A model generated the notes under the pieces. It saw only the letters and a list, made by a program, of their open reading frames with translations. It did not search any database and was not told the DNA's origin. From positions 434,001 through 498,000 of the forward strand of contig NZ_WJXZ01000004.1 in assembly GCF_009668025.1 (NCBI RefSeq): a DNA stretch of 64,000 nt. Direction: 5' to 3'. Of the stretch, positions 1 through 64,000 are shown piece by piece; the stretch's first letter is position 1, and every line of letters starts with the position of its first letter. The DNA is from Larkinella terrae. Lineage in GTDB: Bacteria > Bacteroidota > Bacteroidia > Cytophagales > Spirosomataceae. The translations under genes and the position numbers were made by a program.

Positions 1-377
1 GGGTGTATCAGATAGAAAAAATCATTGAAAAACCCACACTGAGTGTCGCCGAACTCGAACTGCAGACGCCCGGTTTGCGGGCCGGTTATTACCTCTGTTT
101 TTTCGGCATGCACGTGTTTACACCTTCCATTTTTGGCATTTTACAGAAGTATATCGACCAAAGCAGTACCAACATTTTGCTGACCCCGGCTTTGCAGGAA
201 CTGGCCGAAACCGAAAATTACCTGGCACTGGAAGTCAAAGGAAACCGCTACGATTTAAGCCGGAAACATGGGCTGTTACGCGCCCAGATTGCATTGGGAT
301 TAGCGGGTGATGCCCACGGTGAAATCCTGTCGACAATGGTGGAATTATTGGCCGAAGCAAACAGCCGAACTGTCTGA
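1..377 (+). CDS. galU: UTP--glucose-1-phosphate uridylyltransferase-like protein, C-terminal part
   Basis: Only the last ~125 residues are inside the window; the frame is open to the left edge, so the GTG at base 3 is an internal Val rather than a start. The visible part has the GalU pattern: an 'EKPT' segment, 'GYYLCFFGMHVFTPSIFGIL', a 'LTPALQELAE' helix, and a C-terminal 'YDLSRKHGLLRAQIALGLAG' stretch. In the GalU family this region closes the nucleotidyltransferase fold and the sugar-phosphate site that makes UDP-glucose. The stop lies 3 bases before the next ATG, so it is probably translationally coupled to the large fusion gene that follows. Family assignment is fairly safe; substrate (glucose-1-P or another sugar-1-P) is inference. 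Confidence 0.72.
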   Translation, partial: VYQIEKIIEKPTLSVAELELQTPGLRAGYYLCFFGMHVFTPSIFGILQKYIDQSSTNILLTPALQELAETENYLALEVKGNRYDLSRKHGLLRAQIALGLAGDAHGEILSTMVELLAEANSRTV

Positions 378-380
378 TAT

Positions 381-3300
381 ATGAATGTTTTTATAGAAAC
401 CATTATCTCGACTGATCCCGCCAAACGCAACCGTTCTTTTTATGAAATAAGTCAGCGGCTTTCGGCAAAAGAGTTGCTGGGACTGTTGCGGGAACTGGAC
501 GAGTTTCGGAAGTCGACGCCCAATTTATACGATAAAGTCAGAGCCATTCTTTTCCTGTATGCGGGTTTCCGGTTTTTCCTGATGGAGTCGGCGGAAACGC
601 CACGGACCGGAAAAATTCCGTATGCCGGTTTTGAAGATTTGCTGGCCCGTCGGTTCGAACACGCCATCGCCACGTTTTTGCACGAACTGGATCAGCACGG
701 CCCGGATGCGGCTCTGTTCAGCGCGTTGGCCGAAAGTTACCACCATCTATCGTTTCAGATTCTGGCCGATCAGGTACGGAAAAGCGTGCGGTCGAGCAAA
801 GGAAATCAGTGGATGTTTCGGGTTGGGCACCGCGAAGAACACCCGATCCGGATTCATCCAGCATTACTGAAACGACCGGAAAATTCGCTCTTTTATCCTA
901 TTCTGCACGAACAGACGTCGGTGCGGATGGATTTGACCCACAGCGGCTGGTCGGATATTTTCTTCCTCGGGATGGATTATCCCGAAGGCGCGCGCGTAGT
1001 CAATATTTCCATTGATCTGGGCGTTTTCGGGCGCGATGCCGACATTCGGCCGCCGTTGAACTGCTACGTCCGCGTCATTCCCGACCCGGTTTTGCGTCTG
1101 ACCAGCATCGACCTCAATACTACAAAAGACATCGACGATTTAGCCGATTTGTTCAATTTCGGTAATGACTATTTAAGTCTGGTCAAAGCGGGTGTGATTG
1201 CCTCGGGGCTCATTCCCCCCTCGTTCGAAAACACAAACCAGTCGTTGCCAGATATTCTGTCGCGGATCGTAGCGCCGGGTATGGGCATCGAACTGGTGAC
1301 TAAAGTAAATGACATTCCGAAAGGCTCCCGGTTTGCGGTTTCGACCAACCTGCTGGGCTCGATTATCAGCTTGCTGATGCGGGCGACCAGCCAGACCCGG
1401 AATCTGGAAGGCGGTTTGGAAGAAAGCGAACGGCGGCTGGTGGCTTCGCGGGCCATTCTGGGCGAGTGGATTGGCGGTTCGGGCGGTGGCTGGCAGGATT
1501 CGGGTGGCGTCTGGCCCGGTATTAAAGCCATTCAGGGCACGTTTGCGCAGGAGGGCGATCCCGAATCGGGCATCAGTCGCGGAACGTTACTACCGCGTCA
1601 CCGGGTGTTGCAGGGCGAGGACATTCACCCGGAAATGGGCGAAAAAATCATGAATTCGCTCGTGCTGATGCACGGCGGAATGGCCTCCAACGTCGGCCCG
1701 ATTCTGGAAATGGTTACCGAGAAATACCTGCTCCGGGGCGATAAAGAGTGGAACGCCCGGCAGCAAACTAATCAGGTTTTCGACAATATCCTGGCTGCCA
1801 TCAAAGAAGGCGATATTCAGAAATTGGGGGCCAATACCGCCCGAAACTGGGAAGGCCCGATCAAAACGATCATTCCGTGGGCGTCCACTTACTTCACTGA
1901 ACAGATCATTTCCAAAGCAAAAACCGCCTTTGGCAACGACTACTACGGTTTTCTGATGCTCGGCGGAATGTCCGGGGGCGGAATGGGCATGTTTGTCAAT
2001 CCGGCGGGTTACGAGGATTACAAAATGAAAGTGCTCGACATTCTGCGGAAAACAAAGGCGGAATTGTCGGCGTCGTTGCCGTTTGCGATGGAACCGGTTG
2101 TCTACAACTGGAGTATCAATTACAAAGGCACCTGGGCGAATCTGAAAGAAGGAAGCGACGCGTTGATGCCGGAGCAATATTACGGGATTCACGTGTCGGA
2201 ACTGGTTCGCAAAGATCCCGCTTCGATTTCGTACATCCGGCGGGCCGAAATCGACTTGTTTACGACCTACTGCGAGAAAAATAACCTGGCATATCCGCTC
2301 CTGCGAACGATAATCAGTAATCTGTTCAAAGTTTCGGACCCGACTTCGCAGAGCAACCGCAGCGTAGAAAACGAAAAAGCGGATCGGATCAAGAAAGAAA
2401 ACGGTTTCGATTACATCCAGCACGAAGAGATTCGGGAAGATTTGCAGAAAGGCCGTATCGGTCTGTCGCGCAACCGCTTACCAGCCGAAACCAGCATTGA
2501 AGATGTGCAGCCGGGCGATCTTGTGCAGTTTGACGAACTTACTACCACCGCGGCAAAAACCGGTGAAGCGGCTATTCGGGGCGGGAAAGTGGCGGTTTTG
2601 AGTTTGGCCGCCGGTGTCGGCAGCCGCTGGACCAAAGGTGCGGGCGTTATCAAAGCCCTGAATCCGTTTGTGGAAATTGACGGCAAGCACCGCAGTTTTC
2701 TGGAAATCCATCTCGCCAAAACCCGGAAAGTGTCGGAAACGTACGGCGGCATGATTCCGCATCTGGTCGCAACCAGCTATCTGACGCACGAACCAATCCG
2801 GCGGACGCTGGAAGAAACCGGTAATTTTGGGTATTCGGGAGCGACGTATCTATCGCCGGGCCGGTCGATTGGGCAGCGGTATGTGCCGATGGAGCGCGAT
2901 CTGCGGTTTATGTGGGAAGAAATGCCGCAGGAAACCCTCGATGAAAACAAGCAGAAAGTGCGCGACGCCGTTCGTCAGACGATGATTGGCTGGGCCAAAT
3001 CGAAAGGCGAAGGCTCGGATTACGTCGATAACATCGCGGCACAGCGGTTTTCGCCGTTGGGCCACTGGTACGAAGTTTCCAATCTGCTCCGCAACGGTGT
3101 TCTGGCGCAATTGCTGGCCGACCAGCCGCAGGTTGAAACGATTGTTTTACACAATATCGATACCCTCGGAATGGACGTGGACCCGGCGGTTTTGGGACAT
3201 CACCTCGAATCGGGGAACATGCTGACGTTTGAAGTCGTGCCTCGTCGGATCGAAGATCGGGGGGGAGGGTTGACGCGCGTGAACGGTCACCTTCGGATGC

Positions 3301-3722
3301 TGGAAGGACTCGCGCAGCCGCGTGAAGAGGACGAGCTGAACCTGAGTTATTACAGTTCCAACACGACCTGGATCCAGATCGATCCGCTGTTGGCGCTGTT
3401 CGGTCTGACGCGGCAGGATTTGCAGGACGGCGACGAAGCCCGGCTGGCGAAGGCCGTCCGGAGCGTGGCTCACCGCATTCCGACCTATGTGACGATTAAA
3501 GACGTGAAATACCGCTGGGGCCACGGTCAGGAGGATATTTATCCGGTGGCGCAAATTGAAAAACTCTGGAGCGACATGTCGGCGCTGACCGACGTGCCGT
3601 GCGGGTATATTGCGGTTTCGCGGATGCGCGGGCAGCAGCTCAAAGATCCCGCTCAACTCGATGCCTGGGTCACCGACGGCAGCAAAGACTACATCGCCGG
3701 TTTGGGGACGTTTGACGTTTGA
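381..3722 (+). CDS. GHMP kinase-like / UDP-sugar pyrophosphorylase fusion protein
   Basis: A 1113-residue, apparently cytoplasmic fusion. Residues ~310-540 look like a GHMP kinase of the fucokinase/heptokinase branch: 'GGSGGGWQDSGGVWPGIKAI' near 364-383 and the closing glycine motif 'GGMSGGGMGMFVNP' near 527-540. Residues ~733-1110 look like a UDPGP-family nucleotidyltransferase with 'LSLAAGVGSRWTKGAG' and a following Lys-containing 'IKALNPF' loop. Residues 1-300 match nothing I recognise. The usual GHMP ATP loop (PxxxGLGSS) is replaced by 'PKGSRFAVSTN', so kinase activity is doubtful. A coupled kinase plus pyrophosphorylase would make a UDP- or GDP-sugar by salvage, as in the plant/Bacteroides FKP enzymes, but the order here is kinase first. 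It follows a GalU-like gene directly. Confidence 0.7.
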   Translation: MNVFIETIISTDPAKRNRSFYEISQRLSAKELLGLLRELDEFRKSTPNLYDKVRAILFLYAGFRFFLMESAETPRTGKIPYAGFEDLLARRFEHAIATFLHELDQHGPDAALFSALAESYHHLSFQILADQVRKSVRSSKGNQWMFRVGHREEHPIRIHPALLKRPENSLFYPILHEQTSVRMDLTHSGWSDIFFLGMDYPEGARVVNISIDLGVFGRDADIRPPLNCYVRVIPDPVLRLTSIDLNTTKDIDDLADLFNFGNDYLSLVKAGVIASGLIPPSFENTNQSLPDILSRIVAPGMGIELVTKVNDIPKGSRFAVSTNLLGSIISLLMRATSQTRNLEGGLEESERRLVASRAILGEWIGGSGGGWQDSGGVWPGIKAIQGTFAQEGDPESGISRGTLLPRHRVLQGEDIHPEMGEKIMNSLVLMHGGMASNVGPILEMVTEKYLLRGDKEWNARQQTNQVFDNILAAIKEGDIQKLGANTARNWEGPIKTIIPWASTYFTEQIISKAKTAFGNDYYGFLMLGGMSGGGMGMFVNPAGYEDYKMKVLDILRKTKAELSASLPFAMEPVVYNWSINYKGTWANLKEGSDALMPEQYYGIHVSELVRKDPASISYIRRAEIDLFTTYCEKNNLAYPLLRTIISNLFKVSDPTSQSNRSVENEKADRIKKENGFDYIQHEEIREDLQKGRIGLSRNRLPAETSIEDVQPGDLVQFDELTTTAAKTGEAAIRGGKVAVLSLAAGVGSRWTKGAGVIKALNPFVEIDGKHRSFLEIHLAKTRKVSETYGGMIPHLVATSYLTHEPIRRTLEETGNFGYSGATYLSPGRSIGQRYVPMERDLRFMWEEMPQETLDENKQKVRDAVRQTMIGWAKSKGEGSDYVDNIAAQRFSPLGHWYEVSNLLRNGVLAQLLADQPQVETIVLHNIDTLGMDVDPAVLGHHLESGNMLTFEVVPRRIEDRGGGLTRVNGHLRMLEGLAQPREEDELNLSYYSSNTTWIQIDPLLALFGLTRQDLQDGDEARLAKAVRSVAHRIPTYVTIKDVKYRWGHGQEDIYPVAQIEKLWSDMSALTDVPCGYIAVSRMRGQQLKDPAQLDAWVTDGSKDYIAGLGTFDV

Positions 3723-3920
3723 TGGTTGCGAATGGTTAAATGGTTCTGATGGTTAAATGGCTGGATGATTTTGATGGTTAAAATGGTTAAAAAATGGTTA
3801 CAGGGAGCAATGCCGCTCAAATTAATCATTCAACCATTTTTAACCATCAGAATCATTTAACCATTTTTAATTATCAGGACCATCCAGCCATTTAGTCATC
3901 CAAACCATCTTTAACCATAA
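3722..3920. repeat. large imperfect inverted repeat made of ATGGTTAAA-like units
   Basis: The gap between the fusion gene and gpmI is almost filled by a left half (about 3722-3801) rich in 'ATGGTTAAA' units and a right half (about 3828-3920) rich in the complementary 'TTTAACCAT'. The two halves are imperfect reverse complements around a ~27-base centre. Each half also carries a related 'AAATGGCTGGATG'/'CATCCAGCCATTT' block (about 3755-3767 and 3881-3893). RNA from either strand could fold into a long hairpin, so it may act as a terminator for the fusion gene. Confidence 0.75.
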
Positions 3921-3959
3921 AATAATGTCTTTTGCCGCTGATATTGTTAATTTCGAAGC

Positions 3960-5495
3960 ATGAACAAGAAAGTCATTTTGATGATTCTGGACGGCTGGGG
4001 AATTGCCCGAAAGATCGATGTATCGGCCATTGATGCCGCCAATACGCCATTTATTGATTCGCTGTATACGAAGTATTCACACAGCCAGCTCGAAGCCTCG
4101 GGCCTGGCCGTTGGTTTACCGGCGGGTCAGATGGGCAACTCCGAAGTAGGGCACATGAACCTCGGCGCGGGGCGAATTGTGTATCAGGATTTAGTGAAAA
4201 TCAACTTAGCGGTCGAACAGCATACCCTCGATAAAGAACCGGTTTTGCTGGATGCGCTGAATTATGCCAAAACCAACGGTAAAAAAGTCCATTTTATCGG
4301 GCTGGTGTCCGACGGCGGGGTGCACTCCCACATCGAACACCTGAAAGGATTGTGCACGGTGGCGCATGAACAGGGTTTGACGGATGTGTTCATCCACGCC
4401 TTTACCGACGGCCGCGATACCGACCCCAAAAGTGGCTACGGTTTTCTGGCCGATCTTGATAATCACCTGAAAACCAGTACGGGCCGGATTGCCACGATCA
4501 TCGGGCGGTATTACGCCATGGACCGCGACAACCGCTGGGAACGCGTCAAGCTGGCGTACGATGCGATGGTGAAAGGCGTTGGCCACGACACCTGCGAGGT
4601 GGGCGGTGAATTGTCGGCCATTCATAAATCGTACGAAGAAGGTGTCACCGACGAGTTTATCAAGCCGATCATCGTAACGAATCCCGATGGCAGTCCGCTG
4701 ACGACGATTCAGGATGGCGACGTGGTGCTTTGTTTCAATTTCCGCACCGACCGGGGCCGTGAAATCACGCTGGCGCTCAGCCAACGCGATTATCCGGAGC
4801 AGGATATGAAGAAATTGAATCTGTATTACGTCACGCTGACCAATTACGACAACGAATTTGTGGGCGTAAAAGTCATTTACGACAAAGATAACCTGACGAG
4901 TACGCTCGGCGAAGTGGTTTCGAAAGCGGGTAAAAAACAGATTCGGATTGCCGAAACCGAGAAATATCCGCACGTAACGTTCTTCTTTTCCGGGGGGCGC
5001 GAAGACGTGTTCGAAGGCGAAAGCCGCTTGCTGTGTCCTTCGCCCAAAGTGGCAACCTACGACCTGAAACCGGAAATGAGCGCGTTTGACATCCGCGACG
5101 CCATTATTCCGGAACTGGAGCGCGAACAGGTTGATTTCGTCTGTCTGAACTTTGCCAATACCGATATGGTGGGGCATACGGGCGTTTTTTCGGCCGTCGT
5201 AAAAGCCGCCGAAACCGTTGACCAATGCGCGCAGGCCGTGATTACCACGGCGCTGGCCCACGGTTATTCAACCATTGTGATTGCCGACCACGGGAATGCC
5301 GACTACATGATCAACGAAGATGGCTCGCCCAATACCGCTCACACGACCAACCCGGTTCCGTGTATTCTGGTCGATGACAATTTCCATCCGAAGCTCAACA
5401 ACGGCGTTCTGGCCGACATTGCCCCCACGATCCTGCAACTGATGGGCATCGAACAACCCGCCGTGATGACGGGCCACAGTTTGATTGCGGAATAG
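3960..5495 (+). CDS. gpmI: 2,3-bisphosphoglycerate-independent phosphoglycerate mutase
   Basis: Interconverts 3- and 2-phosphoglycerate in glycolysis and gluconeogenesis through a phosphoserine intermediate. It is cytosolic and needs divalent metal (Mn). The 511-residue length is typical. Metal-site motif 'LDGWG' sits at residues 10-14, the phospho-acceptor Ser is Ser61 in 'MGNSEVGHMN', and the late metal motifs 'NFANTDMVGHTG' and 'DHGNADYM' are intact. It stands alone, flanked by inverted repeats on both sides, and so is probably a single-gene transcript. No odd features. Confidence 0.97.
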   Translation: MNKKVILMILDGWGIARKIDVSAIDAANTPFIDSLYTKYSHSQLEASGLAVGLPAGQMGNSEVGHMNLGAGRIVYQDLVKINLAVEQHTLDKEPVLLDALNYAKTNGKKVHFIGLVSDGGVHSHIEHLKGLCTVAHEQGLTDVFIHAFTDGRDTDPKSGYGFLADLDNHLKTSTGRIATIIGRYYAMDRDNRWERVKLAYDAMVKGVGHDTCEVGGELSAIHKSYEEGVTDEFIKPIIVTNPDGSPLTTIQDGDVVLCFNFRTDRGREITLALSQRDYPEQDMKKLNLYYVTLTNYDNEFVGVKVIYDKDNLTSTLGEVVSKAGKKQIRIAETEKYPHVTFFFSGGREDVFEGESRLLCPSPKVATYDLKPEMSAFDIRDAIIPELEREQVDFVCLNFANTDMVGHTGVFSAVVKAAETVDQCAQAVITTALAHGYSTIVIADHGNADYMINEDGSPNTAHTTNPVPCILVDDNFHPKLNNGVLADIAPTILQLMGIEQPAVMTGHSLIAE

Positions 5496-5579
5496 AGTAA
5501 AATAGAGTAAAGAGATGAGAAGTGAGACAAGAGATGGTTACCGGTTTTTAGTCTCTCGTCTCACTTCTCTCTTCTTTGT
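5491..5579. terminator. inverted repeat after gpmI (terminator-like)
   Basis: A duplicated 10-mer 'AATAGAGTAA' (5491-5510) leads into a left arm near 5510-5536 and a right arm near 5550-5578; these are imperfect complements with core 'AGAAGTGAGAC' / 'GTCTCACTTCT'. Purine-rich on one side, pyrimidine-rich on the other. Likely ends gpmI transcription. Confidence 0.6.
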
Positions 5580-5640
5580 TCTCAACAAAACTTTTCGACT
5601 CGGGTTGGTGTTCGCCAACTGGGTAACAAGCAGTGTACGC

Positions 5641-5673
5641 CCCCTGATTGGAAAGTCAGGGGTTATTTTTTAT
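5641..5673 (+). terminator. short hairpin plus T-tract ahead of lipoprotein gene
   Basis: Stem CCCCTGA (5641-5647) pairs with TCAGGGG (5656-5662), followed by TTATTTTTTAT. It looks like an intrinsic terminator, yet it ends only ~15 bases before the ATG of the next gene, so it could instead be a leader attenuator. Confidence 0.5.
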
Positions 5674-5677
5674 CAGG

Positions 5678-6253
5678 ATGAAATTTAGTTACGGAATTGT
5701 TATTGTTCTGGGGATGGCCGCCTGTTCCAATCCGACCAAGGAAGCACCCGCCGGGACTTACTACGACCTGAAGTCGTATATCGAGCGGCAAATCAGCCAG
5801 TTGCAGAAACAACAGCCTACGGTGGTGAAACAGGCCGGTTTTGGTGATGACAAGGAACGGCAAACGACGAAAACCATCGACTGGAGTCGCGAGCTGGATT
5901 TGTTTCTGCAAGCGGATATCAATAAACAGGCGTATCAGTCCAGTTACCAGAAAAACCGCCCGGATTCGCTGACGTACGAATACGTTTTGAAACCGGGTGA
6001 AAACCTGCCGGTTAAGCAATTGCGCGTCGAACTGGACTCGGTTACCCGCCAACCCCGGCTGGTGAAAGCGACGTTACGAACGAAGAACTCCCTCTACGAA
6101 TCGGAGCGAAACGTCTGGCTGGAAAGCAACAAAGGGGCCATCAAACATTATCACATCGAAGGATTTCAGCAACTGGCCTGGCTGGATGCCAAGCGGTTTT
6201 TGATTGACGGGGAGATAACGCCGTTCAGTGAAAAAACGTTAATTTGGAAATAA
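5678..6253 (+). CDS. predicted lipoprotein of unknown function
   Basis: 191 residues. The ATG at 5678 is preferred over an upstream in-frame TTG (5648), because it gives a compact signal peptide ending in the lipobox 'GMAAC' with Cys16 as the lipidation site. The rest is soluble and charged with no motif I can name; several beta-strand-like segments follow ('TYEYVLKPGENLPVKQLRVELDS'). Expected in the outer or inner membrane facing the periplasm. The gene is isolated between hairpins. Function unknown. Confidence 0.7.
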   Translation: MKFSYGIVIVLGMAACSNPTKEAPAGTYYDLKSYIERQISQLQKQQPTVVKQAGFGDDKERQTTKTIDWSRELDLFLQADINKQAYQSSYQKNRPDSLTYEYVLKPGENLPVKQLRVELDSVTRQPRLVKATLRTKNSLYESERNVWLESNKGAIKHYHIEGFQQLAWLDAKRFLIDGEITPFSEKTLIWK

Positions 6254-6275
6254 TTAAACGTATAAAGCGATGTAA

Positions 6276-6506
6276 CTAACACTGAAAGCGCCAACTGATT
6301 CTTTAGATACTGGTTTTTTGGAGGCTATTAAAGAACGCTTTGGGAAAAAGGAAGTTGAAATAACCGTAAAGGAAGTAGAAAATAATAAGCCTGTCGATCA
6401 GAAAGAACTCTTTCGAACGATGGAAGAGCTGCGTGAGCGATTTAAAGACATATATGTATATCCTAGTTTAAATCTTTCTGATTTGGCAAATGAAGTTAAT
6501 TTGTGA
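6276..6506 (+). pseudogene. small antitoxin-like ORF with a damaged start
   Basis: The open frame runs from just after a TAA at 6273-6275 to a TGA at 6504-6506 and contains no ATG. It would read 'LTLKAPTDSLDTGFLEAIKERFG' then 'KKEVEITVKEVENN', ending in a short charged tail. This layout (two strand-like stretches around 'FLEAIKERF', ~65-75 residues) resembles small orphan antitoxin-type proteins common in Cytophagales; that resemblance is from memory. An ATG at 6270-6272 lies in frame but is followed at once by TAA, so a small indel or point change may have broken the start. TTG (6318) or CTG (6282) starts are possible. No toxin gene lies next to it. Remnant is my best reading. Confidence 0.4.
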
Positions 6507-6550
6507 TTAATTGATTCAGATTAAATAACCGACAAAATCGCTATTTATTA

Positions 6551-6635
6551 GCCCCCGGTTGAAACCGGGGGCGCCAAATAAAACCCGAATTGATAGCCGT
6601 TTTAACGGTTTTCTAGGCATGGAAACCGTTAAAAC
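6551..6635. terminator. two hairpins between antitoxin-like ORF and TPM gene
   Basis: First hairpin: GCCCCCGGTT (6551-6560) with AACCGGGGGC (6563-6572), perfect 10-bp arms and a two-base loop. Second: GTTTTAACGGTTT (6599-6611) with AAACCGTTAAAAC (6623-6635), perfect 13-bp arms. They sit between converging genes and could stop transcription from both sides. Confidence 0.6.
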
Positions 6636-6710
6636 CCTTCATTTGTCGGGTTATTTTCGCTTTCCCACAGCTGAAGCAGTGGGCTGATAGAAGGTATTTC
6701 GACGGATTCT

Positions 6711-7523
6711 TTAATAATCCCCGCCAGCGCCACCACCACCGAAGCTGCCGCCCCCAAAACCGCCGAAGCTGCTGCCTCCGCCACCACCTCCTCCGCCCCA
6801 ATTACCGGACGAGCTGCCCCAGCCGGAAAAGGTGGACGTCGGGAAGGGAACCGGAAAGAATCCGCCACCCCGGTTTCGGTTGCTGCCGCCACCGCCCCGG
6901 TTCCGGCTGATCCAGATAATGACAACGATGATCACGAAAATGATAAGGAAGAAGATAATTCCGTCCCCGGCATCGCCATCGTCGGACGCGTCGGCTTTGA
7001 ATTCACCGCTGGCGCGCTGGATGATTTCGGTCGTTGCTTCGTCTAAACCCGCGTACCATTCTTCCTTCTTAAAGTGCGGAGCGATAATCTGACTGACAAT
7101 CCGCTTGGAAATGGCGTCGGTAATGGCGCCTTCCAGGCCGTAGCCCGTCGCAATAAACACTTTGCGGGTGGAAGGTACCCAGGTCAGAACCAGGCCGTTA
7201 TTCTGCCCTTTCTGCCCCACGCCCCACTTCCGGCCCACCTGAAAACTGAAATCACCAATCGGGTAGGGCTCGGTCGATTTGACAATCAGAATGACGATCT
7301 GAGTGGAGGTCGAGTCGTTATAAACCCGCAGTTTTTCTTCCAGTCTCGCCCGCTCATCCGGTTGCAGAATGCCGACGTAATCATTCACCAGACGCTGCGG
7401 ATTGGGTTTGTCCGGAATGACATCATCCTGTCCGTACGTCTGAAAAGCAAAGACGGCAAAAAGAAGAATCAACAGAATTCGAACCGGTAGGGCAATGCGA
7501 TATGTGACGAAGGAAAGATTCAT
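6711..7523 (-). CDS. TPM-domain membrane protein with glycine-rich tail
   Basis: 270 residues: a signal peptide/helix (~10-30), a TPM (TLP18.3/Psb32/MOLO-1, formerly DUF477) domain at ~38-170 ('VNDYVGILQPDERARLEEKL', 'STQIVILIVKST'), a strong transmembrane helix ~190-205, then a cytoplasmic or exposed tail that is almost only Gly/Ser/Phe. TPM proteins of this YgcG type are linked to membrane-protein quality control or phosphatase activity, and are very often found with LemA. Here it is third in a lemA-TPM-TPM operon and abuts the previous stop with no gap. The low-complexity tail is usual for the family. Confidence 0.85.
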   Translation of the reverse strand: MNLSFVTYRIALPVRILLILLFAVFAFQTYGQDDVIPDKPNPQRLVNDYVGILQPDERARLEEKLRVYNDSTSTQIVILIVKSTEPYPIGDFSFQVGRKWGVGQKGQNNGLVLTWVPSTRKVFIATGYGLEGAITDAISKRIVSQIIAPHFKKEEWYAGLDEATTEIIQRASGEFKADASDDGDAGDGIIFFLIIFVIIVVIIWISRNRGGGGSNRNRGGGFFPVPFPTSTFSGWGSSSGNWGGGGGGGGSSFGGFGGGSFGGGGAGGDY

Positions 7524-7958
7524 TTAGTGTGAAATTTCGTCGGAAAGCTCGTTGGTATCATCATCCAATCGAGGAAAATACTGCCGTAATTGCTGGCCTG
7601 CGCGCTCGATTCCCAGACAAAAACCGGTCGTAAACCGGCCGTTGCGGAAATTCTCGCGCATGACCTCTTTGGTGGTTTCCCAAAAATCCTTGGGAACAAC
7701 CCGGTCGATGCCTTCGTCGCCCAGTACGGCAAACTTCCGGTCGTCGGTGGCCAGGTAAAACAGCACGCCGTTCCGCTGGGCGGTTTGATCCATGTTCAGT
7801 TGCCGGAAAACCTGCACCGCCCGCTCGATGACATCGGGAGTCGGACAAAGCAGTTCAATGTGAACCCGGATTTCGCCCGAGGTTTCCAGTTCAGCCGACC
7901 GAATCGCCTGAATGATCTCCTGCTGCTCTTCGGCAGTGAAAAGGTTGATTGCGGACAT
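7524..7958 (-). CDS. soluble TPM-domain protein
   Basis: 144 residues consisting of little more than a TPM domain ('MSAINLFTAEEQQEIIQAI' then 'ELETSGEIRVHIELLC'), lacking both signal peptide and membrane helix, so probably cytoplasmic. Second gene of the lemA operon; its stop directly abuts the start of the membrane-bound TPM gene. Having one soluble and one anchored TPM protein beside LemA is a recurrent arrangement in Bacteroidota (known context). Biochemical role not established. Confidence 0.82.
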   Translation of the reverse strand: MSAINLFTAEEQQEIIQAIRSAELETSGEIRVHIELLCPTPDVIERAVQVFRQLNMDQTAQRNGVLFYLATDDRKFAVLGDEGIDRVVPKDFWETTKEVMRENFRNGRFTTGFCLGIERAGQQLRQYFPRLDDDTNELSDEISH

Positions 7959-7972
7959 GAAAGGAATGACGG

Positions 7973-8031
7973 ATTATGAACGATGAGTGATGAATTAGGA
8001 ATGAAGTGTCGGAACATACATCGTTCATAAT
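7973..8031. repeat. inverted repeat inside the lemA operon
   Basis: Perfect 13-bp arms ATTATGAACGATG (7973-7985) and CATCGTTCATAAT (8019-8031) in the 87-base gap between lemA and the soluble TPM gene. Could give partial termination or protect the lemA 3' end. Confidence 0.6.
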
Positions 8032-8045
8032 TCATCACCCACCAT

Positions 8046-8627
8046 TTAAAACTGAACCGTTGGGGCGTTTTGGGCGGCTTGTGAGGCTTCGAAGAACCCT
8101 TTGGGCGAGAAACCGAAAATGCCCGCGAAAATGTTGGCCGGGAACGTACGTACGGAAACGTTGTAGTCTTTCACGGCCGCGTTAAAGTCGTTCCGCGCTA
8201 CCGTAATGCGGTTTTCGGTCCCTTCCAGCTGCGACTGTAGTTCGGAGAAGTTCTGGGTGGCTTTCAACTGCGGGTAGTTTTCGGATACGGCCAGCAGGCG
8301 CGATAAGGTACCGCTCAACTGATCCTGCGCAGCCTGGAATTTCTGAACATTTTCGGGCGTCAGCTGATCTGCACTTAACTGAACGCTGGTAGCTTTCGAA
8401 CGGGCTTCCATGACGGCCGTCAGCGTGCTTTTCTCAAAATTAGCGGCCCCTTTGACGGTGTTGACCAGGTTCGGAATCAGGTCGGCCCGGCGTTGGTACT
8501 GGGCCTGCACCTGCGCCCATTTTTCGCCGACGTTCGCGTCTTTTCCAACAATACCGTTATATGTGCTGCATCCGAAGAAACCAAAAATCAGAGCAATGAC
8601 GATGACAATAATAAGACCTTTTGACAT
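8046..8627 (-). CDS. lemA: LemA family protein
   Basis: 193 residues with an N-terminal membrane anchor ('GLIIVIVIALIFGFFGC', with a lipobox-like Cys) and the LemA core of long helices: 'VGEKWAQVQAQYQRRADLIP', 'NLVNTVKGAANFE', then a second half with 'YPQLKATQNFSELQSQLEGT' and 'ENRITVARNDFN'. LemA proteins are membrane-anchored helical-bundle proteins whose molecular job is unclear. First gene of the operon with two TPM proteins, which supports a joint envelope role. Confidence 0.93.
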   Translation of the reverse strand: MSKGLIIVIVIALIFGFFGCSTYNGIVGKDANVGEKWAQVQAQYQRRADLIPNLVNTVKGAANFEKSTLTAVMEARSKATSVQLSADQLTPENVQKFQAAQDQLSGTLSRLLAVSENYPQLKATQNFSELQSQLEGTENRITVARNDFNAAVKDYNVSVRTFPANIFAGIFGFSPKGFFEASQAAQNAPTVQF

Positions 8628-8882
8628 GGTTGTGTGTAGGTTAATGTGTTAGCAAAGATCATCAAAACCGGATCGGTATCGTGAAAATTTACAGGATCGG
8701 ACGCTTTTGGCCGTAATTCATTCGCCGGGGTTGATGATTGGAAACCGGTACGGTTTTGCAAAAAGCGGTTTGGATCAATAACTGATTACTTCCACGAATT
8801 GATTGGTAAATTAGTAAAAATCTTGTTGTAACGCCGTTATTTAGCGGGTTACTCCAATGGGTAGACTTTAATTACTGGAAAT

Positions 8883-9671
8883 ATGAATCTTTCGCTTACC
8901 GGAAAAACCGCCATTGTCTGTGGCAGCACGCAGGGAATTGGCTACGCTTCCGCCGTTGAACTGGCCTTGTTGGGTGCCAATGTCACGCTATTGGCCCGAA
9001 ATGAAGAGAAATTAAAAACCGCCGTGGCTTCGCTGGACACGAAATTGGGCCAGAAACACCAGTACCGGGTGGCCGATTTTGAGAATCCAAACGATGTCAA
9101 AACCGTCGTAGATGCCTATCTGGCAGAATTTCCAGAGGTTCACCTGCTGATCAACAACACCGGCGGTCCGGTGGGCGGGCCACTTATCGATGCCAAACTG
9201 GAGGAATTCACCAAAACCTTTGCGGCTCATCTACTGAATAATCAGCTCCTGGCGCAGGCCGTGGTGCCGTCGATGAAAAGGGCGGGATATGGCCGGATTG
9301 TCAACATTATTTCCACTTCCGTGAAACAGCCGATCGTCGGGCTGGGCGTTTCCAACACCATTCGCGGGGCGGTGGCGCAGTGGGCCAAAACGCTGTCGCT
9401 CGAACTGGCGCAATTTGGCATCACTGTGAACAATGTGTTACCTGGTTATACAAAAACCGCCCGTCTGGATGCTACCCTCGACAACCGGGCGAAGGCGCAA
9501 CAGAAATCGCGGGCTGAAATTGAAGCGCAGATGCGGGCCGAAATTCCGATGGGGCGGTTTGTCGAACCGGAGGAAGTGGGGGCCGCAGCCGCTTTTCTCT
9601 GCACACCTGCAGCCGCTGCCATCAACGGAATTAATGTACCGGTGGATGGTGGAAAAACCGGAGGGTTGTAA
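8883..9671 (+). CDS. SDR family oxidoreductase lacking the YxxxK pair
   Basis: 262 residues, Rossmann short-chain dehydrogenase/reductase. The dinucleotide site is intact ('GSTQGIGYA' near residue 14-22, 'LLARNEEKL', 'NNTGGP'), and the C-terminal 'PGY..TARL' and 'INGINVPVDGGKTG' are typical. The usual catalytic YxxxK is absent: at that place the sequence reads 'GVSNTIRGAVAQWAKTL'. A subgroup of FabG-like SDRs with an SNxxR stretch in this position is known, so this is probably a genuine family member with changed chemistry. Single gene; 240 bases upstream hold no ORF. Confidence 0.85.
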   Translation: MNLSLTGKTAIVCGSTQGIGYASAVELALLGANVTLLARNEEKLKTAVASLDTKLGQKHQYRVADFENPNDVKTVVDAYLAEFPEVHLLINNTGGPVGGPLIDAKLEEFTKTFAAHLLNNQLLAQAVVPSMKRAGYGRIVNIISTSVKQPIVGLGVSNTIRGAVAQWAKTLSLELAQFGITVNNVLPGYTKTARLDATLDNRAKAQQKSRAEIEAQMRAEIPMGRFVEPEEVGAAAAFLCTPAAAAINGINVPVDGGKTGGL

Positions 9672-9709
9672 ATTGAAAATGGCCGGTTTTGGGATATCTG
9701 ATAAATTCT

Positions 9710-9862
9710 GGTCGCATAGCGACCCAATGTTTGTAGAAATGCAGCCGGGTTGACTATATGGGTCGCGTAGCGACCGAACGAAAAATCGAGTTAGATCGCT
9801 ACGTGACCTGAGAAGAATGAATCGATCGGTTTTTGCTACAAACATAAAGTCGCTATGCGACT
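9710..9862. repeat. cluster of four REP-like palindromes (GTCGC..GCGAC)
   Basis: Four related short palindromes lie within 153 bases: GGTCGCATAGCGACC (9710-9724), GGTCGCGTAGCGACC (9761-9775), a degenerate copy GATCGCTACGTGACC (~9794-9808) and AGTCGCTATGCGACT (9848-9862). They occupy the convergent gap between the SDR and DUF4129 genes. Confidence 0.75.
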
Positions 9863-9901
9863 CAAATGCCTGTTCAAATCCTTCAGCTGTAAACCGGGAA
9901 A

Positions 9902-10636
9902 CTACCGCCGGAACCGCTCGAACGACTCCTGCAAGGGCTTGAACCGCTCTTCGGTAATCGGGAAATCGCCGTACCAGATGTATTCAAACTGCGTCGTCAG
10001 GGATTCAAATTCCGGCTGCCGGGGCGACTGTGCCAGTTCGTAGACGTAACTACGGTTGGTTTTGTTCGGTTTCCAGTCAATCAGGTTGTGATTACTCAGG
10101 TGTTTCAGCGTTTGCAGGTAGAGCAGCCGCACCGCCAGCCGGTAATTCCGCTGTTCGATGGCCGCTTCGATTTGCTGCTCAAAATCGATTTCGTGGATGT
10201 TTTCCGTCAGGGTCTCGTATTCCAAAGCGGTACTGCTGGCTCCCTTACTAAAAATGAATCCCAGAATTTCGGCTTTAATCAACAGCCAGATCACCACCCC
10301 GGCGGCCATCGCCAGAATCACATACTGCCAGAAATTCTGGTAGGATTTACTCCGCATAAACTCGTTTACTTTCCGCCAGAACCAGGTCCAGAATTTAGCC
10401 CACAAGCTATTGGCCGGTTTCAGATCCTGGCCGTATTGATACTCGCGGTCGTTGCGGAAGTCGTCGAGTCGGGCGGTTTTGGGTTTGCGAATCAGCACCG
10501 GACTGCGGTCGTCGGGTGCGGGTTGCGCCTGCACCGTATCTTTCGGCTGGGGAACGGGCAACTGCGCCCAAACCGGAAAACCGCCGAGGTTCAGCAACAA
10601 CAAACTATAAATCAGTCGCTTAATAATCGCCTTCAT
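9902..10636 (-). CDS. DUF4129-type membrane protein
   Basis: 244 residues from the ATG at 10636. A longer upstream frame exists, but this start gives a clean signal peptide (ends '...GGFPVWAQ') and overlaps the preceding stop by 17 bases, suggesting coupling. One transmembrane helix near residues 105-125 ('YVILAMAAGVVIWLLI') is followed by a cytoplasmic helical domain ('AIEQRNYRLAVRLLYLQTLK', 'LTTQFEYIWYGDF') matching the DUF4129 C-terminal signature. DUF4129 proteins accompany SpoIIM-, RDD-, MoxR- and DUF58-encoding genes; here the module is SpoIIM / polytopic protein / DUF4129. Confidence 0.75.
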   Translation of the reverse strand: MKAIIKRLIYSLLLLNLGGFPVWAQLPVPQPKDTVQAQPAPDDRSPVLIRKPKTARLDDFRNDREYQYGQDLKPANSLWAKFWTWFWRKVNEFMRSKSYQNFWQYVILAMAAGVVIWLLIKAEILGFIFSKGASSTALEYETLTENIHEIDFEQQIEAAIEQRNYRLAVRLLYLQTLKHLSNHNLIDWKPNKTNRSYVYELAQSPRQPEFESLTTQFEYIWYGDFPITEERFKPLQESFERFRR

Positions 10637-11501
10637 TGTTGGAACGGGGAATGGGCGGAGGCAAAGGCGAGCCAATGCTGTCGATTGCTGAGAGAATGCT
10701 GCGGCCATCCCGCAATTCAACCAGGTTAAAGTATTGAAAAGCAATGCCTAACGCGATAAGCGACGAAACCACCACACCGCCCACCGTACTCAGAATGCTG
10801 GTCAGAATGGTGACGTAAACCGGCACGTTCGGAGCCAGTTTCAACGCCACCATCATGCTGACACCGGCTGCCGGGACGTTGAAGGCAAAGCTGAGAATGT
10901 AAGCAATGAAGCTGATGATGATGATCAGTCCGAACGTCGACCACCATTTGTCGCGGATCAAATCGAAACTGCGCCCTATAAAAGAACCAACCGAACCCTC
11001 TTCGAAAACCACAATGGGCAACGCCAGCGTAAACACTACGCCCAGGTAAATGCCCGGAATCACCAGAAACAGCGTGGCAACGACGACGAGCATACCGACA
11101 ACCAGCCAGGTGACGAGCGCCCGCCCCAGCGCGTTCTGAACTTCGGCCCAAACCGCTTCCACGGTTATTGGCTCACCGGAGTTGCGGTTGTATACTTTCA
11201 AATGGCCGTAAACCGTCAGATTGACGAGCAGCGGAATGAACATCGCCAGCACGATCGCAACGATGTAATACGGACTCGAAAGCTGCTGGAGCATCCAGGA
11301 ATTCATCTGGGTCTTACTGCCAATGGTGGGCTGAACCGACCACATCGACGCCGACGCGATCCCCGAAGCAATGCCCGCAATCAGGGCCGGAGCCCCGGCA
11401 ATGTACAGCAGCGCCATGCCGAGGGTGCGAATATTTTTGACCGCGTACTGAACCGTAGCGTTGATCTTCTCGCCGAAATCGCGCGTTTGGTATAAGTTCA
11501 T
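10620..11501 (-). CDS. polytopic membrane protein of the SpoIIM/DUF4129 module
   Basis: 293 residues with about six hydrophobic helices, a Met/Gln-containing soluble loop after helix 1, and a 'VVATLFLVIPGIYLGVVFTLALP' segment like the YciC/DUF4013-type membrane domain. A Pro-rich tail ('GSPLPPPIPRSNNEGDY') ends in the cytoplasm. Its 3' end overlaps the DUF4129 start. In related genomes this gene sits between the SpoIIM-like and DUF4129 genes (known context). Role unknown; probably part of a membrane complex. Confidence 0.65.
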   Translation of the reverse strand: MNLYQTRDFGEKINATVQYAVKNIRTLGMALLYIAGAPALIAGIASGIASASMWSVQPTIGSKTQMNSWMLQQLSSPYYIVAIVLAMFIPLLVNLTVYGHLKVYNRNSGEPITVEAVWAEVQNALGRALVTWLVVGMLVVVATLFLVIPGIYLGVVFTLALPIVVFEEGSVGSFIGRSFDLIRDKWWSTFGLIIIISFIAYILSFAFNVPAAGVSMMVALKLAPNVPVYVTILTSILSTVGGVVVSSLIALGIAFQYFNLVELRDGRSILSAIDSIGSPLPPPIPRSNNEGDY

Positions 11502-11615
11502 AGTGTGGAGTTTATAGTTTTTAATTTATGTCTTAGATTTTCAATAGTTTGCTTTTTGACTATAAATCAGAAACGATAAGAGATTGTCCAAAAATAGTAA
11601 ATCATGTTTTCTATG

Positions 11616-11685
11616 TTGCCCCCAACCCCCTAAAGGGGGCTTTAGCACACCGATTAAAGCCCCTTTTAGGGGGTTGGGGGCAAAG
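11616..11685. terminator. inverted repeat, CCCCTAAAGGGG family copy 1
   Basis: Left arm 11616-11645 and right arm 11656-11685 are near-perfect reverse complements (core CCCCCTAAAGGGGGC) around a ten-base loop. Lies downstream of the spoIIM-like gene on the minus strand. A near-identical element sits at 46574-46642. Confidence 0.75.
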
Positions 11686-11724
11686 CGAAAGAAGGAAAAT
11701 TATAAAGTTTAGACAGTCACTAAA

Positions 11725-12681
11725 CTAGTTAAACTTTTTTTCCAGCCGGATCGGATACAGAATAAAATACCAGATGATGAACGCAGCCGACGCCAGGATA
11801 ATAATCGAACTGACCACCGGAGGCAACGGCAGGCGCGTAACGAAGCTTTCCAGAAAACCCGCCGTGATGAAAACCGGTACCAGACCGATCACGATTTTTA
11901 GCCCCTGTTTGGCTCCCCGTTTGAACGACTCCAGCCGCGACCAGGTTCCCGGAAACAACAGGCTGTTGCCGAGCGTCAGACCGGCGCTCCCCGCAATCAC
12001 AATCGCCGAAATTTCGAGCGTTCCGTGAATCCAGATGGTCAATACCGACGGCAGCAGCAGGCCCCGTTCGTAAAAAAAATACTGAAAAGCGCCCAGCATG
12101 ACGCCGTTCTGAAACATCACCGCAAGGGTGCCAAACGACGCAAACAGGCCCAGAATGAACGCAATGAACGAAACCCGGATGTTGTTGACGGTAATGCCCA
12201 GAAACATATCGGCCTGCCCACCGCTTTTGTAAACCGCCAGCGGATCGCCTTTCCGGATGTTTTCGAGCGTCATGTTGACGTAATCGTCGCCCAGAATCAG
12301 CCGGACGAAGGTGTCATCGTTGGCCGCCGAAACCCAGCCGAGGGTGGCCGCAACCAGAAACACAAGGAACGACACCAGCAAAAGCCGGTGCGATTTCCGA
12401 AACAGCAACGGCAGTTCAATTTTCCAGAACTGCACGAACCGGCCGCGGTCTTCGCGTTTGTTGAGCATCAGCCGCCGATGCATGGTGGCCGCCAGCCCGT
12501 TGAGGTAGCGCGTAACGGGCGAAGTTGGATAAAACGTCCGCGCGTACGACAGATCGTCGGTCAGTTCAATAAACCGTTCGGTCAGAATGTCGGGGTCGGT
12601 GCGGTCGTTGGCGGTAATCGGTTCGCTTTCGATTTCCTGCCACTTTTCCGTATTTCGTTTGATAAAAACTGCTTCACGCAT
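11725..12681 (-). CDS. stage II sporulation protein M-like (DUF95) membrane protein
   Basis: 318 residues: ~100-residue cytoplasmic N-terminus, then about five transmembrane helices beginning 'LLLVSFLVFLVAATLGWVSA', with the conserved core 'NNIRVSFIAFILGLFASFGT' and 'SVLTIWIHGTLEISAIVIAG' containing the family's H-G-x-x-E pattern. These proteins are widespread in non-sporulating bacteria. First gene of the minus-strand membrane module. Its usual RDD partner lies across two plus-strand glycosyltransferase genes at 15241. Confidence 0.88.
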   Translation of the reverse strand: MREAVFIKRNTEKWQEIESEPITANDRTDPDILTERFIELTDDLSYARTFYPTSPVTRYLNGLAATMHRRLMLNKREDRGRFVQFWKIELPLLFRKSHRLLLVSFLVFLVAATLGWVSAANDDTFVRLILGDDYVNMTLENIRKGDPLAVYKSGGQADMFLGITVNNIRVSFIAFILGLFASFGTLAVMFQNGVMLGAFQYFFYERGLLLPSVLTIWIHGTLEISAIVIAGSAGLTLGNSLLFPGTWSRLESFKRGAKQGLKIVIGLVPVFITAGFLESFVTRLPLPPVVSSIIILASAAFIIWYFILYPIRLEKKFN

Positions 12682-12820
12682 GAAAAAACCGGGTTATGGG
12701 CCGAAACCCATTGGGTCGGATAAGTTGCAAAGCAAATCCCATATTTCAAAACCGCTCATCAAAACCGGGGCTATACCGTCGATTTCGTTCACGAATAGTC
12801 GTTGTCAAAGGGTTTCTCCG

Positions 12821-12828
12821 TAAGTTTG
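12821..12828 (+). promoter_or_regulatory. candidate -7 box for the glycosyltransferase pair
   Basis: TAAGTTTG matches the Bacteroidota -7 element TAnnTTTG, 28 bases before the ATG at 12856. I find no good TTTG at the standard 19-base spacing, so support is partial. Confidence 0.35.
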
Positions 12829-12855
12829 CAGTTTCGGTGCGTATTTAAATCAGGT

Positions 12856-13959
12856 ATGAAAATATTGTTTGACCATCAGGCCTTTACCGGAGTGCGCTAC
12901 GGAGGAGTATCCCGGTATTTTTACGACCTGATGGTATCGCTTCAGCAGAAAGGGGTTGAAACCCAGCTCTCGCTCTTGTTTTCCAACAACGCCTATTTGC
13001 TGGAAAGTGACGCGTTTCGGGTGCAGTCTTTTCCGTATTTTCTGGGTTTTATGCCCACCAATATGCTTTTTTCCCAGGTAAACCGGTTGTGGAGCATCGC
13101 GCAGTTGAAGCGGAATCAGTACGACGTTTTTCACCCGACGTTCTTTCATCCGTACTTTCTGAACCACGCGAAAAAACCGTTCGTCCTGACGTATCACGAC
13201 GCGATCAAAGACAAGTTTGGCGCCGAATTCGGTCACATCGACAATGCCTCAAAGGACCTGAAACAAACGCTGCTGGACCGTTCGGCGCAGGTGATTGCAG
13301 TTTCGGAAAATACCAAACAGGACCTGATCGAGTTGTTCCGAATCAAACCGGAAAAAATAACCGTCGTGCATCACGCAACGGTTTTTCAGAACCTGAACGT
13401 GCCCGAAACCTTTCAGATTCCTGTTCCGGAAGCGTATTTGCTGTACGTAGGCACGCGCAACGATTACAAGAATTTTGCCTTTTTCCTGAAAGCCATTGCG
13501 CCGACGCTCCACAAAAACCGTCCCATTCAACTGATTTGCGCCGGGGGCGGAGCGTTCAATGCGGAGGAAATTCAGTCAATCCAGCAGCTCGGCCTGACGG
13601 ACCAGGTCGTTCAACGCGGCATCGACAGCGATTTTGCCCTGTTCCGGTTTTATCAGCAAGCGCTGGCCTTTGTCTATCCGTCACTTTACGAAGGTTTCGG
13701 AATCCCGATTCTGGAGGCTTTTGCGGCCGGTTGTCCAGTGATTCTGAGTCGGGCGTCCTGTTTTCCGGAAGTGGCGCAGGACGCGGCTCTGTATTTCGAT
13801 CCACAATCGGAAGCGGATTTGCGGCAGCAGGTCGAAAAAATAATTGCCGACGATTCGCTGCGCCAGTCGTTGATCCGGAAAGGGTACGAGCGCGGAAAAT
13901 ACTTTTCGCTGGAAAAAACGGCGAGCCAAACACTACAGGTTTATCAACGTATTGCATAA
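12856..13959 (+). CDS. glycosyltransferase, GT4-type GT-B fold
   Basis: 367 residues from the ATG at 12856 (the upstream in-frame TTG-type extension lacks similarity). N-terminal 'MKILFDHQAFTGVRYGGVSRYF' is the donor/acceptor glycine loop typical of GT4 enzymes; 'YLLYVGTRNDYKN' starts the second Rossmann half and 'PSLYEGFGIPILEAFAAGCP' is the E-x7-E nucleotide-sugar motif. It likely adds a sugar to a cell-surface polysaccharide or glycolipid. It is directly followed by a second glycosyltransferase, and the pair interrupts the SpoIIM/RDD membrane module. Confidence 0.9.
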   Translation: MKILFDHQAFTGVRYGGVSRYFYDLMVSLQQKGVETQLSLLFSNNAYLLESDAFRVQSFPYFLGFMPTNMLFSQVNRLWSIAQLKRNQYDVFHPTFFHPYFLNHAKKPFVLTYHDAIKDKFGAEFGHIDNASKDLKQTLLDRSAQVIAVSENTKQDLIELFRIKPEKITVVHHATVFQNLNVPETFQIPVPEAYLLYVGTRNDYKNFAFFLKAIAPTLHKNRPIQLICAGGGAFNAEEIQSIQQLGLTDQVVQRGIDSDFALFRFYQQALAFVYPSLYEGFGIPILEAFAAGCPVILSRASCFPEVAQDAALYFDPQSEADLRQQVEKIIADDSLRQSLIRKGYERGKYFSLEKTASQTLQVYQRIA

Positions 13960-15144
13960 GTGAACAGAGCGAAGAAAATTCTGCTTTTTGATACAATCAT
14001 CGACGGGCATCACGCTGATTATCTGACGCATTTGATTACATACTGGATCGCAAACCGGCTCCAAGGCGAATTGATTGTCGTGACGCAGCAATCGTTTCAG
14101 AAGCAGTACGATGCGTTAACGAAACAAAAACCGGGGGCTGCAAACGTCCGGTTTGTGCCGATCTCGTCGTCGGACATTGAAATCGTCCACGGAGCGTCGA
14201 TGGCTACGCGTTCGTTCAAGGAATGGAATTTGATGCTGAAATACATCGGAATGCATGAACCCGATCACGTCCTGCTCATGTATTTTGACCTTTTTATGCT
14301 GGCAAGCTGGCTGGGCCGTTCGGCACCCTGTGCGGTTTCCGGGATTTATTTTCGTCCGGATTTTCATTACAAAGTGCGGCCCGGCATCAAGGCCAAACTG
14401 AATGATGCCCGGAAAAAAATAACCCTGAAAGCGGTTTTGGGCGGTAAAAGTCTGGCGAATCTGTTTTGCCTGGATCATTCGGCGGTGGATGGGTTGCGGC
14501 AGTTAAGCCCGTACATCAAAATCTGGCCTCTGGCCGATCCGGTCGAATCGTACGATATTATGCCCGCCGAAGTCGAACAGTTGCGCGCAAACCTGCAAAT
14601 TGAACCCAACCGCCGGATTTTGCTGCTGTTTGGTCACCTCGACGACCGGAAAGGCATCGAACCGTTGCTGGAAGCGATGAAACGCTTGCCGGCGCAACAG
14701 AAAAACCGCCTTTGTCTGGTGCTGGCCGGGCCGATCCAGCCCGACTTCCGGGCGCTGGTGGAACGTAAAATCGCCGAGGTGGGCCCCGACGTGCAGGTTG
14801 TCCGGGTGTTTCGGGAAATAAAAGGGCGCGAAATTCAGGTTCATTTTGAGCTATCGGACTACGTTCTGGCGTTATACCAGCACCACGTCGGCATGGCGTC
14901 GGTGGTGGTGCGGGCTGCGGTTTCCCGAAAACCGGTTCTGGCGTCGGATTACGGTTATCTGGGCCATCTGGTGCAATCCGAAGAGCTCGGTGCGGTAACG
15001 GACGCGACCTCGCCGGACGCCATTCGGTCGCTGCTGGAACGCGTTGTGACCACCGAAATTCCGTATTCGGAAGCCCGTCTGCAAAAGTTAGCGGAACAGA
15101 ATTCGGACGTTTATTTTGCAGAGACTATTTTTAACCATCTTTAA
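13960..15144 (+). CDS. glycosyltransferase (GT-B), coupled to the preceding one
   Basis: 394 residues with a GTG start that follows the preceding TAA without a single spacer base, a clear sign of translational coupling; no suitable ATG exists nearby. GT-B features: 'LFDTIIDGHHADYLTHLI' at the N-terminus, 'RRILLLFGHLDDRKGIEPLLEAM' opening the C-terminal Rossmann half, and 'HHVGMASVVVRAAVSRKPVLASDYG' in the sugar-nucleotide position, although the E-x7-E motif is not canonical. Acceptor and sugar unknown. Its stop codon overlaps the first base of a perfect 33-bp inverted repeat. Confidence 0.75.
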   Translation: MNRAKKILLFDTIIDGHHADYLTHLITYWIANRLQGELIVVTQQSFQKQYDALTKQKPGAANVRFVPISSSDIEIVHGASMATRSFKEWNLMLKYIGMHEPDHVLLMYFDLFMLASWLGRSAPCAVSGIYFRPDFHYKVRPGIKAKLNDARKKITLKAVLGGKSLANLFCLDHSAVDGLRQLSPYIKIWPLADPVESYDIMPAEVEQLRANLQIEPNRRILLLFGHLDDRKGIEPLLEAMKRLPAQQKNRLCLVLAGPIQPDFRALVERKIAEVGPDVQVVRVFREIKGREIQVHFELSDYVLALYQHHVGMASVVVRAAVSRKPVLASDYGYLGHLVQSEELGAVTDATSPDAIRSLLERVVTTEIPYSEARLQKLAEQNSDVYFAETIFNHL

Positions 15145-15232
15145 CCCTGTCAGCGGTCGGAGACCCTGACAGCGGTTATTAATGATTCTAGTATAACTCA
15201 CCGCTGTCAGGGTCTCCGACCGCTGACAGGGT
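15144..15232. repeat. perfect 33-bp inverted repeat with 23-base spacer
   Basis: Arms 15144-15176 and 15200-15232 are exact reverse complements. Each arm also holds an internal near-repeat of CCCTGNCAGCGG. The repeat fills the gap between the second glycosyltransferase and the RDD gene, ending eight bases before the RDD ATG. Confidence 0.9.
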
Positions 15233-15240
15233 GTAATCGT

Positions 15241-15939
15241 ATGACGGTTTCGATTCTGACATCCCAAAACGTTACGCTGGAGTACGAACCCGCCAGCCTG
15301 GGCGACCGTATTCTGGCGTTGCTGCTCGATTACCTGATTTTTTTTGGGTGGATAATCCTGTACGCGATTCTGGTGGCGCAACTGCCAACCGTATTCCGGA
15401 GTAATTTCTGGACCGGTTTATTTTTGCTGTTGCCGTTCATGCTTTATGATTTAGTGTGTGAAGTGTTTCTGAATGGGCAAAGTCTGGGAAAAATCGCAAT
15501 GAAAATCCGGGTGGTCATGCTCGACGGATCGCAACCCGGCCTGGGGGCGTATCTGCTTCGCTGGCTGCTCCGGCTCATCGAATCGCCCTTTTTTCTGGGC
15601 GGGATGGTGGCCGTTATTACGATTGCCGTGAATGGAAAAGGGCAGCGGGTGGGCGATATTGCGGCCGGAACCACGGTTGTGAAACTAACCCGGCCCGTCT
15701 CGCTTGCTCAGGTGATCTACCGGGCGTTACCGGAGGATTACCAGGTTCGTTTTCCCGAAGTGGCCCAATTGTCCGACCGCGACCTGAACATTGTCCGGGA
15801 AGCCCTGCGGCAGAACAACCCCGAAATTAGCGGGTTGGCCGCCAACAAAGTAAAACAAGTCATCGGCGTTCGTTCGGATCTGGACGATACCACGTTCCTC
15901 CGGACGCTGATCAACGATTATCAGTTTTTGGCAAACTGA
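15241..15939 (+). CDS. RDD family membrane protein
   Basis: 232 residues. The RDD domain occupies ~10-150: 'ASLGDRILALLLDYLIFFGW' contains the R and D residues naming the family, a second helix follows ('LFLLLPFMLYDLVCEVFLNG'), then 'GQSLGKIAMKIRVVMLDG' and 'GKGQRVGDIAAGTTVVK'. The C-terminal ~70 residues are soluble. RDD genes typically neighbour spoIIM/DUF4129 genes in Bacteroidota; here it is divergent from them with two glycosyltransferases in between. The leader is formed by the inverted-repeat arm, so its expression may depend on that structure. Confidence 0.88.
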   Translation: MTVSILTSQNVTLEYEPASLGDRILALLLDYLIFFGWIILYAILVAQLPTVFRSNFWTGLFLLLPFMLYDLVCEVFLNGQSLGKIAMKIRVVMLDGSQPGLGAYLLRWLLRLIESPFFLGGMVAVITIAVNGKGQRVGDIAAGTTVVKLTRPVSLAQVIYRALPEDYQVRFPEVAQLSDRDLNIVREALRQNNPEISGLAANKVKQVIGVRSDLDDTTFLRTLINDYQFLAN

Positions 15940-15945
15940 CGTACC

Positions 15946-15969
15946 TACGGACGAAAGTCCGTAATTTTG
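15946..15969 (+). terminator. hairpin with GAAA loop after RDD gene
   Basis: TACGGAC (15946-15952), tetraloop GAAA, GTCCGTA (15957-15963), then ATTTTGA. A plausible intrinsic terminator for the RDD gene. Confidence 0.6.
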
Positions 15970-16055
15970 AATGGTATGAATTAGGGTTTACTCCCCACTT
16001 GAACGAATCTCACGGACGAAAGCCTGCGCGGCCCGGTCCGTGGGTACAAAATAGA

Positions 16056-17255
16056 ATGAAAGATCAAATCAAAACACTGGCCCGGCAATACGCTGCCGAT
16101 ATCGTTGCCAACCGGCGACACCTGCACGCCAATCCGGAATTGTCGTTCAATGAATACAATACGGCCCGGTTTGTGGCCGAGCAACTCAAAGCCATCGGCC
16201 TGACTCCGCAGGAAGGCGTTGCCAACACCGGTCTGGTGGCGCTGATCGAAGGCCGGAAAACCGGTTCGTCGGAAAACCGGGTCGTAGGTCTGCGCGCCGA
16301 CATGGACGCCCTGCCGATTCACGAAGCCAACGATGTGCCGTATAAATCGACCGTCGAAGGTGTTATGCACGCGTGCGGGCACGATGTTCATACGTCGTCA
16401 TTGCTCGGAACTGCGCGCATTTTGCAGGAACTCCGTGACCAGTTTGAGGGAACCGTCAAGCTGGTTTTTCAACCGGCGGAAGAGAAAGCACCCGGTGGCG
16501 CTTCGCTGATGATCAAGGACGGCGTCCTGGAAAATCCGTCTCCGGCCAGTATGCTCGGACAGCACGTCGCACCGAATGTTCCGGTCGGAAAAATCGGTTT
16601 TCGGGAAGGCATGTACATGGCCAGCACCGACGAACTGTATCTGACCGTGATCGGAAAAGGCGGCCACGGCGCGATGCCCGACCAGCTCATCGACCCGGTT
16701 TTGATTGCGTCGCACATCATCGTGGCACTTCAGCAGATCATCAGTCGCAACCGCAAACCGGCCAATCCGTCGGTGCTGTCGTTTGGGCGGTTTGTTGCCG
16801 ACGGCGTGACGAACGTCATTCCGAACGAAGTCAAAATCGAAGGGACGTTTCGCTGCATGGACGAAGAATGGCGGGAAGACGGGTTACGGCGGATGAAAAA
16901 AATGGCCGAAGGCATGGCCGAAGCGATGGGCGCGGTTTGCGAATTTACCGTCGTGCGCGGGTATCCGTTTCTGAAAAACCACCCCGAACTGACCCGCCGG
17001 ATGCGTTCGGCCGCAACGGAATACATGGGTCCCGAAAACATCGTGAACCTGGATTTGTGGATGGCGGGCGAGGATTTTGCCTTCTATTCGCAGGTCGTCG
17101 ATTCGTGTTTTTACCGCCTTGGCACCCGCAATGAAGCGCGTGGCATCATTTCCGGTGTTCACACGCCTACCTTCGACATCGACGAGTCGGCACTCGAAAT
17201 TGGCGCCGGTTTGATGAGCTGGCTGGCAGTGGAGGAGTTGCGAGTGAAGAGTTAA
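16056..17255 (+). CDS. M20D-type amidohydrolase (N-acyl amino acid hydrolase)
   Basis: 399 residues from the ATG at 16056; the upstream extension to 15999 lies within a second small hairpin (16011-16017 with 16036-16042) and has no family similarity. Metal-site motifs are present: 'LRADMDALPI', 'MHACGHDVHTSSLLG', 'QPAEEKAPGGA', and 'GEDFAFYSQ' near the end. The family (AmaA/HipO/IAA-amino acid hydrolase) cleaves N-acyl groups from amino acids using two Zn or Mn ions. No signal peptide, so cytoplasmic. Substrate cannot be inferred from context. Confidence 0.92.
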   Translation: MKDQIKTLARQYAADIVANRRHLHANPELSFNEYNTARFVAEQLKAIGLTPQEGVANTGLVALIEGRKTGSSENRVVGLRADMDALPIHEANDVPYKSTVEGVMHACGHDVHTSSLLGTARILQELRDQFEGTVKLVFQPAEEKAPGGASLMIKDGVLENPSPASMLGQHVAPNVPVGKIGFREGMYMASTDELYLTVIGKGGHGAMPDQLIDPVLIASHIIVALQQIISRNRKPANPSVLSFGRFVADGVTNVIPNEVKIEGTFRCMDEEWREDGLRRMKKMAEGMAEAMGAVCEFTVVRGYPFLKNHPELTRRMRSAATEYMGPENIVNLDLWMAGEDFAFYSQVVDSCFYRLGTRNEARGIISGVHTPTFDIDESALEIGAGLMSWLAVEELRVKS

Positions 17256-17260
17256 AAAAC

Positions 17261-17315
17261 CTATAAACCTGTAAGGTCTTCAAGACGGGGTCGCTTAGAC
17301 CTTACAGGTTTATAG
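17261..17315. terminator. perfect 19-bp inverted repeat after the amidohydrolase
   Basis: Arms 17261-17279 and 17297-17315 are exact complements with a 17-base loop. Lies between two plus-strand genes and probably ends the M20 transcript; no strong T-tract follows. Confidence 0.7.
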
Positions 17316-17343
17316 TAACGTAGTCAACAACTTTTGGTATGGT

Positions 17344-17853
17344 ATGAACTACAAATGGCTGTCGGTTTTGCTGGTTACGATTGGCTTATCGGCCTGTTCG
17401 ACTTCGACGGTTTTCATTGTTCGGCACGGCGAAAAGGTGAGTGAGGCCGATACGACCAGTTTGTCGGCCGTTGGCTTCGAGCGCGCTCAGGCGTTGGCTG
17501 ACCGGCTGGAGGATGAGCGGATCAGCCGGATTCTGACCACGCCGACCCGCCGGACGCAGCAAACCGCCGGACCGCTGTCCCGGCACCTCAACCTGCCCAT
17601 CGAGTCGTATCCGGCCAAACCGGTCGGTGCGGTCGTAGAAATGGTGCAACAAACGAAGGGCAGGAATATCCTGGTGGTCGGCCACAGTAACACGATTCTG
17701 GAGATCGCGCAGGGGTTGGGAACCAAACCATCAAAGGCTAAAATCGAGTCGGAAGATTTTGATAACCTGCTGGTAGTGAAGTTGAAAAGAGGGTTGTTTG
17801 GAAAGTCGGTTCGGTTGGAGGAGGAAACGTACGGCAAACCGACTCCGCCGTAA
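17344..17853 (+). CDS. lipoprotein of the histidine phosphatase (SixA/PGAM) superfamily
   Basis: 169 residues. A short signal ends in lipobox 'GLSAC' with Cys18. Catalytic signature 'FIVRHGEK' follows at once and the second histidine is in 'VVGHSN'; 'RILTTPTRRTQQTA' supplies the arginine/phosphate site. It resembles the small SixA-like branch, here exported and lipid-anchored, so it probably acts on a periplasmic phosphate ester. Single gene. Substrate unknown. Confidence 0.88.
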   Translation: MNYKWLSVLLVTIGLSACSTSTVFIVRHGEKVSEADTTSLSAVGFERAQALADRLEDERISRILTTPTRRTQQTAGPLSRHLNLPIESYPAKPVGAVVEMVQQTKGRNILVVGHSNTILEIAQGLGTKPSKAKIESEDFDNLLVVKLKRGLFGKSVRLEEETYGKPTPP

Positions 17854-17963
17854 AAACCGCCTTCATGCGTTAAACCGAACCGGAATGGGGAATGAGAAAC
17901 CGGGCAATTTTTCGCCGGTTTGGGAGTTAATAATGTAGTGTTTACTCAAATAGAGATGGATTG

Positions 17964-18425
17964 ATGGGTTTGCGAATTGTGAGATTGTTCTTTGTTTTTT
18001 GTTTGATGTGGCTGGTCGAAACCGGCGTTGCGAGGGCTCAGGAAACGGCCACAACGGGGTCAACATTCCCGAATCGCTATACGGGTCGGCAGATCGTCGT
18101 GGAAGTTGGAAGTGAGACGGACCGACCGGAATACCGCCTGTTGGACAACGGGTTGATGTATTACCGGGAAGGTTCCGAAGGCGGTTTTACGAAGTTGGGC
18201 CAGCAAAAAAAAGACACGACGCAGCGGACGTTTGCAACGCTGGAGCAGGAGTGTAAAATCAAAACCGCCAAGATTGAAAAACCGGAAAACCCGGACGTAA
18301 CCATCACCTGGAAACGGGCCAAAACCGAGTTTGCGGTGGGCTGGGAAAAGCGCAACGCTCCCGAGGTGTACGAAAAGTTTTACGAAAAATTCATGTCGTT
18401 CTTCCCCAGGAACAAGCAGAAATAA
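17964..18425 (+). CDS. exported protein of unknown function
   Basis: 153 residues starting at ATG 17964 (a TTG one codon earlier is possible). An N-terminal signal peptide ends at 'GVARA-QE'. The mature part is basic and hydrophilic, with 'GRQIVVEVGSETDRPEYRLL' and 'ERFAVGWEKRNAPEVYEKFY'-like stretches; no domain recognised. Followed immediately by a strong terminator. Possibly a small periplasmic protein. Confidence 0.7.
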   Translation: MGLRIVRLFFVFCLMWLVETGVARAQETATTGSTFPNRYTGRQIVVEVGSETDRPEYRLLDNGLMYYREGSEGGFTKLGQQKKDTTQRTFATLEQECKIKTAKIEKPENPDVTITWKRAKTEFAVGWEKRNAPEVYEKFYEKFMSFFPRNKQK

Positions 18426-18429
18426 CTAA

Positions 18430-18466
18430 AAAAGCCCCGAAACTGCGCAGTTTCGGGGCTTTTTAA
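18430..18466. terminator. strong bidirectional intrinsic terminator
   Basis: Perfect 16-bp arms, 18430-18445 and 18448-18463, with A-run before and T-run after (core GCCCCGAAACTG). It works in both directions between the converging exported protein and TonB-type genes. Confidence 0.9.
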
Positions 18467-18527
18467 TTTACTCTGATCAAATTTCGGCTTCAGGACTTCG
18501 CGGGCGGCCGTTTGGAAGGAGCAACTT

Positions 18528-19469
18528 TCATTGGTGATCTTTCAGACTAAAATTAATTGGCAGGTTGTATTTCACCCGCACCGGTTTTCCATCCTGCGTT
18601 CCCGGTTTCCAGCGGGGCATGGCTTTGATCATCCGAACGGCTTCTTCGTCGGCACCAAAACCGATGCCTTTCAGAATCTGAATATCCTGCATGCTGCCGT
18701 CCGTGTTGATGACGAACGAGAGAAAGACCCTGCCGCTGACGTGGGCGCGGAGGGCGGGTTCCGGGTATTTCATGTTATTAATGATATAGGCTCCCAGAGC
18801 GGGCATGCCACCCGGGAATTCGGGATTTTTATCAACCACCGTAAAAATTTCACCGTTACCGTCATCCACCATTTTGCGGTCTAGCAAATCCCTGAACTTG
18901 GTGTTGTTGGCGTGTTTCGGAATTCGGGGCGAACCGGTCCAGTAGCTGGATTGCGTGCCGTCGTTGGGTTGGGCCAGCCGAACGTAAATAGCATCCTTGC
19001 CGTTGACCGGAACTTCGATACTCTGGTGGCCGACAAATGAAACCACCAGGGTTCCATTGGCGGGTACTTTGAGCTGGTATGCGCCGTTGGCGTCGGTGTT
19101 GGTGCCTGCCTGCGATCCTTTCAGGACAATATTGGCACCCGGTATCGGCGTATTGTTGGAGCTGAAAATCTGGCCGGAAAGCGTGATCGGTCCCTGACTG
19201 ACCACCTCTTTCTTCGACTGGTCTTCGCAGGCAGCCACAAAGACGAACAGACTGGCAATCAGCAGGGTGGCAAAACCGTACTTGGCGATGGCCCAGCGAC
19301 TGGTTTCTGATTTCTGCAACATGATAATCCGTTGTTTAAGGGTGGACGATTGAAAAAAAGGCGTGACAAATGCCGACTGTTTAGGGCCAAATGTGTAGGC
19401 AATCAATCGGTTATCGAATCGGCGTTGACAGAAGCGGAGCCGGGTGGAGAAGGGTTTTGTTGCTTTCAT
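18528..19469 (-). CDS. M56-tail-like protein with CarboxypepD-reg and TonB C-terminal domains
   Basis: 313 residues from ATG 19469, seven bases after the M56 gene ends. The N-terminus copies the end of an M56 sensor: 'FFQSSTLKQRIIMLQKSETS' then 'RWAIAKYGFATLLIASLFVF', a single membrane helix; the protease part is missing. Periplasmic part: a CarboxypepD-regulatory-like domain ('LSGQIFSSNNTPIPGANIVL', ~90-165) and a TonB C-terminal domain (~205-310) with 'FPGGMPALGAYIINNMKYPE' and 'RWKPGTQDGKPVRVKYNLPI'. Third gene of the blaI-M56 operon. Its neighbour has the same domains after the protease, so it arose by duplication of that tail. Perhaps a partner or decoy subunit of the sensor; that is inference. 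Confidence 0.85.
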   Translation of the reverse strand: MKATKPFSTRLRFCQRRFDNRLIAYTFGPKQSAFVTPFFQSSTLKQRIIMLQKSETSRWAIAKYGFATLLIASLFVFVAACEDQSKKEVVSQGPITLSGQIFSSNNTPIPGANIVLKGSQAGTNTDANGAYQLKVPANGTLVVSFVGHQSIEVPVNGKDAIYVRLAQPNDGTQSSYWTGSPRIPKHANNTKFRDLLDRKMVDDGNGEIFTVVDKNPEFPGGMPALGAYIINNMKYPEPALRAHVSGRVFLSFVINTDGSMQDIQILKGIGFGADEEAVRMIKAMPRWKPGTQDGKPVRVKYNLPINFSLKDHQ

Positions 19470-19476
19470 GACAACC

Positions 19477-21438
19477 TTAGTTTTTGGAAGTGGCTTTGAT
19501 GGTATACGTCGTCTTGGTGTGATCAACTTCAATCCGTTCCAGACTGCTGGGGTTCAGCTTCTGAAATTCTTCCCGGGTGATCGTTTTCCCATCCAGCACA
19601 AAATCAACGGCTTGGCTGCCAAAACCGGGCTGGGTCGTCGTCTGGATGGTTTCGCCCATGACTTTCTGTTTGGACGTCACCTCAATGACCCCGTTTTGCC
19701 CTTCGTTCCCGTAGATGGATGTTGCCGAAGCTCCTTTCAAAACGTTGATGGATGCGATGCTGTTGGGACCGATGGTGGTCGCCAGAGTCTCGGTAGAGGC
19801 CAGTTTTTTTCCGTCAACGATATACAGCGGTTTAGCATTCGGATCAGTACTCAACGGAGTGCGGATGATGACATTGGCCGGGCTCGAATTGTCCTGAATG
19901 ACCTGCCCACTTCGTTTGTCTTCCTTGCCTTCCAATTGAAACTGAATGGGCAGAACGTACTGCGTCATCACCGGTTTGCCATTCTGAATCCCCGGTTTCC
20001 AGCGCGGCATCTGGCTGACAACCCGCACCGCTTCTTCGTCGCAGCCCGCCCCGATGCCTTTTTTCACGCGTAGCCCGGTAATGTCGCCCTGCGAATCGAC
20101 CGTGAATTGCACGAAAACCGTCCCCTGCGTATGGGTCTGACGAGCCTCTTCCGGGTAGCGAACATTTGTGGCCAGGTATTGCCCGAGGGCGCTCATTCCC
20201 CCCGGATACTCCGGACTTTGCTCGACCACTGTAAATACGGGGCCGCTTGCGTTCGAAGGCGTTGTTGCTGAGGTTGTCGCCGGTTTCGGACTTACACCAT
20301 ACCCGACGACCACCACGGGTTGTAATGATTTTATGCTGGAGGTCAACGTAAAATCCAGGGTTTTGTTACCCGAAACTGCTTTTGTCTGGCTCTCGAAACC
20401 CACATAACTGGCAACGAGTCTGGCGTCGGTCGGCACGTTTTTTAGTTCGTAACGGCCCTGCGCATCGGTTTGAAAACCGTTCGTTCCGTTCAGAACGACT
20501 ACCGTTGCGCCCGCCAGCGGTTTTCCATTGGTATCGGTGACTTTTCCCGAAACCGTTATTTTCTCGTCAATAACCGGCGCAACCAATTGGGTGATTTCCT
20601 CGCGCGCCGTGGTCATCGCCAGCAGGCTCAGCAGCAACGGCAACACAAGTATGTATTTCCCCAACGCCCATCGGCTGGTGGCCCGGCGTTGCAGCATCAG
20701 GATCCGTTCCTTGATCAGGGAAGGCTTGAAAAAACCGTTGGTTAGTGTATTGGGCTGAATGCCAAAGGCGTAGTTCACCAGAAAAGTAGCGTATTCGTGT
20801 TTGTCCTCGGCCTGGGCGTCGGCCAGAAACTCGTGCACCTGCTGAATCGATCGTTTGTATAGAATCAACACCGGATTCATCCAGAACATCAGTTGAACGA
20901 CCTCCAGCAGCAACACATCAAAGCTGTGCCATTGCCGGATGTGAACCAGTTCGTGAGCCACGATCGGCGTGTTGCTGGTCTGCGCATCCCGGCGGCACAG
21001 CACCAGAAACCGGAAAAACGAGAAAGTCGGCACGCGCTCATCCGACGGCAGCACCAGCGTGTAATCGTCCACAGCGTGCCGCTCGGAGCGCCGGATCAGC
21101 CGGCCAATACCGGTCACCTGAAGCAGCAGCCGGAGCAGCAAAACCACCGCCACGGCGCCGTAAAACCAGTAACCGATCGTTTCCCAATCCGGTCCGGTGG
21201 GTTCCGGGGCCGTCACCGTGACGGGCAATGCGAAGACCATCACCGGCACGGGAATCGTTTCGACGGTTTCGGTCGGCAATTCGATGAAGGGCAATACCAA
21301 CGAAAGCAGAACCGACGCCAGCAGGTAAAGCCGGTTGAGCCGGAAAAACGTGTGTTTTCGCAGCCACAGCCAGTAACAGCCGTAGAACAGCACCAGAAAC
21401 AGGTTGGCTTTGAGCAGGTAATCGAGGGCTGCGTTCAT
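19477..21438 (-). CDS. M56 (BlaR1-type) metalloprotease with CarboxypepD-reg, TonB-C and plug-like domains
   Basis: 653 residues. N-terminal membrane M56 protease with three to four helices and zinc motif 'VAHELVHIRQWHS' (HExxH); a linker 'LIKERILMLQRRATSRWALG' and helix to ~275; then periplasmic CarboxypepD-reg-like (~295-360), TonB C-terminal (~400-505, 'YPGGMSALGQYLATNVRYPE'), and a segment like a TonB-receptor plug ('PLYIVDGKKL', 'SINVLKGASATSIYG', 'GQNGVIEVTSK'). BlaR1-type proteins sense a periplasmic signal and trigger cleavage of a BlaI repressor. The repressor gene overlaps it by four bases. The added outer-membrane-transport domains suggest sensing of envelope or TonB-machinery state rather than beta-lactam; that is inference. 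Confidence 0.9.
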   Translation of the reverse strand: MNAALDYLLKANLFLVLFYGCYWLWLRKHTFFRLNRLYLLASVLLSLVLPFIELPTETVETIPVPVMVFALPVTVTAPEPTGPDWETIGYWFYGAVAVVLLLRLLLQVTGIGRLIRRSERHAVDDYTLVLPSDERVPTFSFFRFLVLCRRDAQTSNTPIVAHELVHIRQWHSFDVLLLEVVQLMFWMNPVLILYKRSIQQVHEFLADAQAEDKHEYATFLVNYAFGIQPNTLTNGFFKPSLIKERILMLQRRATSRWALGKYILVLPLLLSLLAMTTAREEITQLVAPVIDEKITVSGKVTDTNGKPLAGATVVVLNGTNGFQTDAQGRYELKNVPTDARLVASYVGFESQTKAVSGNKTLDFTLTSSIKSLQPVVVVGYGVSPKPATTSATTPSNASGPVFTVVEQSPEYPGGMSALGQYLATNVRYPEEARQTHTQGTVFVQFTVDSQGDITGLRVKKGIGAGCDEEAVRVVSQMPRWKPGIQNGKPVMTQYVLPIQFQLEGKEDKRSGQVIQDNSSPANVIIRTPLSTDPNAKPLYIVDGKKLASTETLATTIGPNSIASINVLKGASATSIYGNEGQNGVIEVTSKQKVMGETIQTTTQPGFGSQAVDFVLDGKTITREEFQKLNPSSLERIEVDHTKTTYTIKATSKN

Positions 21439-21806
21439 GATTCTTTTTTACGGTTTAGGAGTTCGATGATTTCGTCGGTTTCTTTCAGGCTCAGATTGCG
21501 ATCCTTGACGAAAAACGATACCAGTTTTTTCAGCGAATTGTCGAAATAACCCGACATGAGCTGTTCCATTTCGAAGCGTTTGTATTCTTCCTCCGTAATC
21601 AGCGGGTAGTACTCGTGCGTTTTGCCGTAGGCGCGGTAGCCCACCAGACCCTTCTTTTCGAGGATGCGGATAATCGTCGAAACCGTGTTGTAGGCGGGTT
21701 TAGGTTCGGGAAGCTCCGTGAGAACATCCTTGACAAATCCCTTTTCGATTTTCCACAACACCTTCATGATTTCCTCTTCGGCATTGGTCAGTTCGCGAAC
21801 TTGCAT
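21435..21806 (-). CDS. blaI: BlaI/MecI/CopY-type repressor
   Basis: 123 residues: winged-helix DNA-binding part 1-75 ('MQVRELTNAEEEIMKVLWKI', 'YNTVSTIIRILEKKGLVGYR') and dimerisation helices to the end ('YFDNSLKKLVSFFVKDRNLS'). Such repressors bind palindromes as dimers and are inactivated by proteolysis when an M56 partner is activated. It leads the operon and overlaps the M56 gene by ATGA. Palindromic operator candidates lie just upstream, consistent with autoregulation. Confidence 0.93.
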   Translation of the reverse strand: MQVRELTNAEEEIMKVLWKIEKGFVKDVLTELPEPKPAYNTVSTIIRILEKKGLVGYRAYGKTHEYYPLITEEEYKRFEMEQLMSGYFDNSLKKLVSFFVKDRNLSLKETDEIIELLNRKKES

Positions 21807-21841
21807 ATCGGGTAAAAGTGGGATGACTGAAATGTTGAAAT

Positions 21842-21886
21842 CAAATATATGACTAATGATTTAGTTTTACAACTAATACATTAGTT
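21842..21886 (-). promoter_or_regulatory. blaI operon promoter with two operator palindromes
   Basis: Read on the minus strand, TATATTTG (21849-21842) matches the Bacteroidota -7 element. Upstream, ACTAA-N4-TTAGT (21852-21865) lies between the -7 and -33 positions and AACTAAT-N2-ATTAGTT (21871-21886) covers the -33 region. Both share ACTAA/TTAGT half-sites, as expected for an autoregulating BlaI dimer. Confidence 0.6.
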
Positions 21887-22042
21887 TTTTGTTTGGAAAA
21901 ATGTTTTTATTGGGTTATTTGGGGATGGCGTGACGACAAATGGCAACTAAAAACCGCTTCGATCTGGCTGAAGCGGACCTGCTGCAGATGGGTTTGGGTT
22001 AATCGATCAACTGGTTAAATCAGGAGAGGTGAACCGGGAATA

Positions 22043-23146
22043 TCACTTTACTTCCCCGGCGACCGGTTTTTGGCCTGCTTTCACCCAGTTTCGCAACTGA
22101 TCGAAAACCGCTTCGGTCTGGCCGGGCGTAAACCGGCAATGGCCCTGTCCGTTCGTAAACTTCATGACAAAAAGCCGGTCGTTGCCCGCCTGACGGACAA
22201 TGGCGTCGTAAGCCGTTCCGTTTTCCGGCGGAATCAGTTCGTCGTAAGTCGTGTGAACCAGCAAAACCGGGTCGCTGATTTTACCACTGTAATACGTATA
22301 AGGGCCTAGAAATGACCGGGCTCTGGGCTGAGCCATTAGCCGAATGGCCCGGCGGTTGACGAGCGCGTCGTCCGGAAAACCGCTGTACAATGCGTTGGTA
22401 TTATCGAATGGATTTCCGCCCGCTTGCTGGCTGATGTCGCGGTAGATTTCCTGAAAAAACCAGAGAACGCTCGGCAGGTCTTTGTATTTGATGGCAAACC
22501 GCCGGGCAAACTGCTGCCCGGTCAGCGAATCGATTGCGAGTTTCTGCGCGATACTTTCTCCCGAAATTGGTTTTGCGGTTCCGTTGGCGAGTTTTTCCAG
22601 CGTCAGCGTATTAGGAAAAAGCGCGTCGAATGTGACCAGCATCTCAAACAAATGCCCCTGAAGAAATTGGGATATGTGCTCCGAAACGGGGCAGAACGGC
22701 AAAGCGCCCTGGTAATGTTGCGGATATTTTTCGATGGTTGCCAGCGTGATCATGCCACCCATCGAATGACCGGTAATGAACGTAGTGTCCGGCTGGCCGT
22801 ATTTTTTGACGAAATATTGCCGCAAGGCTTCCGTATCGTCAACGCCCTCGGAAACCGCCCAACCCTGCCGCCGGTAAGCCGATTGCGCCACGGCAAATCC
22901 TTTTTTCAGGAAAGGAGTCATCCATCCGCCACTCAAAGGACCATGTTTACTACCGATGGTTTCATAGCCGTGGGCGTACAGGAGTAATCGTTTTGGCCCA
23001 CCGGCCTGGTTCCAGTTGGCGGGAAAATCGATCCGGTAGCGGGCCTGACCGATGATTCCGGTATCGGCACTTGCCACCGACGACGACTGGCCCGCTGCGG
23101 TCAGCACGCTTAGGAAAAAGACGAAAAAGGGAATAAGTCGGGTCAT
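22043..23146 (-). CDS. exported alpha/beta hydrolase
   Basis: 367 residues with a Sec signal peptide ('...FFLSVLTAAGQ'). Alpha/beta-hydrolase fold: oxyanion 'LLLYAHGYE', nucleophile elbow 'GHSMGG', acid in 'VHTTYDELIPP', and base His in 'GQGHCRF'. A large insertion between the nucleophile and the acid forms a helical cap. Likely an esterase or prolyl-peptidase-like enzyme acting in the periplasm. Single gene, divergent from the LLM oxidoreductase. Substrate unknown. Confidence 0.87.
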   Translation of the reverse strand: MTRLIPFFVFFLSVLTAAGQSSSVASADTGIIGQARYRIDFPANWNQAGGPKRLLLYAHGYETIGSKHGPLSGGWMTPFLKKGFAVAQSAYRRQGWAVSEGVDDTEALRQYFVKKYGQPDTTFITGHSMGGMITLATIEKYPQHYQGALPFCPVSEHISQFLQGHLFEMLVTFDALFPNTLTLEKLANGTAKPISGESIAQKLAIDSLTGQQFARRFAIKYKDLPSVLWFFQEIYRDISQQAGGNPFDNTNALYSGFPDDALVNRRAIRLMAQPRARSFLGPYTYYSGKISDPVLLVHTTYDELIPPENGTAYDAIVRQAGNDRLFVMKFTNGQGHCRFTPGQTEAVFDQLRNWVKAGQKPVAGEVK

Positions 23147-23285
23147 GGTTCAGGCTGAAAATAAACGGAATACGCAACCGAGTTAGCGCAATAGATCGAA
23201 AAAACCTAACGCCTTTCCCGAAAACCGTGCCGAGTTACACCGTTTTATTCCAACCAGCCCGGCACCTTTTTCCGGTTTTATTGTT

Positions 23286-23303
23286 GTTCTATAACAATAG
23301 AAC
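23286..23303. promoter_or_regulatory. operator-like palindrome upstream of LLM gene
   Basis: GTTCTAT-AACA-ATAGAAC, perfect 7-bp arms, 26 bases before the ATG of the LLM oxidoreductase, in the divergent gap with the hydrolase gene. A repressor-sized dyad; no regulator gene adjoins. Confidence 0.45.
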
Positions 23304-23328
23304 TATTGCGTGATAATCGGAATCAGAA

Positions 23329-24339
23329 ATGAAGTTAAGTGTTTTAGATCAGTCGCCGATTCGGAAAGGCAGCACCGCCCGCGAAGCGTTGCAGGAAACC
23401 GTCGCACTGGCCAAATGGACTGAAGAATTGGGCTACACCCGGTTTTGGGTGGCCGAACACCACAATGTTACTTCGTTAGCCGGAACGACGCCGGAAATAT
23501 TAATCGCTCACCTGGCCGGACAAACGAACTCCATTCGCGTGGGCTCGGGCGGGGTGATGCTGCCGCACTACAGCGCGTTGAAAGTGGCCGAAAATTTTCG
23601 GATGCTGGAAGCGCTTTTCCCCGGCCGCATCGACCTCGGCATGGGCCGCGCCCCCGGTGGCGACCGCGTTACGGCCAGCCTGCTGAACCCGACCAATACG
23701 TTTAGCGAACAGGATCTGGTGCAGCAACTCTTTGATCTACAGAATTATCTGAATGATCGCTACGCGCCGGGCAGCGCTCAGGCGCAGGTACGGGCCATGC
23801 CGGTTCCGCCATCCGTGCCGGAGCAGTGGGTGCTGAGCTCTACGGGTCATAGCGGTTTGCTGGCGGCCCATTTTGGCATGGGATTTTCCTTCGCGCATTT
23901 CATCAATCCGCACGGCGGACCCGAAGCCGTGCAGCATTACCGGAGCCGGTTTCAGCCCTCCGAGAACCTGGAAGAGCCGCAGGTCAACGTTGCGTTTTTC
24001 GTTTTCTGCTCCGACGACCCCGAAGTGGTCCAGCGGCAACAGGCGATGGTCGACTACCGGTTTTTACAGTATGAACTTCGGGGGAGAGTGAATCCGTTCG
24101 ACTACAACGATCTGAAAACCGTCTCGTATTCGCCCGCCGAAGAAGCGCGGATTCAGCACAATCGGCAGCGGATGATTATGGGTAGTTCGGAGGAAGTGAA
24201 AAAGCAACTGCTTAAAATGGCCGATCAGTACGAAGTCGATGAACTGATGCTGGTCAATGTGGCCTCGGAGTTTGAAGAGCGCCTGGAATCCTACCGACTG
24301 CTGGCGGAGGTGTTTGAGTTGAAGGGCGTCATTGCCTGA
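23329..24339 (+). CDS. LLM-class flavin-dependent oxidoreductase
   Basis: 336 residues, luciferase-like monooxygenase fold of the MsnO8-like branch: 'MKLSVLDQSPIRKGSTAREA' at the N-terminus, 'RFWVAEHHNVTSLAGTTPEI', 'IRVGSGGVMLPHYSALKVAE', and 'FPGRIDLGMGRAPGGD'. Members use FMNH2 for two-electron oxidations or dealkylations; the substrate is rarely known. Cytoplasmic, single gene. A palindrome upstream suggests control by a dimeric regulator encoded elsewhere. Confidence 0.93.
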   Translation: MKLSVLDQSPIRKGSTAREALQETVALAKWTEELGYTRFWVAEHHNVTSLAGTTPEILIAHLAGQTNSIRVGSGGVMLPHYSALKVAENFRMLEALFPGRIDLGMGRAPGGDRVTASLLNPTNTFSEQDLVQQLFDLQNYLNDRYAPGSAQAQVRAMPVPPSVPEQWVLSSTGHSGLLAAHFGMGFSFAHFINPHGGPEAVQHYRSRFQPSENLEEPQVNVAFFVFCSDDPEVVQRQQAMVDYRFLQYELRGRVNPFDYNDLKTVSYSPAEEARIQHNRQRMIMGSSEEVKKQLLKMADQYEVDELMLVNVASEFEERLESYRLLAEVFELKGVIA

Positions 24340-24350
24340 CGGTGGTCCCC

Positions 24351-24440
24351 ACTTCGTTATTCGGTGTTCGTTATTCAATATTATTAGGAGTTTGTAAACC
24401 AAATATCGAATAATGAATAACGAACACCGAATAACGAAGT
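24351..24440. terminator. perfect 27-bp inverted repeat (convergent junction)
   Basis: Arms 24351-24377 and 24414-24440 are exact complements built from TTCGTTATTCGGTG-type words. It lies between converging genes and probably stops both transcripts. Confidence 0.8.
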
Positions 24441-24464
24441 AGAATCTTAAACGAGAATCATAAC

Positions 24465-25742
24465 CTACTTCTTCTTATACGCAATCCGGAAAATGGTTCC
24501 GTTGAGATCGTCGGAGACGTACAGCGAGCCATCGGTTCCCTGCGCCAGACCACAGGGGCGGTGCTGAACGGGGCCGGTTGGTTTGGCGAGATCGATGCCG
24601 GCAAAATTGTCGGCGAAAATCTCCCACGGTCCCGACGGTTTTCCGTTTTTAAACGGCACAAACGCTACCATATACCCTTTCTGCAATTCGGCCGACTGGC
24701 TGTGGAACGCCACGAACGCGCCATTGCGGTATTTTTCGGGAAACATCGTTCCGGTGTAAAACAACAAACCGTTCGGAGCCAGGTGCGCCGGAAACGCCAC
24801 CACCGGATTCATCGCTTTTTCGCCACCGGTTTTTTTGCCATCGCCACCGTATTCCGGGGCAAGAATCTTCTTCTTCTGAATGTGGTCGTAATAGACATAC
24901 GGCCAGCCGCCGTCCGCGCCTTTTTTCACTTCGTACATGGTTTCCGCCGGTAATTCCGCGCTTTGCTTGGGCGTATAATATTCCGGATAAAAATCGTGGA
25001 ACTTACCGCGACCGTGCTGCACGACGAACAACGAGTTGGTTTTGGTATTCCAGTCCAGCCCGACCACGTTTTTCAAACCGGTGGCAAACCGCACCCCGTC
25101 GTTGTAGGATTGGTTGAGCCGGTTGGTATGAAACTGCCAGATTCCAGCGGCTGAATCCAGCAAGGGGCAGGGCATCAGTCCTTTACCAGTTCCGGCCTGG
25201 CGGCAGGCGTCGTTGTCTGACGCGATATTGACGTAAATCATCGACTGATTATCGACCGCAATGGACTTGGATTGGTCGCGCTCTTTCAGCCGCAGTCCTT
25301 CCACGATTTTTTCGGGCTGGTCGGGCTGAATCACTTCGCCTTTGTCATTCAGCTGATAGCGGTAAACGCCACTGTTGGACGACGCGTAGAGGTAATCGTT
25401 TTTGATAAATATGCCCGTTCCGGGGTAATCACCAAAACCGGTCTGCTCGTCGATCACCCCGTCTTTGTTGGTGTCGCGCAGTCGGTAAATGCCTTTTCCG
25501 TCTTTCAGTTTGGCCAGTTTGACGTAGATATCGCCATTCTTGCTAACGGCCATGTGTCGGGCCGCGCCGATATCGGTGGCCAGAATGGAAGCCGAAAAAC
25601 CGGCCGGAAGTTTAATGGCCGACGGCTCGACGGTTTTGTTTTTTTTCTCCGCAGCCGTGGGCGTTTCGCCGGTAGCCCAAACGGTATGGAAGCCCGCCAG
25701 TGTACCTACCAGGCAGATTGTTCGGATAAATGTTTTTTTCAT
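24465..25742 (-). CDS. exported PQQ-type sugar/sorbosone dehydrogenase-like beta-propeller
   Basis: 425 residues with a signal peptide (to about 'VWATGE'). The beta-propeller resembles soluble glucose/sorbosone dehydrogenases: 'GDIYVKLAKLKDGKGIYRLR', a calcium-like 'DTNKDGVID' loop, 'GLKNVVGLDWNTKTNSLFVV', 'KKGADGGWPYVYYD', 'HLAPNGLLFYTGTMFPEKYR', and the closing 'HRPCGLAQGTDGSLYVSDDL'. No cytochrome c domain follows, unlike many relatives, so electrons would have to go to a separate acceptor. Periplasmic. Cofactor and substrate not proven. Confidence 0.85.
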   Translation of the reverse strand: MKKTFIRTICLVGTLAGFHTVWATGETPTAAEKKNKTVEPSAIKLPAGFSASILATDIGAARHMAVSKNGDIYVKLAKLKDGKGIYRLRDTNKDGVIDEQTGFGDYPGTGIFIKNDYLYASSNSGVYRYQLNDKGEVIQPDQPEKIVEGLRLKERDQSKSIAVDNQSMIYVNIASDNDACRQAGTGKGLMPCPLLDSAAGIWQFHTNRLNQSYNDGVRFATGLKNVVGLDWNTKTNSLFVVQHGRGKFHDFYPEYYTPKQSAELPAETMYEVKKGADGGWPYVYYDHIQKKKILAPEYGGDGKKTGGEKAMNPVVAFPAHLAPNGLLFYTGTMFPEKYRNGAFVAFHSQSAELQKGYMVAFVPFKNGKPSGPWEIFADNFAGIDLAKPTGPVQHRPCGLAQGTDGSLYVSDDLNGTIFRIAYKKK

Positions 25743-25844
25743 TGCAGGGTTTAGTGATTAAATCGGGAACCGAGGGCCTAAAGATTGCTATTTTCTGCGT
25801 ATTTTGGCAGAATAACCCGGTAAAATCATATTATTCCTAAAAAC

Positions 25845-27449
25845 ATGACCCTAAATCGTCGGATTTTCCTCCATCAACTGGGGCTGGGTGTGGCTGGCCT
25901 TGGCCTGATTGGCTCCCTGCCCGCGTCGCTCCAGGCGGCTCCGCTTCGTGCCGTTCGTTTGCCCCGCAGTCTGCCCGAAGCGCAGGGAGTTTCGTCGGAG
26001 GGTTTGCTGGATTTTGTCAACGCCATTGAAGCCGGTAAGCTGAATGTACATAGCATGATGGTGGTTCGCCACGGTCAGGTGGTGGCGGAGGGTTGGTGGG
26101 CACCGTACGCGCCCGAGCTGAAGCACACGCTGTATTCGCTCAGTAAAAGCTTTACGTCGTCGGCCATTGGGCTGGCGGTGGCCGAAAAGAAACTGACGGT
26201 TGATGATAAAATCGTTTCGTTTTTTCCGCAGGACGTACCGGCTACGGTGAGCCCCAATCTGGCGGCCATGCGGGTGAAGGATCTGCTGATGATGGCAACC
26301 GGCCACGATAAGGACTCGACGGGCGCCCTGCGCGCCGACTCCGATAAAAACTGGGTGAAGGCGTTTCTGGCGCAGCCGGTCGAACACGAACCCGGAACGT
26401 TCTTCGTCTACAACAGTGGCGCCACGTACATGCTGTCGGCGATTATTCAGAAAATTACCGGCCAAACCGTGCTGGAGTATCTGAAACCCCGGCTTTTCGA
26501 TCCGCTGGGCATTGAGGGCGCCGACTGGGAAACCGATCCGAAAGGAATCAATACCGGGGGCTGGGGATTGCGCGTGCGGACGGAAGACATTGCCAAATTT
26601 GGTCAGTTATACCTGCAAAAAGGAATGTGGAATGGCAAGCGGTTATTGCCCGAAGCCTGGATCGAGGACGCTACCAAATTCGAGATTCAGTCGAAAGGCG
26701 GTTCGCGGCCGAAGGAGGAAAACGACTGGCTGCAGGGCTACGGCTACCAGTTCTGGCGGTGCCGGAATAACGCCTTTCGGGGCGACGGCGCTTACGGCCA
26801 GTATTGCATCGTGATCCCGGAAAAAGATACGGTTATTGCCATTACCAGCGAAACCAGCGATATGCAGGGCATTCTGGATCAGGTCTGGAAACATATTTTG
26901 CCCGGTATTCAGCAAGGTGCCATTGCGACCAAATCTACGGTTCCGCTAAAACCGAAACTGGCTTCGCTGGCGTTGCCGTTGCCGGCCGGACAAGCCAGTT
27001 CGCCAACTGCTGCAAAAGTGAGCGGAAAACCGTATCAGATCTCGGATAATTCGCTGAATATCAAACGGGTGTCGCTGGCTTTCCAGAACGGTTCCTGCGT
27101 TTGCACGCTTCAGGACGATCAGGGCGAACACCGCGTGGTTTGCGGCCTGGGGCGTTGGGCCGAGGGGAGCACCGATTTATCGACCGTTCCGCTGAAGCTC
27201 GTGCCGACTTCGGTGCCGAAAGAAACCAAAACCAAGATTGCCGGAAGTGGTGCCTGGAGCGACGAGAATACGTTTACGATGACCTGGCGTTTTATCGAAA
27301 CCGCCCATTACGAAAATGTAACCTGCCGGTTCGACGGCGACAATCTACAGCTCGAATTCCGCAAGAGTCTGGCGGTTTTGTCAAATTCCAAAGACCCCCG
27401 CCCGGCGCTGGAAGGCAAGTTGATGGCTGCGGTTTCGCAGGGAAAATAA
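25845..27449 (+). CDS. serine hydrolase, class C beta-lactamase family, Tat-type signal
   Basis: 534 residues. The start 'MTLNRRIFLHQLGLGVAGLG' looks like a twin-arginine signal. The beta-lactamase-like domain spans ~40-370: nucleophile motif S98-L-S-K101 in 'LYSLSKSFTSSAIG', a second motif 'YNSG' in the YxN position, and 'GGWGLRVRTEDIAKFGQLYL'. Residues ~400-534 form an extra C-terminal beta-rich domain. Such proteins are mostly esterases or D-aminopeptidases, not resistance enzymes, and no lactam gene context is present. Divergent from the dehydrogenase-like gene. Confidence 0.9.
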   Translation: MTLNRRIFLHQLGLGVAGLGLIGSLPASLQAAPLRAVRLPRSLPEAQGVSSEGLLDFVNAIEAGKLNVHSMMVVRHGQVVAEGWWAPYAPELKHTLYSLSKSFTSSAIGLAVAEKKLTVDDKIVSFFPQDVPATVSPNLAAMRVKDLLMMATGHDKDSTGALRADSDKNWVKAFLAQPVEHEPGTFFVYNSGATYMLSAIIQKITGQTVLEYLKPRLFDPLGIEGADWETDPKGINTGGWGLRVRTEDIAKFGQLYLQKGMWNGKRLLPEAWIEDATKFEIQSKGGSRPKEENDWLQGYGYQFWRCRNNAFRGDGAYGQYCIVIPEKDTVIAITSETSDMQGILDQVWKHILPGIQQGAIATKSTVPLKPKLASLALPLPAGQASSPTAAKVSGKPYQISDNSLNIKRVSLAFQNGSCVCTLQDDQGEHRVVCGLGRWAEGSTDLSTVPLKLVPTSVPKETKTKIAGSGAWSDENTFTMTWRFIETAHYENVTCRFDGDNLQLEFRKSLAVLSNSKDPRPALEGKLMAAVSQGK

Positions 27450-27510
27450 GCTTCAAAATACGGAATTTTGCCCGATCGGCCAATACTGACCGGCCGGGCA
27501 AAACCATTTA

Positions 27511-28392
27511 TCAGTTGAAATAAGCTTCCCCGCTGAGGTCTTCAATCAGGCCGGGGTGCGTGGGTTGCCAGCCCAACTGCTCCCTGGTTTTTACGCTGGA
27601 AGCCGGACTATCGAACGTAATAAACCGACTCATCCAGTCGAAATGGCTGGCGGCTTCTTCAGGCGTTATCGAGACAACGGGAAGGTTCAACTGCCTGCCG
27701 ATGATCTCCGCAATTTCCCGAACGGGGATCCCTTCGTCACCGATGCCGTTGTAACGGCTTCCAGCCGTTCCTTTTTCCAGCGCGAGTCGGAACAGCCGGG
27801 CCGCATCCAGCCGGTGTACGGCGGGCCACCGGTTGCTTCCATCACCTACGTAAGCGGATACACCGGTTTTCCGGGCTATGCTGATCAGGAAAGGGACAAA
27901 ACCGTAATCGCCGGCGTCGTGAACCGAGGGCGGCAACCGGATAACCGACGCGGGAACGCCGGACTCCACCAACGAAAGGGCCGTTGTTTCGGACGCCCGC
28001 GGAAAACCGGGTGCCGGATCGTCTTCGGTGATCAGGCTTCCATCGTTCCGGACGCCCAATATGCCGCCGGTGACCACCAGCGGTCGGCCGGAACCGTTCA
28101 GTGCGGAGCCCAGGGTTTCGATGGCCCGTTTATCCGTTTCGGCAGCTGCGGCATACTTCGAAAAATCGTGAATGAAGGCGGTATGAATGACGCCGTCGGT
28201 CTCCAAAGCGCCCTGTTTTAAACTGTTCAGGTCTTCCAGACTTCCCTTGATGGCTTCAGCGCCAGCCTCCGCCAGCGTTTTAAGCGCGGCTTCTGAGCGG
28301 GCAAGTCCCAGCACCTGATGCCCTGCTTTTACTAATTCCTGTACAATCGCCGAACCGATAAAACCGGTAGCTCCCGTTACAAACACACGCAT
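27511..28392 (-). CDS. NAD(P)-binding SDR/epimerase-type reductase
   Basis: 293 residues from ATG 28392; a 20-residue upstream extension lacks the family start. 'MRVFVTGATGFIGSAIVQEL' is the dinucleotide loop. The extended-SDR pattern continues with 'VIHTAFIHDF', 'VVTGGILGVRND' and 'YGFVPFLISIARKTGVSAYV'; no classical YxxxK is seen, as in the atypical NmrA/epimerase-like branch. It probably reduces a small carbonyl compound or acts as a redox sensor. It lies just downstream of a Crp/Fnr regulator on the same strand, a common pairing in Bacteroidota. Confidence 0.85.
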   Translation of the reverse strand: MRVFVTGATGFIGSAIVQELVKAGHQVLGLARSEAALKTLAEAGAEAIKGSLEDLNSLKQGALETDGVIHTAFIHDFSKYAAAAETDKRAIETLGSALNGSGRPLVVTGGILGVRNDGSLITEDDPAPGFPRASETTALSLVESGVPASVIRLPPSVHDAGDYGFVPFLISIARKTGVSAYVGDGSNRWPAVHRLDAARLFRLALEKGTAGSRYNGIGDEGIPVREIAEIIGRQLNLPVVSITPEEAASHFDWMSRFITFDSPASSVKTREQLGWQPTHPGLIEDLSGEAYFN

Positions 28393-28514
28393 ACGAATCA
28401 ATATTTGGTTGTGATTAACTACTGAACCAGCCTGGATTGACTGGCAGGCCAATATCCAGGCATTCTCCCGGCAAAAGTGCGGAATGTTCGGGCGGAAAAA
28501 GAGGACATTTGTCG

Positions 28515-29111
28515 CTATTTTACGGGAAGCTGGGCTTGCCTGATCCGGTTCAGGGTTTTAACCGAAACGCCCAGGTACGAAGCCACCATGCGTAAAGGCA
28601 CCCGGGCGAGGAGGCCGGGGTAGGTTTTCGCAAAATCCTCATACATCTCCGCAGGGGTGGAGCTAATGGTTTTGTAAAGGCGGTTTCGGCTGAAGTGAAG
28701 ATTCCGGGAGATGAGTTGTTCGGAGAAAGTCCTGAGGGCGGGAATCTGGTCGAACAGGGCATCAAAACCATCTTTGCTCCACATTAGAAGCTGGCTATCC
28801 TCCAGGGCATCGATGTTGTAAGCCGACGGGCAGCGATTCGCGTAACTTTCGCCGTCGGTTGTCCAGGAAAGTTCCGTTGAAAACTGAAGGACGTGTTCAC
28901 TGCCATCTGCTCCGGTGCGATAAGTACGCAAAAAGCCTTTGGCAATAAAGATTTTATACCGACAGACCTCGCCTTCCTGCAACAGGATTTCTTTTCGTTG
29001 AACGGTTTTTGCAATAGCGGCAGCACCAATCAGCCGGATCTGTTCATCAGACAACGGCGTATTCTGTTGCTTGAGGTACGTTTTGAAAGCGACCAGCATC
29101 TTTTCCTGCAT
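28515..29111 (-). CDS. Crp/Fnr family transcription regulator
   Basis: 198 residues. Cyclic-nucleotide-binding fold ~25-115 ('VQRKEILLQEGEVCRYKIFI', 'AKGFLRTYRTGADGSEHVLQ') followed by a C-terminal helix-turn-helix ('RMVASYLGVSVKTLNRIR'). The phosphate cassette for cAMP is not conserved and there is no Cys cluster, so the ligand is unknown. The neighbouring reductase gene downstream is the likely target or co-transcribed gene; upstream is the membrane-protein gene in the same orientation. Confidence 0.9.
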   Translation of the reverse strand: MQEKMLVAFKTYLKQQNTPLSDEQIRLIGAAAIAKTVQRKEILLQEGEVCRYKIFIAKGFLRTYRTGADGSEHVLQFSTELSWTTDGESYANRCPSAYNIDALEDSQLLMWSKDGFDALFDQIPALRTFSEQLISRNLHFSRNRLYKTISSTPAEMYEDFAKTYPGLLARVPLRMVASYLGVSVKTLNRIRQAQLPVK

Positions 29112-29176
29112 AAAAACGGGCGGTTGCCGGATGATTCAACCGCACTCCGAAAACGGCCTTACGGATAAATTAGTTG

Positions 29177-30667
29177 CTACCGAGGGCGCATAAAATATTT
29201 TTCAAACGACGAATTGGGCCGCAACAGATACTGCTGGGCAGTTGCGGGATTATAATGGCGAACCGCCAGATCCGGGGTGTTCTCGTCACCCAGCTCAGAA
29301 GGCTGGGTGATGAACGTCGTTGTCGGGCGCGGTGGAATATAAGATGCCACGAATTTCAAGACTGAAAGGCTATTGACAGCCCAAAACACGATAAAACCCC
29401 ATCGGACCCAATTTTTCGAACCTCTGTAATTAACCAGCCACTGCGACGCAAACAGGATGATGATGGCGTAGGCCGGTATGTTGGTACGCATTTGCCAGTC
29501 GTTCATGATGCCCAAACGATAAAGCGGCAACAAACAAAGCGTGACGATTGCAACGATTAACCAGTTCTGCAATTGGCTGTCGTTGGGCATAAACAGCCTT
29601 AGGGGAATGTACCAGATTACAAAATTGGTCAGGATATACAGCAGATAATAAAGGGGCCAGGCAGCAACACCGGTTTGCGTAATAAACATATTCACCGAGG
29701 GGTCGGAAGTAATCTGGGTACTGGTTAGATAGGTAATTAAAGGCAGCAGCCCCAGACCGGCCAGGAAGGAATAGAGCAGATAAAGCGGTTTTTTTAAAAA
29801 CCGCCACAGGTCTAACCAAAGCAGATACAGCACAAACGGGATCGACCCAATTCCGGCAAATGGCCCCCAAAACAGGGCTCCGCCCAGCAGCAAAGCCATC
29901 GTCGGCAGCCATTCGTCCTGCCGTTGCTGGTAAAAGGAGGTTAAACTAAAAGCCGCCAGTAGCGCCGGAATGGTGTGCTGAGGAGCCCAGACCAGGTGAT
30001 CCGAAAACGGAGACATAATGATGACCGGGAACTTCCCAAAATCGATGTAATTGGGACGCAGGTACGGCAATGCCGGAATGAAGTCCCGTAATAACCGAAT
30101 GAAAATCCAGGAATCGCTAAATAAAAACAAGACCAGAAAGACCCACCCGGGGCGTTTGGGACTCAGACAAAGGACCCAGCAACTAATGAGAAAAACCCCA
30201 ACCCACGTCCAGATCAACGCCAGATAACGGGCATATTCGATTCCGATCCATTTACTGATAAAAGCTACCGGTAAATAATACGCGTTGTAGTAACACATAA
30301 AAGCGTTGTACTTCGTGTAATAAACCGGCCAGGGATTGACAATTAAATCGTGGTATTTGGCATTGTGAAACTGGTAATCAAACAACTGCCAGTTGAATTC
30401 ACCAAAACCAAAAAGCAACAGATAAACCAACGATAAACTGGCCGCAATAAATACATTTCGTGGGGTCCAGGAAGGAGGATAACTGGTTAGTAGCGGTTGG
30501 GGCCGGGTAAAAATATAAACCGCTAGGCTGCACAACAGAATTACACAGGGTATGCCAATTGCCGAACGGACCCAGGTAAGTAAAAACAAAAGAGCAGGTG
30601 ACAGCATATAAAATACCGTTGTTACCAGCAAATACGTAATCGGATTTCGTCGGTCGGCGAGCATCAT
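29177..30667 (-). CDS. polytopic membrane protein, possibly GT-C glycosyltransferase
   Basis: 496 residues with roughly ten hydrophobic helices and aromatic-rich loops ('WPVYYTKYNAFMCYYNAYYL', 'PFSDHLVWAPQHTIPALLAA'). The layout, including an Asp/Asn-rich first luminal loop, is reminiscent of GT-C sugar transferases, but I see no decisive signature. The sequence is clearly richer in A/T than its flanks and stands with an FAD oxidoreductase in the same state, which hints at joint transfer. Alternative: unknown membrane protein of polysaccharide export. Confidence 0.6.
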   Translation of the reverse strand: MMLADRRNPITYLLVTTVFYMLSPALLFLLTWVRSAIGIPCVILLCSLAVYIFTRPQPLLTSYPPSWTPRNVFIAASLSLVYLLLFGFGEFNWQLFDYQFHNAKYHDLIVNPWPVYYTKYNAFMCYYNAYYLPVAFISKWIGIEYARYLALIWTWVGVFLISCWVLCLSPKRPGWVFLVLFLFSDSWIFIRLLRDFIPALPYLRPNYIDFGKFPVIIMSPFSDHLVWAPQHTIPALLAAFSLTSFYQQRQDEWLPTMALLLGGALFWGPFAGIGSIPFVLYLLWLDLWRFLKKPLYLLYSFLAGLGLLPLITYLTSTQITSDPSVNMFITQTGVAAWPLYYLLYILTNFVIWYIPLRLFMPNDSQLQNWLIVAIVTLCLLPLYRLGIMNDWQMRTNIPAYAIIILFASQWLVNYRGSKNWVRWGFIVFWAVNSLSVLKFVASYIPPRPTTTFITQPSELGDENTPDLAVRHYNPATAQQYLLRPNSSFEKYFMRPR

Positions 30668-30727
30668 AAATAGGGAACAAGTAACAAAAAGCGGCAGGTT
30701 TTATGGCAGGCTGTTGGTAATGCGTAT

Positions 30728-32080
30728 CTATTGATACCTGCCAATTTTACCGGAGAGCGAATTTCCTTCCGGAATAAATGAGGTGTCCATGCCCATTACC
30801 CGACAGGCTTCAGCCGATACGCGAATGGCATTATTAACACTTCGTTCGTCGGGGTAAATATGGACCATATTGGCGAGCCACAGGTGTTGAATGGAAGTCT
30901 TATACGAACTGACACGTTGGGAAAAATTCAGATCACAAACCGTGGCGGCTGTTTTGGTCCTGAAAACATGAATATTGGTAATGCTATCCGGATTAAATGT
31001 TTTATAAATTTTCTTTAAATAAGGCAACATAGTCGCAATTATCTCTTCATTACTTTGATCCGCAATTTGCTCTTCGCGCGAATAATAGCGGGATAGATAG
31101 GCAATATGTTTATTATTATAAAGCTCGCTCGAAATAAAATTTGTGTGTTCAATGATGCCTCCGAACGGATAACCGCTATCCGCAATATTAAGCCAGTAAT
31201 TCTGGCTAAGCGGTTTTTTTAAATCCAGAATTACGCACACCGCCCCGAAGTATTCGATCTTATCAAGTCGCTGGAAAAGCGTATCATCGACGCCCTGAAC
31301 CAACTTTTTGATGTAATTTGTGGGGATCGTAAATAGATATTCTCCACCGGAATATGTTTCCTTTGGTGTAGAAAGGCCGATCAGTTTTCCCTCCTCCACA
31401 TGAAGCCTGGTTACCATCGAATGATTAATCAGTTCAACGGAAAGTGCTTTCAATTTTTCCAGCAAAGCAGTCAATAATGTTTCCAGACTTCCCTGGAGGT
31501 AGCCCAGCTTTTCTTCTCCGCGATTCCGGGAATTCATCCGTTGCCGTAAACGGCCGATGAGCCAGGCCAGCGGAACGTCATTAGCGTATGGCCCGAACTT
31601 AATATCCAGCAGCGGTTTCCATAAAGAGTTCGTAGTATTTTGCCCCGCATACCGATAGAGCCAGTCCATGCAGGAAATATTTTCGTAATCTTCCCAGCGG
31701 GCTAGTTTTCCCAAAAACAGGCTCGTGGCAGCAAAGCGGGCTTTATCGAATAAAGATAAAGGAGAAAACTTAAGAAGATCGACAGGAGAATTGAATGAAA
31801 AGATCTTTCCATCTCGATAAACGCCCATTGTCGTTTTTTTATAAACGAGTTTATTGCCAATTCCCAGCTCTTTTATCAGCCAGTTTAATTCCGCATCGTG
31901 CGTGAAAAAATGGTGGTAATAGTGTTCCAGCCGGTTGCCACCTATCGGAAACGTGTTTAGTAATCCTCCGAATGACCCACTGGCTTCTAATACGCGAACT
32001 TTGTAGCCATTTCGTGCGGCTATATAAGCACTAGCCAGGCCAGTTATGCCTCCTCCAACAATGGTTAATTGTTTTGTCAT
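30728..32080 (-). CDS. FAD-dependent oxidoreductase, protoporphyrinogen oxidase/UGM-like
   Basis: 450 residues. 'LTIVGGGITGLASAYIAARN' is the FAD Rossmann motif, followed by 'VLEASGSFGGLLNTFPIGG' and 'LEHYYHHFF'. A later 'LWLANMVHIYPDERSVNNAI' segment closes the FAD site, as in flavin amine oxidoreductases and UDP-galactopyranose mutase-like enzymes used in polysaccharide clusters. It lies 60 bases upstream of the polytopic protein gene and likely forms an operon with it. Base composition is AT-rich with many A/T third positions. Substrate unknown; surface-sugar modification is a guess from the neighbour. Confidence 0.85.
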   Translation of the reverse strand: MTKQLTIVGGGITGLASAYIAARNGYKVRVLEASGSFGGLLNTFPIGGNRLEHYYHHFFTHDAELNWLIKELGIGNKLVYKKTTMGVYRDGKIFSFNSPVDLLKFSPLSLFDKARFAATSLFLGKLARWEDYENISCMDWLYRYAGQNTTNSLWKPLLDIKFGPYANDVPLAWLIGRLRQRMNSRNRGEEKLGYLQGSLETLLTALLEKLKALSVELINHSMVTRLHVEEGKLIGLSTPKETYSGGEYLFTIPTNYIKKLVQGVDDTLFQRLDKIEYFGAVCVILDLKKPLSQNYWLNIADSGYPFGGIIEHTNFISSELYNNKHIAYLSRYYSREEQIADQSNEEIIATMLPYLKKIYKTFNPDSITNIHVFRTKTAATVCDLNFSQRVSSYKTSIQHLWLANMVHIYPDERSVNNAIRVSAEACRVMGMDTSFIPEGNSLSGKIGRYQ

Positions 32081-32618
32081 CCGTACAAATCGCAGTTGAT
32101 TCCCTACCAGAAGCTAGAAAGTAGAACTTCATCCGGCAGGTTAAGCGCCGGTTTCAGCAAGTTATATACTTTAGCTTGTATTCGTGAATAGAGATGGAGG
32201 TAAGTCGACAAAAGTGCCGAAATCGGGCCTGAAATGTGTATTTTACCGATTGAAACGCCGGAAATATAACACGTTAATTGTTCAGGAAAGGAGAATATTA
32301 TTATTGCATGTGCAATGAAATAATTGATATCAAGGCAATTGAATTATGCGAAAGCCGCATAGCCCTAATCCAGTAATTTCTGGCAGGTAATTTTTGAATT
32401 GAAAGCCAAACTACGGCAAAAAAAACTAATCGTTGGATTATCGTTAATCAGAGCGTTGTTATTGATCAGGGCGAAATCCAGATAGGTAATACGGGGAGCG
32501 CGTCAAAGAAAAGGGGAGATGAGTCAGTTGTTTTACGACTTTTTTTTCAAATTGCCGGCATTAAACGCAAAATGTGAAATTGCTTAATTTAATCCACAAA
32601 ATGGTTATAAATTACTTG
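32081..32618. other. gene-free AT-rich stretch
   Basis: About 540 bases upstream of the FAD oxidoreductase and downstream of tRNA-Phe. It has no credible ORF on either strand and no repeat or RNA fold that I can identify. It may be the leader of the AT-rich gene pair or the relic of an insertion next to a tRNA gene. Confidence 0.5.
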
Positions 32619-32659
32619 CAAAAGAAAAAGGCAGCTACAAACTTTCGTTGTAACTGCCT
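32619..32659 (-). terminator. tRNA-Phe terminator
   Basis: Arms 32629-32640 and 32648-32659 (AGGCAGCTACAA / TTGTAACTGCCT, one mismatch) form a hairpin; read on the minus strand it is followed by TTTTTCTTTTG. It ends the tRNA transcript. Confidence 0.85.
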
Positions 32660-32669
32660 GATTTGGAAG

Positions 32670-32742
32670 TGGTGATGGACGGAATCGAACCGCCGACACA
32701 AGGATTTTCAGTCCTTTGCTCTACCGACTGAGCTACATCACC
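32670..32742 (-). tRNA. tRNA-Phe (GAA)
   Basis: On the minus strand 73 nt fold into a normal cloverleaf: acceptor GGTGATG/CATCACC, D arm with GTAGCTCAG start, anticodon stem AAGGA/TCCTT with loop CTGAAAA (anticodon GAA), variable loop GTGTC, T arm GGCGG/CCGTC with TTCGATT loop, discriminator A. CCA is not encoded. It has its own promoter and terminator. Confidence 0.97.
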
Positions 32743-32771
32743 AGGTACTGCCGGTAGCAATTTTGTGGGTG

Positions 32772-32802
32772 CAAAGGTAGTGGTTTTTTCGTTTACACCA
32801 AA
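32772..32802 (-). promoter_or_regulatory. consensus Bacteroidota promoter of tRNA-Phe
   Basis: On the minus strand TTTG (32802-32799), exactly 19 bases, then TACCTTTG (32779-32772). This is a full match to the primary-sigma consensus of Bacteroidota. Expected start ~23 bases before the tRNA 5' end. It overlaps the leader of the divergent Fe-S gene. Confidence 0.85.
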
Positions 32803-32806
32803 TAGT

Positions 32807-34147
32807 ATGCTAATTCTTCAACAGATTTTATTTGTAGCCGCACTGGCGGCCACCGCTTGGGTGCTGACCCGGCGCATCGGCCTCATCCGGCGGGCCATCC
32901 AGCTTGGTCGGCCGGAAAACCGCACGGACAGGCCCAATGAGCGCCTAAACATCATGCTGCGCGTGGCGTTTGGGCAGAAAAAAATGATGACGAATGTGAC
33001 CGTTGGGCTGATGCACTTCGTCATCTATGTCGGTTTTATCATCGTCAATATTGAAGTGCTGGAAATTGCGCTCGACGGTATTTTTGGAACCCACCGGCTT
33101 TTTGCCCCGTTCACGGGAGCGGTTTATCCGTTTCTCATCAATACCTTCGAAATCCTGGCACTCGGTGTATGGATCGTCTGTGCGGTTTTTCTGATCCGGC
33201 GGTTTGTTACGAAAGTTCCGCGTTTTCAGCCGGAACGACACCGGGAAATGACCCGCTGGCCCCGCACCGATGCGGCCCTGATTCTGACCTTCGAAATTTT
33301 GTTGATGACGGCTTTCCTGACCTGGAACGCGTCCGACAGCGTTCTGCGCGAGCGGGGAGTGGGACATTACAACGAGCTGAAAGGTGTCGGCAATTTTGTC
33401 ATCAGCCAGTTTCTGATGCCGCTGTTCGCCAACTGGAGCGACACGGCATTGGTCGTTTGCGAGCGGTTTATGTGGTGGTTTCACATTCTGGGCATTCTGT
33501 TCTTTGCAGTTTACCTGACGTATTCCAAACACCTGCACATTGTGCTGGCTTTTCCGAATACGTATTTCTCCGACCTGAAACCCAAAGGCGAGATCAAAAA
33601 CATGCCGGAAATCACGAAGGAAGTGCAACTGGCGCTGGGGATTATGCAGGCTGACCCGAACGAAACCCCGGTCGAACCGGGCCGGTTTGGCGCCAGAGAC
33701 GTGCGGGATCTGACGTGGAAAAACCTGATGGATGCCTATAGCTGCACCGAGTGCGGCCGCTGTACGGCGGCATGCCCGGCCAATATCACCGGCAAAAAAC
33801 TGTCTCCCCGCAAGATTATGATGGACACCCGCGACCGGCTGGAAGATATTCAGCAGGGCTGGCAGCAGAACGGGCCGGATTATGATGACGGTAAAACCCT
33901 GTTGGGCGATTACATCACGGCCGAAGAAATCAACGCCTGTACGACCTGCCAGGCCTGCGTTCAGGAATGCCCGGTGAATATCAATCCACTGGAAATTATT
34001 CTGCAACTCCGGCGCTACAAAATTATGGAAGAAGCCCAGGCACCCGCATCGTGGAACGCCATGTTCAGCAATGTCGAAAATAACATGGCTCCCTGGAAGT
34101 TTTCGCCCGGCGACCGGTTTAACTGGGCGGATCAGGTGAATAAATGA
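32807..34147 (+). CDS. membrane-bound Fe-S oxidoreductase subunit (HdrE/NarI-like plus 4Fe-4S)
   Basis: 446 residues from ATG 32807. N-terminal ~250 residues form about five helices with histidines like a b-type cytochrome or NarI-type quinone module ('NVTVGLMHFVIYVGFIIVNI', 'ERFMWWFHILGILFFAVYLT'). The C-terminal cytoplasmic part has two 4Fe-4S motifs, 'CTECGRCTAACPA' and 'CTTCQACVQECPV'. It pairs with a CCG-domain protein, as in heterodisulfide-reductase-like electron carriers. That partner is encoded at 35566, separated by an unrelated membrane-protein gene. Role in electron transfer from the quinone pool is inference. Confidence 0.88.
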   Translation: MLILQQILFVAALAATAWVLTRRIGLIRRAIQLGRPENRTDRPNERLNIMLRVAFGQKKMMTNVTVGLMHFVIYVGFIIVNIEVLEIALDGIFGTHRLFAPFTGAVYPFLINTFEILALGVWIVCAVFLIRRFVTKVPRFQPERHREMTRWPRTDAALILTFEILLMTAFLTWNASDSVLRERGVGHYNELKGVGNFVISQFLMPLFANWSDTALVVCERFMWWFHILGILFFAVYLTYSKHLHIVLAFPNTYFSDLKPKGEIKNMPEITKEVQLALGIMQADPNETPVEPGRFGARDVRDLTWKNLMDAYSCTECGRCTAACPANITGKKLSPRKIMMDTRDRLEDIQQGWQQNGPDYDDGKTLLGDYITAEEINACTTCQACVQECPVNINPLEIILQLRRYKIMEEAQAPASWNAMFSNVENNMAPWKFSPGDRFNWADQVNK

Positions 34148-34280
34148 GTCGGCCAACGGCGAATCCCATCGGCTGGAATTTTATTCACTTACTGAAAAAA
34201 CTGTCTACTTTTACCAGTGGATAGCCAATTAAAAACCGGTCGGGAAAATTTGAGAGTCCCGCAGGCGTTTCCCTATTTGT

Positions 34281-35582
34281 ATGTCAGTACTTTTATTTAA
34301 GATCGCGATTGCGTTTGCAGGATCGGTTATCACCGGCGGAATGCTGCGTTTTCGAAATCTGATCGACCGCATAAATTCCCGGCAACAAACGTCGGTGCTG
34401 GTGCTGTTTTTTGTTTTATTTCGGGTCGTTCCGTTCCTGATCGTTTATGTCGTATTACAACTGAAAGCCCGGTCCGATGTCCCCATTTTTTATGACGCGG
34501 CTGTCAATGCCATGCGGGGGAAGATCGTTTACCGCGATTTCTGGACGCCGTACAGTCCTTTATTTCCGTATGCGACAACGCTCCTGCTTTGGTTCTGGAA
34601 CAGCGCCGAGGCCCTGATTTTTCAGATGATCCTGATGGAAGGGCTCGCGCTCTGGCTCACCTGGAAAGTCTACCGCCCCGAAATTCGGGATAGTTTCGTG
34701 CGGTTGCTGAGCTACCTGGTGTTGCCCGGGCCTCTGGTTCTCTGCGTTTTGGGCGGTCAGGAAGACATCTGGATGTGGCTGTTTGGCGTTATTTCCGTTA
34801 TGGCCTGGCAGCGAACGCGCGACAGCCTGTGGATCGGCGTGGTGATGGCGTTGGCGCTCATTACAACCAAAGCGTTAGCGGTTTTGATTGTCGTACCGAT
34901 GTTGTTTCTGGTCGAAAAACCGCTCCGGTATATCGCCGGTCTGGCTGTGACGGGCTTGCCCGCTCTGGGTATTCTGGTGATGCTCGTGGGCGATAAATTT
35001 CTGACGCCACTGGCTTTTGCCGATATGCCTTTCGCTCCCAACCTCTGGACCGTGCTCAGTCCGTTGATCGGTGATTTTCAGCCTTATTCCAAAATCCTGA
35101 GTTGGGTGGGCGTTGGCCTGACGGTCGGGATTTCTTCCCTGGGCGCGGCTGTTTTAAAGCAGCGCATGAGTTATTCAAAAGCCCTGCCCATTTTGTGGAG
35201 CTTGTGCTTTTGCTTTATGATGTTTATTCATAAAAGCTCATTTGGCAATTACGCATTCATTTTTCTGATGCCGATGCTGGTGAATGTCATCGATGTAAAC
35301 AACATACGGCACGTAGCCGCCCTGATTCTGTTCAACGCCGTAGTGGTTGTGCATCCTACGTACTGGTGGGGCCTCAAAACGCCGATTTTTACGAATTGGA
35401 GCCAACTGGTTTCGACTGAAAATTTGATTGACTACCTGATGGAAGTGCTGCTGGTTGGCTGCCTGGCGTATTTCCTGACGCTCCTGTACCGCATCATTAG
35501 TCACGGTCAGCATTTGCAAACCGATCGACTTATTAAATTGGGTTCCACTGATTTACGCATGAATCATGACCGGGGAAACTAA
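34281..35582 (+). CDS. GT-C/DUF2029-like polytopic membrane protein
   Basis: 433 residues, ~10 helices. The first large loop has 'VPIFYDAAVNAMRGKIVYRD' then 'FWTPYSPLFPY', the pattern of polyprenol-phosphate sugar-dependent GT-C (GT87/DUF2029) mannosyltransferases, with Asp residues as candidate catalytic base. It sits between the two Fe-S redox genes and its last 17 bases overlap the start of the CCG-domain gene. It is functionally foreign there, and looks like an insertion that kept the downstream gene translationally coupled. Confidence 0.65.
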   Translation: MSVLLFKIAIAFAGSVITGGMLRFRNLIDRINSRQQTSVLVLFFVLFRVVPFLIVYVVLQLKARSDVPIFYDAAVNAMRGKIVYRDFWTPYSPLFPYATTLLLWFWNSAEALIFQMILMEGLALWLTWKVYRPEIRDSFVRLLSYLVLPGPLVLCVLGGQEDIWMWLFGVISVMAWQRTRDSLWIGVVMALALITTKALAVLIVVPMLFLVEKPLRYIAGLAVTGLPALGILVMLVGDKFLTPLAFADMPFAPNLWTVLSPLIGDFQPYSKILSWVGVGLTVGISSLGAAVLKQRMSYSKALPILWSLCFCFMMFIHKSSFGNYAFIFLMPMLVNVIDVNNIRHVAALILFNAVVVVHPTYWWGLKTPIFTNWSQLVSTENLIDYLMEVLLVGCLAYFLTLLYRIISHGQHLQTDRLIKLGSTDLRMNHDRGN

Positions 35583-36366
35583 CTATCAGGTACCAACGAT
35601 GGCCGACCTGGCCGCCAAAGGCGAAACACCGGAAGTCTTATTCTGGGTCGGTTGCGCCGGATCGTTCGACGACCGGTACAAGAAAGTGACCGTCGCGTTT
35701 GTTAAAATTCTGAACCACGTCGGCATCCGGTTTGCGGTTTTGGGAACGGAAGAGACCTGCACGGGCGATCCGGCCCGGCGCGCGGGCAACGAATTTCTGT
35801 TTCAGATGCAGGCCGTGGCTAACATTCAGGTGCTGGACGGCTACGGCGTCAAGAAAATTGTAACGGCCTGTCCGCATTGCTTCAATACGCTCAAAAACGA
35901 GTACCCCGAACTGGGTGGAAATTACGAAGTGATTCACCATTCGCAGTTTTTGCAGCAATTGATCAACGAAGGCAAAGTGACATTGAAAGGGGGAGGGGAG
36001 TTTAAAGGTCGCCGGATTACCTACCACGATTCGTGTTACCTGGGCCGTGCCAACAAGGTTTACGAAGCACCCCGCGAGGTGTTGCAGGCACTGGATGCCG
36101 ATCTGGTGGAAATGAAACGCTCCCGAACCAAAGGCCTGTGCTGCGGAGCCGGGGGCGCTCAGTATTTTAAAGAACCGGAACCCGGTCGGAAAGACATCAA
36201 CGTCGAGCGAACGGAAGAAGCCCTCGCAACCGGCGCCAGCACCATTGCCGTGGCCTGCCCGTTTTGCATGACAATGATGACCGACGGGATTAAAAACAAA
36301 GACCGCGAAGATTCCGTCAAAGTCTATGACCTCGCGGAACTCGTTGCCCAGGCGCAGAGTTTGTAG
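35566..36366 (+). CDS. CCG-domain Fe-S protein (heterodisulfide reductase B-like)
   Basis: 266 residues. Two CCG-type cysteine motifs: 'ACPHCFNTLKNEYP' and 'LCCGAGGAQYFKEPEPGRKD' with preceding 'HDSCYLGR', plus 'VACPFCMTMMTDGI' near the end. The start at 35566 gives eleven residues before the conserved 'MADLAAKGETPEVLFWVGCA'; ATG 35599 is an alternative. It is the soluble partner of the membrane Fe-S protein at 32807 and binds a non-cubane or 4Fe-4S cluster in HdrB relatives. Followed by a strong inverted repeat. Confidence 0.88.
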   Translation: MTGETNYQVPTMADLAAKGETPEVLFWVGCAGSFDDRYKKVTVAFVKILNHVGIRFAVLGTEETCTGDPARRAGNEFLFQMQAVANIQVLDGYGVKKIVTACPHCFNTLKNEYPELGGNYEVIHHSQFLQQLINEGKVTLKGGGEFKGRRITYHDSCYLGRANKVYEAPREVLQALDADLVEMKRSRTKGLCCGAGGAQYFKEPEPGRKDINVERTEEALATGASTIAVACPFCMTMMTDGIKNKDREDSVKVYDLAELVAQAQSL

Positions 36367-36377
36367 GAAAGAGCATG

Positions 36378-36433
36378 GGGCAGAGGGGTAAGGGCATAGG
36401 GCTGTTTTACCCCATGCCCTTACCCCTCTGCCC
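36378..36433. terminator. perfect 20-bp inverted repeat after the CCG gene
   Basis: Arms 36378-36397 and 36414-36433 are exact complements (core GGGCAGAGGGGTAAGGGCAT) around 16 bases. Probable terminator between the CCG gene and the next plus-strand gene, although only 16 bases separate it from that ATG. Confidence 0.75.
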
Positions 36434-36448
36434 AACCCCAAAAAACAC

Positions 36449-36946
36449 ATGTGGATTCCATTCAACCAACTTCCGGATACGGCCCGCGTCTGGGTTTACC
36501 AGTCGGCCCGCCCGCTGACCGACGCTGAAGTGTCGGCCATTGAAAACGATTTACAGCCCGCCGTCGATGGCTGGGCCGCCCACGGAACGCCCTTACTCGG
36601 GTCAGCTAAGTTGCTGAATAACCGGTTTTTAATCGTGGCTGTCGACGAAGGTCACCACCAGCCGAGCGGTTGTTCGATCGATTCGTCTGTGGGCTGGGTG
36701 CGGGAATTCGCCCGGGCGCTGAATACGGATTTTTTTGATCGTTCGGCGGCTTTTGTAGCGGCCGATGGCACCATCGAAACCGTCGCGTTGCCGCAAATCA
36801 AAACCGCCGTCGCCGAAGGACGCCTGACGCCCGAAACAACGGTTTTCAATAACCTGGTCGCTACGAAAGCCGATTTGCTCACCAACTGGCAGATCAAAGC
36901 CAGCGATTCGTGGTTGAAACGGTATTTTAAAAACGTAACCGTCTGA
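36449..36946 (+). CDS. conserved protein of unknown function (often mislabelled ABC ATPase)
   Basis: 165 residues beginning 'MWIPFNQLPDTARVWVYQSA', with no signal peptide and no membrane helix. There is no Walker A, Walker B or ABC signature, so the 'ABC transporter ATPase' label I recall for relatives is unsupported. The Gly/His-containing 'VDEGHHQPSGCSIDSSVGWV' stretch is the most distinctive part. The stop is six bases before the fRMsr start, so the two are an operon. Function unknown. Confidence 0.75.
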   Translation: MWIPFNQLPDTARVWVYQSARPLTDAEVSAIENDLQPAVDGWAAHGTPLLGSAKLLNNRFLIVAVDEGHHQPSGCSIDSSVGWVREFARALNTDFFDRSAAFVAADGTIETVALPQIKTAVAEGRLTPETTVFNNLVATKADLLTNWQIKASDSWLKRYFKNVTV

Positions 36947-36952
36947 TCGCCA

Positions 36953-37438
36953 ATGGCTGAGATGCTTGTTCTTCCCCAAACCGCCCGGCGGCAGGAAATC
37001 TACGAAAGCCTGCTGCCGCAGCTTCAGGCGCTGACCGAGGGCGAACCGGATCTGGTGGCGAATCTGGCGAATATTTCGGCGGCTTTAAAAGAAGCGTTTG
37101 GCTTTTTCTGGATCGGTTTTTACCTCAAAAAAGACAACCAACTGGTGTTAGGCCCTTTTCAGGGTCCCATTGCCTGCACCCGGATCGATTTCGGCAAAGG
37201 CGTTTGTGGCGCGAGCTATTCGCGAAAAGAAACCATTCTGGTGCCCGACGTCGAGCAGTTTCCGGGCCATATTGCCTGCAGTTCGCTGTCAAAGTCGGAG
37301 GTTGTTGTACCGGTTTTTGACAAAACCGGTGAGGTCGCGATGGTGCTGGATGTCGACAGCGACCAATTGAATGATTTCAGCGAAGTGGATGCCCGCGAAC
37401 TGGAGAAAATTGCCGCACTGATTACCTCCTTCTTATAA
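36953..37438 (+). CDS. msrC: free methionine-R-sulfoxide reductase (GAF domain)
   Basis: 161 residues, a lone GAF domain of the fRMsr type that reduces free Met-(R)-sulfoxide with thioredoxin. The three family cysteines are in 'IACTRI', 'GKGVCGASYS' and 'GHIACSSLSKSE', and the conserved acids in 'VLDVDSDQLNDFSEVD' are present. Cytoplasmic. Coupled to the short conserved gene before it; convergent with mnmD. Confidence 0.93.
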   Translation: MAEMLVLPQTARRQEIYESLLPQLQALTEGEPDLVANLANISAALKEAFGFFWIGFYLKKDNQLVLGPFQGPIACTRIDFGKGVCGASYSRKETILVPDVEQFPGHIACSSLSKSEVVVPVFDKTGEVAMVLDVDSDQLNDFSEVDARELEKIAALITSFL

Positions 37439-37467
37439 AACCGGTCGCAAGCGTTTAAAACGGTCCG

Positions 37468-38145
37468 TTACAGCCGGATAGCCCGTAGTACATCCCGTTT
37501 GTGAGCTGGTCCCCGGTGTTTTTCAACCAGAAAACCGGCGGCTTGCAGATTACGCTTCACCGTACCTTTCGAACAATAGGTCGTCAGCAAACCACCCGGG
37601 TGCATCATCACGGCCAGCTGTTCAAAAATTTCCTGCGTCCAGAGTTCCGGCTGCGCTTCCGGCGCAAACGCGTCAAAATACACCAGATTGAACCGGTTTT
37701 CGGTCCGGAAATCCTGTAAACGACCTTCGTATTTTACCAATTCGAAAACCGGTGTGATCGACGCCGGGCGGTTCCAGGGCGCTTCGTGCAACGGCTTCAG
37801 ATAGTGGCAATCCAGTAATTCGTCAAAATTAAGTTCGCGGGCCTGTTCCAGTGAAAGCGGGCGCGTTTCCACCGCCGTGTAGCTGACGGTACGCTGATTT
37901 TTTTCGGCTTCCAGCAACGTCAGCAAGGCGTTCAAACCGGTGCCGAAGCCCATTTCAAACACGCGGATCTCTCCGAAACGCTCGAAAGCCGCGTAGAGCC
38001 CCAGTTCGATAAAAACCCGTTGCGATTCCTGTAAAGCTCCGTGAATGGAGTGATAATGCTGGTTAACGTCTGGATTAAAGACCGAACTAGAACCGTCGGA
38101 GGTCAGAACGATTCGAATTTCTGTTTTCTTTTCAGGATTCCTCAT
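37468..38145 (-). CDS. mnmD: tRNA 5-methylaminomethyl-2-thiouridine methyltransferase
   Basis: 225 residues from ATG 38145, where 'MRNPEKKTEIRIVLTSDGSS' matches the family start. SAM-dependent fold: 'IRVFEMGFGTGLNALLTLLE' is the SAM glycine loop and 'LVYFDAFAPEAQPELWTQEI' the catalytic-side motif. This MnmC N-half homologue (without the FAD-oxidase half) finishes mnm5s2U34 in certain tRNAs. Only 30 bases separate its start from that of the divergent DUF4293 gene, so the two promoters must overlap the coding ends. Confidence 0.93.
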   Translation of the reverse strand: MRNPEKKTEIRIVLTSDGSSSVFNPDVNQHYHSIHGALQESQRVFIELGLYAAFERFGEIRVFEMGFGTGLNALLTLLEAEKNQRTVSYTAVETRPLSLEQARELNFDELLDCHYLKPLHEAPWNRPASITPVFELVKYEGRLQDFRTENRFNLVYFDAFAPEAQPELWTQEIFEQLAVMMHPGGLLTTYCSKGTVKRNLQAAGFLVEKHRGPAHKRDVLRAIRL

Positions 38146-38154
38146 GTATCTTCG
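38139..38154 (+). promoter_or_regulatory. candidate -7 box for the DUF4293 gene
   Basis: TATCTTCG (38147-38154) matches TAnnTTTG at seven of eight positions, and TTTT lies exactly 19 bases upstream in the -33 position. That places the DUF4293 promoter inside the first codons of mnmD. Confidence 0.45.
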
Positions 38155-38175
38155 CAAACTCAAAAAAATTATACT

Positions 38176-38649
38176 ATGCTTCAACGCATCCAGACTATAT
38201 TTCTTTTACTGATCGTCGTTTCCATGGGCATCGTACTCGGTTTTCCAATTTGGGAAAAAACCGGTGTTGGTCCCACCGAAACCGCCCGACTGACCGCTTT
38301 TCAACTGGTGTATACGCAGGGAACCAGCTCGCAGATTACGCCGGTTTATTACCTCGCGCTCATGGCGCTGGTGGTTGCGGGCGTTTCGCTGTTTACCGTT
38401 TTCAAATACCGGAACCGGCTGCTGCAAATGGGTCTCTGCGCCGTCAACGCCATTGTGCTGACCGCCATTATGGGTTTCATACTCTATCTGACGCTCTACA
38501 AAGGCAAGGAATTTTTCAATCCGGACGATCAGGGAAATTTCCTTTTCGGTTTTTTTGCCATTGTCGCAGCGCTGATTTTCAATATGTTAGCCAATCGTTT
38601 CATCCGCCGGGACGAAAAACTGGTTCAGGAGTCAAACCGCTTACGCTAG
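38176..38649 (+). CDS. DUF4293 family membrane protein
   Basis: 157 residues from ATG 38176; earlier in-frame codons lie inside the divergent mnmD gene. Four transmembrane helices with the DUF4293 opening 'MLQRIQTIFLLLIVVSMGIV', a periplasmic loop after helix 1, and 'FFAIVAALIFNMLANRFIRR' near the end. The family is confined to Bacteroidota and has no known function. Followed by an inverted repeat. Confidence 0.88.
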   Translation: MLQRIQTIFLLLIVVSMGIVLGFPIWEKTGVGPTETARLTAFQLVYTQGTSSQITPVYYLALMALVVAGVSLFTVFKYRNRLLQMGLCAVNAIVLTAIMGFILYLTLYKGKEFFNPDDQGNFLFGFFAIVAALIFNMLANRFIRRDEKLVQESNRLR

Positions 38650-38659
38650 TTTGACTCTT

Positions 38660-38739
38660 AATTAACAATGAACCGCGCGGGCGGCCCCGAATGAACAAGT
38701 ATCGGGCTGGCGCAAGCATTTCATTATTCATTGTTAATT
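38660..38739. terminator. inverted repeat between DUF4293 and kdsD genes
   Basis: Outer arms AATTAACAATGAA (38660-38672) and TTCATTGTTAATT (38727-38739) are exact complements; a GC-rich inner part (about 38682-38712) can also pair. Convergent junction, so it probably terminates both genes. Confidence 0.65.
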
Positions 38740-38753
38740 GATGCTTAAGCAGC

Positions 38754-39731
38754 TTAAACCAGTCCTTCCTTCAGCAGGTCGTGCAGGTGGACGAAGCCTT
38801 TGATCTGGTTATCAAGGGTGACGATGAGCTGCGTAATGCTGCGTTCCTGCATGATTTTAAGGGCTTCAATGGCATAGTCATCGGGGTTGATGCACAGGGG
38901 CGAGGGAGTCATGATGTCGCGGGCCCGCAACTGATCGAGTTGCAGGGAGTTGAAGCGGTTGAGCATCCGTCGCAGGTCGCCGTCGGTGATAATTCCTGCC
39001 AACTGGCCGTTTTCGTCGGCAACCGCCGTGGCACCCAGTCGTTTGGACGTCATTTCCAGAATAACTTCGTGGACGGTGGCGAGGAGAGAAACGGTCGGGA
39101 TTTCGTGATTTGGATAAATATCACTAACTTTTAGGTACAACTTTTTGCCCAACGAACCGCCGGGGTGAAAGCGGGCAAAATCCTGACTGGTAAAACCCCG
39201 GGCGTTGAGCAGGCTAACCGCCAGCGCATCGCCGAGCGCCAGGGCAACGGTGGTGCTGGTTGTCGGAACCAGGTTGAGCGGGTCGGCTTCGTGTTCGGCG
39301 TAGGCTTTCAACACAAAATCGGCCTGGACGCTGAGGTACGAATTGGTCTGGGAAACGAGCGCGATCAGTTGCACACCGGTACGTTTCAGGAGCGGCACGA
39401 GTACTTTAATTTCGGGCGTGTTGCCGCTTTTGGAAATACAGATAACCACATCGTTGGCCTGAATCATGCCTAAATCGCCGTGAATGGCGTCGGCTGCGTG
39501 CATAAAAAGCGCGGGAGTGCCCGTAGAGTTGAGGGTTGCAACAATTTTTTGTCCAATTATTGCACTCTTTCCGATGCCGGTAATGACAACCCGGCCAGAA
39601 CTTTGTAGAATTGTATGGACGATTTGTTCAAATTGGTCATCAATACCGTCGATGGCCAGCCGAATTGCCTCCGATTCTGCCAGCAGAACGTTTCGGGCCG
39701 TCGATTGAATATTTTTTTTTACTAATTTCAA
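38754..39731 (-). CDS. kdsD: KpsF/GutQ-type arabinose-5-phosphate isomerase
   Basis: Converts ribulose-5-P to arabinose-5-P, the first step to KDO for lipopolysaccharide. SIS domain ~25-170 ('GRVVITGIGKSAIIGQKIVA', 'STGTPALFMHAADAIHGDLG') and two CBS domains to the end. I prefer a TTG start at 39731, giving 325 residues ('MKLVKKNIQSTARNVLLAES'). The longer frame to ATG 39812 would place the start only six bases from recQ and upstream of a TATCTTTG promoter box. Nine A residues in a row follow the start, so slippage is possible. Confidence 0.9.
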   Translation of the reverse strand: MKLVKKNIQSTARNVLLAESEAIRLAIDGIDDQFEQIVHTILQSSGRVVITGIGKSAIIGQKIVATLNSTGTPALFMHAADAIHGDLGMIQANDVVICISKSGNTPEIKVLVPLLKRTGVQLIALVSQTNSYLSVQADFVLKAYAEHEADPLNLVPTTSTTVALALGDALAVSLLNARGFTSQDFARFHPGGSLGKKLYLKVSDIYPNHEIPTVSLLATVHEVILEMTSKRLGATAVADENGQLAGIITDGDLRRMLNRFNSLQLDQLRARDIMTPSPLCINPDDYAIEALKIMQERSITQLIVTLDNQIKGFVHLHDLLKEGLV

Positions 39732-39772
39732 TGTTGCTTTTGTCAATCGGTTTTTAACTAATTTTATAAAGG

Positions 39773-39780
39773 CAAAGATA
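39773..39780 (-). promoter_or_regulatory. -7 promoter box of kdsD
   Basis: TATCTTTG on the minus strand fits TAnnTTTG, 42 bases ahead of the TTG start. I see no TTTG at 19 bases. It supports the shorter kdsD reading. Confidence 0.5.
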
Positions 39781-39818
39781 CAACCAAAATAAAGTGTAGT
39801 AACCTTCCGCAATTTGAG

Positions 39819-42029
39819 ATGACGACGACGCAGTTAGACCCATCGGTACAGATATCTCTAAAAGAGAAGCTGAAAGAAATATTCGGATTCAGCCAATTCC
39901 GGGGCGACCAGGAAGCTATTATCCACAATATTCTGGCAGGTGTTAATTCCTTTGTAATTATGCCTACGGGTGCCGGAAAATCCTTGTGCTACCAGCTTCC
40001 GGCCATTTCGTCGGAAGGAACGGCCATTGTCATTTCGCCCCTGATTGCCCTGATGAAAAACCAGGTCGATCAAATGAATGCCTTTGGCGTGAATGCCCAG
40101 TTCCTGAATTCGACGCTGAGCAAGGCCGAAATGAGCAAGGTCAAAAAAGATACCCTGAACGGTTCGCTGAAACTGCTCTACATCGCGCCCGAATCGCTGA
40201 CGAAGGAAGAGAATCTGGATTTTCTGAAAAAAGCCAATATCTCGTTCGTCGCCATCGACGAAGCCCACTGTATTTCGGAATGGGGACACGATTTCCGCCC
40301 GGAATACCGCAAAATCCGGGGCATTATCGACAACATTGGTAATCTGCCGGTGATTGCCCTGACGGCTACGGCCACGCCCAAAGTACAAATGGACATCCAG
40401 AAAAACCTGCAAATGGAGGATGCCCACATTTATAAAACCTCCTTCAATCGAAAGAACCTCTACTACGAAATCCGTCCGAAAGCAGATGCCAAAAAGCAAC
40501 TGATCCGGTACATCAAAAATAACAAGGGTAAATCCGGGATTGTCTATTGCCTGAGCCGGAAAATGGTGGAAGAAATTGCAGAGCTGCTGAATGTCAACGA
40601 CATCAAGGCGCTGCCGTACCACGCCGGGCTGGATGCACAGACGCGGATGCACAACCAGGACGCCTTCCTGAACGAAGACGTCGACGTGGTGGTGGCAACG
40701 ATTGCCTTCGGTATGGGCATCGACAAACCGGATGTGCGGTTTGTGATTCACTACGACGCGCCGAAGTCGCTGGAAGGCTATTACCAGGAAACCGGTCGGG
40801 CAGGCCGCGACGGTCTGGAGGGTAACTGCCTGATGTTCTACAGCATTGACGACATTGTCAAGCTGGAAAAATTCAACAAAGACAAGTCGGTTACCGAGCG
40901 CGACAATGCCAAACATCTGTTGATGGAGATGGTGTCGTATGCGAATCTGGGCGTTTGCCGTCGTCGGCAGTTGCTGAGCTACTTCGGGGAATATCAGGAG
41001 AAGGATTGCGGTTTTTGCGATAACTGCATGAAACCGACTGAAAAGTTTAAGGTACAGGACGAAATCGTGCTGGCCCTTCAGGCGGTGGAGCAAACCGAGC
41101 AGCGTTTCGACGCTGCGCACCTCGCTGATGTGCTGACGGGTACTGAAAACCAGTACATTACCAGTTATGAACACCACAACTTACCGGTTTACGGCAAAGG
41201 CGTGGAGTATAACGAAACCGTGGAGTATTGGTGTTCGCTCATCCGGCAAATAACAATTTATGGTTATCTGGATAAAGATGTCGATAATTACGGCGTTCTG
41301 AAACTGTCGAAGAAAGGCCAGAATTATATCAACGACCCGTATTCGGTTACGCTGTCGAAAGACCATAATTACGAAGTCGACGAGGAAAAGGCCGAAGACG
41401 AAGACAAGGAGAGCAACATCTCGTCGGGCAGCGCCTACGACGAAGCCCTGTTAGGTTTGCTCAAGGCGCTGCGTAAAAAGATCGCCAAGGAGAAAAACCT
41501 GCCTCCGTACGTCATTTTCCAGGATCCTTCGATGGAGGAAATGGCCACGACGTATCCGACGACCCGCGAAGAAATGGCCCAGATCAACGGGGTCGGGATG
41601 GGCAAGGTGGTGAAGTTTGGAAAACCGTTCATCGACCTGATTGCCAAGTACGTCGAAGAAAACGACATCGAAACGGCGAAAGATGTGGTGGTGAAATCGA
41701 TGGTCAATAAGTCGAAGGTCAAGATTTTCATCATCCAGCAGATTGACCGGAAGGTGGATCTGGAGGAAATTTCGGAGTCGAAAGGCCTGTCGATGGAAGA
41801 TCTGATCGAAGAAATCGAACACATCTGTTATTCCGGCACGCGTCTGAACCTGGATTATTACATCAACCAGATCATGGACAACGACCGGCAGGACGATATT
41901 TACGACTATTTCATGCGGGCGGAAACCGACAACATCGGCGTAGCGATGCGGGAATTCGCCAACGATGATTATTCCGAAGAAGAGTTGCGGTTAATGCGAA
42001 TTAAATTCTTATCAGAAGTTGCTAATTAA
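39819..42029 (+). CDS. recQ: ATP-dependent DNA helicase RecQ
   Basis: 736 residues. Unwinds DNA 3'-5' in recombination and fork repair. Walker A 'MPTGAGKSLCYQLPA' at 48-62, DEAH at 147-150, helicase motif VI 'YYQETGRAGRDG', RQC zinc cysteines in 'CRRRQLLSYFGE' and 'CGFCDNCMKP', winged helix, then an HRDC domain (~540-620). About 110 extra C-terminal residues ('KIFIIQQIDRKVDLEEISES', 'NIGVAMREFANDDYSEEELR') extend past HRDC; such tails occur in Bacteroidota RecQ. Divergent from kdsD. Confidence 0.97.
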   Translation: MTTTQLDPSVQISLKEKLKEIFGFSQFRGDQEAIIHNILAGVNSFVIMPTGAGKSLCYQLPAISSEGTAIVISPLIALMKNQVDQMNAFGVNAQFLNSTLSKAEMSKVKKDTLNGSLKLLYIAPESLTKEENLDFLKKANISFVAIDEAHCISEWGHDFRPEYRKIRGIIDNIGNLPVIALTATATPKVQMDIQKNLQMEDAHIYKTSFNRKNLYYEIRPKADAKKQLIRYIKNNKGKSGIVYCLSRKMVEEIAELLNVNDIKALPYHAGLDAQTRMHNQDAFLNEDVDVVVATIAFGMGIDKPDVRFVIHYDAPKSLEGYYQETGRAGRDGLEGNCLMFYSIDDIVKLEKFNKDKSVTERDNAKHLLMEMVSYANLGVCRRRQLLSYFGEYQEKDCGFCDNCMKPTEKFKVQDEIVLALQAVEQTEQRFDAAHLADVLTGTENQYITSYEHHNLPVYGKGVEYNETVEYWCSLIRQITIYGYLDKDVDNYGVLKLSKKGQNYINDPYSVTLSKDHNYEVDEEKAEDEDKESNISSGSAYDEALLGLLKALRKKIAKEKNLPPYVIFQDPSMEEMATTYPTTREEMAQINGVGMGKVVKFGKPFIDLIAKYVEENDIETAKDVVVKSMVNKSKVKIFIIQQIDRKVDLEEISESKGLSMEDLIEEIEHICYSGTRLNLDYYINQIMDNDRQDDIYDYFMRAETDNIGVAMREFANDDYSEEELRLMRIKFLSEVAN

Positions 42030-42110
42030 AATGAATAATGAACAATGAATAATGAAAGGCTGATGAAGACCCCATTTATTATTGATTGTTCATTGTTCAT
42101 TGTTCATTCA
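42030..42110. repeat. inverted repeat made of AATGAAC/AATGAAT units
   Basis: Left part 42030-42056 has tandem 'AATGAAYA' words; right part ~42076-42110 repeats 'TTCATTGT' in complement. Together they form an imperfect hairpin just before purD. May end recQ transcription. Confidence 0.65.
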
Positions 42111-42112
42111 GA

Positions 42113-43402
42113 ATGAATATACTAATCCTTGGTTCGGGCGGAAGAGAACATGCATTTGCCTGGAAACTAGCGCAAAGTCCATTGTGTAGCCAGTTGTTTG
42201 TTGCACCTGGTAATGCCGGTACCGCCTTAGTCGCCACGAACCTGCCTTTTGCGTTCAACGATACCGAAGCGGTTGCGCAGGCCGTTCAACAACACGAAAT
42301 CGATTTGCTGGTCATTGGGCCCGAAGAACCGCTGGTGAAGGGACTCGTCGACAGCCTGCGGGCCAAGAAAAAATTAGCTAAACTGCGGATTGTCGGCCCG
42401 GATCAGCAGGGCGCTCAACTCGAAGGCAGCAAGGATTTTTCCAAGCAATTCATGCAGCGGTACGGTATTCCAACGGCGGCTTCGCAAACGTTCACCGCCG
42501 AAACGCTGGAAGACGGCCTGGCCTATGTGGATAGTCACCAACTGCCGATTGTTTTAAAAGCCGACGGTCTAGCAGCCGGCAAAGGCGTCATCATTGCCGA
42601 AACCGTTGCCGAAGCCCGTTCGACCCTAACCGATATGCTGACCGGCGGGCGGTTTGGCGAAGCGGGCAGTAAAGTGGTGATCGAGCAGTTTTTGAAAGGA
42701 ATCGAGCTATCGGTTTTTGTATTGACCGACGGCGTCAACTACAAGATTCTGCCCGAAGCCAAAGATTACAAGCGCATCGGCGAGGGTGATACCGGTCCGA
42801 ATACGGGTGGCATGGGGGCGGTTTCGCCCGTCAAGTTTGCCACGGCGAAGTTTTTAAATAAAGTTGAGGAGAAAATAGTAAAACCGACGTTAGCGGGACT
42901 CCAGAAGGAAGGCATTCGGTATCAGGGATTTATATTTATCGGCCTGATCAATGTCAAGGACGAACCGTACGTTATTGAGTATAATGCCCGCATGGGCGAC
43001 CCGGAAACGGAAGTCGTTCTGCCGCGGATTCAAAATGATTTTGTTGAATTAATGATGGCGACGGCCGACGGTGAACTGGATAAAATACAACTGCAGATTT
43101 CACCCCAAACCGCTGTCACCACCGTCGTCGTGTCGGGTGGCTATCCGGACACGTACGAGAAAGGCAAGTCGATTACCGATCTTTCCGTTCTGGAAGATGT
43201 GACGGCCTTTCATGCCGGAACCAAACCGGGCTTTAACGGTCATGTGCTGACCGATGGCGGCCGGGTGTTGGCGTTGACGGCCATAGCCAATTCGCTCGAA
43301 AATGCGGTCATGAAGTCGCAAAAAGCGGCCCGTGCGGTGCAGTTCGAGGGTAAATATTACCGGAAAGACATCGGCCTCGATCTCTTACGGTACCAGGACT
43401 GA
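42113..43402 (+). CDS. purD: phosphoribosylamine--glycine ligase
   Basis: 429 residues from ATG 42113; upstream codons belong to the repeat. ATP-grasp enzyme of purine synthesis that joins glycine to phosphoribosylamine. 'MNILILGSGGREHAFAWKLA' at the N-terminus, 'GPEEPLVKGLVDSL', 'LKADGLAAGKGVIIAE', 'DTGPNTGGMGAVSP' and 'EYNARMGDPETEVVLPRI' are all intact. Its stop falls in the left arm of the next inverted repeat. Not in a pur operon here. Confidence 0.97.
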   Translation: MNILILGSGGREHAFAWKLAQSPLCSQLFVAPGNAGTALVATNLPFAFNDTEAVAQAVQQHEIDLLVIGPEEPLVKGLVDSLRAKKKLAKLRIVGPDQQGAQLEGSKDFSKQFMQRYGIPTAASQTFTAETLEDGLAYVDSHQLPIVLKADGLAAGKGVIIAETVAEARSTLTDMLTGGRFGEAGSKVVIEQFLKGIELSVFVLTDGVNYKILPEAKDYKRIGEGDTGPNTGGMGAVSPVKFATAKFLNKVEEKIVKPTLAGLQKEGIRYQGFIFIGLINVKDEPYVIEYNARMGDPETEVVLPRIQNDFVELMMATADGELDKIQLQISPQTAVTTVVVSGGYPDTYEKGKSITDLSVLEDVTAFHAGTKPGFNGHVLTDGGRVLALTAIANSLENAVMKSQKAARAVQFEGKYYRKDIGLDLLRYQD

Positions 43403-43478
43403 GTTAAGAATGATGAATTAGGAATGATGAATGAGCTGGCGCGGTAATCCATCATTCCTAATTCATCATTCTTAACTC
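43401..43478. terminator. perfect 29-bp inverted repeat after purD
   Basis: Arms 43401-43429 and 43450-43478 are exact complements (words GATGAATTAGGAATGATG). It overlaps the purD stop and ends 18 bases before ricT. Related words occur at 7985-8005. Confidence 0.8.
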
Positions 43479-43495
43479 CTAACTATAAATGAGTT

Positions 43496-44719
43496 ATGGG
43501 ATGCAAATCATGTACGACCGGTGGGTGCGGGACGAAAACCGCAGCCGGAACCGTGGGCGGATGTAAGAATAATGGGGCCTGTGGCACCGGCGGTTGCAAT
43601 AAAATGAATGTGTTCGACTGGCTGAGCAACATGGAGACGCCCTCCATGCGCCGGTACGATGCCGCCGTCGAAGTTAAATTTAAGGGTGGACGGAAGGAAT
43701 ATTACCGCAACCCACACCAGATCGATCTGACAACGGGCGATTTTGTCGTTTGCGAAATGCAAACCGGCTACCACATCGGCTGTGTATCGCTGCAGGGCGA
43801 ACTGGTTCGCTTGCAGATGATGAAGAAAAACATTCAGTTTTCCGACGATCTGAAGGTGATTCACCGGGTTGCTTCGCAGAAAGACCTCGAGAAACACGAA
43901 CAGGCCATTGCCCGTGACCTGACGACCATGTACCGCACCCGCGAAGTGGTGAAGGAACTGAAGCTGAACATGAAGCTTTCGGACGTTGAATATCAGTCCG
44001 ATAACACCAAAGCGACGTTTTATTATTCCTCCGACGAGCGGGTCGATTTTCGGGAGCTGATCAAGATTCTGGCGGCAGAATTCAAAATCCGGGTCGAAAT
44101 GCGGCAGATCAGCCTGCGGCAGGAAGCCGGGCGGCTGGGCGGCATCGGCTCGTGTGGCCGCGAATTGTGCTGTTCGACCTGGCTGACGGATTTCAAAAAC
44201 ATCACGACTTCGGCTGCTCGCTACCAGAACCTGTCGCTGAACCCCAGCAAGTTATCGGGGCAATGCGGGCGTCTGAAATGCTGTTTGAACTACGAACTGG
44301 AAACCTACGTGGACGCGCTGCGCGACATTCCGCAGGTTGAAAAACCGCTCGAAACCCAGAAAGGCCGGGCGTCGCTCCAGAAAACCGATATTTTCCGGCG
44401 AATCATGTGGTTTGGCTACAGTACCGAAAGCACCTGGTATCCGCTGCCCATCGCGCGTGTCATGGAGATTCAGGAGCTGAACAAAAAGGGCATTATTCCC
44501 GAATCGTTCGATCTGCTGGAACCGGTGGCCGAACGGAAAGATAAAGAAGCTGCCAAAGGACTTACGTCACTCAACAGCGATCTGGAAAAACTGGACAAAA
44601 AATTCAGCGACCGCAGCGATCGGAAGAAGAAGCGCAAAAAGAAAAAACCGTCGGCGGGCGGTGATCCGGCGGCTTCGAACGGCCGTCCGAATCAAAATCA
44701 AAATAAGGAGAAATCCTAA
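43496..44719 (+). CDS. ricT: PSP1-domain protein RicT-like, Fe-S complex subunit
   Basis: 407 residues. PSP1 domain ~55-150 ('YDAAVEVKFKGGRKEYYRNP', 'TGDFVVCEMQTGYHIGCVS') and RicT-type cysteine clusters 'GSCGRELCCSTWL' and 'GQCGRLKCCLNYE'. The N-terminus is unusual: six Cys within the first 34 residues of a Gly/Thr-rich stretch. The C-terminus is a long Lys/Arg/Asn tail. In Bacillus RicT is one of three proteins guiding mRNA maturation and RNase Y; here no ricA/ricF genes are seen. Start at ATG 43496 gives the Cys-rich part; ATG at residue 37 is an alternative. Confidence 0.9.
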   Translation: MGCKSCTTGGCGTKTAAGTVGGCKNNGACGTGGCNKMNVFDWLSNMETPSMRRYDAAVEVKFKGGRKEYYRNPHQIDLTTGDFVVCEMQTGYHIGCVSLQGELVRLQMMKKNIQFSDDLKVIHRVASQKDLEKHEQAIARDLTTMYRTREVVKELKLNMKLSDVEYQSDNTKATFYYSSDERVDFRELIKILAAEFKIRVEMRQISLRQEAGRLGGIGSCGRELCCSTWLTDFKNITTSAARYQNLSLNPSKLSGQCGRLKCCLNYELETYVDALRDIPQVEKPLETQKGRASLQKTDIFRRIMWFGYSTESTWYPLPIARVMEIQELNKKGIIPESFDLLEPVAERKDKEAAKGLTSLNSDLEKLDKKFSDRSDRKKKRKKKKPSAGGDPAASNGRPNQNQNKEKS

Positions 44720-44760
44720 ACAAGAAAACCCGGCACTTGGCCGGGTTTTCTTGTTTTTAT
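44718..44760. terminator. bidirectional intrinsic terminator after ricT
   Basis: Perfect 16-bp arms 44718-44733 and 44741-44756 with flanking A and T runs. Serves the converging ricT and Dabb genes. Confidence 0.92.
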
Positions 44761-44771
44761 ACGGTCGGATT

Positions 44772-45071
44772 TTATTCCACGGCGTCATATACCTGAACTC
44801 GGTTCCAGTACCGCGCGCAGTCTTCCACAAACTTCAGGTGTATCGGATCTTCCTGATAGGCATCGTGAGCTGCCAGATCCTTGAAAATGTACGTCAGTGA
44901 CCAGTCATACGAATGATCGATCACCGGACGGCGCGTTTCGGCGGGTTTTCCAATGTACAGGGCTTCAAAATGCGAAATGCCTTTGAGGGTTTCGAGTCCG
45001 GCGCGCAGCGCCTGGCGATCGTCGTCGCTGTCGGGGTTATTGAGCCAGAAATAAACGGTATGAACCAACAT
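44772..45071 (-). CDS. Dabb (stress-responsive alpha/beta barrel) domain protein
   Basis: 99 residues: a dimeric ferredoxin-like domain with 'MLVHTVYFWLNNPDSDDDRQ' at the start, 'IDHSYDWSLTYIFKDLAAHD' and 'YQEDPIHLKFVEDCARYWNR'. This small family includes stress-induced proteins and some polyketide cyclases; the molecular function is usually unknown. Cytoplasmic. Downstream of the RluA-type gene on the same strand. Confidence 0.92.
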   Translation of the reverse strand: MLVHTVYFWLNNPDSDDDRQALRAGLETLKGISHFEALYIGKPAETRRPVIDHSYDWSLTYIFKDLAAHDAYQEDPIHLKFVEDCARYWNRVQVYDAVE

Positions 45072-45131
45072 GTTTCTATTTCGACCGGTTCGCCGGTACG
45101 GTTTTGTGGTAACTCCAATTGAGTCTGAAAA

Positions 45132-45851
45132 CTAACTATTTTTCTCCAACTGCTTCACCAGTACGTCGAAATCTTTCGGATAGGGCGCTTCAAAAACCGT
45201 CCGTTCGCCGTCCAGCAGCGTAAACGTCAGCGAGCGGGCGTGGAGCGCCACGCGCTGAATCAGCGACTGTTCTTCGGTGTCTTTCTTCAGGTTGAATTTG
45301 CGTTTCAGCTCCGACAGAAAAACTGGTTTTCCGCCGTAGGTCGGGTCGTTGGCAATCGGCGCTTTCAGACACATCAGGTGTACCCGAATCTGGTGCATCC
45401 GGCCCGTAATCGGAATGCATTCCACCAGTGTGTGCATCCGGTAAACTTGCAGCGTGTTGAAAATCGTTTCGGCGTCCTTGCCTTTTTGTCGGTCGATTTT
45501 CACCGCCGTTCCGTCTTTGATGGGCGAAATGGGGAGGTAAACCGAAATACTTTCAAAATCGTGAATACCGTCCACGACGGCGTGGTAGCGTTTGGTCACT
45601 TCCCGGTGCTCGAACTGCATGGCCAGGTGGCGGTAAGCTTCCGGGTTTTTTGCAATCGCCAGAATACCGGACGTGCCTTTGTCGAGCCGGTGGCCGAGCT
45701 GCGCGTCGGCGTGGTACGCTTTGGCTAACCGCAAAATACTCTGCGACTTATCGGCATTCCGTTCGTCGAGAGAGGCAATGTTGGCCGGTTTGTTAATGAT
45801 AATATAATCGTCGTTCTCGAAAACAATCAGATCTTCAAAATTCAATTTCAT
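45132..45851 (-). CDS. RluA-type pseudouridine synthase
   Basis: 239 residues, no S4 domain. Catalytic Asp lies in 'LGHRLDKGTSGILAIAKN'; later motifs 'TKRYHAVVDG', 'ITGRMHQIRVHL' and 'LHARSLTF' are intact. It isomerises uridine in rRNA or tRNA; the exact target cannot be told from sequence. Starts 'MKLNFEDLIVFENDDYIIIN'. Single gene, upstream of Dabb. Confidence 0.93.
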   Translation of the reverse strand: MKLNFEDLIVFENDDYIIINKPANIASLDERNADKSQSILRLAKAYHADAQLGHRLDKGTSGILAIAKNPEAYRHLAMQFEHREVTKRYHAVVDGIHDFESISVYLPISPIKDGTAVKIDRQKGKDAETIFNTLQVYRMHTLVECIPITGRMHQIRVHLMCLKAPIANDPTYGGKPVFLSELKRKFNLKKDTEEQSLIQRVALHARSLTFTLLDGERTVFEAPYPKDFDVLVKQLEKNS

Positions 45852-45979
45852 GCTGCAAAGGTCCTGAACTACAGAATGCTATCCAAGCCGAAAGAGTTCA
45901 AAGTATAAAAACCGGTTGGTTCGTTACGTTAATCAGCGGGAAGTAATCAGAATAATGTCGGTTTGCGATCAAACTCTTT

Positions 45980-45987
45980 TACCTTTG
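45980..45987 (+). promoter_or_regulatory. candidate -7 box ahead of tag
   Basis: TACCTTTG agrees fully with TAnnTTTG, 46 bases before the tag ATG. The -33 position is not TTTG; the nearest TTTG is too close (14 bases). Confidence 0.35.
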
Positions 45988-46033
45988 GAACGATTCAGGA
46001 AAAGCGCCATTTACGTTCCCATCGCTAACAAAT

Positions 46034-46591
46034 ATGTCCTACTGCCGCGCCATTGAAACCATGACCGCCGATCGAAAAGCGCTTCACAAGGCGTATCACG
46101 ATCACCTGTACGGTTTTCCGATTCACGACGATAACGAGCTGTTTTGCCGACTGGTGCTGGAAATCAACCAGGCCGGGTTGAGCTGGGAAACCATTCTGAA
46201 AAAGGAAACCGGTTTTCGAAACGCGTACGACAATTTCGACATTCAAAAAGTAGCGGACTACACCGACGCCGACCGCGAACGGCTGCTGGCCGATCCCGGA
46301 ATCATCCGCAACCGGCTTAAAATTAATGCCGCCATCGAAAACGCCCGAACCATTCTGCAACTCCGGAAAGAACACGGATCGTTTGAGAAATGGCTGGAAC
46401 TACACCACCCCAAAACGAAGGAAGAATGGGTGAAGTTGTTCAAAAAGACGTTCCGGTTTACGGGTGGCGAAATCGTGAATGAGTTTCTGATGAGCATCGG
46501 TTATTTGCCCGGTGCCCACTCTGCTGACTGTGCGGTTTATCGGAATGTGCTGGAAGCGAAACCGTTATGGAGTTTGCCCCCAACTCCCTAA
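46034..46591 (+). CDS. tag: DNA-3-methyladenine glycosylase I
   Basis: 185 residues. Removes 3-methyladenine from alkylated DNA. Zinc-snap residues are present: Cys4 in 'SYCRA', His in 'YHDHLYGFPIHDDNELFCRL', and His/Cys in 'GAHSADCAVY'. 'QAGLSWETILKKETGFRNAY' is the helix-hairpin-helix region. The last codons ('LWSLPPTP') and the stop lie in the left arm of a long inverted repeat, so the repeat forms part of the reading frame and has probably changed the C-terminus. Confidence 0.92.
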   Translation: MSYCRAIETMTADRKALHKAYHDHLYGFPIHDDNELFCRLVLEINQAGLSWETILKKETGFRNAYDNFDIQKVADYTDADRERLLADPGIIRNRLKINAAIENARTILQLRKEHGSFEKWLELHHPKTKEEWVKLFKKTFRFTGGEIVNEFLMSIGYLPGAHSADCAVYRNVLEAKPLWSLPPTP

Positions 46592-46642
46592 AGGGGGCTA
46601 AAAAATCAGGTGTTTTTAGCCCCCTTTAGGGGGTTGGGCAAA
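46574..46642. terminator. inverted repeat, CCCCTAAAGGGG family copy 2
   Basis: Arms 46574-46604 and 46613-46642 are near-perfect complements with core CCCTAAAGGGGGCTAAAAA. It overlaps the end of tag by 18 bases. Nearly the same sequence as the element at 11616-11685. Confidence 0.8.
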
Positions 46643-46653
46643 ATTGTTGGTTC

Positions 46654-47688
<1,035 letters not shown>

Positions 47689-47705
47689 GAAGTAAAGGTA
47701 TACAA

Positions 47706-48410
47706 CTAAACCTCATCGTTGAACATATACCCGACGCCTTTCAGCGTTTTGATGTAGGTTTCACCAATTTTCTCCCGCAACTTCCGGATGTGCACATCAA
47801 CCGTGCGTTCGAGCACGTAGATATCAACGCCCCAGATTTTTTGCAGCAATTCTTCCCGGCCAAACACTTTGTTGGGCGACAGCGCCAGGAAAAACAGCAG
47901 TTCAAACTCTTTTTTGGGCAACACGACGGTTTTGTCGCCGGTCGTCACGGTGTAGTTTAGTCGGTTGATCGTCAGCCCGCCGATTTCGATTTTGTCGCCC
48001 GGATCGGCTTTCTGGGCTTCGCGCCGGAACAGGGCGTTGATGCGGCTCATCAGCGCGCGCGGTTTGATGGGCTTCGTAATGTAGTCGTCGGCCCCGATTT
48101 CAAAAGCGGCTACTTCCGAATATTCTTCGGAGCGGGCCGTCAGATAAAGAATAAATGTTTGGCGGAGATCGGGCAAATTGCGAAGCTGACGACCGGTTTC
48201 GATACCGTCGAGTTGCGGCATCATGATATCGAGCAGCACCAGTTCAGGAACAAATGTGCGGGCCGTATCGAGGGCTTTCCGGCCATCGGAGGCCGTGCGG
48301 ACGTCGTAGCCTTCCTTTTCAAGATTGTATTGCAACAGCTCAACAATATCCGGATCGTCGTCGACAACCAGCACTCGGTGAAGTTGTTGAGAATTCTTTG
48401 CGGCACTCAT
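47706..48410 (-). CDS. OmpR/PhoB-type response regulator
   Basis: 234 residues from ATG 48410 (an upstream extension has no similarity). Receiver domain ~12-125: acidic pair D17-D19 and phosphorylated Asp61 in 'LVLLDIMMP', switch Thr in 'LYLTARSEE', Lys in 'DYITKPIKP'. Winged-helix domain ~140-232 ('LPKKEFELLFFLALSPNKVF', 'YVLERTVDVHIRKLREKIGE'). Regulates transcription with the sensor kinase encoded just downstream. Confidence 0.96.
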   Translation of the reverse strand: MSAAKNSQQLHRVLVVDDDPDIVELLQYNLEKEGYDVRTASDGRKALDTARTFVPELVLLDIMMPQLDGIETGRQLRNLPDLRQTFILYLTARSEEYSEVAAFEIGADDYITKPIKPRALMSRINALFRREAQKADPGDKIEIGGLTINRLNYTVTTGDKTVVLPKKEFELLFFLALSPNKVFGREELLQKIWGVDIYVLERTVDVHIRKLREKIGETYIKTLKGVGYMFNDEV

Positions 48411-48584
48411 TCGGCAGGTGTAATTGGTGTAATTCTGACCCGAAGTTACGCGCTGTGTCAGCAATTTTACGAAGTTAACAGGATTATTAACAAAAAGATA
48501 ACACGAAATGACGGTAAATTGCGTTTCAGTAATCAGATAATAAACCGACAGAAAATTACGCCTGAGAAATTAGAATTGTCGCTC

Positions 48585-49430
48585 TCACTTCTTCCGAATC
48601 AAATACATCCTTCCCCGTTCGTTCGTCATGACCAGATCCGTGTTGTTCACAAACGTCAGCCCTTCGGTTTGGCCCCGCGGAATCCGCAGGCAGCGCGTCG
48701 GATGTTGAAAACTGATCCGGTCGGCTTTTTGCTCAAACAGAAAAATCTTGCCGTAGGTCAGCACCGCCAGCGTTTGGCCGTCGGGGCTGAGGGCCGCGTC
48801 AGTCACCATCGTTTTCAGAAAAACACTGTCGACCGGCAGCAGGGCGTAGTCACCGGCCCGGGCGGGAAGGCCGTACAGGTTCACAAATCGCCGGGGTTCC
48901 GAGCGGTTTTTCGACACGAGGAACAAACTGTCTTTTGCGGCAAAAAGGGCTTCACTGTCGAAATTACGCGTATCTTTCGATGCCGGATACGTTTTCTGAA
49001 GGGCGTAATGAAACGTAATCTCCTGAAAATCGTTAGGTTGATTAGGGTTGATCCGGTAAATCTCCAGCTGCCGTCGCGCGTTGGAATTGTTGCCGATGTC
49101 GCCGATGAACAAAACCGTCGAGTCCTGCTTCGTCAGGGCTTCCCAGTCCCGGTTTTTAAGCCTGGGCAAGGGCAGCGAATCGACCAGCGAACCGTTGCGG
49201 GCGACTTCGTAAAGCGTGGGGCGACCTCCGCTGTCGTTGTGCGTCCAGAACGTGTTGCGACCGGCGCGGTAGGTTAATCCCGAACTTTCGTTGACCACCG
49301 CTGTCAGCCGCCCGGTCCGCGAGACCTTGTACTGGGATCGCCCGCTGCGAAAACCGCTGCGTTTGTTCTCGCTGTGGCAGGTGCAAAGTGCGACTTTGAG
49401 CGAAAACAAGAAGAGAAGAAAGGAGTTCAT
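48585..49430 (-). CDS. exported beta-propeller-like protein of unknown function
   Basis: 281 residues beginning with a signal segment that ends near 'VALCTCHS', where a lipobox-like Cys is possible. The mature part has repeated propeller-like strands: 'NESSGLTYRAGRNTFWTHND', 'FIGDIGNNSNARRQLEIYRI', 'NFDSEALFAAKDSLFLVSKN', 'TDAALSPDGQTLAVLTYGKI', 'GQTEGLTFVNNTDLVMTNER'. Reminiscent of SdiA-regulated or esterase-like propellers but I cannot assign it. Promoter region shared with the divergent AI-2E permease gene and occupied by a long inverted repeat. Confidence 0.65.
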   Translation of the reverse strand: MNSFLLFLFSLKVALCTCHSENKRSGFRSGRSQYKVSRTGRLTAVVNESSGLTYRAGRNTFWTHNDSGGRPTLYEVARNGSLVDSLPLPRLKNRDWEALTKQDSTVLFIGDIGNNSNARRQLEIYRINPNQPNDFQEITFHYALQKTYPASKDTRNFDSEALFAAKDSLFLVSKNRSEPRRFVNLYGLPARAGDYALLPVDSVFLKTMVTDAALSPDGQTLAVLTYGKIFLFEQKADRISFQHPTRCLRIPRGQTEGLTFVNNTDLVMTNERGRMYLIRKK

Positions 49431-49450
49431 TCAGTGTACATTCTAGAATA

Positions 49451-49570
49451 GTTTTCGGTATACGGTTTTTGCCGGGCCGACGTTTCGGTAGCTGACGCAT
49501 TCTTAAATACCTAATTGAATGAGCCGCGAATACAGAATGCGTCAGCCACTGAAAACCGTATACCGAAAAC
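49451..49570. repeat. compound inverted repeat in a divergent promoter region
   Basis: Outer arms 49451-49469 and 49552-49570 are exact complements (19 bp); inner arms 49491-49503 and 49534-49546 also match exactly (13 bp). Unlike most others here it lies between two diverging genes, so it cannot be a normal terminator. Confidence 0.85.
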
Positions 49571-49583
49571 CGTAACCAAAAAT

Positions 49584-50720
49584 ATGGAAAACAAAGTACC
49601 CGAAGTCAATTTGCCATCGTACGTTCGGTTTGCCTGCATCATGATTGTGCTGACGATCCTGGTTTACTGGTTGTCGGCTATGCAGGAACTAATCGTGCCG
49701 CTGGTTTTCTCAATTCTGTTTGCGATGATTCTTTACCCAATCAACCACCGGCTCGAACGCTGGCGGGTGCCGCGCGTACCTGCTATTCTGATCTGTCTGG
49801 TGATTCTGATCGGCTTTTTTTACCTGCTTTTTTACCTGATTTCCCTGCAAATTTCCAACTTTACCAGTGAAGCACCCCGTCTGCTGGAACGCGGCAATCA
49901 GATTCTGGATAAACTACAGACGTTCGGGGAGGACCGGTTTCACATCGAGCGGTCGAAAATGGTTTCCGAAGCCCGGAGTTACGTCAATAATCTGATTCGC
50001 GAAAGCGGTTCTTTTCTGACTTCCACGCTGCTGGCGACCACTAATACCCTCTCGACGATCTCGATTGTGCCGCTGTATATCTTCTTCCTGATGCTGTACC
50101 GCGATTTCTTCCGGTCGTTTTTTTATAAGGTTTTTACCAGCACGAAACGGGCCAAAATCGACGTTGTTTTTGCCCGGATTTACACCGTGGTCAAGGATTA
50201 CCTGGTTGGGCTGGTGCTGGTGATTAGTATCGTGGGCGTACTGAACACCGTCGGGCTGCTGATTCTAGGGATCGATTATGCGGTTTTCTTTGGCTTTCTG
50301 GGCGCATTCATGATTCTGATTCCGTACATCGGTATCCTGATTGGCTCGCTGCTTCCGGCTTTGTTCACGCTGCTGACCCACGAAAATCCGCTGGTGGCCC
50401 TGGGGGTAATCGGCGTCTTTTCGTTCGTGCAGATTCTGGAAGGTAACTTCATTACGCCCTACATCGTTGGCTCGAAAGTCAGTATCAATCCGCTGGCGGC
50501 CATTATTGTGTTGTTACTCTGGGGGCAGCTCTGGGGTGTTACCGGCCTGATTCTGGCCCTGCCCATGACGGCGATCCTCAAAGTGATCTTCGACGCCGTC
50601 GAACCGCTGAAACCGTATGGCTACCTGCTGGGTGAAGCCGAGCGTCAGAAAACAAAACCGCTGAATGTGAAAGAGTTTACGGACAAGCTACCGAAGAAAG
50701 TAAAGGATTTGGTAGATTGA
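49584..50720 (+). CDS. AI-2E/PerM family membrane transporter
   Basis: 378 residues from ATG 49584; the preceding frame belongs to the repeat. About eight helices in the PerM layout: 'FACIMIVLTILVYWLSAMQE', a long periplasmic loop with helices ('RLLERGNQILDKLQTFGEDR'), and the signature 'GSLLPALFTLLTHENPLVAL' with 'FITPYIVGSKVSINPLAAII'. The family includes AI-2 exporter TqsA and Na/H antiporter-like proteins; substrate unknown. Confidence 0.9.
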   Translation: MENKVPEVNLPSYVRFACIMIVLTILVYWLSAMQELIVPLVFSILFAMILYPINHRLERWRVPRVPAILICLVILIGFFYLLFYLISLQISNFTSEAPRLLERGNQILDKLQTFGEDRFHIERSKMVSEARSYVNNLIRESGSFLTSTLLATTNTLSTISIVPLYIFFLMLYRDFFRSFFYKVFTSTKRAKIDVVFARIYTVVKDYLVGLVLVISIVGVLNTVGLLILGIDYAVFFGFLGAFMILIPYIGILIGSLLPALFTLLTHENPLVALGVIGVFSFVQILEGNFITPYIVGSKVSINPLAAIIVLLLWGQLWGVTGLILALPMTAILKVIFDAVEPLKPYGYLLGEAERQKTKPLNVKEFTDKLPKKVKDLVD

Positions 50721-50729
50721 GGGGTAAAT

Positions 50730-51359
50730 CTAAAATTTCAGCGGATCAAGATTTTTAAAATGGCCGTTCATTTTGATGCGGTCTTTGGTCCGTTCCATTT
50801 CCGAAACCACCGGCAAGACGCGGTTGAGGTGGCGGATCAGAAACTGCTGGCGTTTGTTTTCGGTCTCCATCGTGAGCAGTTCGTATTCTTCCTCAACGGA
50901 TAAGCCAATTTTGTGCGCTACCCGAAACGACAGCAGGGGCGACTCGTCGTCGATTTCCGATTTGAGCTGGAGCAAATGATAAAGCCGAACCAGTTTGACG
51001 GTTAATTCATCGAGGTGATCGCCCATTTCGGGTTCGGTTTCCACTACCTCAACCTGACCTCCCGCATACAGCTTGCCCGGCGATGGATTTTCGAACCTGG
51101 CAATCCGGAATACCCGCAGGCCCTTCGACTTGATATCCATCCGGCCGTCTTCGTAGCGTTTGTGCAGGGTCGTCACGCTCATTTCGGTACCGTAGCCGGG
51201 CAATTTGTTGTTGATAAACGCCGGAATACCAAACATACGGCCTTCTTCCAAGCATTCGGTAATCAGCTGCCGGTAGCGCTCTTCGAAAATGTGCAGATTC
51301 AGGTCTTCGTTGGGATAAACTACCAGGTTAAGCGGGAACAGGGGCAGATAAATTTCCAT
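50730..51359 (-). CDS. LON substrate-binding-domain protein
   Basis: 209 residues containing only the Lon N-terminal (LAN/PUA-like) domain: 'MEIYLPLFPLNLVVYPNEDL' and 'LHIFEERYRQLITECLEEGR', then 'VEVVETEPEMGDHLDELTVK' and a helical C-terminus. No protease or ATPase part. Probably a stand-alone adaptor or protein-binding module. It is one base downstream of gldH on the same strand, so they are one transcript. Confidence 0.9.
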   Translation of the reverse strand: MEIYLPLFPLNLVVYPNEDLNLHIFEERYRQLITECLEEGRMFGIPAFINNKLPGYGTEMSVTTLHKRYEDGRMDIKSKGLRVFRIARFENPSPGKLYAGGQVEVVETEPEMGDHLDELTVKLVRLYHLLQLKSEIDDESPLLSFRVAHKIGLSVEEEYELLTMETENKRQQFLIRHLNRVLPVVSEMERTKDRIKMNGHFKNLDPLKF

Positions 51360-51360
51360 A

Positions 51361-51834
51361 CTACAAATCTTTTTCCACCGTCACGCCCACGCTGTAAATC
51401 TCCGGCAGGGGGTTCTGGCGCATGTATTGCCGCAATCGGACGGTGTATTTGCCGCTGTGCGAAAACCGGTATTTTTTCATCATGCTGATCCGATGGTCGA
51501 AAAGATCGCCCAGGCCATCGCCGTACGGTTTTCCGGTTTTCGGGTCGAGCAGGGTCAGTTCGTCCTGTTTCGATTCCAGCATTTTTCCGTCGCTGTCGAG
51601 CAGATAACGACGAATGTATAGGTTGTAGTACGGATACGAAACGCTGTTGCGGATGTTGTAATAAATGGAATACGTGGCCGTGGTGTCCGTAATTTCAAAG
51701 GTAAACTCCGGCGTATTGTTGATGTACCACGTGCCGCCTTTGATATCGTCGATGCCCTTGTAAACCGCATTTTCGTCGCAGCCAGCGAGCAGCAGCCACA
51801 AACCGGCCAGTAATCCCACCTGTAATTTTTTCAT
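51361..51834 (-). CDS. gldH: gliding motility lipoprotein GldH
   Basis: 157 residues from ATG 51834; an ATG three codons earlier (51843) is also possible. Signal peptide with lipobox 'LLAGC' and Cys19. The GldH pattern is clear: 'GGTWYINNTPEFTFEITDTT', 'SYPYYNLYIRRYLLDSDGKM', 'DPKTGKPYGDGLGDLFDHRI'. GldH is required for gliding in Flavobacterium, with GldB/J/K-N, and is lost with motility in some lineages. No other gld gene is in the window. Operon with the LON-domain gene. Confidence 0.88.
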   Translation of the reverse strand: MKKLQVGLLAGLWLLLAGCDENAVYKGIDDIKGGTWYINNTPEFTFEITDTTATYSIYYNIRNSVSYPYYNLYIRRYLLDSDGKMLESKQDELTLLDPKTGKPYGDGLGDLFDHRISMMKKYRFSHSGKYTVRLRQYMRQNPLPEIYSVGVTVEKDL

Positions 51835-51920
51835 GTAGCGCATAACCCGTCTTTGTACAAAACTACGACCGACGCGCGTAGATTCAAATGAAACCGGACG
51901 CGGATTCGCTACAATAAAAA

Positions 51921-51964
51921 ACTATGGAAATAGTTTGCAAACTACGCAAATCGTTTTATCTTGG
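51921..51964 (+). promoter_or_regulatory. second blaI operon promoter with operator palindromes
   Basis: TTTG (51934-51937), exactly 19 bases, then TATCTTGG (51957-51964, seven of eight to TAnnTTTG). The -33 TTTG lies within the perfect 14-bp palindrome TAGTTTGCAAACTA (51931-51944); ACTAT-N4-ATAGT (51921-51934) abuts it. A dimeric BlaI here would block RNA polymerase. Confidence 0.65.
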
Positions 51965-52033
51965 TCATTAATGCGCCGGGCACATCAGCCCCCCGGTTTT
52001 TTCCGGGTCGAGTAGTAACCTAAAACAAGCACG

Positions 52034-52396
52034 ATGGAAAAGTTAACTGCCAAGGAAGAAGAGATCATGCAGGTATTATGGAAAGTGGAACAGGCTTTTG
52101 TGAAAGACATGCTGGCCTATTTTACGGACCCGCCACTTCATTACAATACCGTTTCAACCATCATCCGAAACCTGGAAGAAAAGGGGTATGTGGGCCACCA
52201 GGCCTACGGCAACACGCACGAATATTATCCGATTATTACGAAAGAAGACTACCAGAACCGCTTTGTTCTGAAGAAGGTTGTGTCTGATTATTTCGATGAT
52301 TCCTACAAGAATCTGGTGAGCTACTTTGCCAAAAAGGACAAAATTTCGGTCGACGAGCTGAAAGAAATTATCACAATGATCGAGAAAGGGCAGTAG
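52034..52396 (+). CDS. blaI: BlaI/MecI-type repressor, second copy
   Basis: 120 residues with the same winged helix as the first copy ('MEKLTAKEEEIMQVLWKVEQ', 'YNTVSTIIRNLEEKGYVGHQ', 'EYYPIITKEDYQ') and a dimerisation half. Clearly paralogous to the repressor at 21435. Two bases separate its stop from the M56 gene. Probably autoregulated through the palindromes upstream. Confidence 0.93.
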   Translation: MEKLTAKEEEIMQVLWKVEQAFVKDMLAYFTDPPLHYNTVSTIIRNLEEKGYVGHQAYGNTHEYYPIITKEDYQNRFVLKKVVSDYFDDSYKNLVSYFAKKDKISVDELKEIITMIEKGQ

Positions 52397-52398
52397 CC

Positions 52399-54108
52399 AT
52401 GAGCCTCCTGATTTACCTCCTGCAAGCGGGCCTGATTCTGGCGGTGCTGACGCTCTGCTACCAGCTTTTGCTCCGCCGGGCCACCTGGTTCGGGCTGAAC
52501 CGGTATTTGCTCGGGCTGAACATTCTGCTGGCGCTGGTGCTTCCGTTGGTCGAATTGCCCGACTTCCGGCCCGCGCCCGTTCGCAACCTGGTTCAGCAAA
52601 CCGTTCCGAATTTACGGGTGCTGGACTGGTCGAAGCTGAAGGCGATACCGGCCAGCCCTTCGGTTCAAAAACCGCAGAAACAGGCACCCGATGCATCCCT
52701 GAGTCCAGCGTCGGAAGCAGTTTCGCTCAACTGGCGGGAGGTGTTGTTGTGGGCGTATTTGGCAGGGGTAATCTTTCTGGGCGGGCGGCTGTTCATTCAG
52801 CTTGTGTCACTTGTTCGTCTGATAATTCGGTCGGAACGATCGTGGCAGGAAAACGTCTGGCTGGTGGTGAATGCGGAAGTCAGCGCCCCCTTTTCGTTTT
52901 TTAAATGGGTGATTCTGAACCCGGACTTGTACGAACCCGACGAGTTCGATCAGATTCTGGCGCACGAACGCGTTCACTGCCGGCAATGGCACAGCCTGGA
53001 TATGCTGCTGGCGGAATTGCTGCGGATCGTCTTCTGGTTTAACCCGTTCGCGTGGTGGCACCAGCATCTGGTTCAGGAAAATCTGGAGTATCTCGTGGAC
53101 CGGGAAGTGCTGAAGGAAGGCGTCGAAAAAAAATCGTACCAATATTACCTCCTGAAAGCCAGCCTTTCCGGCGAAAATTCAATTCCGGTTCGTCCCGTGA
53201 CCAATTCGTTTAACCAGCCGCAATTGAAAAGCCGGATTTCGATGATGAATCGGCCCCGCTCGAACGGCGGCTGGCAACTGTACCTGTTTTTTTGCCTCAT
53301 CGTCACCCTTTCCTGCTCGGCTTTTACGGTTCCCAAAACCGTTTCGCGTTACGTCGTTGACAATCGGTATGGCGTTTTCGGGCTGATTACGGCGGTGACG
53401 ACGACGCAGGATCTGGAAGTAATGCAGGCGGTTTTTGCCGATAAAGGTCTTGGTATGCGCTACCAGGCCGACATCAATCCGTCGGGCCGGATCGACCATA
53501 TTTCGGTCGAAGTGAAAAACGGCAGTCAGGTGGTGGCGCGGGCGTTGAATCAGATTCCGCCGTTTGTGATTACGGCGGTCCGGCCCGATGCCTCGAAGCC
53601 GTTCGTGGTGCAGACCGCCCGCCGGGTGATGCAGTTGCCCGACACCCTGTTCTCGATCTGGGAACACGAAAAACCGGTGGTGGTGCTCAACGGCCGGGTC
53701 CTGAATCTGCGGCCGGGCCAGCCGTTCGGGTTCGGGTCCGTTTCGGATTACAAGCGAAACGTGCTGACATCGCAGGAAGCCGTGAAACGCTTCGGTAAAA
53801 CCGGACAATACGGTGCTACGACGATTGACGGAAAAATTCTGGATGCGGTTTTTGCCGCCAATCCGGACGTAATGGCGCTGGGCCGCCAGCTTCTATACAA
53901 AGGAACGCTCGCGCCGGATCAGCTCACGCAGTTTACATTCCTGATCGACGGAAAACCGGGTTCATACCAGGAGTTTCGGGCATTGCGGGCCGACGACAGG
54001 ATTTCGGTAGCGGTTTTTGATAAAAATTCGGCGGGGAGTGTCAAACCCGCTTTTACGACCAAAGGGCTGGTGGCGGTGACGACCAAACGGCAGTTACTGG
54101 CTGAGTAA
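52399..54108 (+). CDS. M56 (BlaR1-type) metalloprotease sensor, second copy
   Basis: 569 residues. Membrane helices in the first 150 residues, zinc motif 'LAHERVHCRQWHSLDMLLAE' (HExxH) near 195, a linker 'QLKSRISMMNRPRSNGGWQL', a helix (~293-312), then a ~255-residue periplasmic region. That has a beta-alpha domain ('DLEVMQAVFADKGLGMRYQA') and a short plug-like stretch ('EAVKRFGKTGQYGATTIDGK'), but no TonB-C domain, unlike the first copy. Cleaves BlaI on a signal in BlaR1/MecR1. The next gene repeats its tail. Ligand unknown. Confidence 0.88.
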   Translation: MSLLIYLLQAGLILAVLTLCYQLLLRRATWFGLNRYLLGLNILLALVLPLVELPDFRPAPVRNLVQQTVPNLRVLDWSKLKAIPASPSVQKPQKQAPDASLSPASEAVSLNWREVLLWAYLAGVIFLGGRLFIQLVSLVRLIIRSERSWQENVWLVVNAEVSAPFSFFKWVILNPDLYEPDEFDQILAHERVHCRQWHSLDMLLAELLRIVFWFNPFAWWHQHLVQENLEYLVDREVLKEGVEKKSYQYYLLKASLSGENSIPVRPVTNSFNQPQLKSRISMMNRPRSNGGWQLYLFFCLIVTLSCSAFTVPKTVSRYVVDNRYGVFGLITAVTTTQDLEVMQAVFADKGLGMRYQADINPSGRIDHISVEVKNGSQVVARALNQIPPFVITAVRPDASKPFVVQTARRVMQLPDTLFSIWEHEKPVVVLNGRVLNLRPGQPFGFGSVSDYKRNVLTSQEAVKRFGKTGQYGATTIDGKILDAVFAANPDVMALGRQLLYKGTLAPDQLTQFTFLIDGKPGSYQEFRALRADDRISVAVFDKNSAGSVKPAFTTKGLVAVTTKRQLLAE

Positions 54109-54129
54109 ACCTTTTCCTGAACACACCCT

Positions 54130-55080
54130 ATGAAATCGAAAATGCGAGCTCCGCGACGCCCGGAGCAGTTCCGTTTCGTCAATCGGTTCGGTTCCCATTT
54201 TCTGAAAAACCGCATTCAGATGATGAATCAGGCGGCCAAATCCCGCCGTTCGTGGGCGGTCTATGCCCTCCTGTTTGCAGTTACCGGTTTGGTCACGACG
54301 GTGGCTGCGGTAGAGAAACCAGTTGAAGGGTTGGCAGGAAAGTCGGTTATTTCTGAGAATGAATCGGAGGTCTCCAAATTGCCAGTTGCTGAAATTGAGA
54401 AAAAAAGCCGATATGTAGTGCAGAAAGGCGATTCGCTCTATTGGGCAATTACGCCCAAAATGTCGTTTAACGAACTGACGAAACTGAAGCAGACTATTGA
54501 AAAATTGACCCAATACACGGTTGGTTTTACACAGATCAAATTTGATCCTTTTCAGTTATACATCGACATCATTGACGTAAGCGTTTATGCAAAAAGTGGC
54601 GGTAGTGGCTCAACCTCCGATGGTGATGAAAATGATGGGCCGATCAAGTCAATTGGCGGTTACTTAACTCATAAAGGGGATCTGAGTATTGGCGAATTGG
54701 ATGACCAGGATAATATGCCTGCTGTACTGAAACAGCTTGTGGAAAATGATGAAAAAGCCGTTGCCAAGTTGATTGCCGAAAAACGGATTGATTATTTTAT
54801 TGAGAAAAATAAGAAAAACGGAGCAGGCGGCAACGCAACGTTAAAAGGCCAATGGTTGCGGGATAATCCCGGCAGAAAAAATGAAAATTTCGGAGTGTTT
54901 ATCAATACCGAAAACCGCCTTCAATTCTATGATCCGGAAAAGGTTACAGTGATGATCGACGGAAAAGAGGTAAAAGCTGAACAAGTAACATCCCTTAATC
55001 CGAAGCAGCTTCACACGGTTATTGTAATGGATTCGTATCCGGACCGCAAACGCTATGTCCAGCTCTTCCTGAATCAGTGA
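54130..55080 (+). CDS. M56-tail-like single-pass protein
   Basis: 316 residues. The N-terminus copies the M56 juncture: 'FVNRFGSHFLKNRIQMMNQA', then helix 'WAVYALLFAVTGLVTTVAAV', with no protease part. The periplasmic region holds 'MSFNELTKLKQTIEKLTQYT' and 'IIDVSVYAKSG', matching the domain after the helix in the M56 gene before it. The rest has an acidic Gly/Ser linker and no known motif. The second half of the gene is AT-richer than its neighbours. Third gene of the operon, as at the other blaI locus. Function unknown; a sensor accessory subunit is my inference. Confidence 0.7.
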   Translation: MKSKMRAPRRPEQFRFVNRFGSHFLKNRIQMMNQAAKSRRSWAVYALLFAVTGLVTTVAAVEKPVEGLAGKSVISENESEVSKLPVAEIEKKSRYVVQKGDSLYWAITPKMSFNELTKLKQTIEKLTQYTVGFTQIKFDPFQLYIDIIDVSVYAKSGGSGSTSDGDENDGPIKSIGGYLTHKGDLSIGELDDQDNMPAVLKQLVENDEKAVAKLIAEKRIDYFIEKNKKNGAGGNATLKGQWLRDNPGRKNENFGVFINTENRLQFYDPEKVTVMIDGKEVKAEQVTSLNPKQLHTVIVMDSYPDRKRYVQLFLNQ

Positions 55081-55181
55081 TGAAAACCGGGCGATAACCT
55101 AAACGCCTTTTTCGCTGTTTACGGAAATGAAGCCTTCGTTCAGACGGTTTTTCTGTATTCGGTTGGTAGTTAACCTCGGCT

Positions 55182-55868
55182 TTGCGACATTCCGTGCATC
55201 TATTCTTTCTTTTCCTTTTCTTGGCCTGCGCCCAATCGGGGCCCGAAGACGGTTTTATGGTAACCAATCCTGACGCAAATTACCTCGCCCTCGGCGATTC
55301 CTACACCATCGGCGAGAGCGTTCCGGCCACCGACCGCTGGTGTGTGCAACTGGCCGGTTTGCTCCGGAAAGACGGTTTGAACATCACCGATCCCGACATC
55401 ATTGCCCGGACGGGCTGGACCACGGGCGAGTTGAGCGAAGCCATTAAAAAGAGCGGAAATCAAAAGACGTACAACCTGGTTTCGCTGCTGATTGGCGTCA
55501 ATAACCAGTACCGGGGGCAGAGTACGGAAATGTACCGCGCCGAATTCCGGGAATTGCTGCAAACGGCGGTGCGGTTTGCGGGCGAAAAACCGAAGCGGGT
55601 TTTTGTCCTGTCGATTCCCGATTGGGGCGTTACGCCGTACGCGGCCGGGCGCAACCGCCAGCAGATTGCGCAGGAAATCGACGCGTTCAACGCCATTGCG
55701 CAGGAGGAATGCAAAAAAGCCGGTATTACCTACGTTGACATTACGCCCTTATCCCGAACGGCGGCTCAGGACCCATCGCAAATTGCGGAAGATCAACTGC
55801 ATTTTTCGGGGAAACAATACCGCCAGTGGGCCGAAAAGGCGCTGCCGGACGTGAAGAAACTGCTGTAA
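55182..55868 (+). CDS. SGNH/GDSL hydrolase lipoprotein
   Basis: 228 residues from a TTG at 55182 (or GTG at 55194); no ATG fits the signal. Lipobox 'LFLFLACAQ'. Family blocks: 'YLALGDSYTIGE' with the nucleophile Ser, 'LLIGVNNQYRG' for the oxyanion Asn, and 'EDQLHFSGKQY' with the Asp-x-x-His pair. Likely an esterase or acyl-sugar hydrolase in the envelope. Convergent and abutting with the MORN-type gene. Confidence 0.9.
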   Translation: MRHSVHLFFLFLFLACAQSGPEDGFMVTNPDANYLALGDSYTIGESVPATDRWCVQLAGLLRKDGLNITDPDIIARTGWTTGELSEAIKKSGNQKTYNLVSLLIGVNNQYRGQSTEMYRAEFRELLQTAVRFAGEKPKRVFVLSIPDWGVTPYAAGRNRQQIAQEIDAFNAIAQEECKKAGITYVDITPLSRTAAQDPSQIAEDQLHFSGKQYRQWAEKALPDVKKLL

Positions 55869-56810
55869 CTACTGATCGTCTTCGGCGACTTCCTTTTCCT
55901 TCGGACGCTCGTAAGTCACTTTGCCCTTGTCGTCCCACTCACTGATGACGTACGGTTCGAAGTCCTCGTTCCAGCGGTCGCGGGCGTATTGGGTGATCTT
56001 TTTGCGCTGCCGACGAAACTGGTAGTATTCGGTCCAGCGACCGACTTTCACGCCGTTGTCGTACTTGCCTTCCGCCATCAACTGCCCACCTTCGTAGAAA
56101 GCCATGTACTGTCCGTTGACTTTGCCAAATTCTTTCGGCAGGACTTCTTTTATTTTGGTATGCGACGAATCGTAGTAAGCAATCTGGGATTCGGCCGGAA
56201 AACCGCGGTTCCATTTCTGCTTGTCGAGCAGCATGTAATTGGCGTCGTATTTTTCCCAACGGCCGTCTTTCGCGCCGAGATAATAATAGCCTTCCTCGAG
56301 CAGAATACCGTTCTGGTAGCGTTTATAAGGCCCGTGCATGATCATGACCTTGTCTTTGTCTTTGATCAGCGACGACGACACACGCTGGGCCTTGGGATCG
56401 AACCAGTAGGTTTCGCGGACGTAGGCATTCGGCTGGCGGTATTGCTTCAGGACCGTAAATTTCTCGATGATTGTCCGGTCGCCACTCCCGAACTTGGTGT
56501 ATTGTTCGACGATCGGAATGCCTTCGTATTCCGTCCGCGAAAGCTTTTGTTTTTTCCGCCGGTCGGCCTTATCCTGCTGTTCTTTCTTGAATTGTTTTAC
56601 TTTCAGCCCCAGATCCGGCAGGGTTTCCGTCACCAGATTTTCGACACCCGACGGCACCAGCGACGGCCCGTTTTTGTCGCCTTTGGCCTTTTTATTGATA
56701 ACGGGTGCCTGCGAAGTAGTAAACGAATTCTGGACCGGCGAGGTTGTCGTCTGCGCCGATACCGTTTGCCAGCATCCCAATACTAACCCGAGTAATGTAA
56801 TTCGTTTCAT
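55869..56810 (-). CDS. exported MORN-repeat (YwqK-like) protein
   Basis: 313 residues with a signal peptide (ends at 'VSAQ'). A charged Lys/Arg coiled-coil-like part (~70-95) is followed by MORN-like repeats: 'HGPYKRYQNGILLEEGYYYL', 'NGQYMAFYEGGQLMAEGKYD' and 'GVKVGRWTEYYQF'. Relatives are called 'YwqK antitoxin family', but no toxin is here and the protein is exported, so an antitoxin role is unlikely. Its stop directly meets the converging SGNH gene. Confidence 0.8.
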   Translation of the reverse strand: MKRITLLGLVLGCWQTVSAQTTTSPVQNSFTTSQAPVINKKAKGDKNGPSLVPSGVENLVTETLPDLGLKVKQFKKEQQDKADRRKKQKLSRTEYEGIPIVEQYTKFGSGDRTIIEKFTVLKQYRQPNAYVRETYWFDPKAQRVSSSLIKDKDKVMIMHGPYKRYQNGILLEEGYYYLGAKDGRWEKYDANYMLLDKQKWNRGFPAESQIAYYDSSHTKIKEVLPKEFGKVNGQYMAFYEGGQLMAEGKYDNGVKVGRWTEYYQFRRQRKKITQYARDRWNEDFEPYVISEWDDKGKVTYERPKEKEVAEDDQ

Positions 56811-56876
56811 GCAACAGTAAATCAGCCGGTTTGGCCAGAGGAGATTAATCCTTTAAAGAAACGGTTTTGATCCGGT

Positions 56877-56907
56877 TTTATTTTGTCGAAAACCGTGCCT
56901 AACTTCG
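56877..56907 (+). promoter_or_regulatory. candidate promoter of GDP-fucose synthase gene
   Basis: TTTA (56877-56880), 19 bases, TAACTTCG (56900-56907), seven of eight to TAnnTTTG. It lies 17 bases before the GTG start. Confidence 0.5.
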
Positions 56908-56924
56908 TTCAAAATTAACGAATT

Positions 56925-57866
56925 GTGGAAAAAGACGCTAAAATATACGTAGCCGGTCACCGGGGCATGGTGGGTTCGGCCATTGTTCGGAAATTACAAT
57001 CCGAAGGTTTTGACAACCTGCTGGTTCGCACGTCGTCCGAGCTGGATTTGCGCAACCAGGCCGCTGTGGAAGACTTTTTTGCCGCCGAAAAACCGGATTA
57101 CGTCATTCTGGCAGCCGCCAAAGTGGGCGGTATCGTGGCCAACAACACGTATCGCGCGGATTTTCTGTACGACAATCTGCTGATCGAAGCCAACATTATT
57201 CACCAGGCTTACAAGACAGAAGTTAAAAAGTTGCTGTTTCTGGGTTCTTCCTGCATTTACCCGAAACTGGCCCCGCAGCCGCTGAAAGAGGAATATTTGC
57301 TGAGCGGTTTTCTGGAACAAACCAACGAACCGTACGCCATCGCCAAAATTACCGGGATTAAGCTGTGCGAATCGTATCGTCGTCAATACGGCTGCAATTT
57401 CATTTCGGCCATGCCGACCAACCTATACGGCCCGAATGACAATTACGATCTGCAAAATTCGCACGTTTTGCCCGCACTGATCCGCAAGTTTCACGAAGCG
57501 AAAGTCAACGACCAGCCGTTTGTGGAAGTCTGGGGAACGGGCTCACCGCGCCGGGAGTTTCTGCACGCCGACGATCTGGCCGATGCGTGTTTTTTCCTGA
57601 TGCAAAATTATGACGAAGAACTGTTCGTCAACATCGGCACCGGCGAGGACGAAACCATCCGGGAACTGGTCGGGCAGGTGCAGCAGGTGGTGGGCTACGA
57701 AGGCGAAGTCCGCTGGAATACCGACAAACCCGACGGAACGCCCCGCAAACTCATGGACGTTTCGCGGCTGCATGCGATGGGCTGGAAACACACCACCTCG
57801 CTGAAAGATGGCCTGGAACTGACTTATCAGGACTTTCTGGCGAATGAGGAGTTATATGTGGAGTGA
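56925..57866 (+). CDS. fcl: GDP-L-fucose synthase
   Basis: 313 residues with a GTG start. Epimerises and reduces GDP-4-keto-6-deoxymannose to GDP-L-fucose. '[20 protein letters not shown]' is the NADP loop, '[20 protein letters not shown]' carries the catalytic Ser-Cys, and YxxxK is in '[15 protein letters not shown]'. '[20 protein letters not shown]' is typical. No gmd neighbour in this window. A NeuD-type acetyltransferase converges downstream. Confidence 0.96.
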
Positions 57867-57873
57867 TTTTTAA

Positions 57874-57946
57874 CCCCTAAATCCCCTGAAGGGGACTTGT
57901 GATCTGGAGAAAACCGTGTCCAAGTCCCCTTCAGGGGATTTAGGGG
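57874..57946. terminator. perfect 26-bp inverted repeat, CCCCTAAATCCCC type
   Basis: Arms 57874-57899 and 57921-57946 are exact complements with a 21-base loop; related in style to the 11616 and 46574 elements. Convergent junction between fcl and the acetyltransferase gene; ends three bases before the latter's stop. Confidence 0.85.
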
Positions 57947-57948
57947 CA

Positions 57949-58584
57949 TTACCCAACTTTCTGCGCCGGATTTCCGAAAACCGTCGTTCCGGCGGCTACG
58001 TTTTCGATGACGACGGAACCGGCACCGATCCGGGCGTTCTTGCCGATCGTCACCCCGGCCACAATCGTGACGCCCGTGCCAATAAACGCCCCTTCTTCGA
58101 CGGTGACCGCCGGGTTAATGAAACTTCCCGTTCCGATGTGAACAAAGTCGCCCAGTTTGGCCTGCGAGTCGATCACCGAACCCGACTGAATGATGCAGTG
58201 CTGCCCGATTTCGGCAAACGGATTGACCACCACGCGGGCCGCAATCAGGTTGCCGTGGCCGATGGTCGCCGTCGTTGAAACAATGGCCGTATCGTGAATG
58301 GCGTTGACGGGTTGCACGTGCCGCCGGTCGTTCAGCATTTTAACCAGTTTTTTGCGAACGCGCGTGTCGCCCAACGCCACGAAGGCTTCACATTTATGGC
58401 CAATCAGTTTCAGAAAACCGTCGTCGTCGGTTTCGCCCAGAACCGTCACGTCGCCGAATTCTTTGCCGTGTAATTTTTTATCATCATCCAGCAAACCGTA
58501 GACGACCACGCCGTTTCGCTGGAAAATATCCAACGCCGTGACGCCCAGACTGCCTGCTCCGAAGATGAGTACCGGATTCTCCAT
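57949..58584 (-). CDS. NeuD-family sugar O-acetyltransferase
   Basis: 211 residues. N-terminal PglD-like Rossmann subdomain ('PVLIFGAGSLGVTALDIFQR', 1-80) and C-terminal left-handed beta-helix of hexapeptide repeats ('IGQHCIIQSGSVIDSQAKLG', 'GAFIGTGVTIVAGVTIGKNA'). It transfers acetyl from acetyl-CoA to a sugar in surface-polysaccharide building. The putative catalytic His is in 'NAIHDTAIVSTTATIGHG'. Next to GDP-fucose synthase, consistent with polysaccharide work. Confidence 0.9.
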   Translation of the reverse strand: MENPVLIFGAGSLGVTALDIFQRNGVVVYGLLDDDKKLHGKEFGDVTVLGETDDDGFLKLIGHKCEAFVALGDTRVRKKLVKMLNDRRHVQPVNAIHDTAIVSTTATIGHGNLIAARVVVNPFAEIGQHCIIQSGSVIDSQAKLGDFVHIGTGSFINPAVTVEEGAFIGTGVTIVAGVTIGKNARIGAGSVVIENVAAGTTVFGNPAQKVG

Positions 58585-58698
58585 ATTTAATGAATTACAT
58601 TAAGGTAATATTACTAAACCGCATAATTGTCCGAAAAAGTTTGCAATCCGGTAAAATAGCGGAAATACCCACCTCACAATGGAATCGTATTTTCGGAC

Positions 58699-59484
58699 AT
58701 GAAACACAATACTCATTTCCGAACAATCGTCATTTCGGATGTGCATTTGGGAACGAGCGGTTCGAAGGCAAAGGAAGTGACTGATTTTTTGAAGTACTAC
58801 AGTTGCCAGAAATTAATTCTAAATGGCGATATCATCGACGGCTGGCAACTGCGCCGGGGGGGCGAATGGAAGAAAAAACACACGGCGTTCTGGCGGGCGG
58901 TTTTGAAAGCCATGGACCGGCACGACACCCGCGTGATCTACCTGCGCGGCAATCACGATGATTTTCTGGATCAGATCATGCCGCTGAAGCTGGGCAAGTA
59001 TTTTTCCATCCGGAAAGATTATCTGCTGAATTCCAACGATAAAAAGTTCTACATCACCCACGGCGACGTGTTCGATACGATCACGACGCAGATGAAATGG
59101 CTGGCGTACTTGGGTGATATCGGCTATACGTTTCTGCTCTGGATCAACAAGTTTTATAACAATTACCGCGCCTGGCGGGGCTTGTCGTATTACTCCCTGT
59201 CGCAGCAAATCAAACTGCGGGTAAAACAGGCGGTGAGCTATATTTCGGATTTTGAAGAAAAACTGACCGAACTCGCCAAAGCCCGAAATTGCGACGGCGT
59301 GATTTGCGGCCACATTCACCAACCGGCCATTCGTCAGTTTGGCGATCTGATTTACATGAATTCCGGCGATTGGGTCGAGTCGCTCAGCGCGCTGGTCGAA
59401 GATCACGACGGCAACTGGAACTTGCTGTATTATAGCACAGAACTCGAAAAAGCCGAGTCGTTACCCGTTTTATATCATTCCTGA
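58699..59484 (+). CDS. lpxH: UDP-2,3-diacylglucosamine diphosphatase-like metallophosphoesterase
   Basis: 261 residues. Calcineurin-type motifs: 'TIVISDVHLGTSGSKAKE', 'KLILNGDIIDGWQLRRGG', 'IYLRGNHDDFLDQIMPLK', 'FYITHGDVFD', 'GVICGHIHQP'. LpxH-type enzymes make lipid X in lipid A synthesis on the cytoplasmic membrane; many Bacteroidota hydrolases of this group carry that label without proof. Single gene, divergent from the acetyltransferase. Confidence 0.8.
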   Translation: MKHNTHFRTIVISDVHLGTSGSKAKEVTDFLKYYSCQKLILNGDIIDGWQLRRGGEWKKKHTAFWRAVLKAMDRHDTRVIYLRGNHDDFLDQIMPLKLGKYFSIRKDYLLNSNDKKFYITHGDVFDTITTQMKWLAYLGDIGYTFLLWINKFYNNYRAWRGLSYYSLSQQIKLRVKQAVSYISDFEEKLTELAKARNCDGVICGHIHQPAIRQFGDLIYMNSGDWVESLSALVEDHDGNWNLLYYSTELEKAESLPVLYHS

Positions 59485-59560
59485 TTCGTTCATTTTTGCT
59501 TTTTATTGTCGTCCGCTTCCGGTATTTTTAAGCTAACTTCCGGTTTGGAAGCACTGGCGT

Positions 59561-60823
59561 ATGAAAATTCTGCACACTGCGGACTGGCATTTAGGGAAAC
59601 GACTTTACAAACACGAACTCCGTGACGACCACGTCCGGTTTCTCGACTGGCTGGCCGAAACCGTCGAAAGCCGCGAGATCGACGTGCTGATTATTTCGGG
59701 CGATGTGTTCGATACCACCAACCCCAACGACGGGTCAATGCAACTGTATTACCAGTTTCTGACCCGGATGCTGCCGCTTCAACGCAAAATTATCATCACC
59801 GGCGGCAATCACGATTCGCCCAGTAAACTCAACGCGCCCCGCGAACTCCTCCGCCACCTGAACATCCACGTCATCGGCTGTACGACCGGCGACTGCCTCG
59901 ACGAAGTCATCCGGCTGAAAACCGGGTCGACGGATTTGCTCGTGGCTGCGGTTCCGTACCTGCGTGACAGCGATTTGCGCCAGTCGATTTCGGGCCAGAC
60001 TTACGAAGACCGCATCGAAGCCGTCCGAATGGGCATTCGGAATCATTACGAACGCATTGTCGATCATTGTCAGACGGAATTTCGCGATGTGCCGGTTCTG
60101 GCGATGGGGCATTTGTACGTGAACGGCGCGACGGTTTCGCCGGAAAGCGAGCGGGAAATCCACGCCGTGGGCGGTCAGGCGGCTTTTTCGTCCGAGCATT
60201 TTCCGCCCGGTTTTGATTACGTTGCGCTGGGCCACATTCATGTTCCGCAGCAGATCGGGGGCGTCGAAACCGTTCGCTACAGCGGGGCGCCGTTGCCGCT
60301 GAGTTTTGCCGAACGCGACAACCGACATCAGGTGCTGGAATTAACGCTGGAAAACGGGCAGATTAAAACCATCGAATCCGTTCCGGTGCCGCATTTCCGG
60401 TCGTTGCTGCAAGTGGCCGGAACCCTGGATGCCGTTCGGGAAAGGCTGGAAAAGCTGGAAGAAACCGACGCCCTGACAACCCTGGTGGAAATTCTGGTGG
60501 AAGAAGAACATGAAAGCCTGACGGTTCGCCAGCATTTCGAGCAGTTGCAGCGCGATTACGCCGAAGCGCCGTTTTTGATGGCCAAATCCCGGCTGATTTT
60601 TCGGAATAAATTAAAAGGTCTGGATTCGCTGTACGTCGCCGACACGCAGTTGCAGGATCTGACGTACCTCGATGTGTTTGGTCGTCGGCTGGATGTGTCG
60701 CAGGTGGAGGGCGACGAGCGGACGGCGCTTCTGGAGGCTTATAAAGAATTGTATCGTTTGGTGACGGAACAAGCAGCCCATCCCGTACTACTGCATGAAA
60801 ATCAGACAAATACGCTTTCGTAA
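59561..60823 (+). CDS. sbcD: exonuclease subunit SbcD
   Basis: 420 residues, Mre11-type nuclease. Metal motifs in order: 'HTADWHLGKRLYKHELRDDH', 'DVLIISGDVFDTTNPNDGSM', 'IIITGGNHDSPSKLNAP', 'LAMGHLYVNG', 'YVALGHIHVPQQIGG'. Forms with SbcC a complex that opens DNA ends and cleaves hairpins and palindromes. Its 3' end overlaps sbcC by 29 bases, so the two are coupled. Confidence 0.97.
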   Translation: MKILHTADWHLGKRLYKHELRDDHVRFLDWLAETVESREIDVLIISGDVFDTTNPNDGSMQLYYQFLTRMLPLQRKIIITGGNHDSPSKLNAPRELLRHLNIHVIGCTTGDCLDEVIRLKTGSTDLLVAAVPYLRDSDLRQSISGQTYEDRIEAVRMGIRNHYERIVDHCQTEFRDVPVLAMGHLYVNGATVSPESEREIHAVGGQAAFSSEHFPPGFDYVALGHIHVPQQIGGVETVRYSGAPLPLSFAERDNRHQVLELTLENGQIKTIESVPVPHFRSLLQVAGTLDAVRERLEKLEETDALTTLVEILVEEEHESLTVRQHFEQLQRDYAEAPFLMAKSRLIFRNKLKGLDSLYVADTQLQDLTYLDVFGRRLDVSQVEGDERTALLEAYKELYRLVTEQAAHPVLLHENQTNTLS

Positions 60824-63800
60824 CATCAATTCCTTTTACGGCGAACACCCGCCGATTCAGTTCAACGACGGGCTGCTGGGCAGCACCGGTTTGTTTGTTA
60901 TTTCCGGGCCAACCGGCGCCGGAAAATCGACTTTGCTGGACGTGATTACGCTGGCGCTGTTCAACCGCGTGCCCCGGATTTCGGGTACGATTTCGAATAC
61001 CAGCATCATCGACGAAGGCATTCTGGTCAATCAGCAGGCAGCCCGCGAACCCGGCACGGCCGCTTACGCCGAGATTGAATACGAAGTCGGCGGGAAAGCC
61101 TACCGTTCGCGCTGGTCGATCAAGAAAAACCGCAACGACAACTGGAACAATTACGAAATGGAAATTGCCTTTCTTCCCGAAGGGCAAACCGAGGGTCAGT
61201 TGCTGCCCATCAAGGGGTTAAGTGAATTTCCGAAGAAAAACGAAGAGCTGATCGGCCTGACGTACGACCAGTTTATCCGGTCGATCGTGCTGGCGCAGGG
61301 CGCGTTCGACCAGTTCCTGAAATCGCGGGCGGCCGAGCGGAGCAAAATGCTGGAACGGATTACTGGAACCGAGATTTACCGGCAACTGGGGCAGCGGGCG
61401 CACGTCGTGAATAAAACGTTCGAAGAGCAAATCAGGGAAAAACGGCAGGAAGTTGAGCTGATCAAAGTACTGACGGAGGAGCAGGTTGAGGAACTGAAAG
61501 ACCGCCAGAAAACCATCAGCAAGCGGTTGATCGAAATCGCCAAAGACGTTGTCTTTTATACGAATGAAGAAAAATTCCTTCGTCAAATGGCTGATGCCGA
61601 CCAGCAGCTTGCAGTTTTGACGAAACGGCGGAACGTGTCGGAAGAAAAAAAACAGGCGTTTGTGCCGGATGGTCTGCGGTTGCAACGCCACGAGCAGGTC
61701 GCCGATTTGGCCGCCAGTTTCTCCGATATTGCGAACGCCGAGCGCAACCGAAAAACCGCCGGACAGGATCAGCAAACCGCCCGAAACCGCCTGAATGAAT
61801 TGGGTGACCAGCAGGCAATTCTGATTCGTAAAGCGCAAACCCTTACCCAACAGCCGCACCTGACCGAGAAAACGTTTGAGAAAGAGCTGAACGATTTTCG
61901 GGAGAAAGTGCTGGAATTGACCAATCAATACCAGGCTGAACGCGACAGGGCCAAACCGGCGTTTGGGTCGATCAAAAAAGAATTGGAAACGACCAAACTG
62001 GAGTGGTTCAAAACGCTCGATGTGCGGGATGTTGACCAGATGACAGAGTTGGTCAAGGAGCGATTGCACGAACTGAATGTCCAACTGGTGCAAATTGAGA
62101 AGGATTACCCATCGCTGACATCGGGCTCGATTCAATCCGAATTAAACCGCTTGCTGAAGCAGGATGAGAATTTAGCTGAACTAAAGACGTTGCTTGTTCA
62201 ACAGCAGGACCGTTTGCTCGACGGAACGACACTGAACGGAAAAATCAATGACCATACGGCTTTTCTGAATGAACATCAAAAACCGCTGGAGCAGTTAAAG
62301 GCTGAGGTTGAGACGCTTCAACTTAACATTGACCAGATTCACCTGGCCAAACGGCGGTTTGCCGAAGAAGCCGATCTGGACGAATTGCGCAAGGCCTTGC
62401 AGGAGGGCGATCCTTGCCCCTTGTGCGGTTCGCTGGACCATCCGTACGCGCAGCATTACATCAATCAAACGGGTAAGCTGGAGCTGGAGTTGCGGCTGGC
62501 TACGCAGGATCTGGAGCAAAAGAAAAAAGCCCATGACACGTTGCAGGGTAAGCTGCTGAAAATACAGTCGGAGCTGGAAACGTACTCGGAACAGCGCAAT
62601 ACGCTCCGGAAAGCGTATTCGGAAAAACGGACCTTTATTTCAAACCGGCTTTCCACCCTCGCGCTCGACCCGACGCTGTCGCCGGAACAGATCAAAGATG
62701 CGCAGCAGGAAATTCAGATTCAGCGGAAAGAACTGAATGAGATTCAGACACTTTGGGAGCAGGAAACGCTGTTGCGACGGCTTTCGGATGATCTGGAAAC
62801 CGTGCAGCAAAGCAAGAAACAGGCGGAACTGTTAAAAGCGCAAAAAGAACAATTGTATGCAGGGGATGACGTGCGGTTTCAGAGTGAACAGCTTGTCAAT
62901 CAGTTTAATGCGGTTCAGTTGAAAATCGGTACGGAAAAGGGGTTGCTCGAAAAAGCGACTTCCAGCTTTGTTGATTCGGACCAGAATTACCAGACGCTGA
63001 CCGCTGACTTACAGCCGGTTTTGATCGAACGTAGTTTTCATGATCTGACCGAGGCCCGCGCCTGCCTGCTCGAAAGCTCGAAAGTCCGGTCCCTGCAGGA
63101 ATTAAAAACCGCTCTGGAAAAAGAGGCCGAAGAGATTGTTCGCAAAGAAAAAGAGGAGACGGCGAAACGGCAGGAAGCCGCGGTCGCGTGCCAGACGGAC
63201 ATGACGCTGGAAGCAACAACGGCCCAACTGCGGGAAACGAAAAAGGAAGAAGCCAAAGAGCGGGAAAATATTGGGTATTACAAACGGCAGCTGGAAGAGG
63301 ATAAGGAGAAACGCCGGAAGCACAAACAACTGATCAAAGACCTCGAAAAACTCGAAACCGAGGCCCGGCCCTGGCGCGAACTCGACCGGCTGATCGGCAG
63401 CGCGAAAGGCGACGATTACAGCAAATTTGCGCAGGGACTGACGCTAGCGCAGTTGATCGGTCTGGCCAACCGACGGTTGAAAGACTTAACGGACCGGTAT
63501 CTGCTGCTGAAACCGCGCGACGGGCAGGACGAACTCTACGTGGTGGACTTGTATCAGGGCAGCACGGAGCGGTCGGTTTCCAGTTTGTCGGGGGGTGAAA
63601 CGTTTACGCTCAGTCTGGCATTGGCGCTGGCGCTGTCCGATCTGGCTTCCCAGAACGTCCAGATCGAAAGTTTATTTATCGACGAAGGGTTCGGAACGCT
63701 CGATCCCGACACGCTCGATACGGCCGTTGCCATGCTGGAAAAACTGCAGCACGACAGCCAGAAAACCATCGGAATTATTTCCCACCGCCACGAGATCAAG

Positions 63801-63875
63801 GAGCGGATCAGCGTGCAGATTCAGGTGGAAAAAGGAATGGACGGGAATAGCAGGATTAAAGTAGGTTTTACCTGA
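60795..63875 (+). CDS. sbcC: exonuclease/ATPase subunit SbcC
   Basis: 1026 residues of the Rad50 type. Walker A 'ISGPTGAGKSTLLDVITLAL' near 36-55, two long coiled-coil arms rich in Gln/Glu/Lys, the zinc hook CPLCG near residue 540, signature 'LSGGETFTLSLALALALSD' (~930), and Walker B 'SLFIDEGFGTLDPDTLD'. It works with SbcD against hairpins at replication forks. That is of interest here since many gene gaps carry long inverted repeats. Complete gene. Confidence 0.97.
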   Translation: MKIRQIRFRNINSFYGEHPPIQFNDGLLGSTGLFVISGPTGAGKSTLLDVITLALFNRVPRISGTISNTSIIDEGILVNQQAAREPGTAAYAEIEYEVGGKAYRSRWSIKKNRNDNWNNYEMEIAFLPEGQTEGQLLPIKGLSEFPKKNEELIGLTYDQFIRSIVLAQGAFDQFLKSRAAERSKMLERITGTEIYRQLGQRAHVVNKTFEEQIREKRQEVELIKVLTEEQVEELKDRQKTISKRLIEIAKDVVFYTNEEKFLRQMADADQQLAVLTKRRNVSEEKKQAFVPDGLRLQRHEQVADLAASFSDIANAERNRKTAGQDQQTARNRLNELGDQQAILIRKAQTLTQQPHLTEKTFEKELNDFREKVLELTNQYQAERDRAKPAFGSIKKELETTKLEWFKTLDVRDVDQMTELVKERLHELNVQLVQIEKDYPSLTSGSIQSELNRLLKQDENLAELKTLLVQQQDRLLDGTTLNGKINDHTAFLNEHQKPLEQLKAEVETLQLNIDQIHLAKRRFAEEADLDELRKALQEGDPCPLCGSLDHPYAQHYINQTGKLELELRLATQDLEQKKKAHDTLQGKLLKIQSELETYSEQRNTLRKAYSEKRTFISNRLSTLALDPTLSPEQIKDAQQEIQIQRKELNEIQTLWEQETLLRRLSDDLETVQQSKKQAELLKAQKEQLYAGDDVRFQSEQLVNQFNAVQLKIGTEKGLLEKATSSFVDSDQNYQTLTADLQPVLIERSFHDLTEARACLLESSKVRSLQELKTALEKEAEEIVRKEKEETAKRQEAAVACQTDMTLEATTAQLRETKKEEAKERENIGYYKRQLEEDKEKRRKHKQLIKDLEKLETEARPWRELDRLIGSAKGDDYSKFAQGLTLAQLIGLANRRLKDLTDRYLLLKPRDGQDELYVVDLYQGSTERSVSSLSGGETFTLSLALALALSDLASQNVQIESLFIDEGFGTLDPDTLDTAVAMLEKLQHDSQKTIGIISHRHEIKERISVQIQVEKGMDGNSRIKVGFT

Positions 63876-63901
63876 AAATGCTCCCGCCGTTTTGCAAAAG
63901 A

Positions 63902-63973
63902 AAGCCCTTACGCCTGATCAGAAAAACCGTGCACTGGACAGGGTTAAACTTTCTAGCGTAAGGGCTTGATTTT
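63902..63973 (+). terminator. terminator after sbcC
   Basis: AAGCCCTTACGC (63902-63913) pairs exactly with GCGTAAGGGCTT (63956-63967), followed by GATTTTTAG. The 42-base loop is longer than usual. Confidence 0.65.
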
Positions 63974-64000
63974 TAGACGCCTTTAGATCAAAGCTTACAA

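What the first reader, a model, noticed from the sequence alone, without database searches (positions are those of the whole stretch)
18528..55080. Two BlaI-M56 operons each followed by a protease-less copy of the M56 tail
At 18528-21806 and 52034-55080 the order is repressor, M56 sensor, then a third protein. In all four sensor/third-gene products a short K-x-R-I-x-M motif ('IKERILMLQ', 'LKQRIIMLQ', 'LKSRISMMN', 'LKNRIQMMN') precedes one membrane helix and a periplasmic domain. The third gene thus keeps the M56 juncture, helix and ectodomain but lacks the HExxH protease. The domains after the helix match within each operon (TonB-C at one locus, an unnamed beta-alpha domain at the other), so each tail protein derives from its own neighbour. 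Such a partner could pair with the sensor, compete for ligand, or be its substrate. Known BlaR1/MecR1 systems lack it.
Basis: partly seen in the sequence, partly recalled or inferred. Interest (0 to 1): 0.68.

Follow-up and report, generated by a model that had tools for sequence, protein, structure and literature searches.

The report
Detachable sensor halves for BlaR1-like receptors
Two gene-switch operons in a soil bacterium carry, beside the usual membrane protease, separate proteins that look like that protease's own detachable sensor half, which suggests that one protease can be controlled by interchangeable sensor subunits.

Summary
In detail: both loci read BlaI, M56 protease, then a protease-less tail. 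The K-x-R-I-x-M motif has a precise identity: profile alignment to S. aureus BlaR1 puts its Arg on Arg294 of the domain-swapped helix alpha9, and the conserved Phe before it on Phe284, P1' of the autocleavage site. A tail is thus 'autocleavage loop + alpha9 + last membrane helix + ectodomain', the unit BlaR1 swaps between subunits. Among 70 distinct tails (35 genomes, 9 genera, one family) Phe and Arg are kept in 69 of 69 that have the site and P4 is Phe or Leu; in the window's two tail families no ectodomain window is as conserved as this segment. A second ectodomain type occurs fused to the protease (12 loci) and as separate genes (17), with at least 5 supported switches. In both genomes held of another genus the receptor is naturally split: the protease stops before the loop and the tail supplies loop, Arg and sensor. 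Best explanation: tails are trans-acting receptor subunits that plug into M56. Whether they activate, inhibit or are cleaved is not shown. Tail A did not arise from its present neighbour within the genus. New variant of BlaI-M56 systems.

The parts
21435..21806 (-). BlaI-type repressor, operon A
   Evidence: Penicillinase_R E 7e-32
19477..21438 (-). M56 protease-receptor A (653 aa): protease, loop, alpha9, last membrane helix, SusC-NTE-like + TonB_C + Plug-like ectodomain
   Evidence: model matches BlaR1 8exr and SusC NTE 9hfj
20941..20955 (-). HExxH of M56 A (residues 162-166)
   Evidence: His162, Glu163, His166 invariant in 16-row alignment A3
20731..20745 (-). P4-P1' of the putative autocleavage site of M56 A (LTNGF, Phe236 = BlaR1 Phe284)
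20695..20712 (-). alpha9 motif KERILM of M56 A (Arg245 = BlaR1 Arg294)
18528..19469 (-). tail A (313 aa): loop, alpha9, membrane helix, CarboxypepD_reg, TonB_C; no protease
19356..19370 (-). P4-P1' of the site in tail A (FVTPF)
19320..19337 (-). alpha9 motif KQRIIM in tail A
21852..21885 (.). paired ACTA-N6-TAGT dyads, putative BlaI operator of operon A
52034..52396 (+). BlaI-type repressor, operon B
   Evidence: Penicillinase_R E 1e-28; aligns to MecI 1sd6
52399..54108 (+). M56 protease-receptor B (569 aa)
   Evidence: Peptidase_M56 E 2e-18
52963..52977 (+). HExxH of M56 B (residues 189-193)
53197..53211 (+). P4-P1' of the putative autocleavage site of M56 B (VTNSF)
53227..53244 (+). alpha9 motif KSRISM of M56 B
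54130..55080 (+). tail B (316 aa): loop, alpha9, membrane helix, ectodomain homologous to that of M56 B, no Pfam or NCBIfam family
54175..54189 (+). P4-P1' of the site in tail B (FVNRF); P4, P2 and P1' invariant in 13 aligned tails
54205..54222 (+). alpha9 motif KNRIQM in tail B
51921..51954 (.). paired ACTA-N6-T(A/C)GT dyads, putative BlaI operator of operon B

Best explanation
The tails are trans-acting receptor subunits of the neighbouring M56 protease. Each carries the part of a BlaR1-type receptor that BlaR1 swaps between its two subunits: the autocleavage loop, helix alpha9 with the Arg that reaches the partner's active site, the last membrane helix, and a periplasmic sensing domain. Inferred working: the tail inserts loop and alpha9 into the protease active site, as BlaR1's own C-terminal half does, forming a hetero-complex. 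While the loop (intact or cleaved) sits in the cleft, BlaI cannot enter. A signal on the tail ectodomain moves the membrane helix and frees or completes the site, BlaI is cut, and the operon, tails included, is derepressed. In g18 the tail is the only source of loop, alpha9 and sensor in the operon. Shown by sequence: homology of the unit, position of the break, constraint, linkage, fused/separate interchange, conserved operator-like dyads. Inferred: physical complex, occupancy of the cleft, direction of the effect, BlaI cleavage. Ligand unknown; for A it may concern TonB / SusC-type transport, because the ectodomain resembles a SusC N-terminal domain plus a TonB C-terminal domain.
For: (1) Profile of 16 M56 cores hits BlaR1 8exp at E 2.6e-14; counting along the printed alignment, the invariant Phe falls on Phe284 and the motif Arg on Arg294 (same Phe and Arg). 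In BlaR1 the scissile bond is Ser283-Phe284, P4/P2/P1' are the anchors, alpha9-alpha10 are domain-swapped, Arg294' meets Asp246 of the partner, and the loop blocks BlaI (PMC9834060). (2) 70 distinct tails: Phe 69/69, Arg 69/69, P4 Phe 59 + Leu 10, P2 Asn 58/Thr 9/His 2, while P1 varies; one tail (L049) lacks the site. (3) Loop+alpha9 dN/dS 0.045 (tail A, 8 genomes), 0.094 (tail B, 7), 0.125 (B2, 6) against 0.212, 0.197, 0.205 in ectodomains; the 12 residues before it in tail B 0.74. 0 of 208 (A) and 0 of 230 (B) ectodomain windows are as low. (4) Natural split in both genomes held of g18: M56 ends after alpha8, 23 bp, tail begins MYSFTNHF; both parts under selection (pairwise dN/dS 0.11, 0.07). 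(5) B2 unit fused in 12 and separate in 17 of 30 loci (1 broken); tree needs 9 switches, 5 forced by supported branches. (6) 59 of 70 tails directly follow an M56 or a chain of tails behind one, 56 of these 59 with BlaI upstream on the same strand; the other 11 lie in such clusters behind an inserted gene, broken gene, in-frame stop or contig end.
Against: No interaction, cleavage or expression was measured and no complex could be modelled. The tail A model is poor (pLDDT 49) and the M56 A model is low-confidence exactly in the loop and alpha9 (pLDDT under 50 for 221-291). In B2 the loop is not exceptional: 73 of 243 ectodomain windows have pN as low; likewise 19 of 232 in M56 B. Many tails were found with a model of the stub, so invariance is partly ascertained, and the rows are related. 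Full-length searches also found ectodomain relatives without the stub in such operons (L050, L051, L052, L062), so not every partner keeps it. One B2 copy (L231) away from its operon has a decayed site. Most M56 next to tails have their own loop and ectodomain, so tails are not always needed. dS is above 1 in many comparisons, and the B2 tree has two long rows.
Confidence: 0.6

Rival explanations
1. The tail is a trans substrate or decoy: M56 cuts it at the conserved site, so it competes with BlaI, times the response, or releases its ectodomain from the membrane.
For: P4, P2 and P1' are kept while P1 varies, as expected of a bound substrate. BlaI B aligns to MecI so that 'LVSY-F' falls on residues 98-102, and in 105 BlaI of these loci that P4 is Leu in 87 and that P1' is Phe in 93. 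BlaR1 cleaves its loop at Ser283-Phe284 and BlaI at Asn101-Phe102 (PMC9834060).
Against: A mere substrate would not need the alpha9 Arg, which is kept in 69/69, nor explain fused/separate interchange and the g18 split. Cleavage may still occur in the subunit model.
Confidence: 0.2
2. Tail A is a TonB-like energy transducer or periplasmic effector switched on by the operon, and the N-terminal stub is only a membrane anchor.
For: Tail A has TonB_C (E 9e-20) and CarboxypepD_reg; stub-less TonB_C proteins with ordinary-looking signal peptides occur in such operons; about half of the tails (34/70) have a lipobox-like Cys after the helix, as do 50/137 M56.
Against: Tails B and B2 have no TonB_C; an anchor does not explain the strongest constraint on loop and alpha9 in A and B, the active-site identity of the conserved residues, or the g18 split.
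Confidence: 0.12
3. The tails are decaying remnants of duplicated M56 genes.
For: One tail in G023 (L049) is a recent, site-less copy of an M56 of its operon; G003 tail B is frameshifted; broken tails occur in g51 (L197, L199).
Against: dN/dS about 0.2 over whole tails and 0.045-0.125 in the stub; conservation in 9 genera; chains of 2 to 4 tails with near-identical stubs in g51.
Confidence: 0.03

Closest known systems
BlaR1-BlaI / MecR1-MecI of staphylococci and Bacillus licheniformis
   Same: BlaI repressor next to an M56 receptor-protease with HExxH and ExxxD; autocleavage-site Phe and alpha9 Arg align; operator-like dyads before the repressor
   Different: No penicillin-binding sensor domain found; the loop-alpha9-helix-sensor unit also occurs as separate proteins, singly or in chains, and in g18 as the only copy in the operon
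MecR2, third gene of the mec locus (PMC3406092, abstract seen)
   Same: A third component that modulates a BlaI/MecI-M56 switch
   Different: By the abstract a MecI-binding anti-repressor; not a membrane copy of the receptor half
TonB C-terminal domain and SusC N-terminal domain
   Same: M56 A ectodomain model matches SusC NTE 9hfj (TM-score by target length 0.93) and TonB 6i97_D (0.74); tail A has the same Pfam domains
   Different: Here attached to an M56 loop-alpha9-helix stub

Membership tests
BlaI-BlaR1/MecR1 regulatory systems | BlaI/MecI-type repressor adjacent to the receptor gene | tested here: met
BlaI-BlaR1/MecR1 regulatory systems | M56 gluzincin with HExxH and ExxxD | tested here: met
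BlaI-BlaR1/MecR1 regulatory systems | autocleavage-site P1' Phe and alpha9 Arg | tested here: met
   alignment only; cleavage not tested
BlaI-BlaR1/MecR1 regulatory systems | class-D-beta-lactamase-like penicillin sensor | tested here: not met
   no such Pfam domain in either M56; NCBIfam blaR1/mecR1 hits are weak, lie in the protease part and are far below cut-off
BlaI-BlaR1/MecR1 regulatory systems | protease cleaves BlaI | not testable with these tools
   P1' Phe at the position aligned with MecI Phe102 is present in 93 of 105 BlaI
Peptidase M56 (for the tail itself) | protease domain with HExxH | tested here: not met
   no PF05569 hit and no HExxH in either window tail
TonB family protein | TonB C-terminal domain | tested here: inconclusive
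   met by tail A, not by tails B and B2
TonB family protein | energises outer-membrane transport | not testable with these tools
   no call
MecR2 anti-repressors | homology to MecR2 | not tested
   MecR2 sequence not fetched

The most novel reading that the evidence does not exclude
A many-sensors, one-protease receptor: a single M56 protease is served by several exchangeable membrane subunits that each plug their autocleavage loop and alpha9 into its active site, so that gene chains of tails (2 to 4 behind one M56 in several g51 genomes) widen the set of signals read by one BlaI switch; in g18 the receptor has become an obligate two-gene complex, split at the loop where BlaR1 cuts itself.
Probability: 0.4. 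Interest if true: 0.85.

Novelty: new variant of a known kind. Interest (0 to 1): 0.7.

Why it matters
How a signal outside the cell frees the BlaR1 active site for BlaI, and what the autocleavage loop and domain swap are for, are debated questions in resistance biology. Here evolution has separated the two halves: loop, alpha9, membrane helix and sensor can be added, removed, mutated or exchanged without touching the protease. The g18 pair is a ready-made two-part system, from environmental bacteria, for testing the domain-swap model. It also suggests how one repressor-protease switch can gain new inputs by duplicating a sensor half.

Tried and rejected
Ordinary duplication remnant: rejected by purifying selection and conservation. 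Origin of tail A from its present neighbour within the genus: rejected by tree, with moderate support. Widespread in Bacteroidota: not found. In the order sample (59 genomes) I fetched 40 stretches, not every listed place: tails at 2 of 7 stretches of the window's family and 0 of 33 of other families. In the class sample (148 genomes) I opened all 29 matches outside the family that lie in open frames of up to 470 aa: 28 have HExxH before the stub and are full M56, the last (G119) holds no stub by my model; longer frames were not opened. In the family sample (150 genomes) the match list was cut, so 35 genomes with tails is a lower bound. Regulon by operator search: the double-dyad pattern, drawn from the two promoters themselves, is exact only there in 7.8 Mb; with up to 2 mismatches there are 14 matches against 19 of the control, so no further target is claimed; three one-mismatch places were looked at without a clear target. 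Tail A structure: too poor to search. PHROGs: one weak hit (E 0.0098) for tail B, none for tail A.

Rows dropped: dN/dS left out G007 tail A (diverged), G003 tail B (frameshifted), and G007 and G005 B2. The 70-tail count dropped L231 (E 0.0044, site decayed) and merged proteins with identical last 100 residues. In the B2 tree four distant g51 tails were kept because they share the C-terminal motif used for picking.

Literature: eight searches of the held open library; among the papers listed (the lists were cut) none is about protease-less M56 tails or split M56 receptors by title and abstract start. Subscription papers and preprints are not covered. Papers seen: PMC9834060 (abstract, parts 2 and 3, passages), PMC3406092 and PMC3356374 (outline and abstract), PMC6925264, PMC7593790 and PMC10470040 (passages), PMC12578637 and PMC7160235 (passages, irrelevant).
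Full report
The two operons are as described. Operon A on the minus strand is BlaI (21806-21435), M56 (21438-19477) and tail A (19469-18528); operon B on the plus strand is BlaI (52034-52396), M56 (52399-54108) and tail B (54130-55080). BlaI and M56 carry their Pfam domains; neither tail has an M56 domain. Tail A aligns to its M56 at 38% over 301 aa (E 3e-68). Tail B shows only a short pairwise match but full-length profile homology (E 5e-61 over 343 columns). The genome has six BlaI-M56 pairs; only these two have tails. The genus is very probably Larkinella (named relatives 80-85% identical to the M56 A core).

What the motif is. A profile of 16 M56 cores from these genomes matches S. aureus BlaR1 at E 2.6e-14, and single M56 B at E 0.005. 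Counting along the printed alignments, the invariant Phe upstream of K-x-R-I-x-M falls on BlaR1 Phe284 and the Arg of the motif on Arg294. In BlaR1 the scissile autocleavage bond is Ser283-Phe284; P4 Leu280, P2 His282 and P1' Phe284 anchor the loop in the active site; helices alpha9 and alpha10 that follow are swapped between the two subunits; Arg294 of one subunit meets Asp246 of the other; and loop and BlaI cannot occupy the cleft together (PMC9834060, parts 2 and 3 and passages). A tail is therefore the swapped unit plus a sensor domain, with 37 residues before P1' in tail A, 19 in tail B and 7 in the shortest.

Conservation. In 13 aligned tails of type B and its g51 relatives, P4 Phe16, P2 Asn18 and P1' Phe20 are all invariant while P3 and P1 vary. 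Over 70 distinct tails P1' is Phe in 69 of 69 with the site, P4 is Phe (59) or Leu (10), P2 is Asn (58), Thr (9) or His (2), and the alpha9 Arg is 69 of 69; in 137 M56 the Phe is 134 and the Arg 137. Some of this is ascertainment, since the stub model found many of them. Independent of that, within the genus loop+alpha9 has dN/dS 0.045 in tail A, 0.094 in tail B and 0.125 in B2, against 0.212, 0.197 and 0.205 in the ectodomains; the 12 residues before it in tail B have 0.74. No ectodomain window of tail A (0 of 208) or tail B (0 of 230) is as conserved; for B2 73 of 243 are, and for M56 B 19 of 232.

Distribution. Tails were seen in 35 genomes of 9 genera, all in the window's family: the 9 genomes of the genus that the searches drew, plus 26 others; in one of the 35 (G023) the tail lacks the site. 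This is a lower bound, since match lists were cut. Genus g51 has chains of 2 to 4 tails behind one M56, some broken, with near-identical N-termini and differing ectodomains. Of 70 tails 42 directly follow an M56 and 17 follow a chain of tails behind one (56 of these 59 have BlaI upstream on the same strand); the remaining 11 are in such clusters but behind an inserted gene (3), a broken M56 or tail (4), an in-frame stop (2) or a contig end (2). A sample of the order gave 0 tails at 33 stretches of other families. In a sample of 148 genomes of the class, all 29 matches outside the family in open frames of up to 470 aa were opened: 28 are full M56 and one holds no stub.

The natural split. A second tail type (B2, ending in SPFYSGDF) was traced with a full-length search of 150 genomes of the family: 38 matched and 30 loci were returned. 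In 12 loci the unit is fused to the protease in one reading frame; in 17 it is a separate gene; one is broken. In both genomes held of genus g18 the M56 ORF stops right after the helix aligned with alpha8 (...YQYSLLKVNL..., 261 and 257 aa), and 23 bp later the tail starts MYSFTNHF: Met, two residues, then P4 to P1'. Both halves are under purifying selection (pairwise dN/dS 0.11 and 0.07; dS above 1). There the protease has no alpha9 Arg, loop, last helix or sensor of its own. In G007 the M56 keeps loop and alpha9 but has lost helix and sensor, and is also followed by a B2 tail. A tree of the B2 ectodomain needs 9 switches between fused and separate, at least 5 on supported branches. The one B2 copy found about 15 kb from its operon (L231, G005) has a decayed site.

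Origin. In a quick tree of TonB_C-type ectodomains, tail A of eight genomes plus genus g26 lie together (88 for the union, 98 for the eight), apart from the M56 A clade, which likewise includes g26 (90). Tail A thus parted from M56 A before those genera did, with moderate support. Tails of g3 (L205, L206, L210) group with full second M56 proteins of Spirosoma loci (96). The tail of L049 is the closest relative of a full M56 in the same operon, two genes further on (99). Over the tree, tails and M56 need 8 changes, at least 4 forced.

Control and input. Paired ACTA-N6-TAGT dyads precede both BlaI genes and are conserved in the genus and in loci of g5, g18, g26 and g51; the double pattern is exact only at these two promoters in 7.8 Mb, but looser matches do not exceed the control. 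Autoregulation is likely, not shown. The ectodomain of M56 A resembles a SusC N-terminal domain and a TonB C-terminal domain (model of modest confidence), so the A signal may concern TonB-dependent uptake; B and B2 ectodomains match no Pfam or NCBIfam family above cut-off.

Conclusion. The evidence favours tails as trans-acting, exchangeable receptor subunits that dock by the same loop and helix with which BlaR1 occupies and completes its active site. Complex formation, direction of the effect and cleavage are not shown. It is a variant of BlaI-M56 systems, not a member of the beta-lactam-sensing ones, since no penicillin sensor was found.

Noticed in passing
51361-51843: The gene divergent from BlaI B is gldH (gliding motility lipoprotein, TIGR03511 E 6e-38); gldH also lies divergent from BlaI in L128, L138, L209 and L204 (g5, g18, g26), with operator-like dyads between in those looked at, so BlaI B may touch gldH.
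   Followed up: partly
L054 (G033) 6870-8777: M56 with one in-frame TAA between membrane helix and ectodomain, followed by two tails; possible stop mutation or another split.
   Followed up: partly
L100, L101, L104: A gene of about 1000 aa lies between tail B and the second tail B2 in three genomes of the genus; in L100 it is an M16 peptidase (PF05193, PF00675).
   Followed up: partly
L049, L050, L052 (G023, G024, G011): Operons with one BlaI and three to five full M56 genes in a row, plus TonB_C proteins with lipoprotein-like or secretion signals and no stub.
   Followed up: partly
tails and M56 generally; tail A residue 81: A lipobox-like Cys follows the membrane helix in 34 of 70 tails and 50 of 137 M56; if lipidated there, the sensor would be severed from the helix, recalling signal-peptidase cutting of BlaR1 at Gly331 (PMC9834060).
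   Followed up: partly
L101 5016-6109 (G003): Tail B is frameshifted in this genome while the second tail is intact.
   Followed up: no
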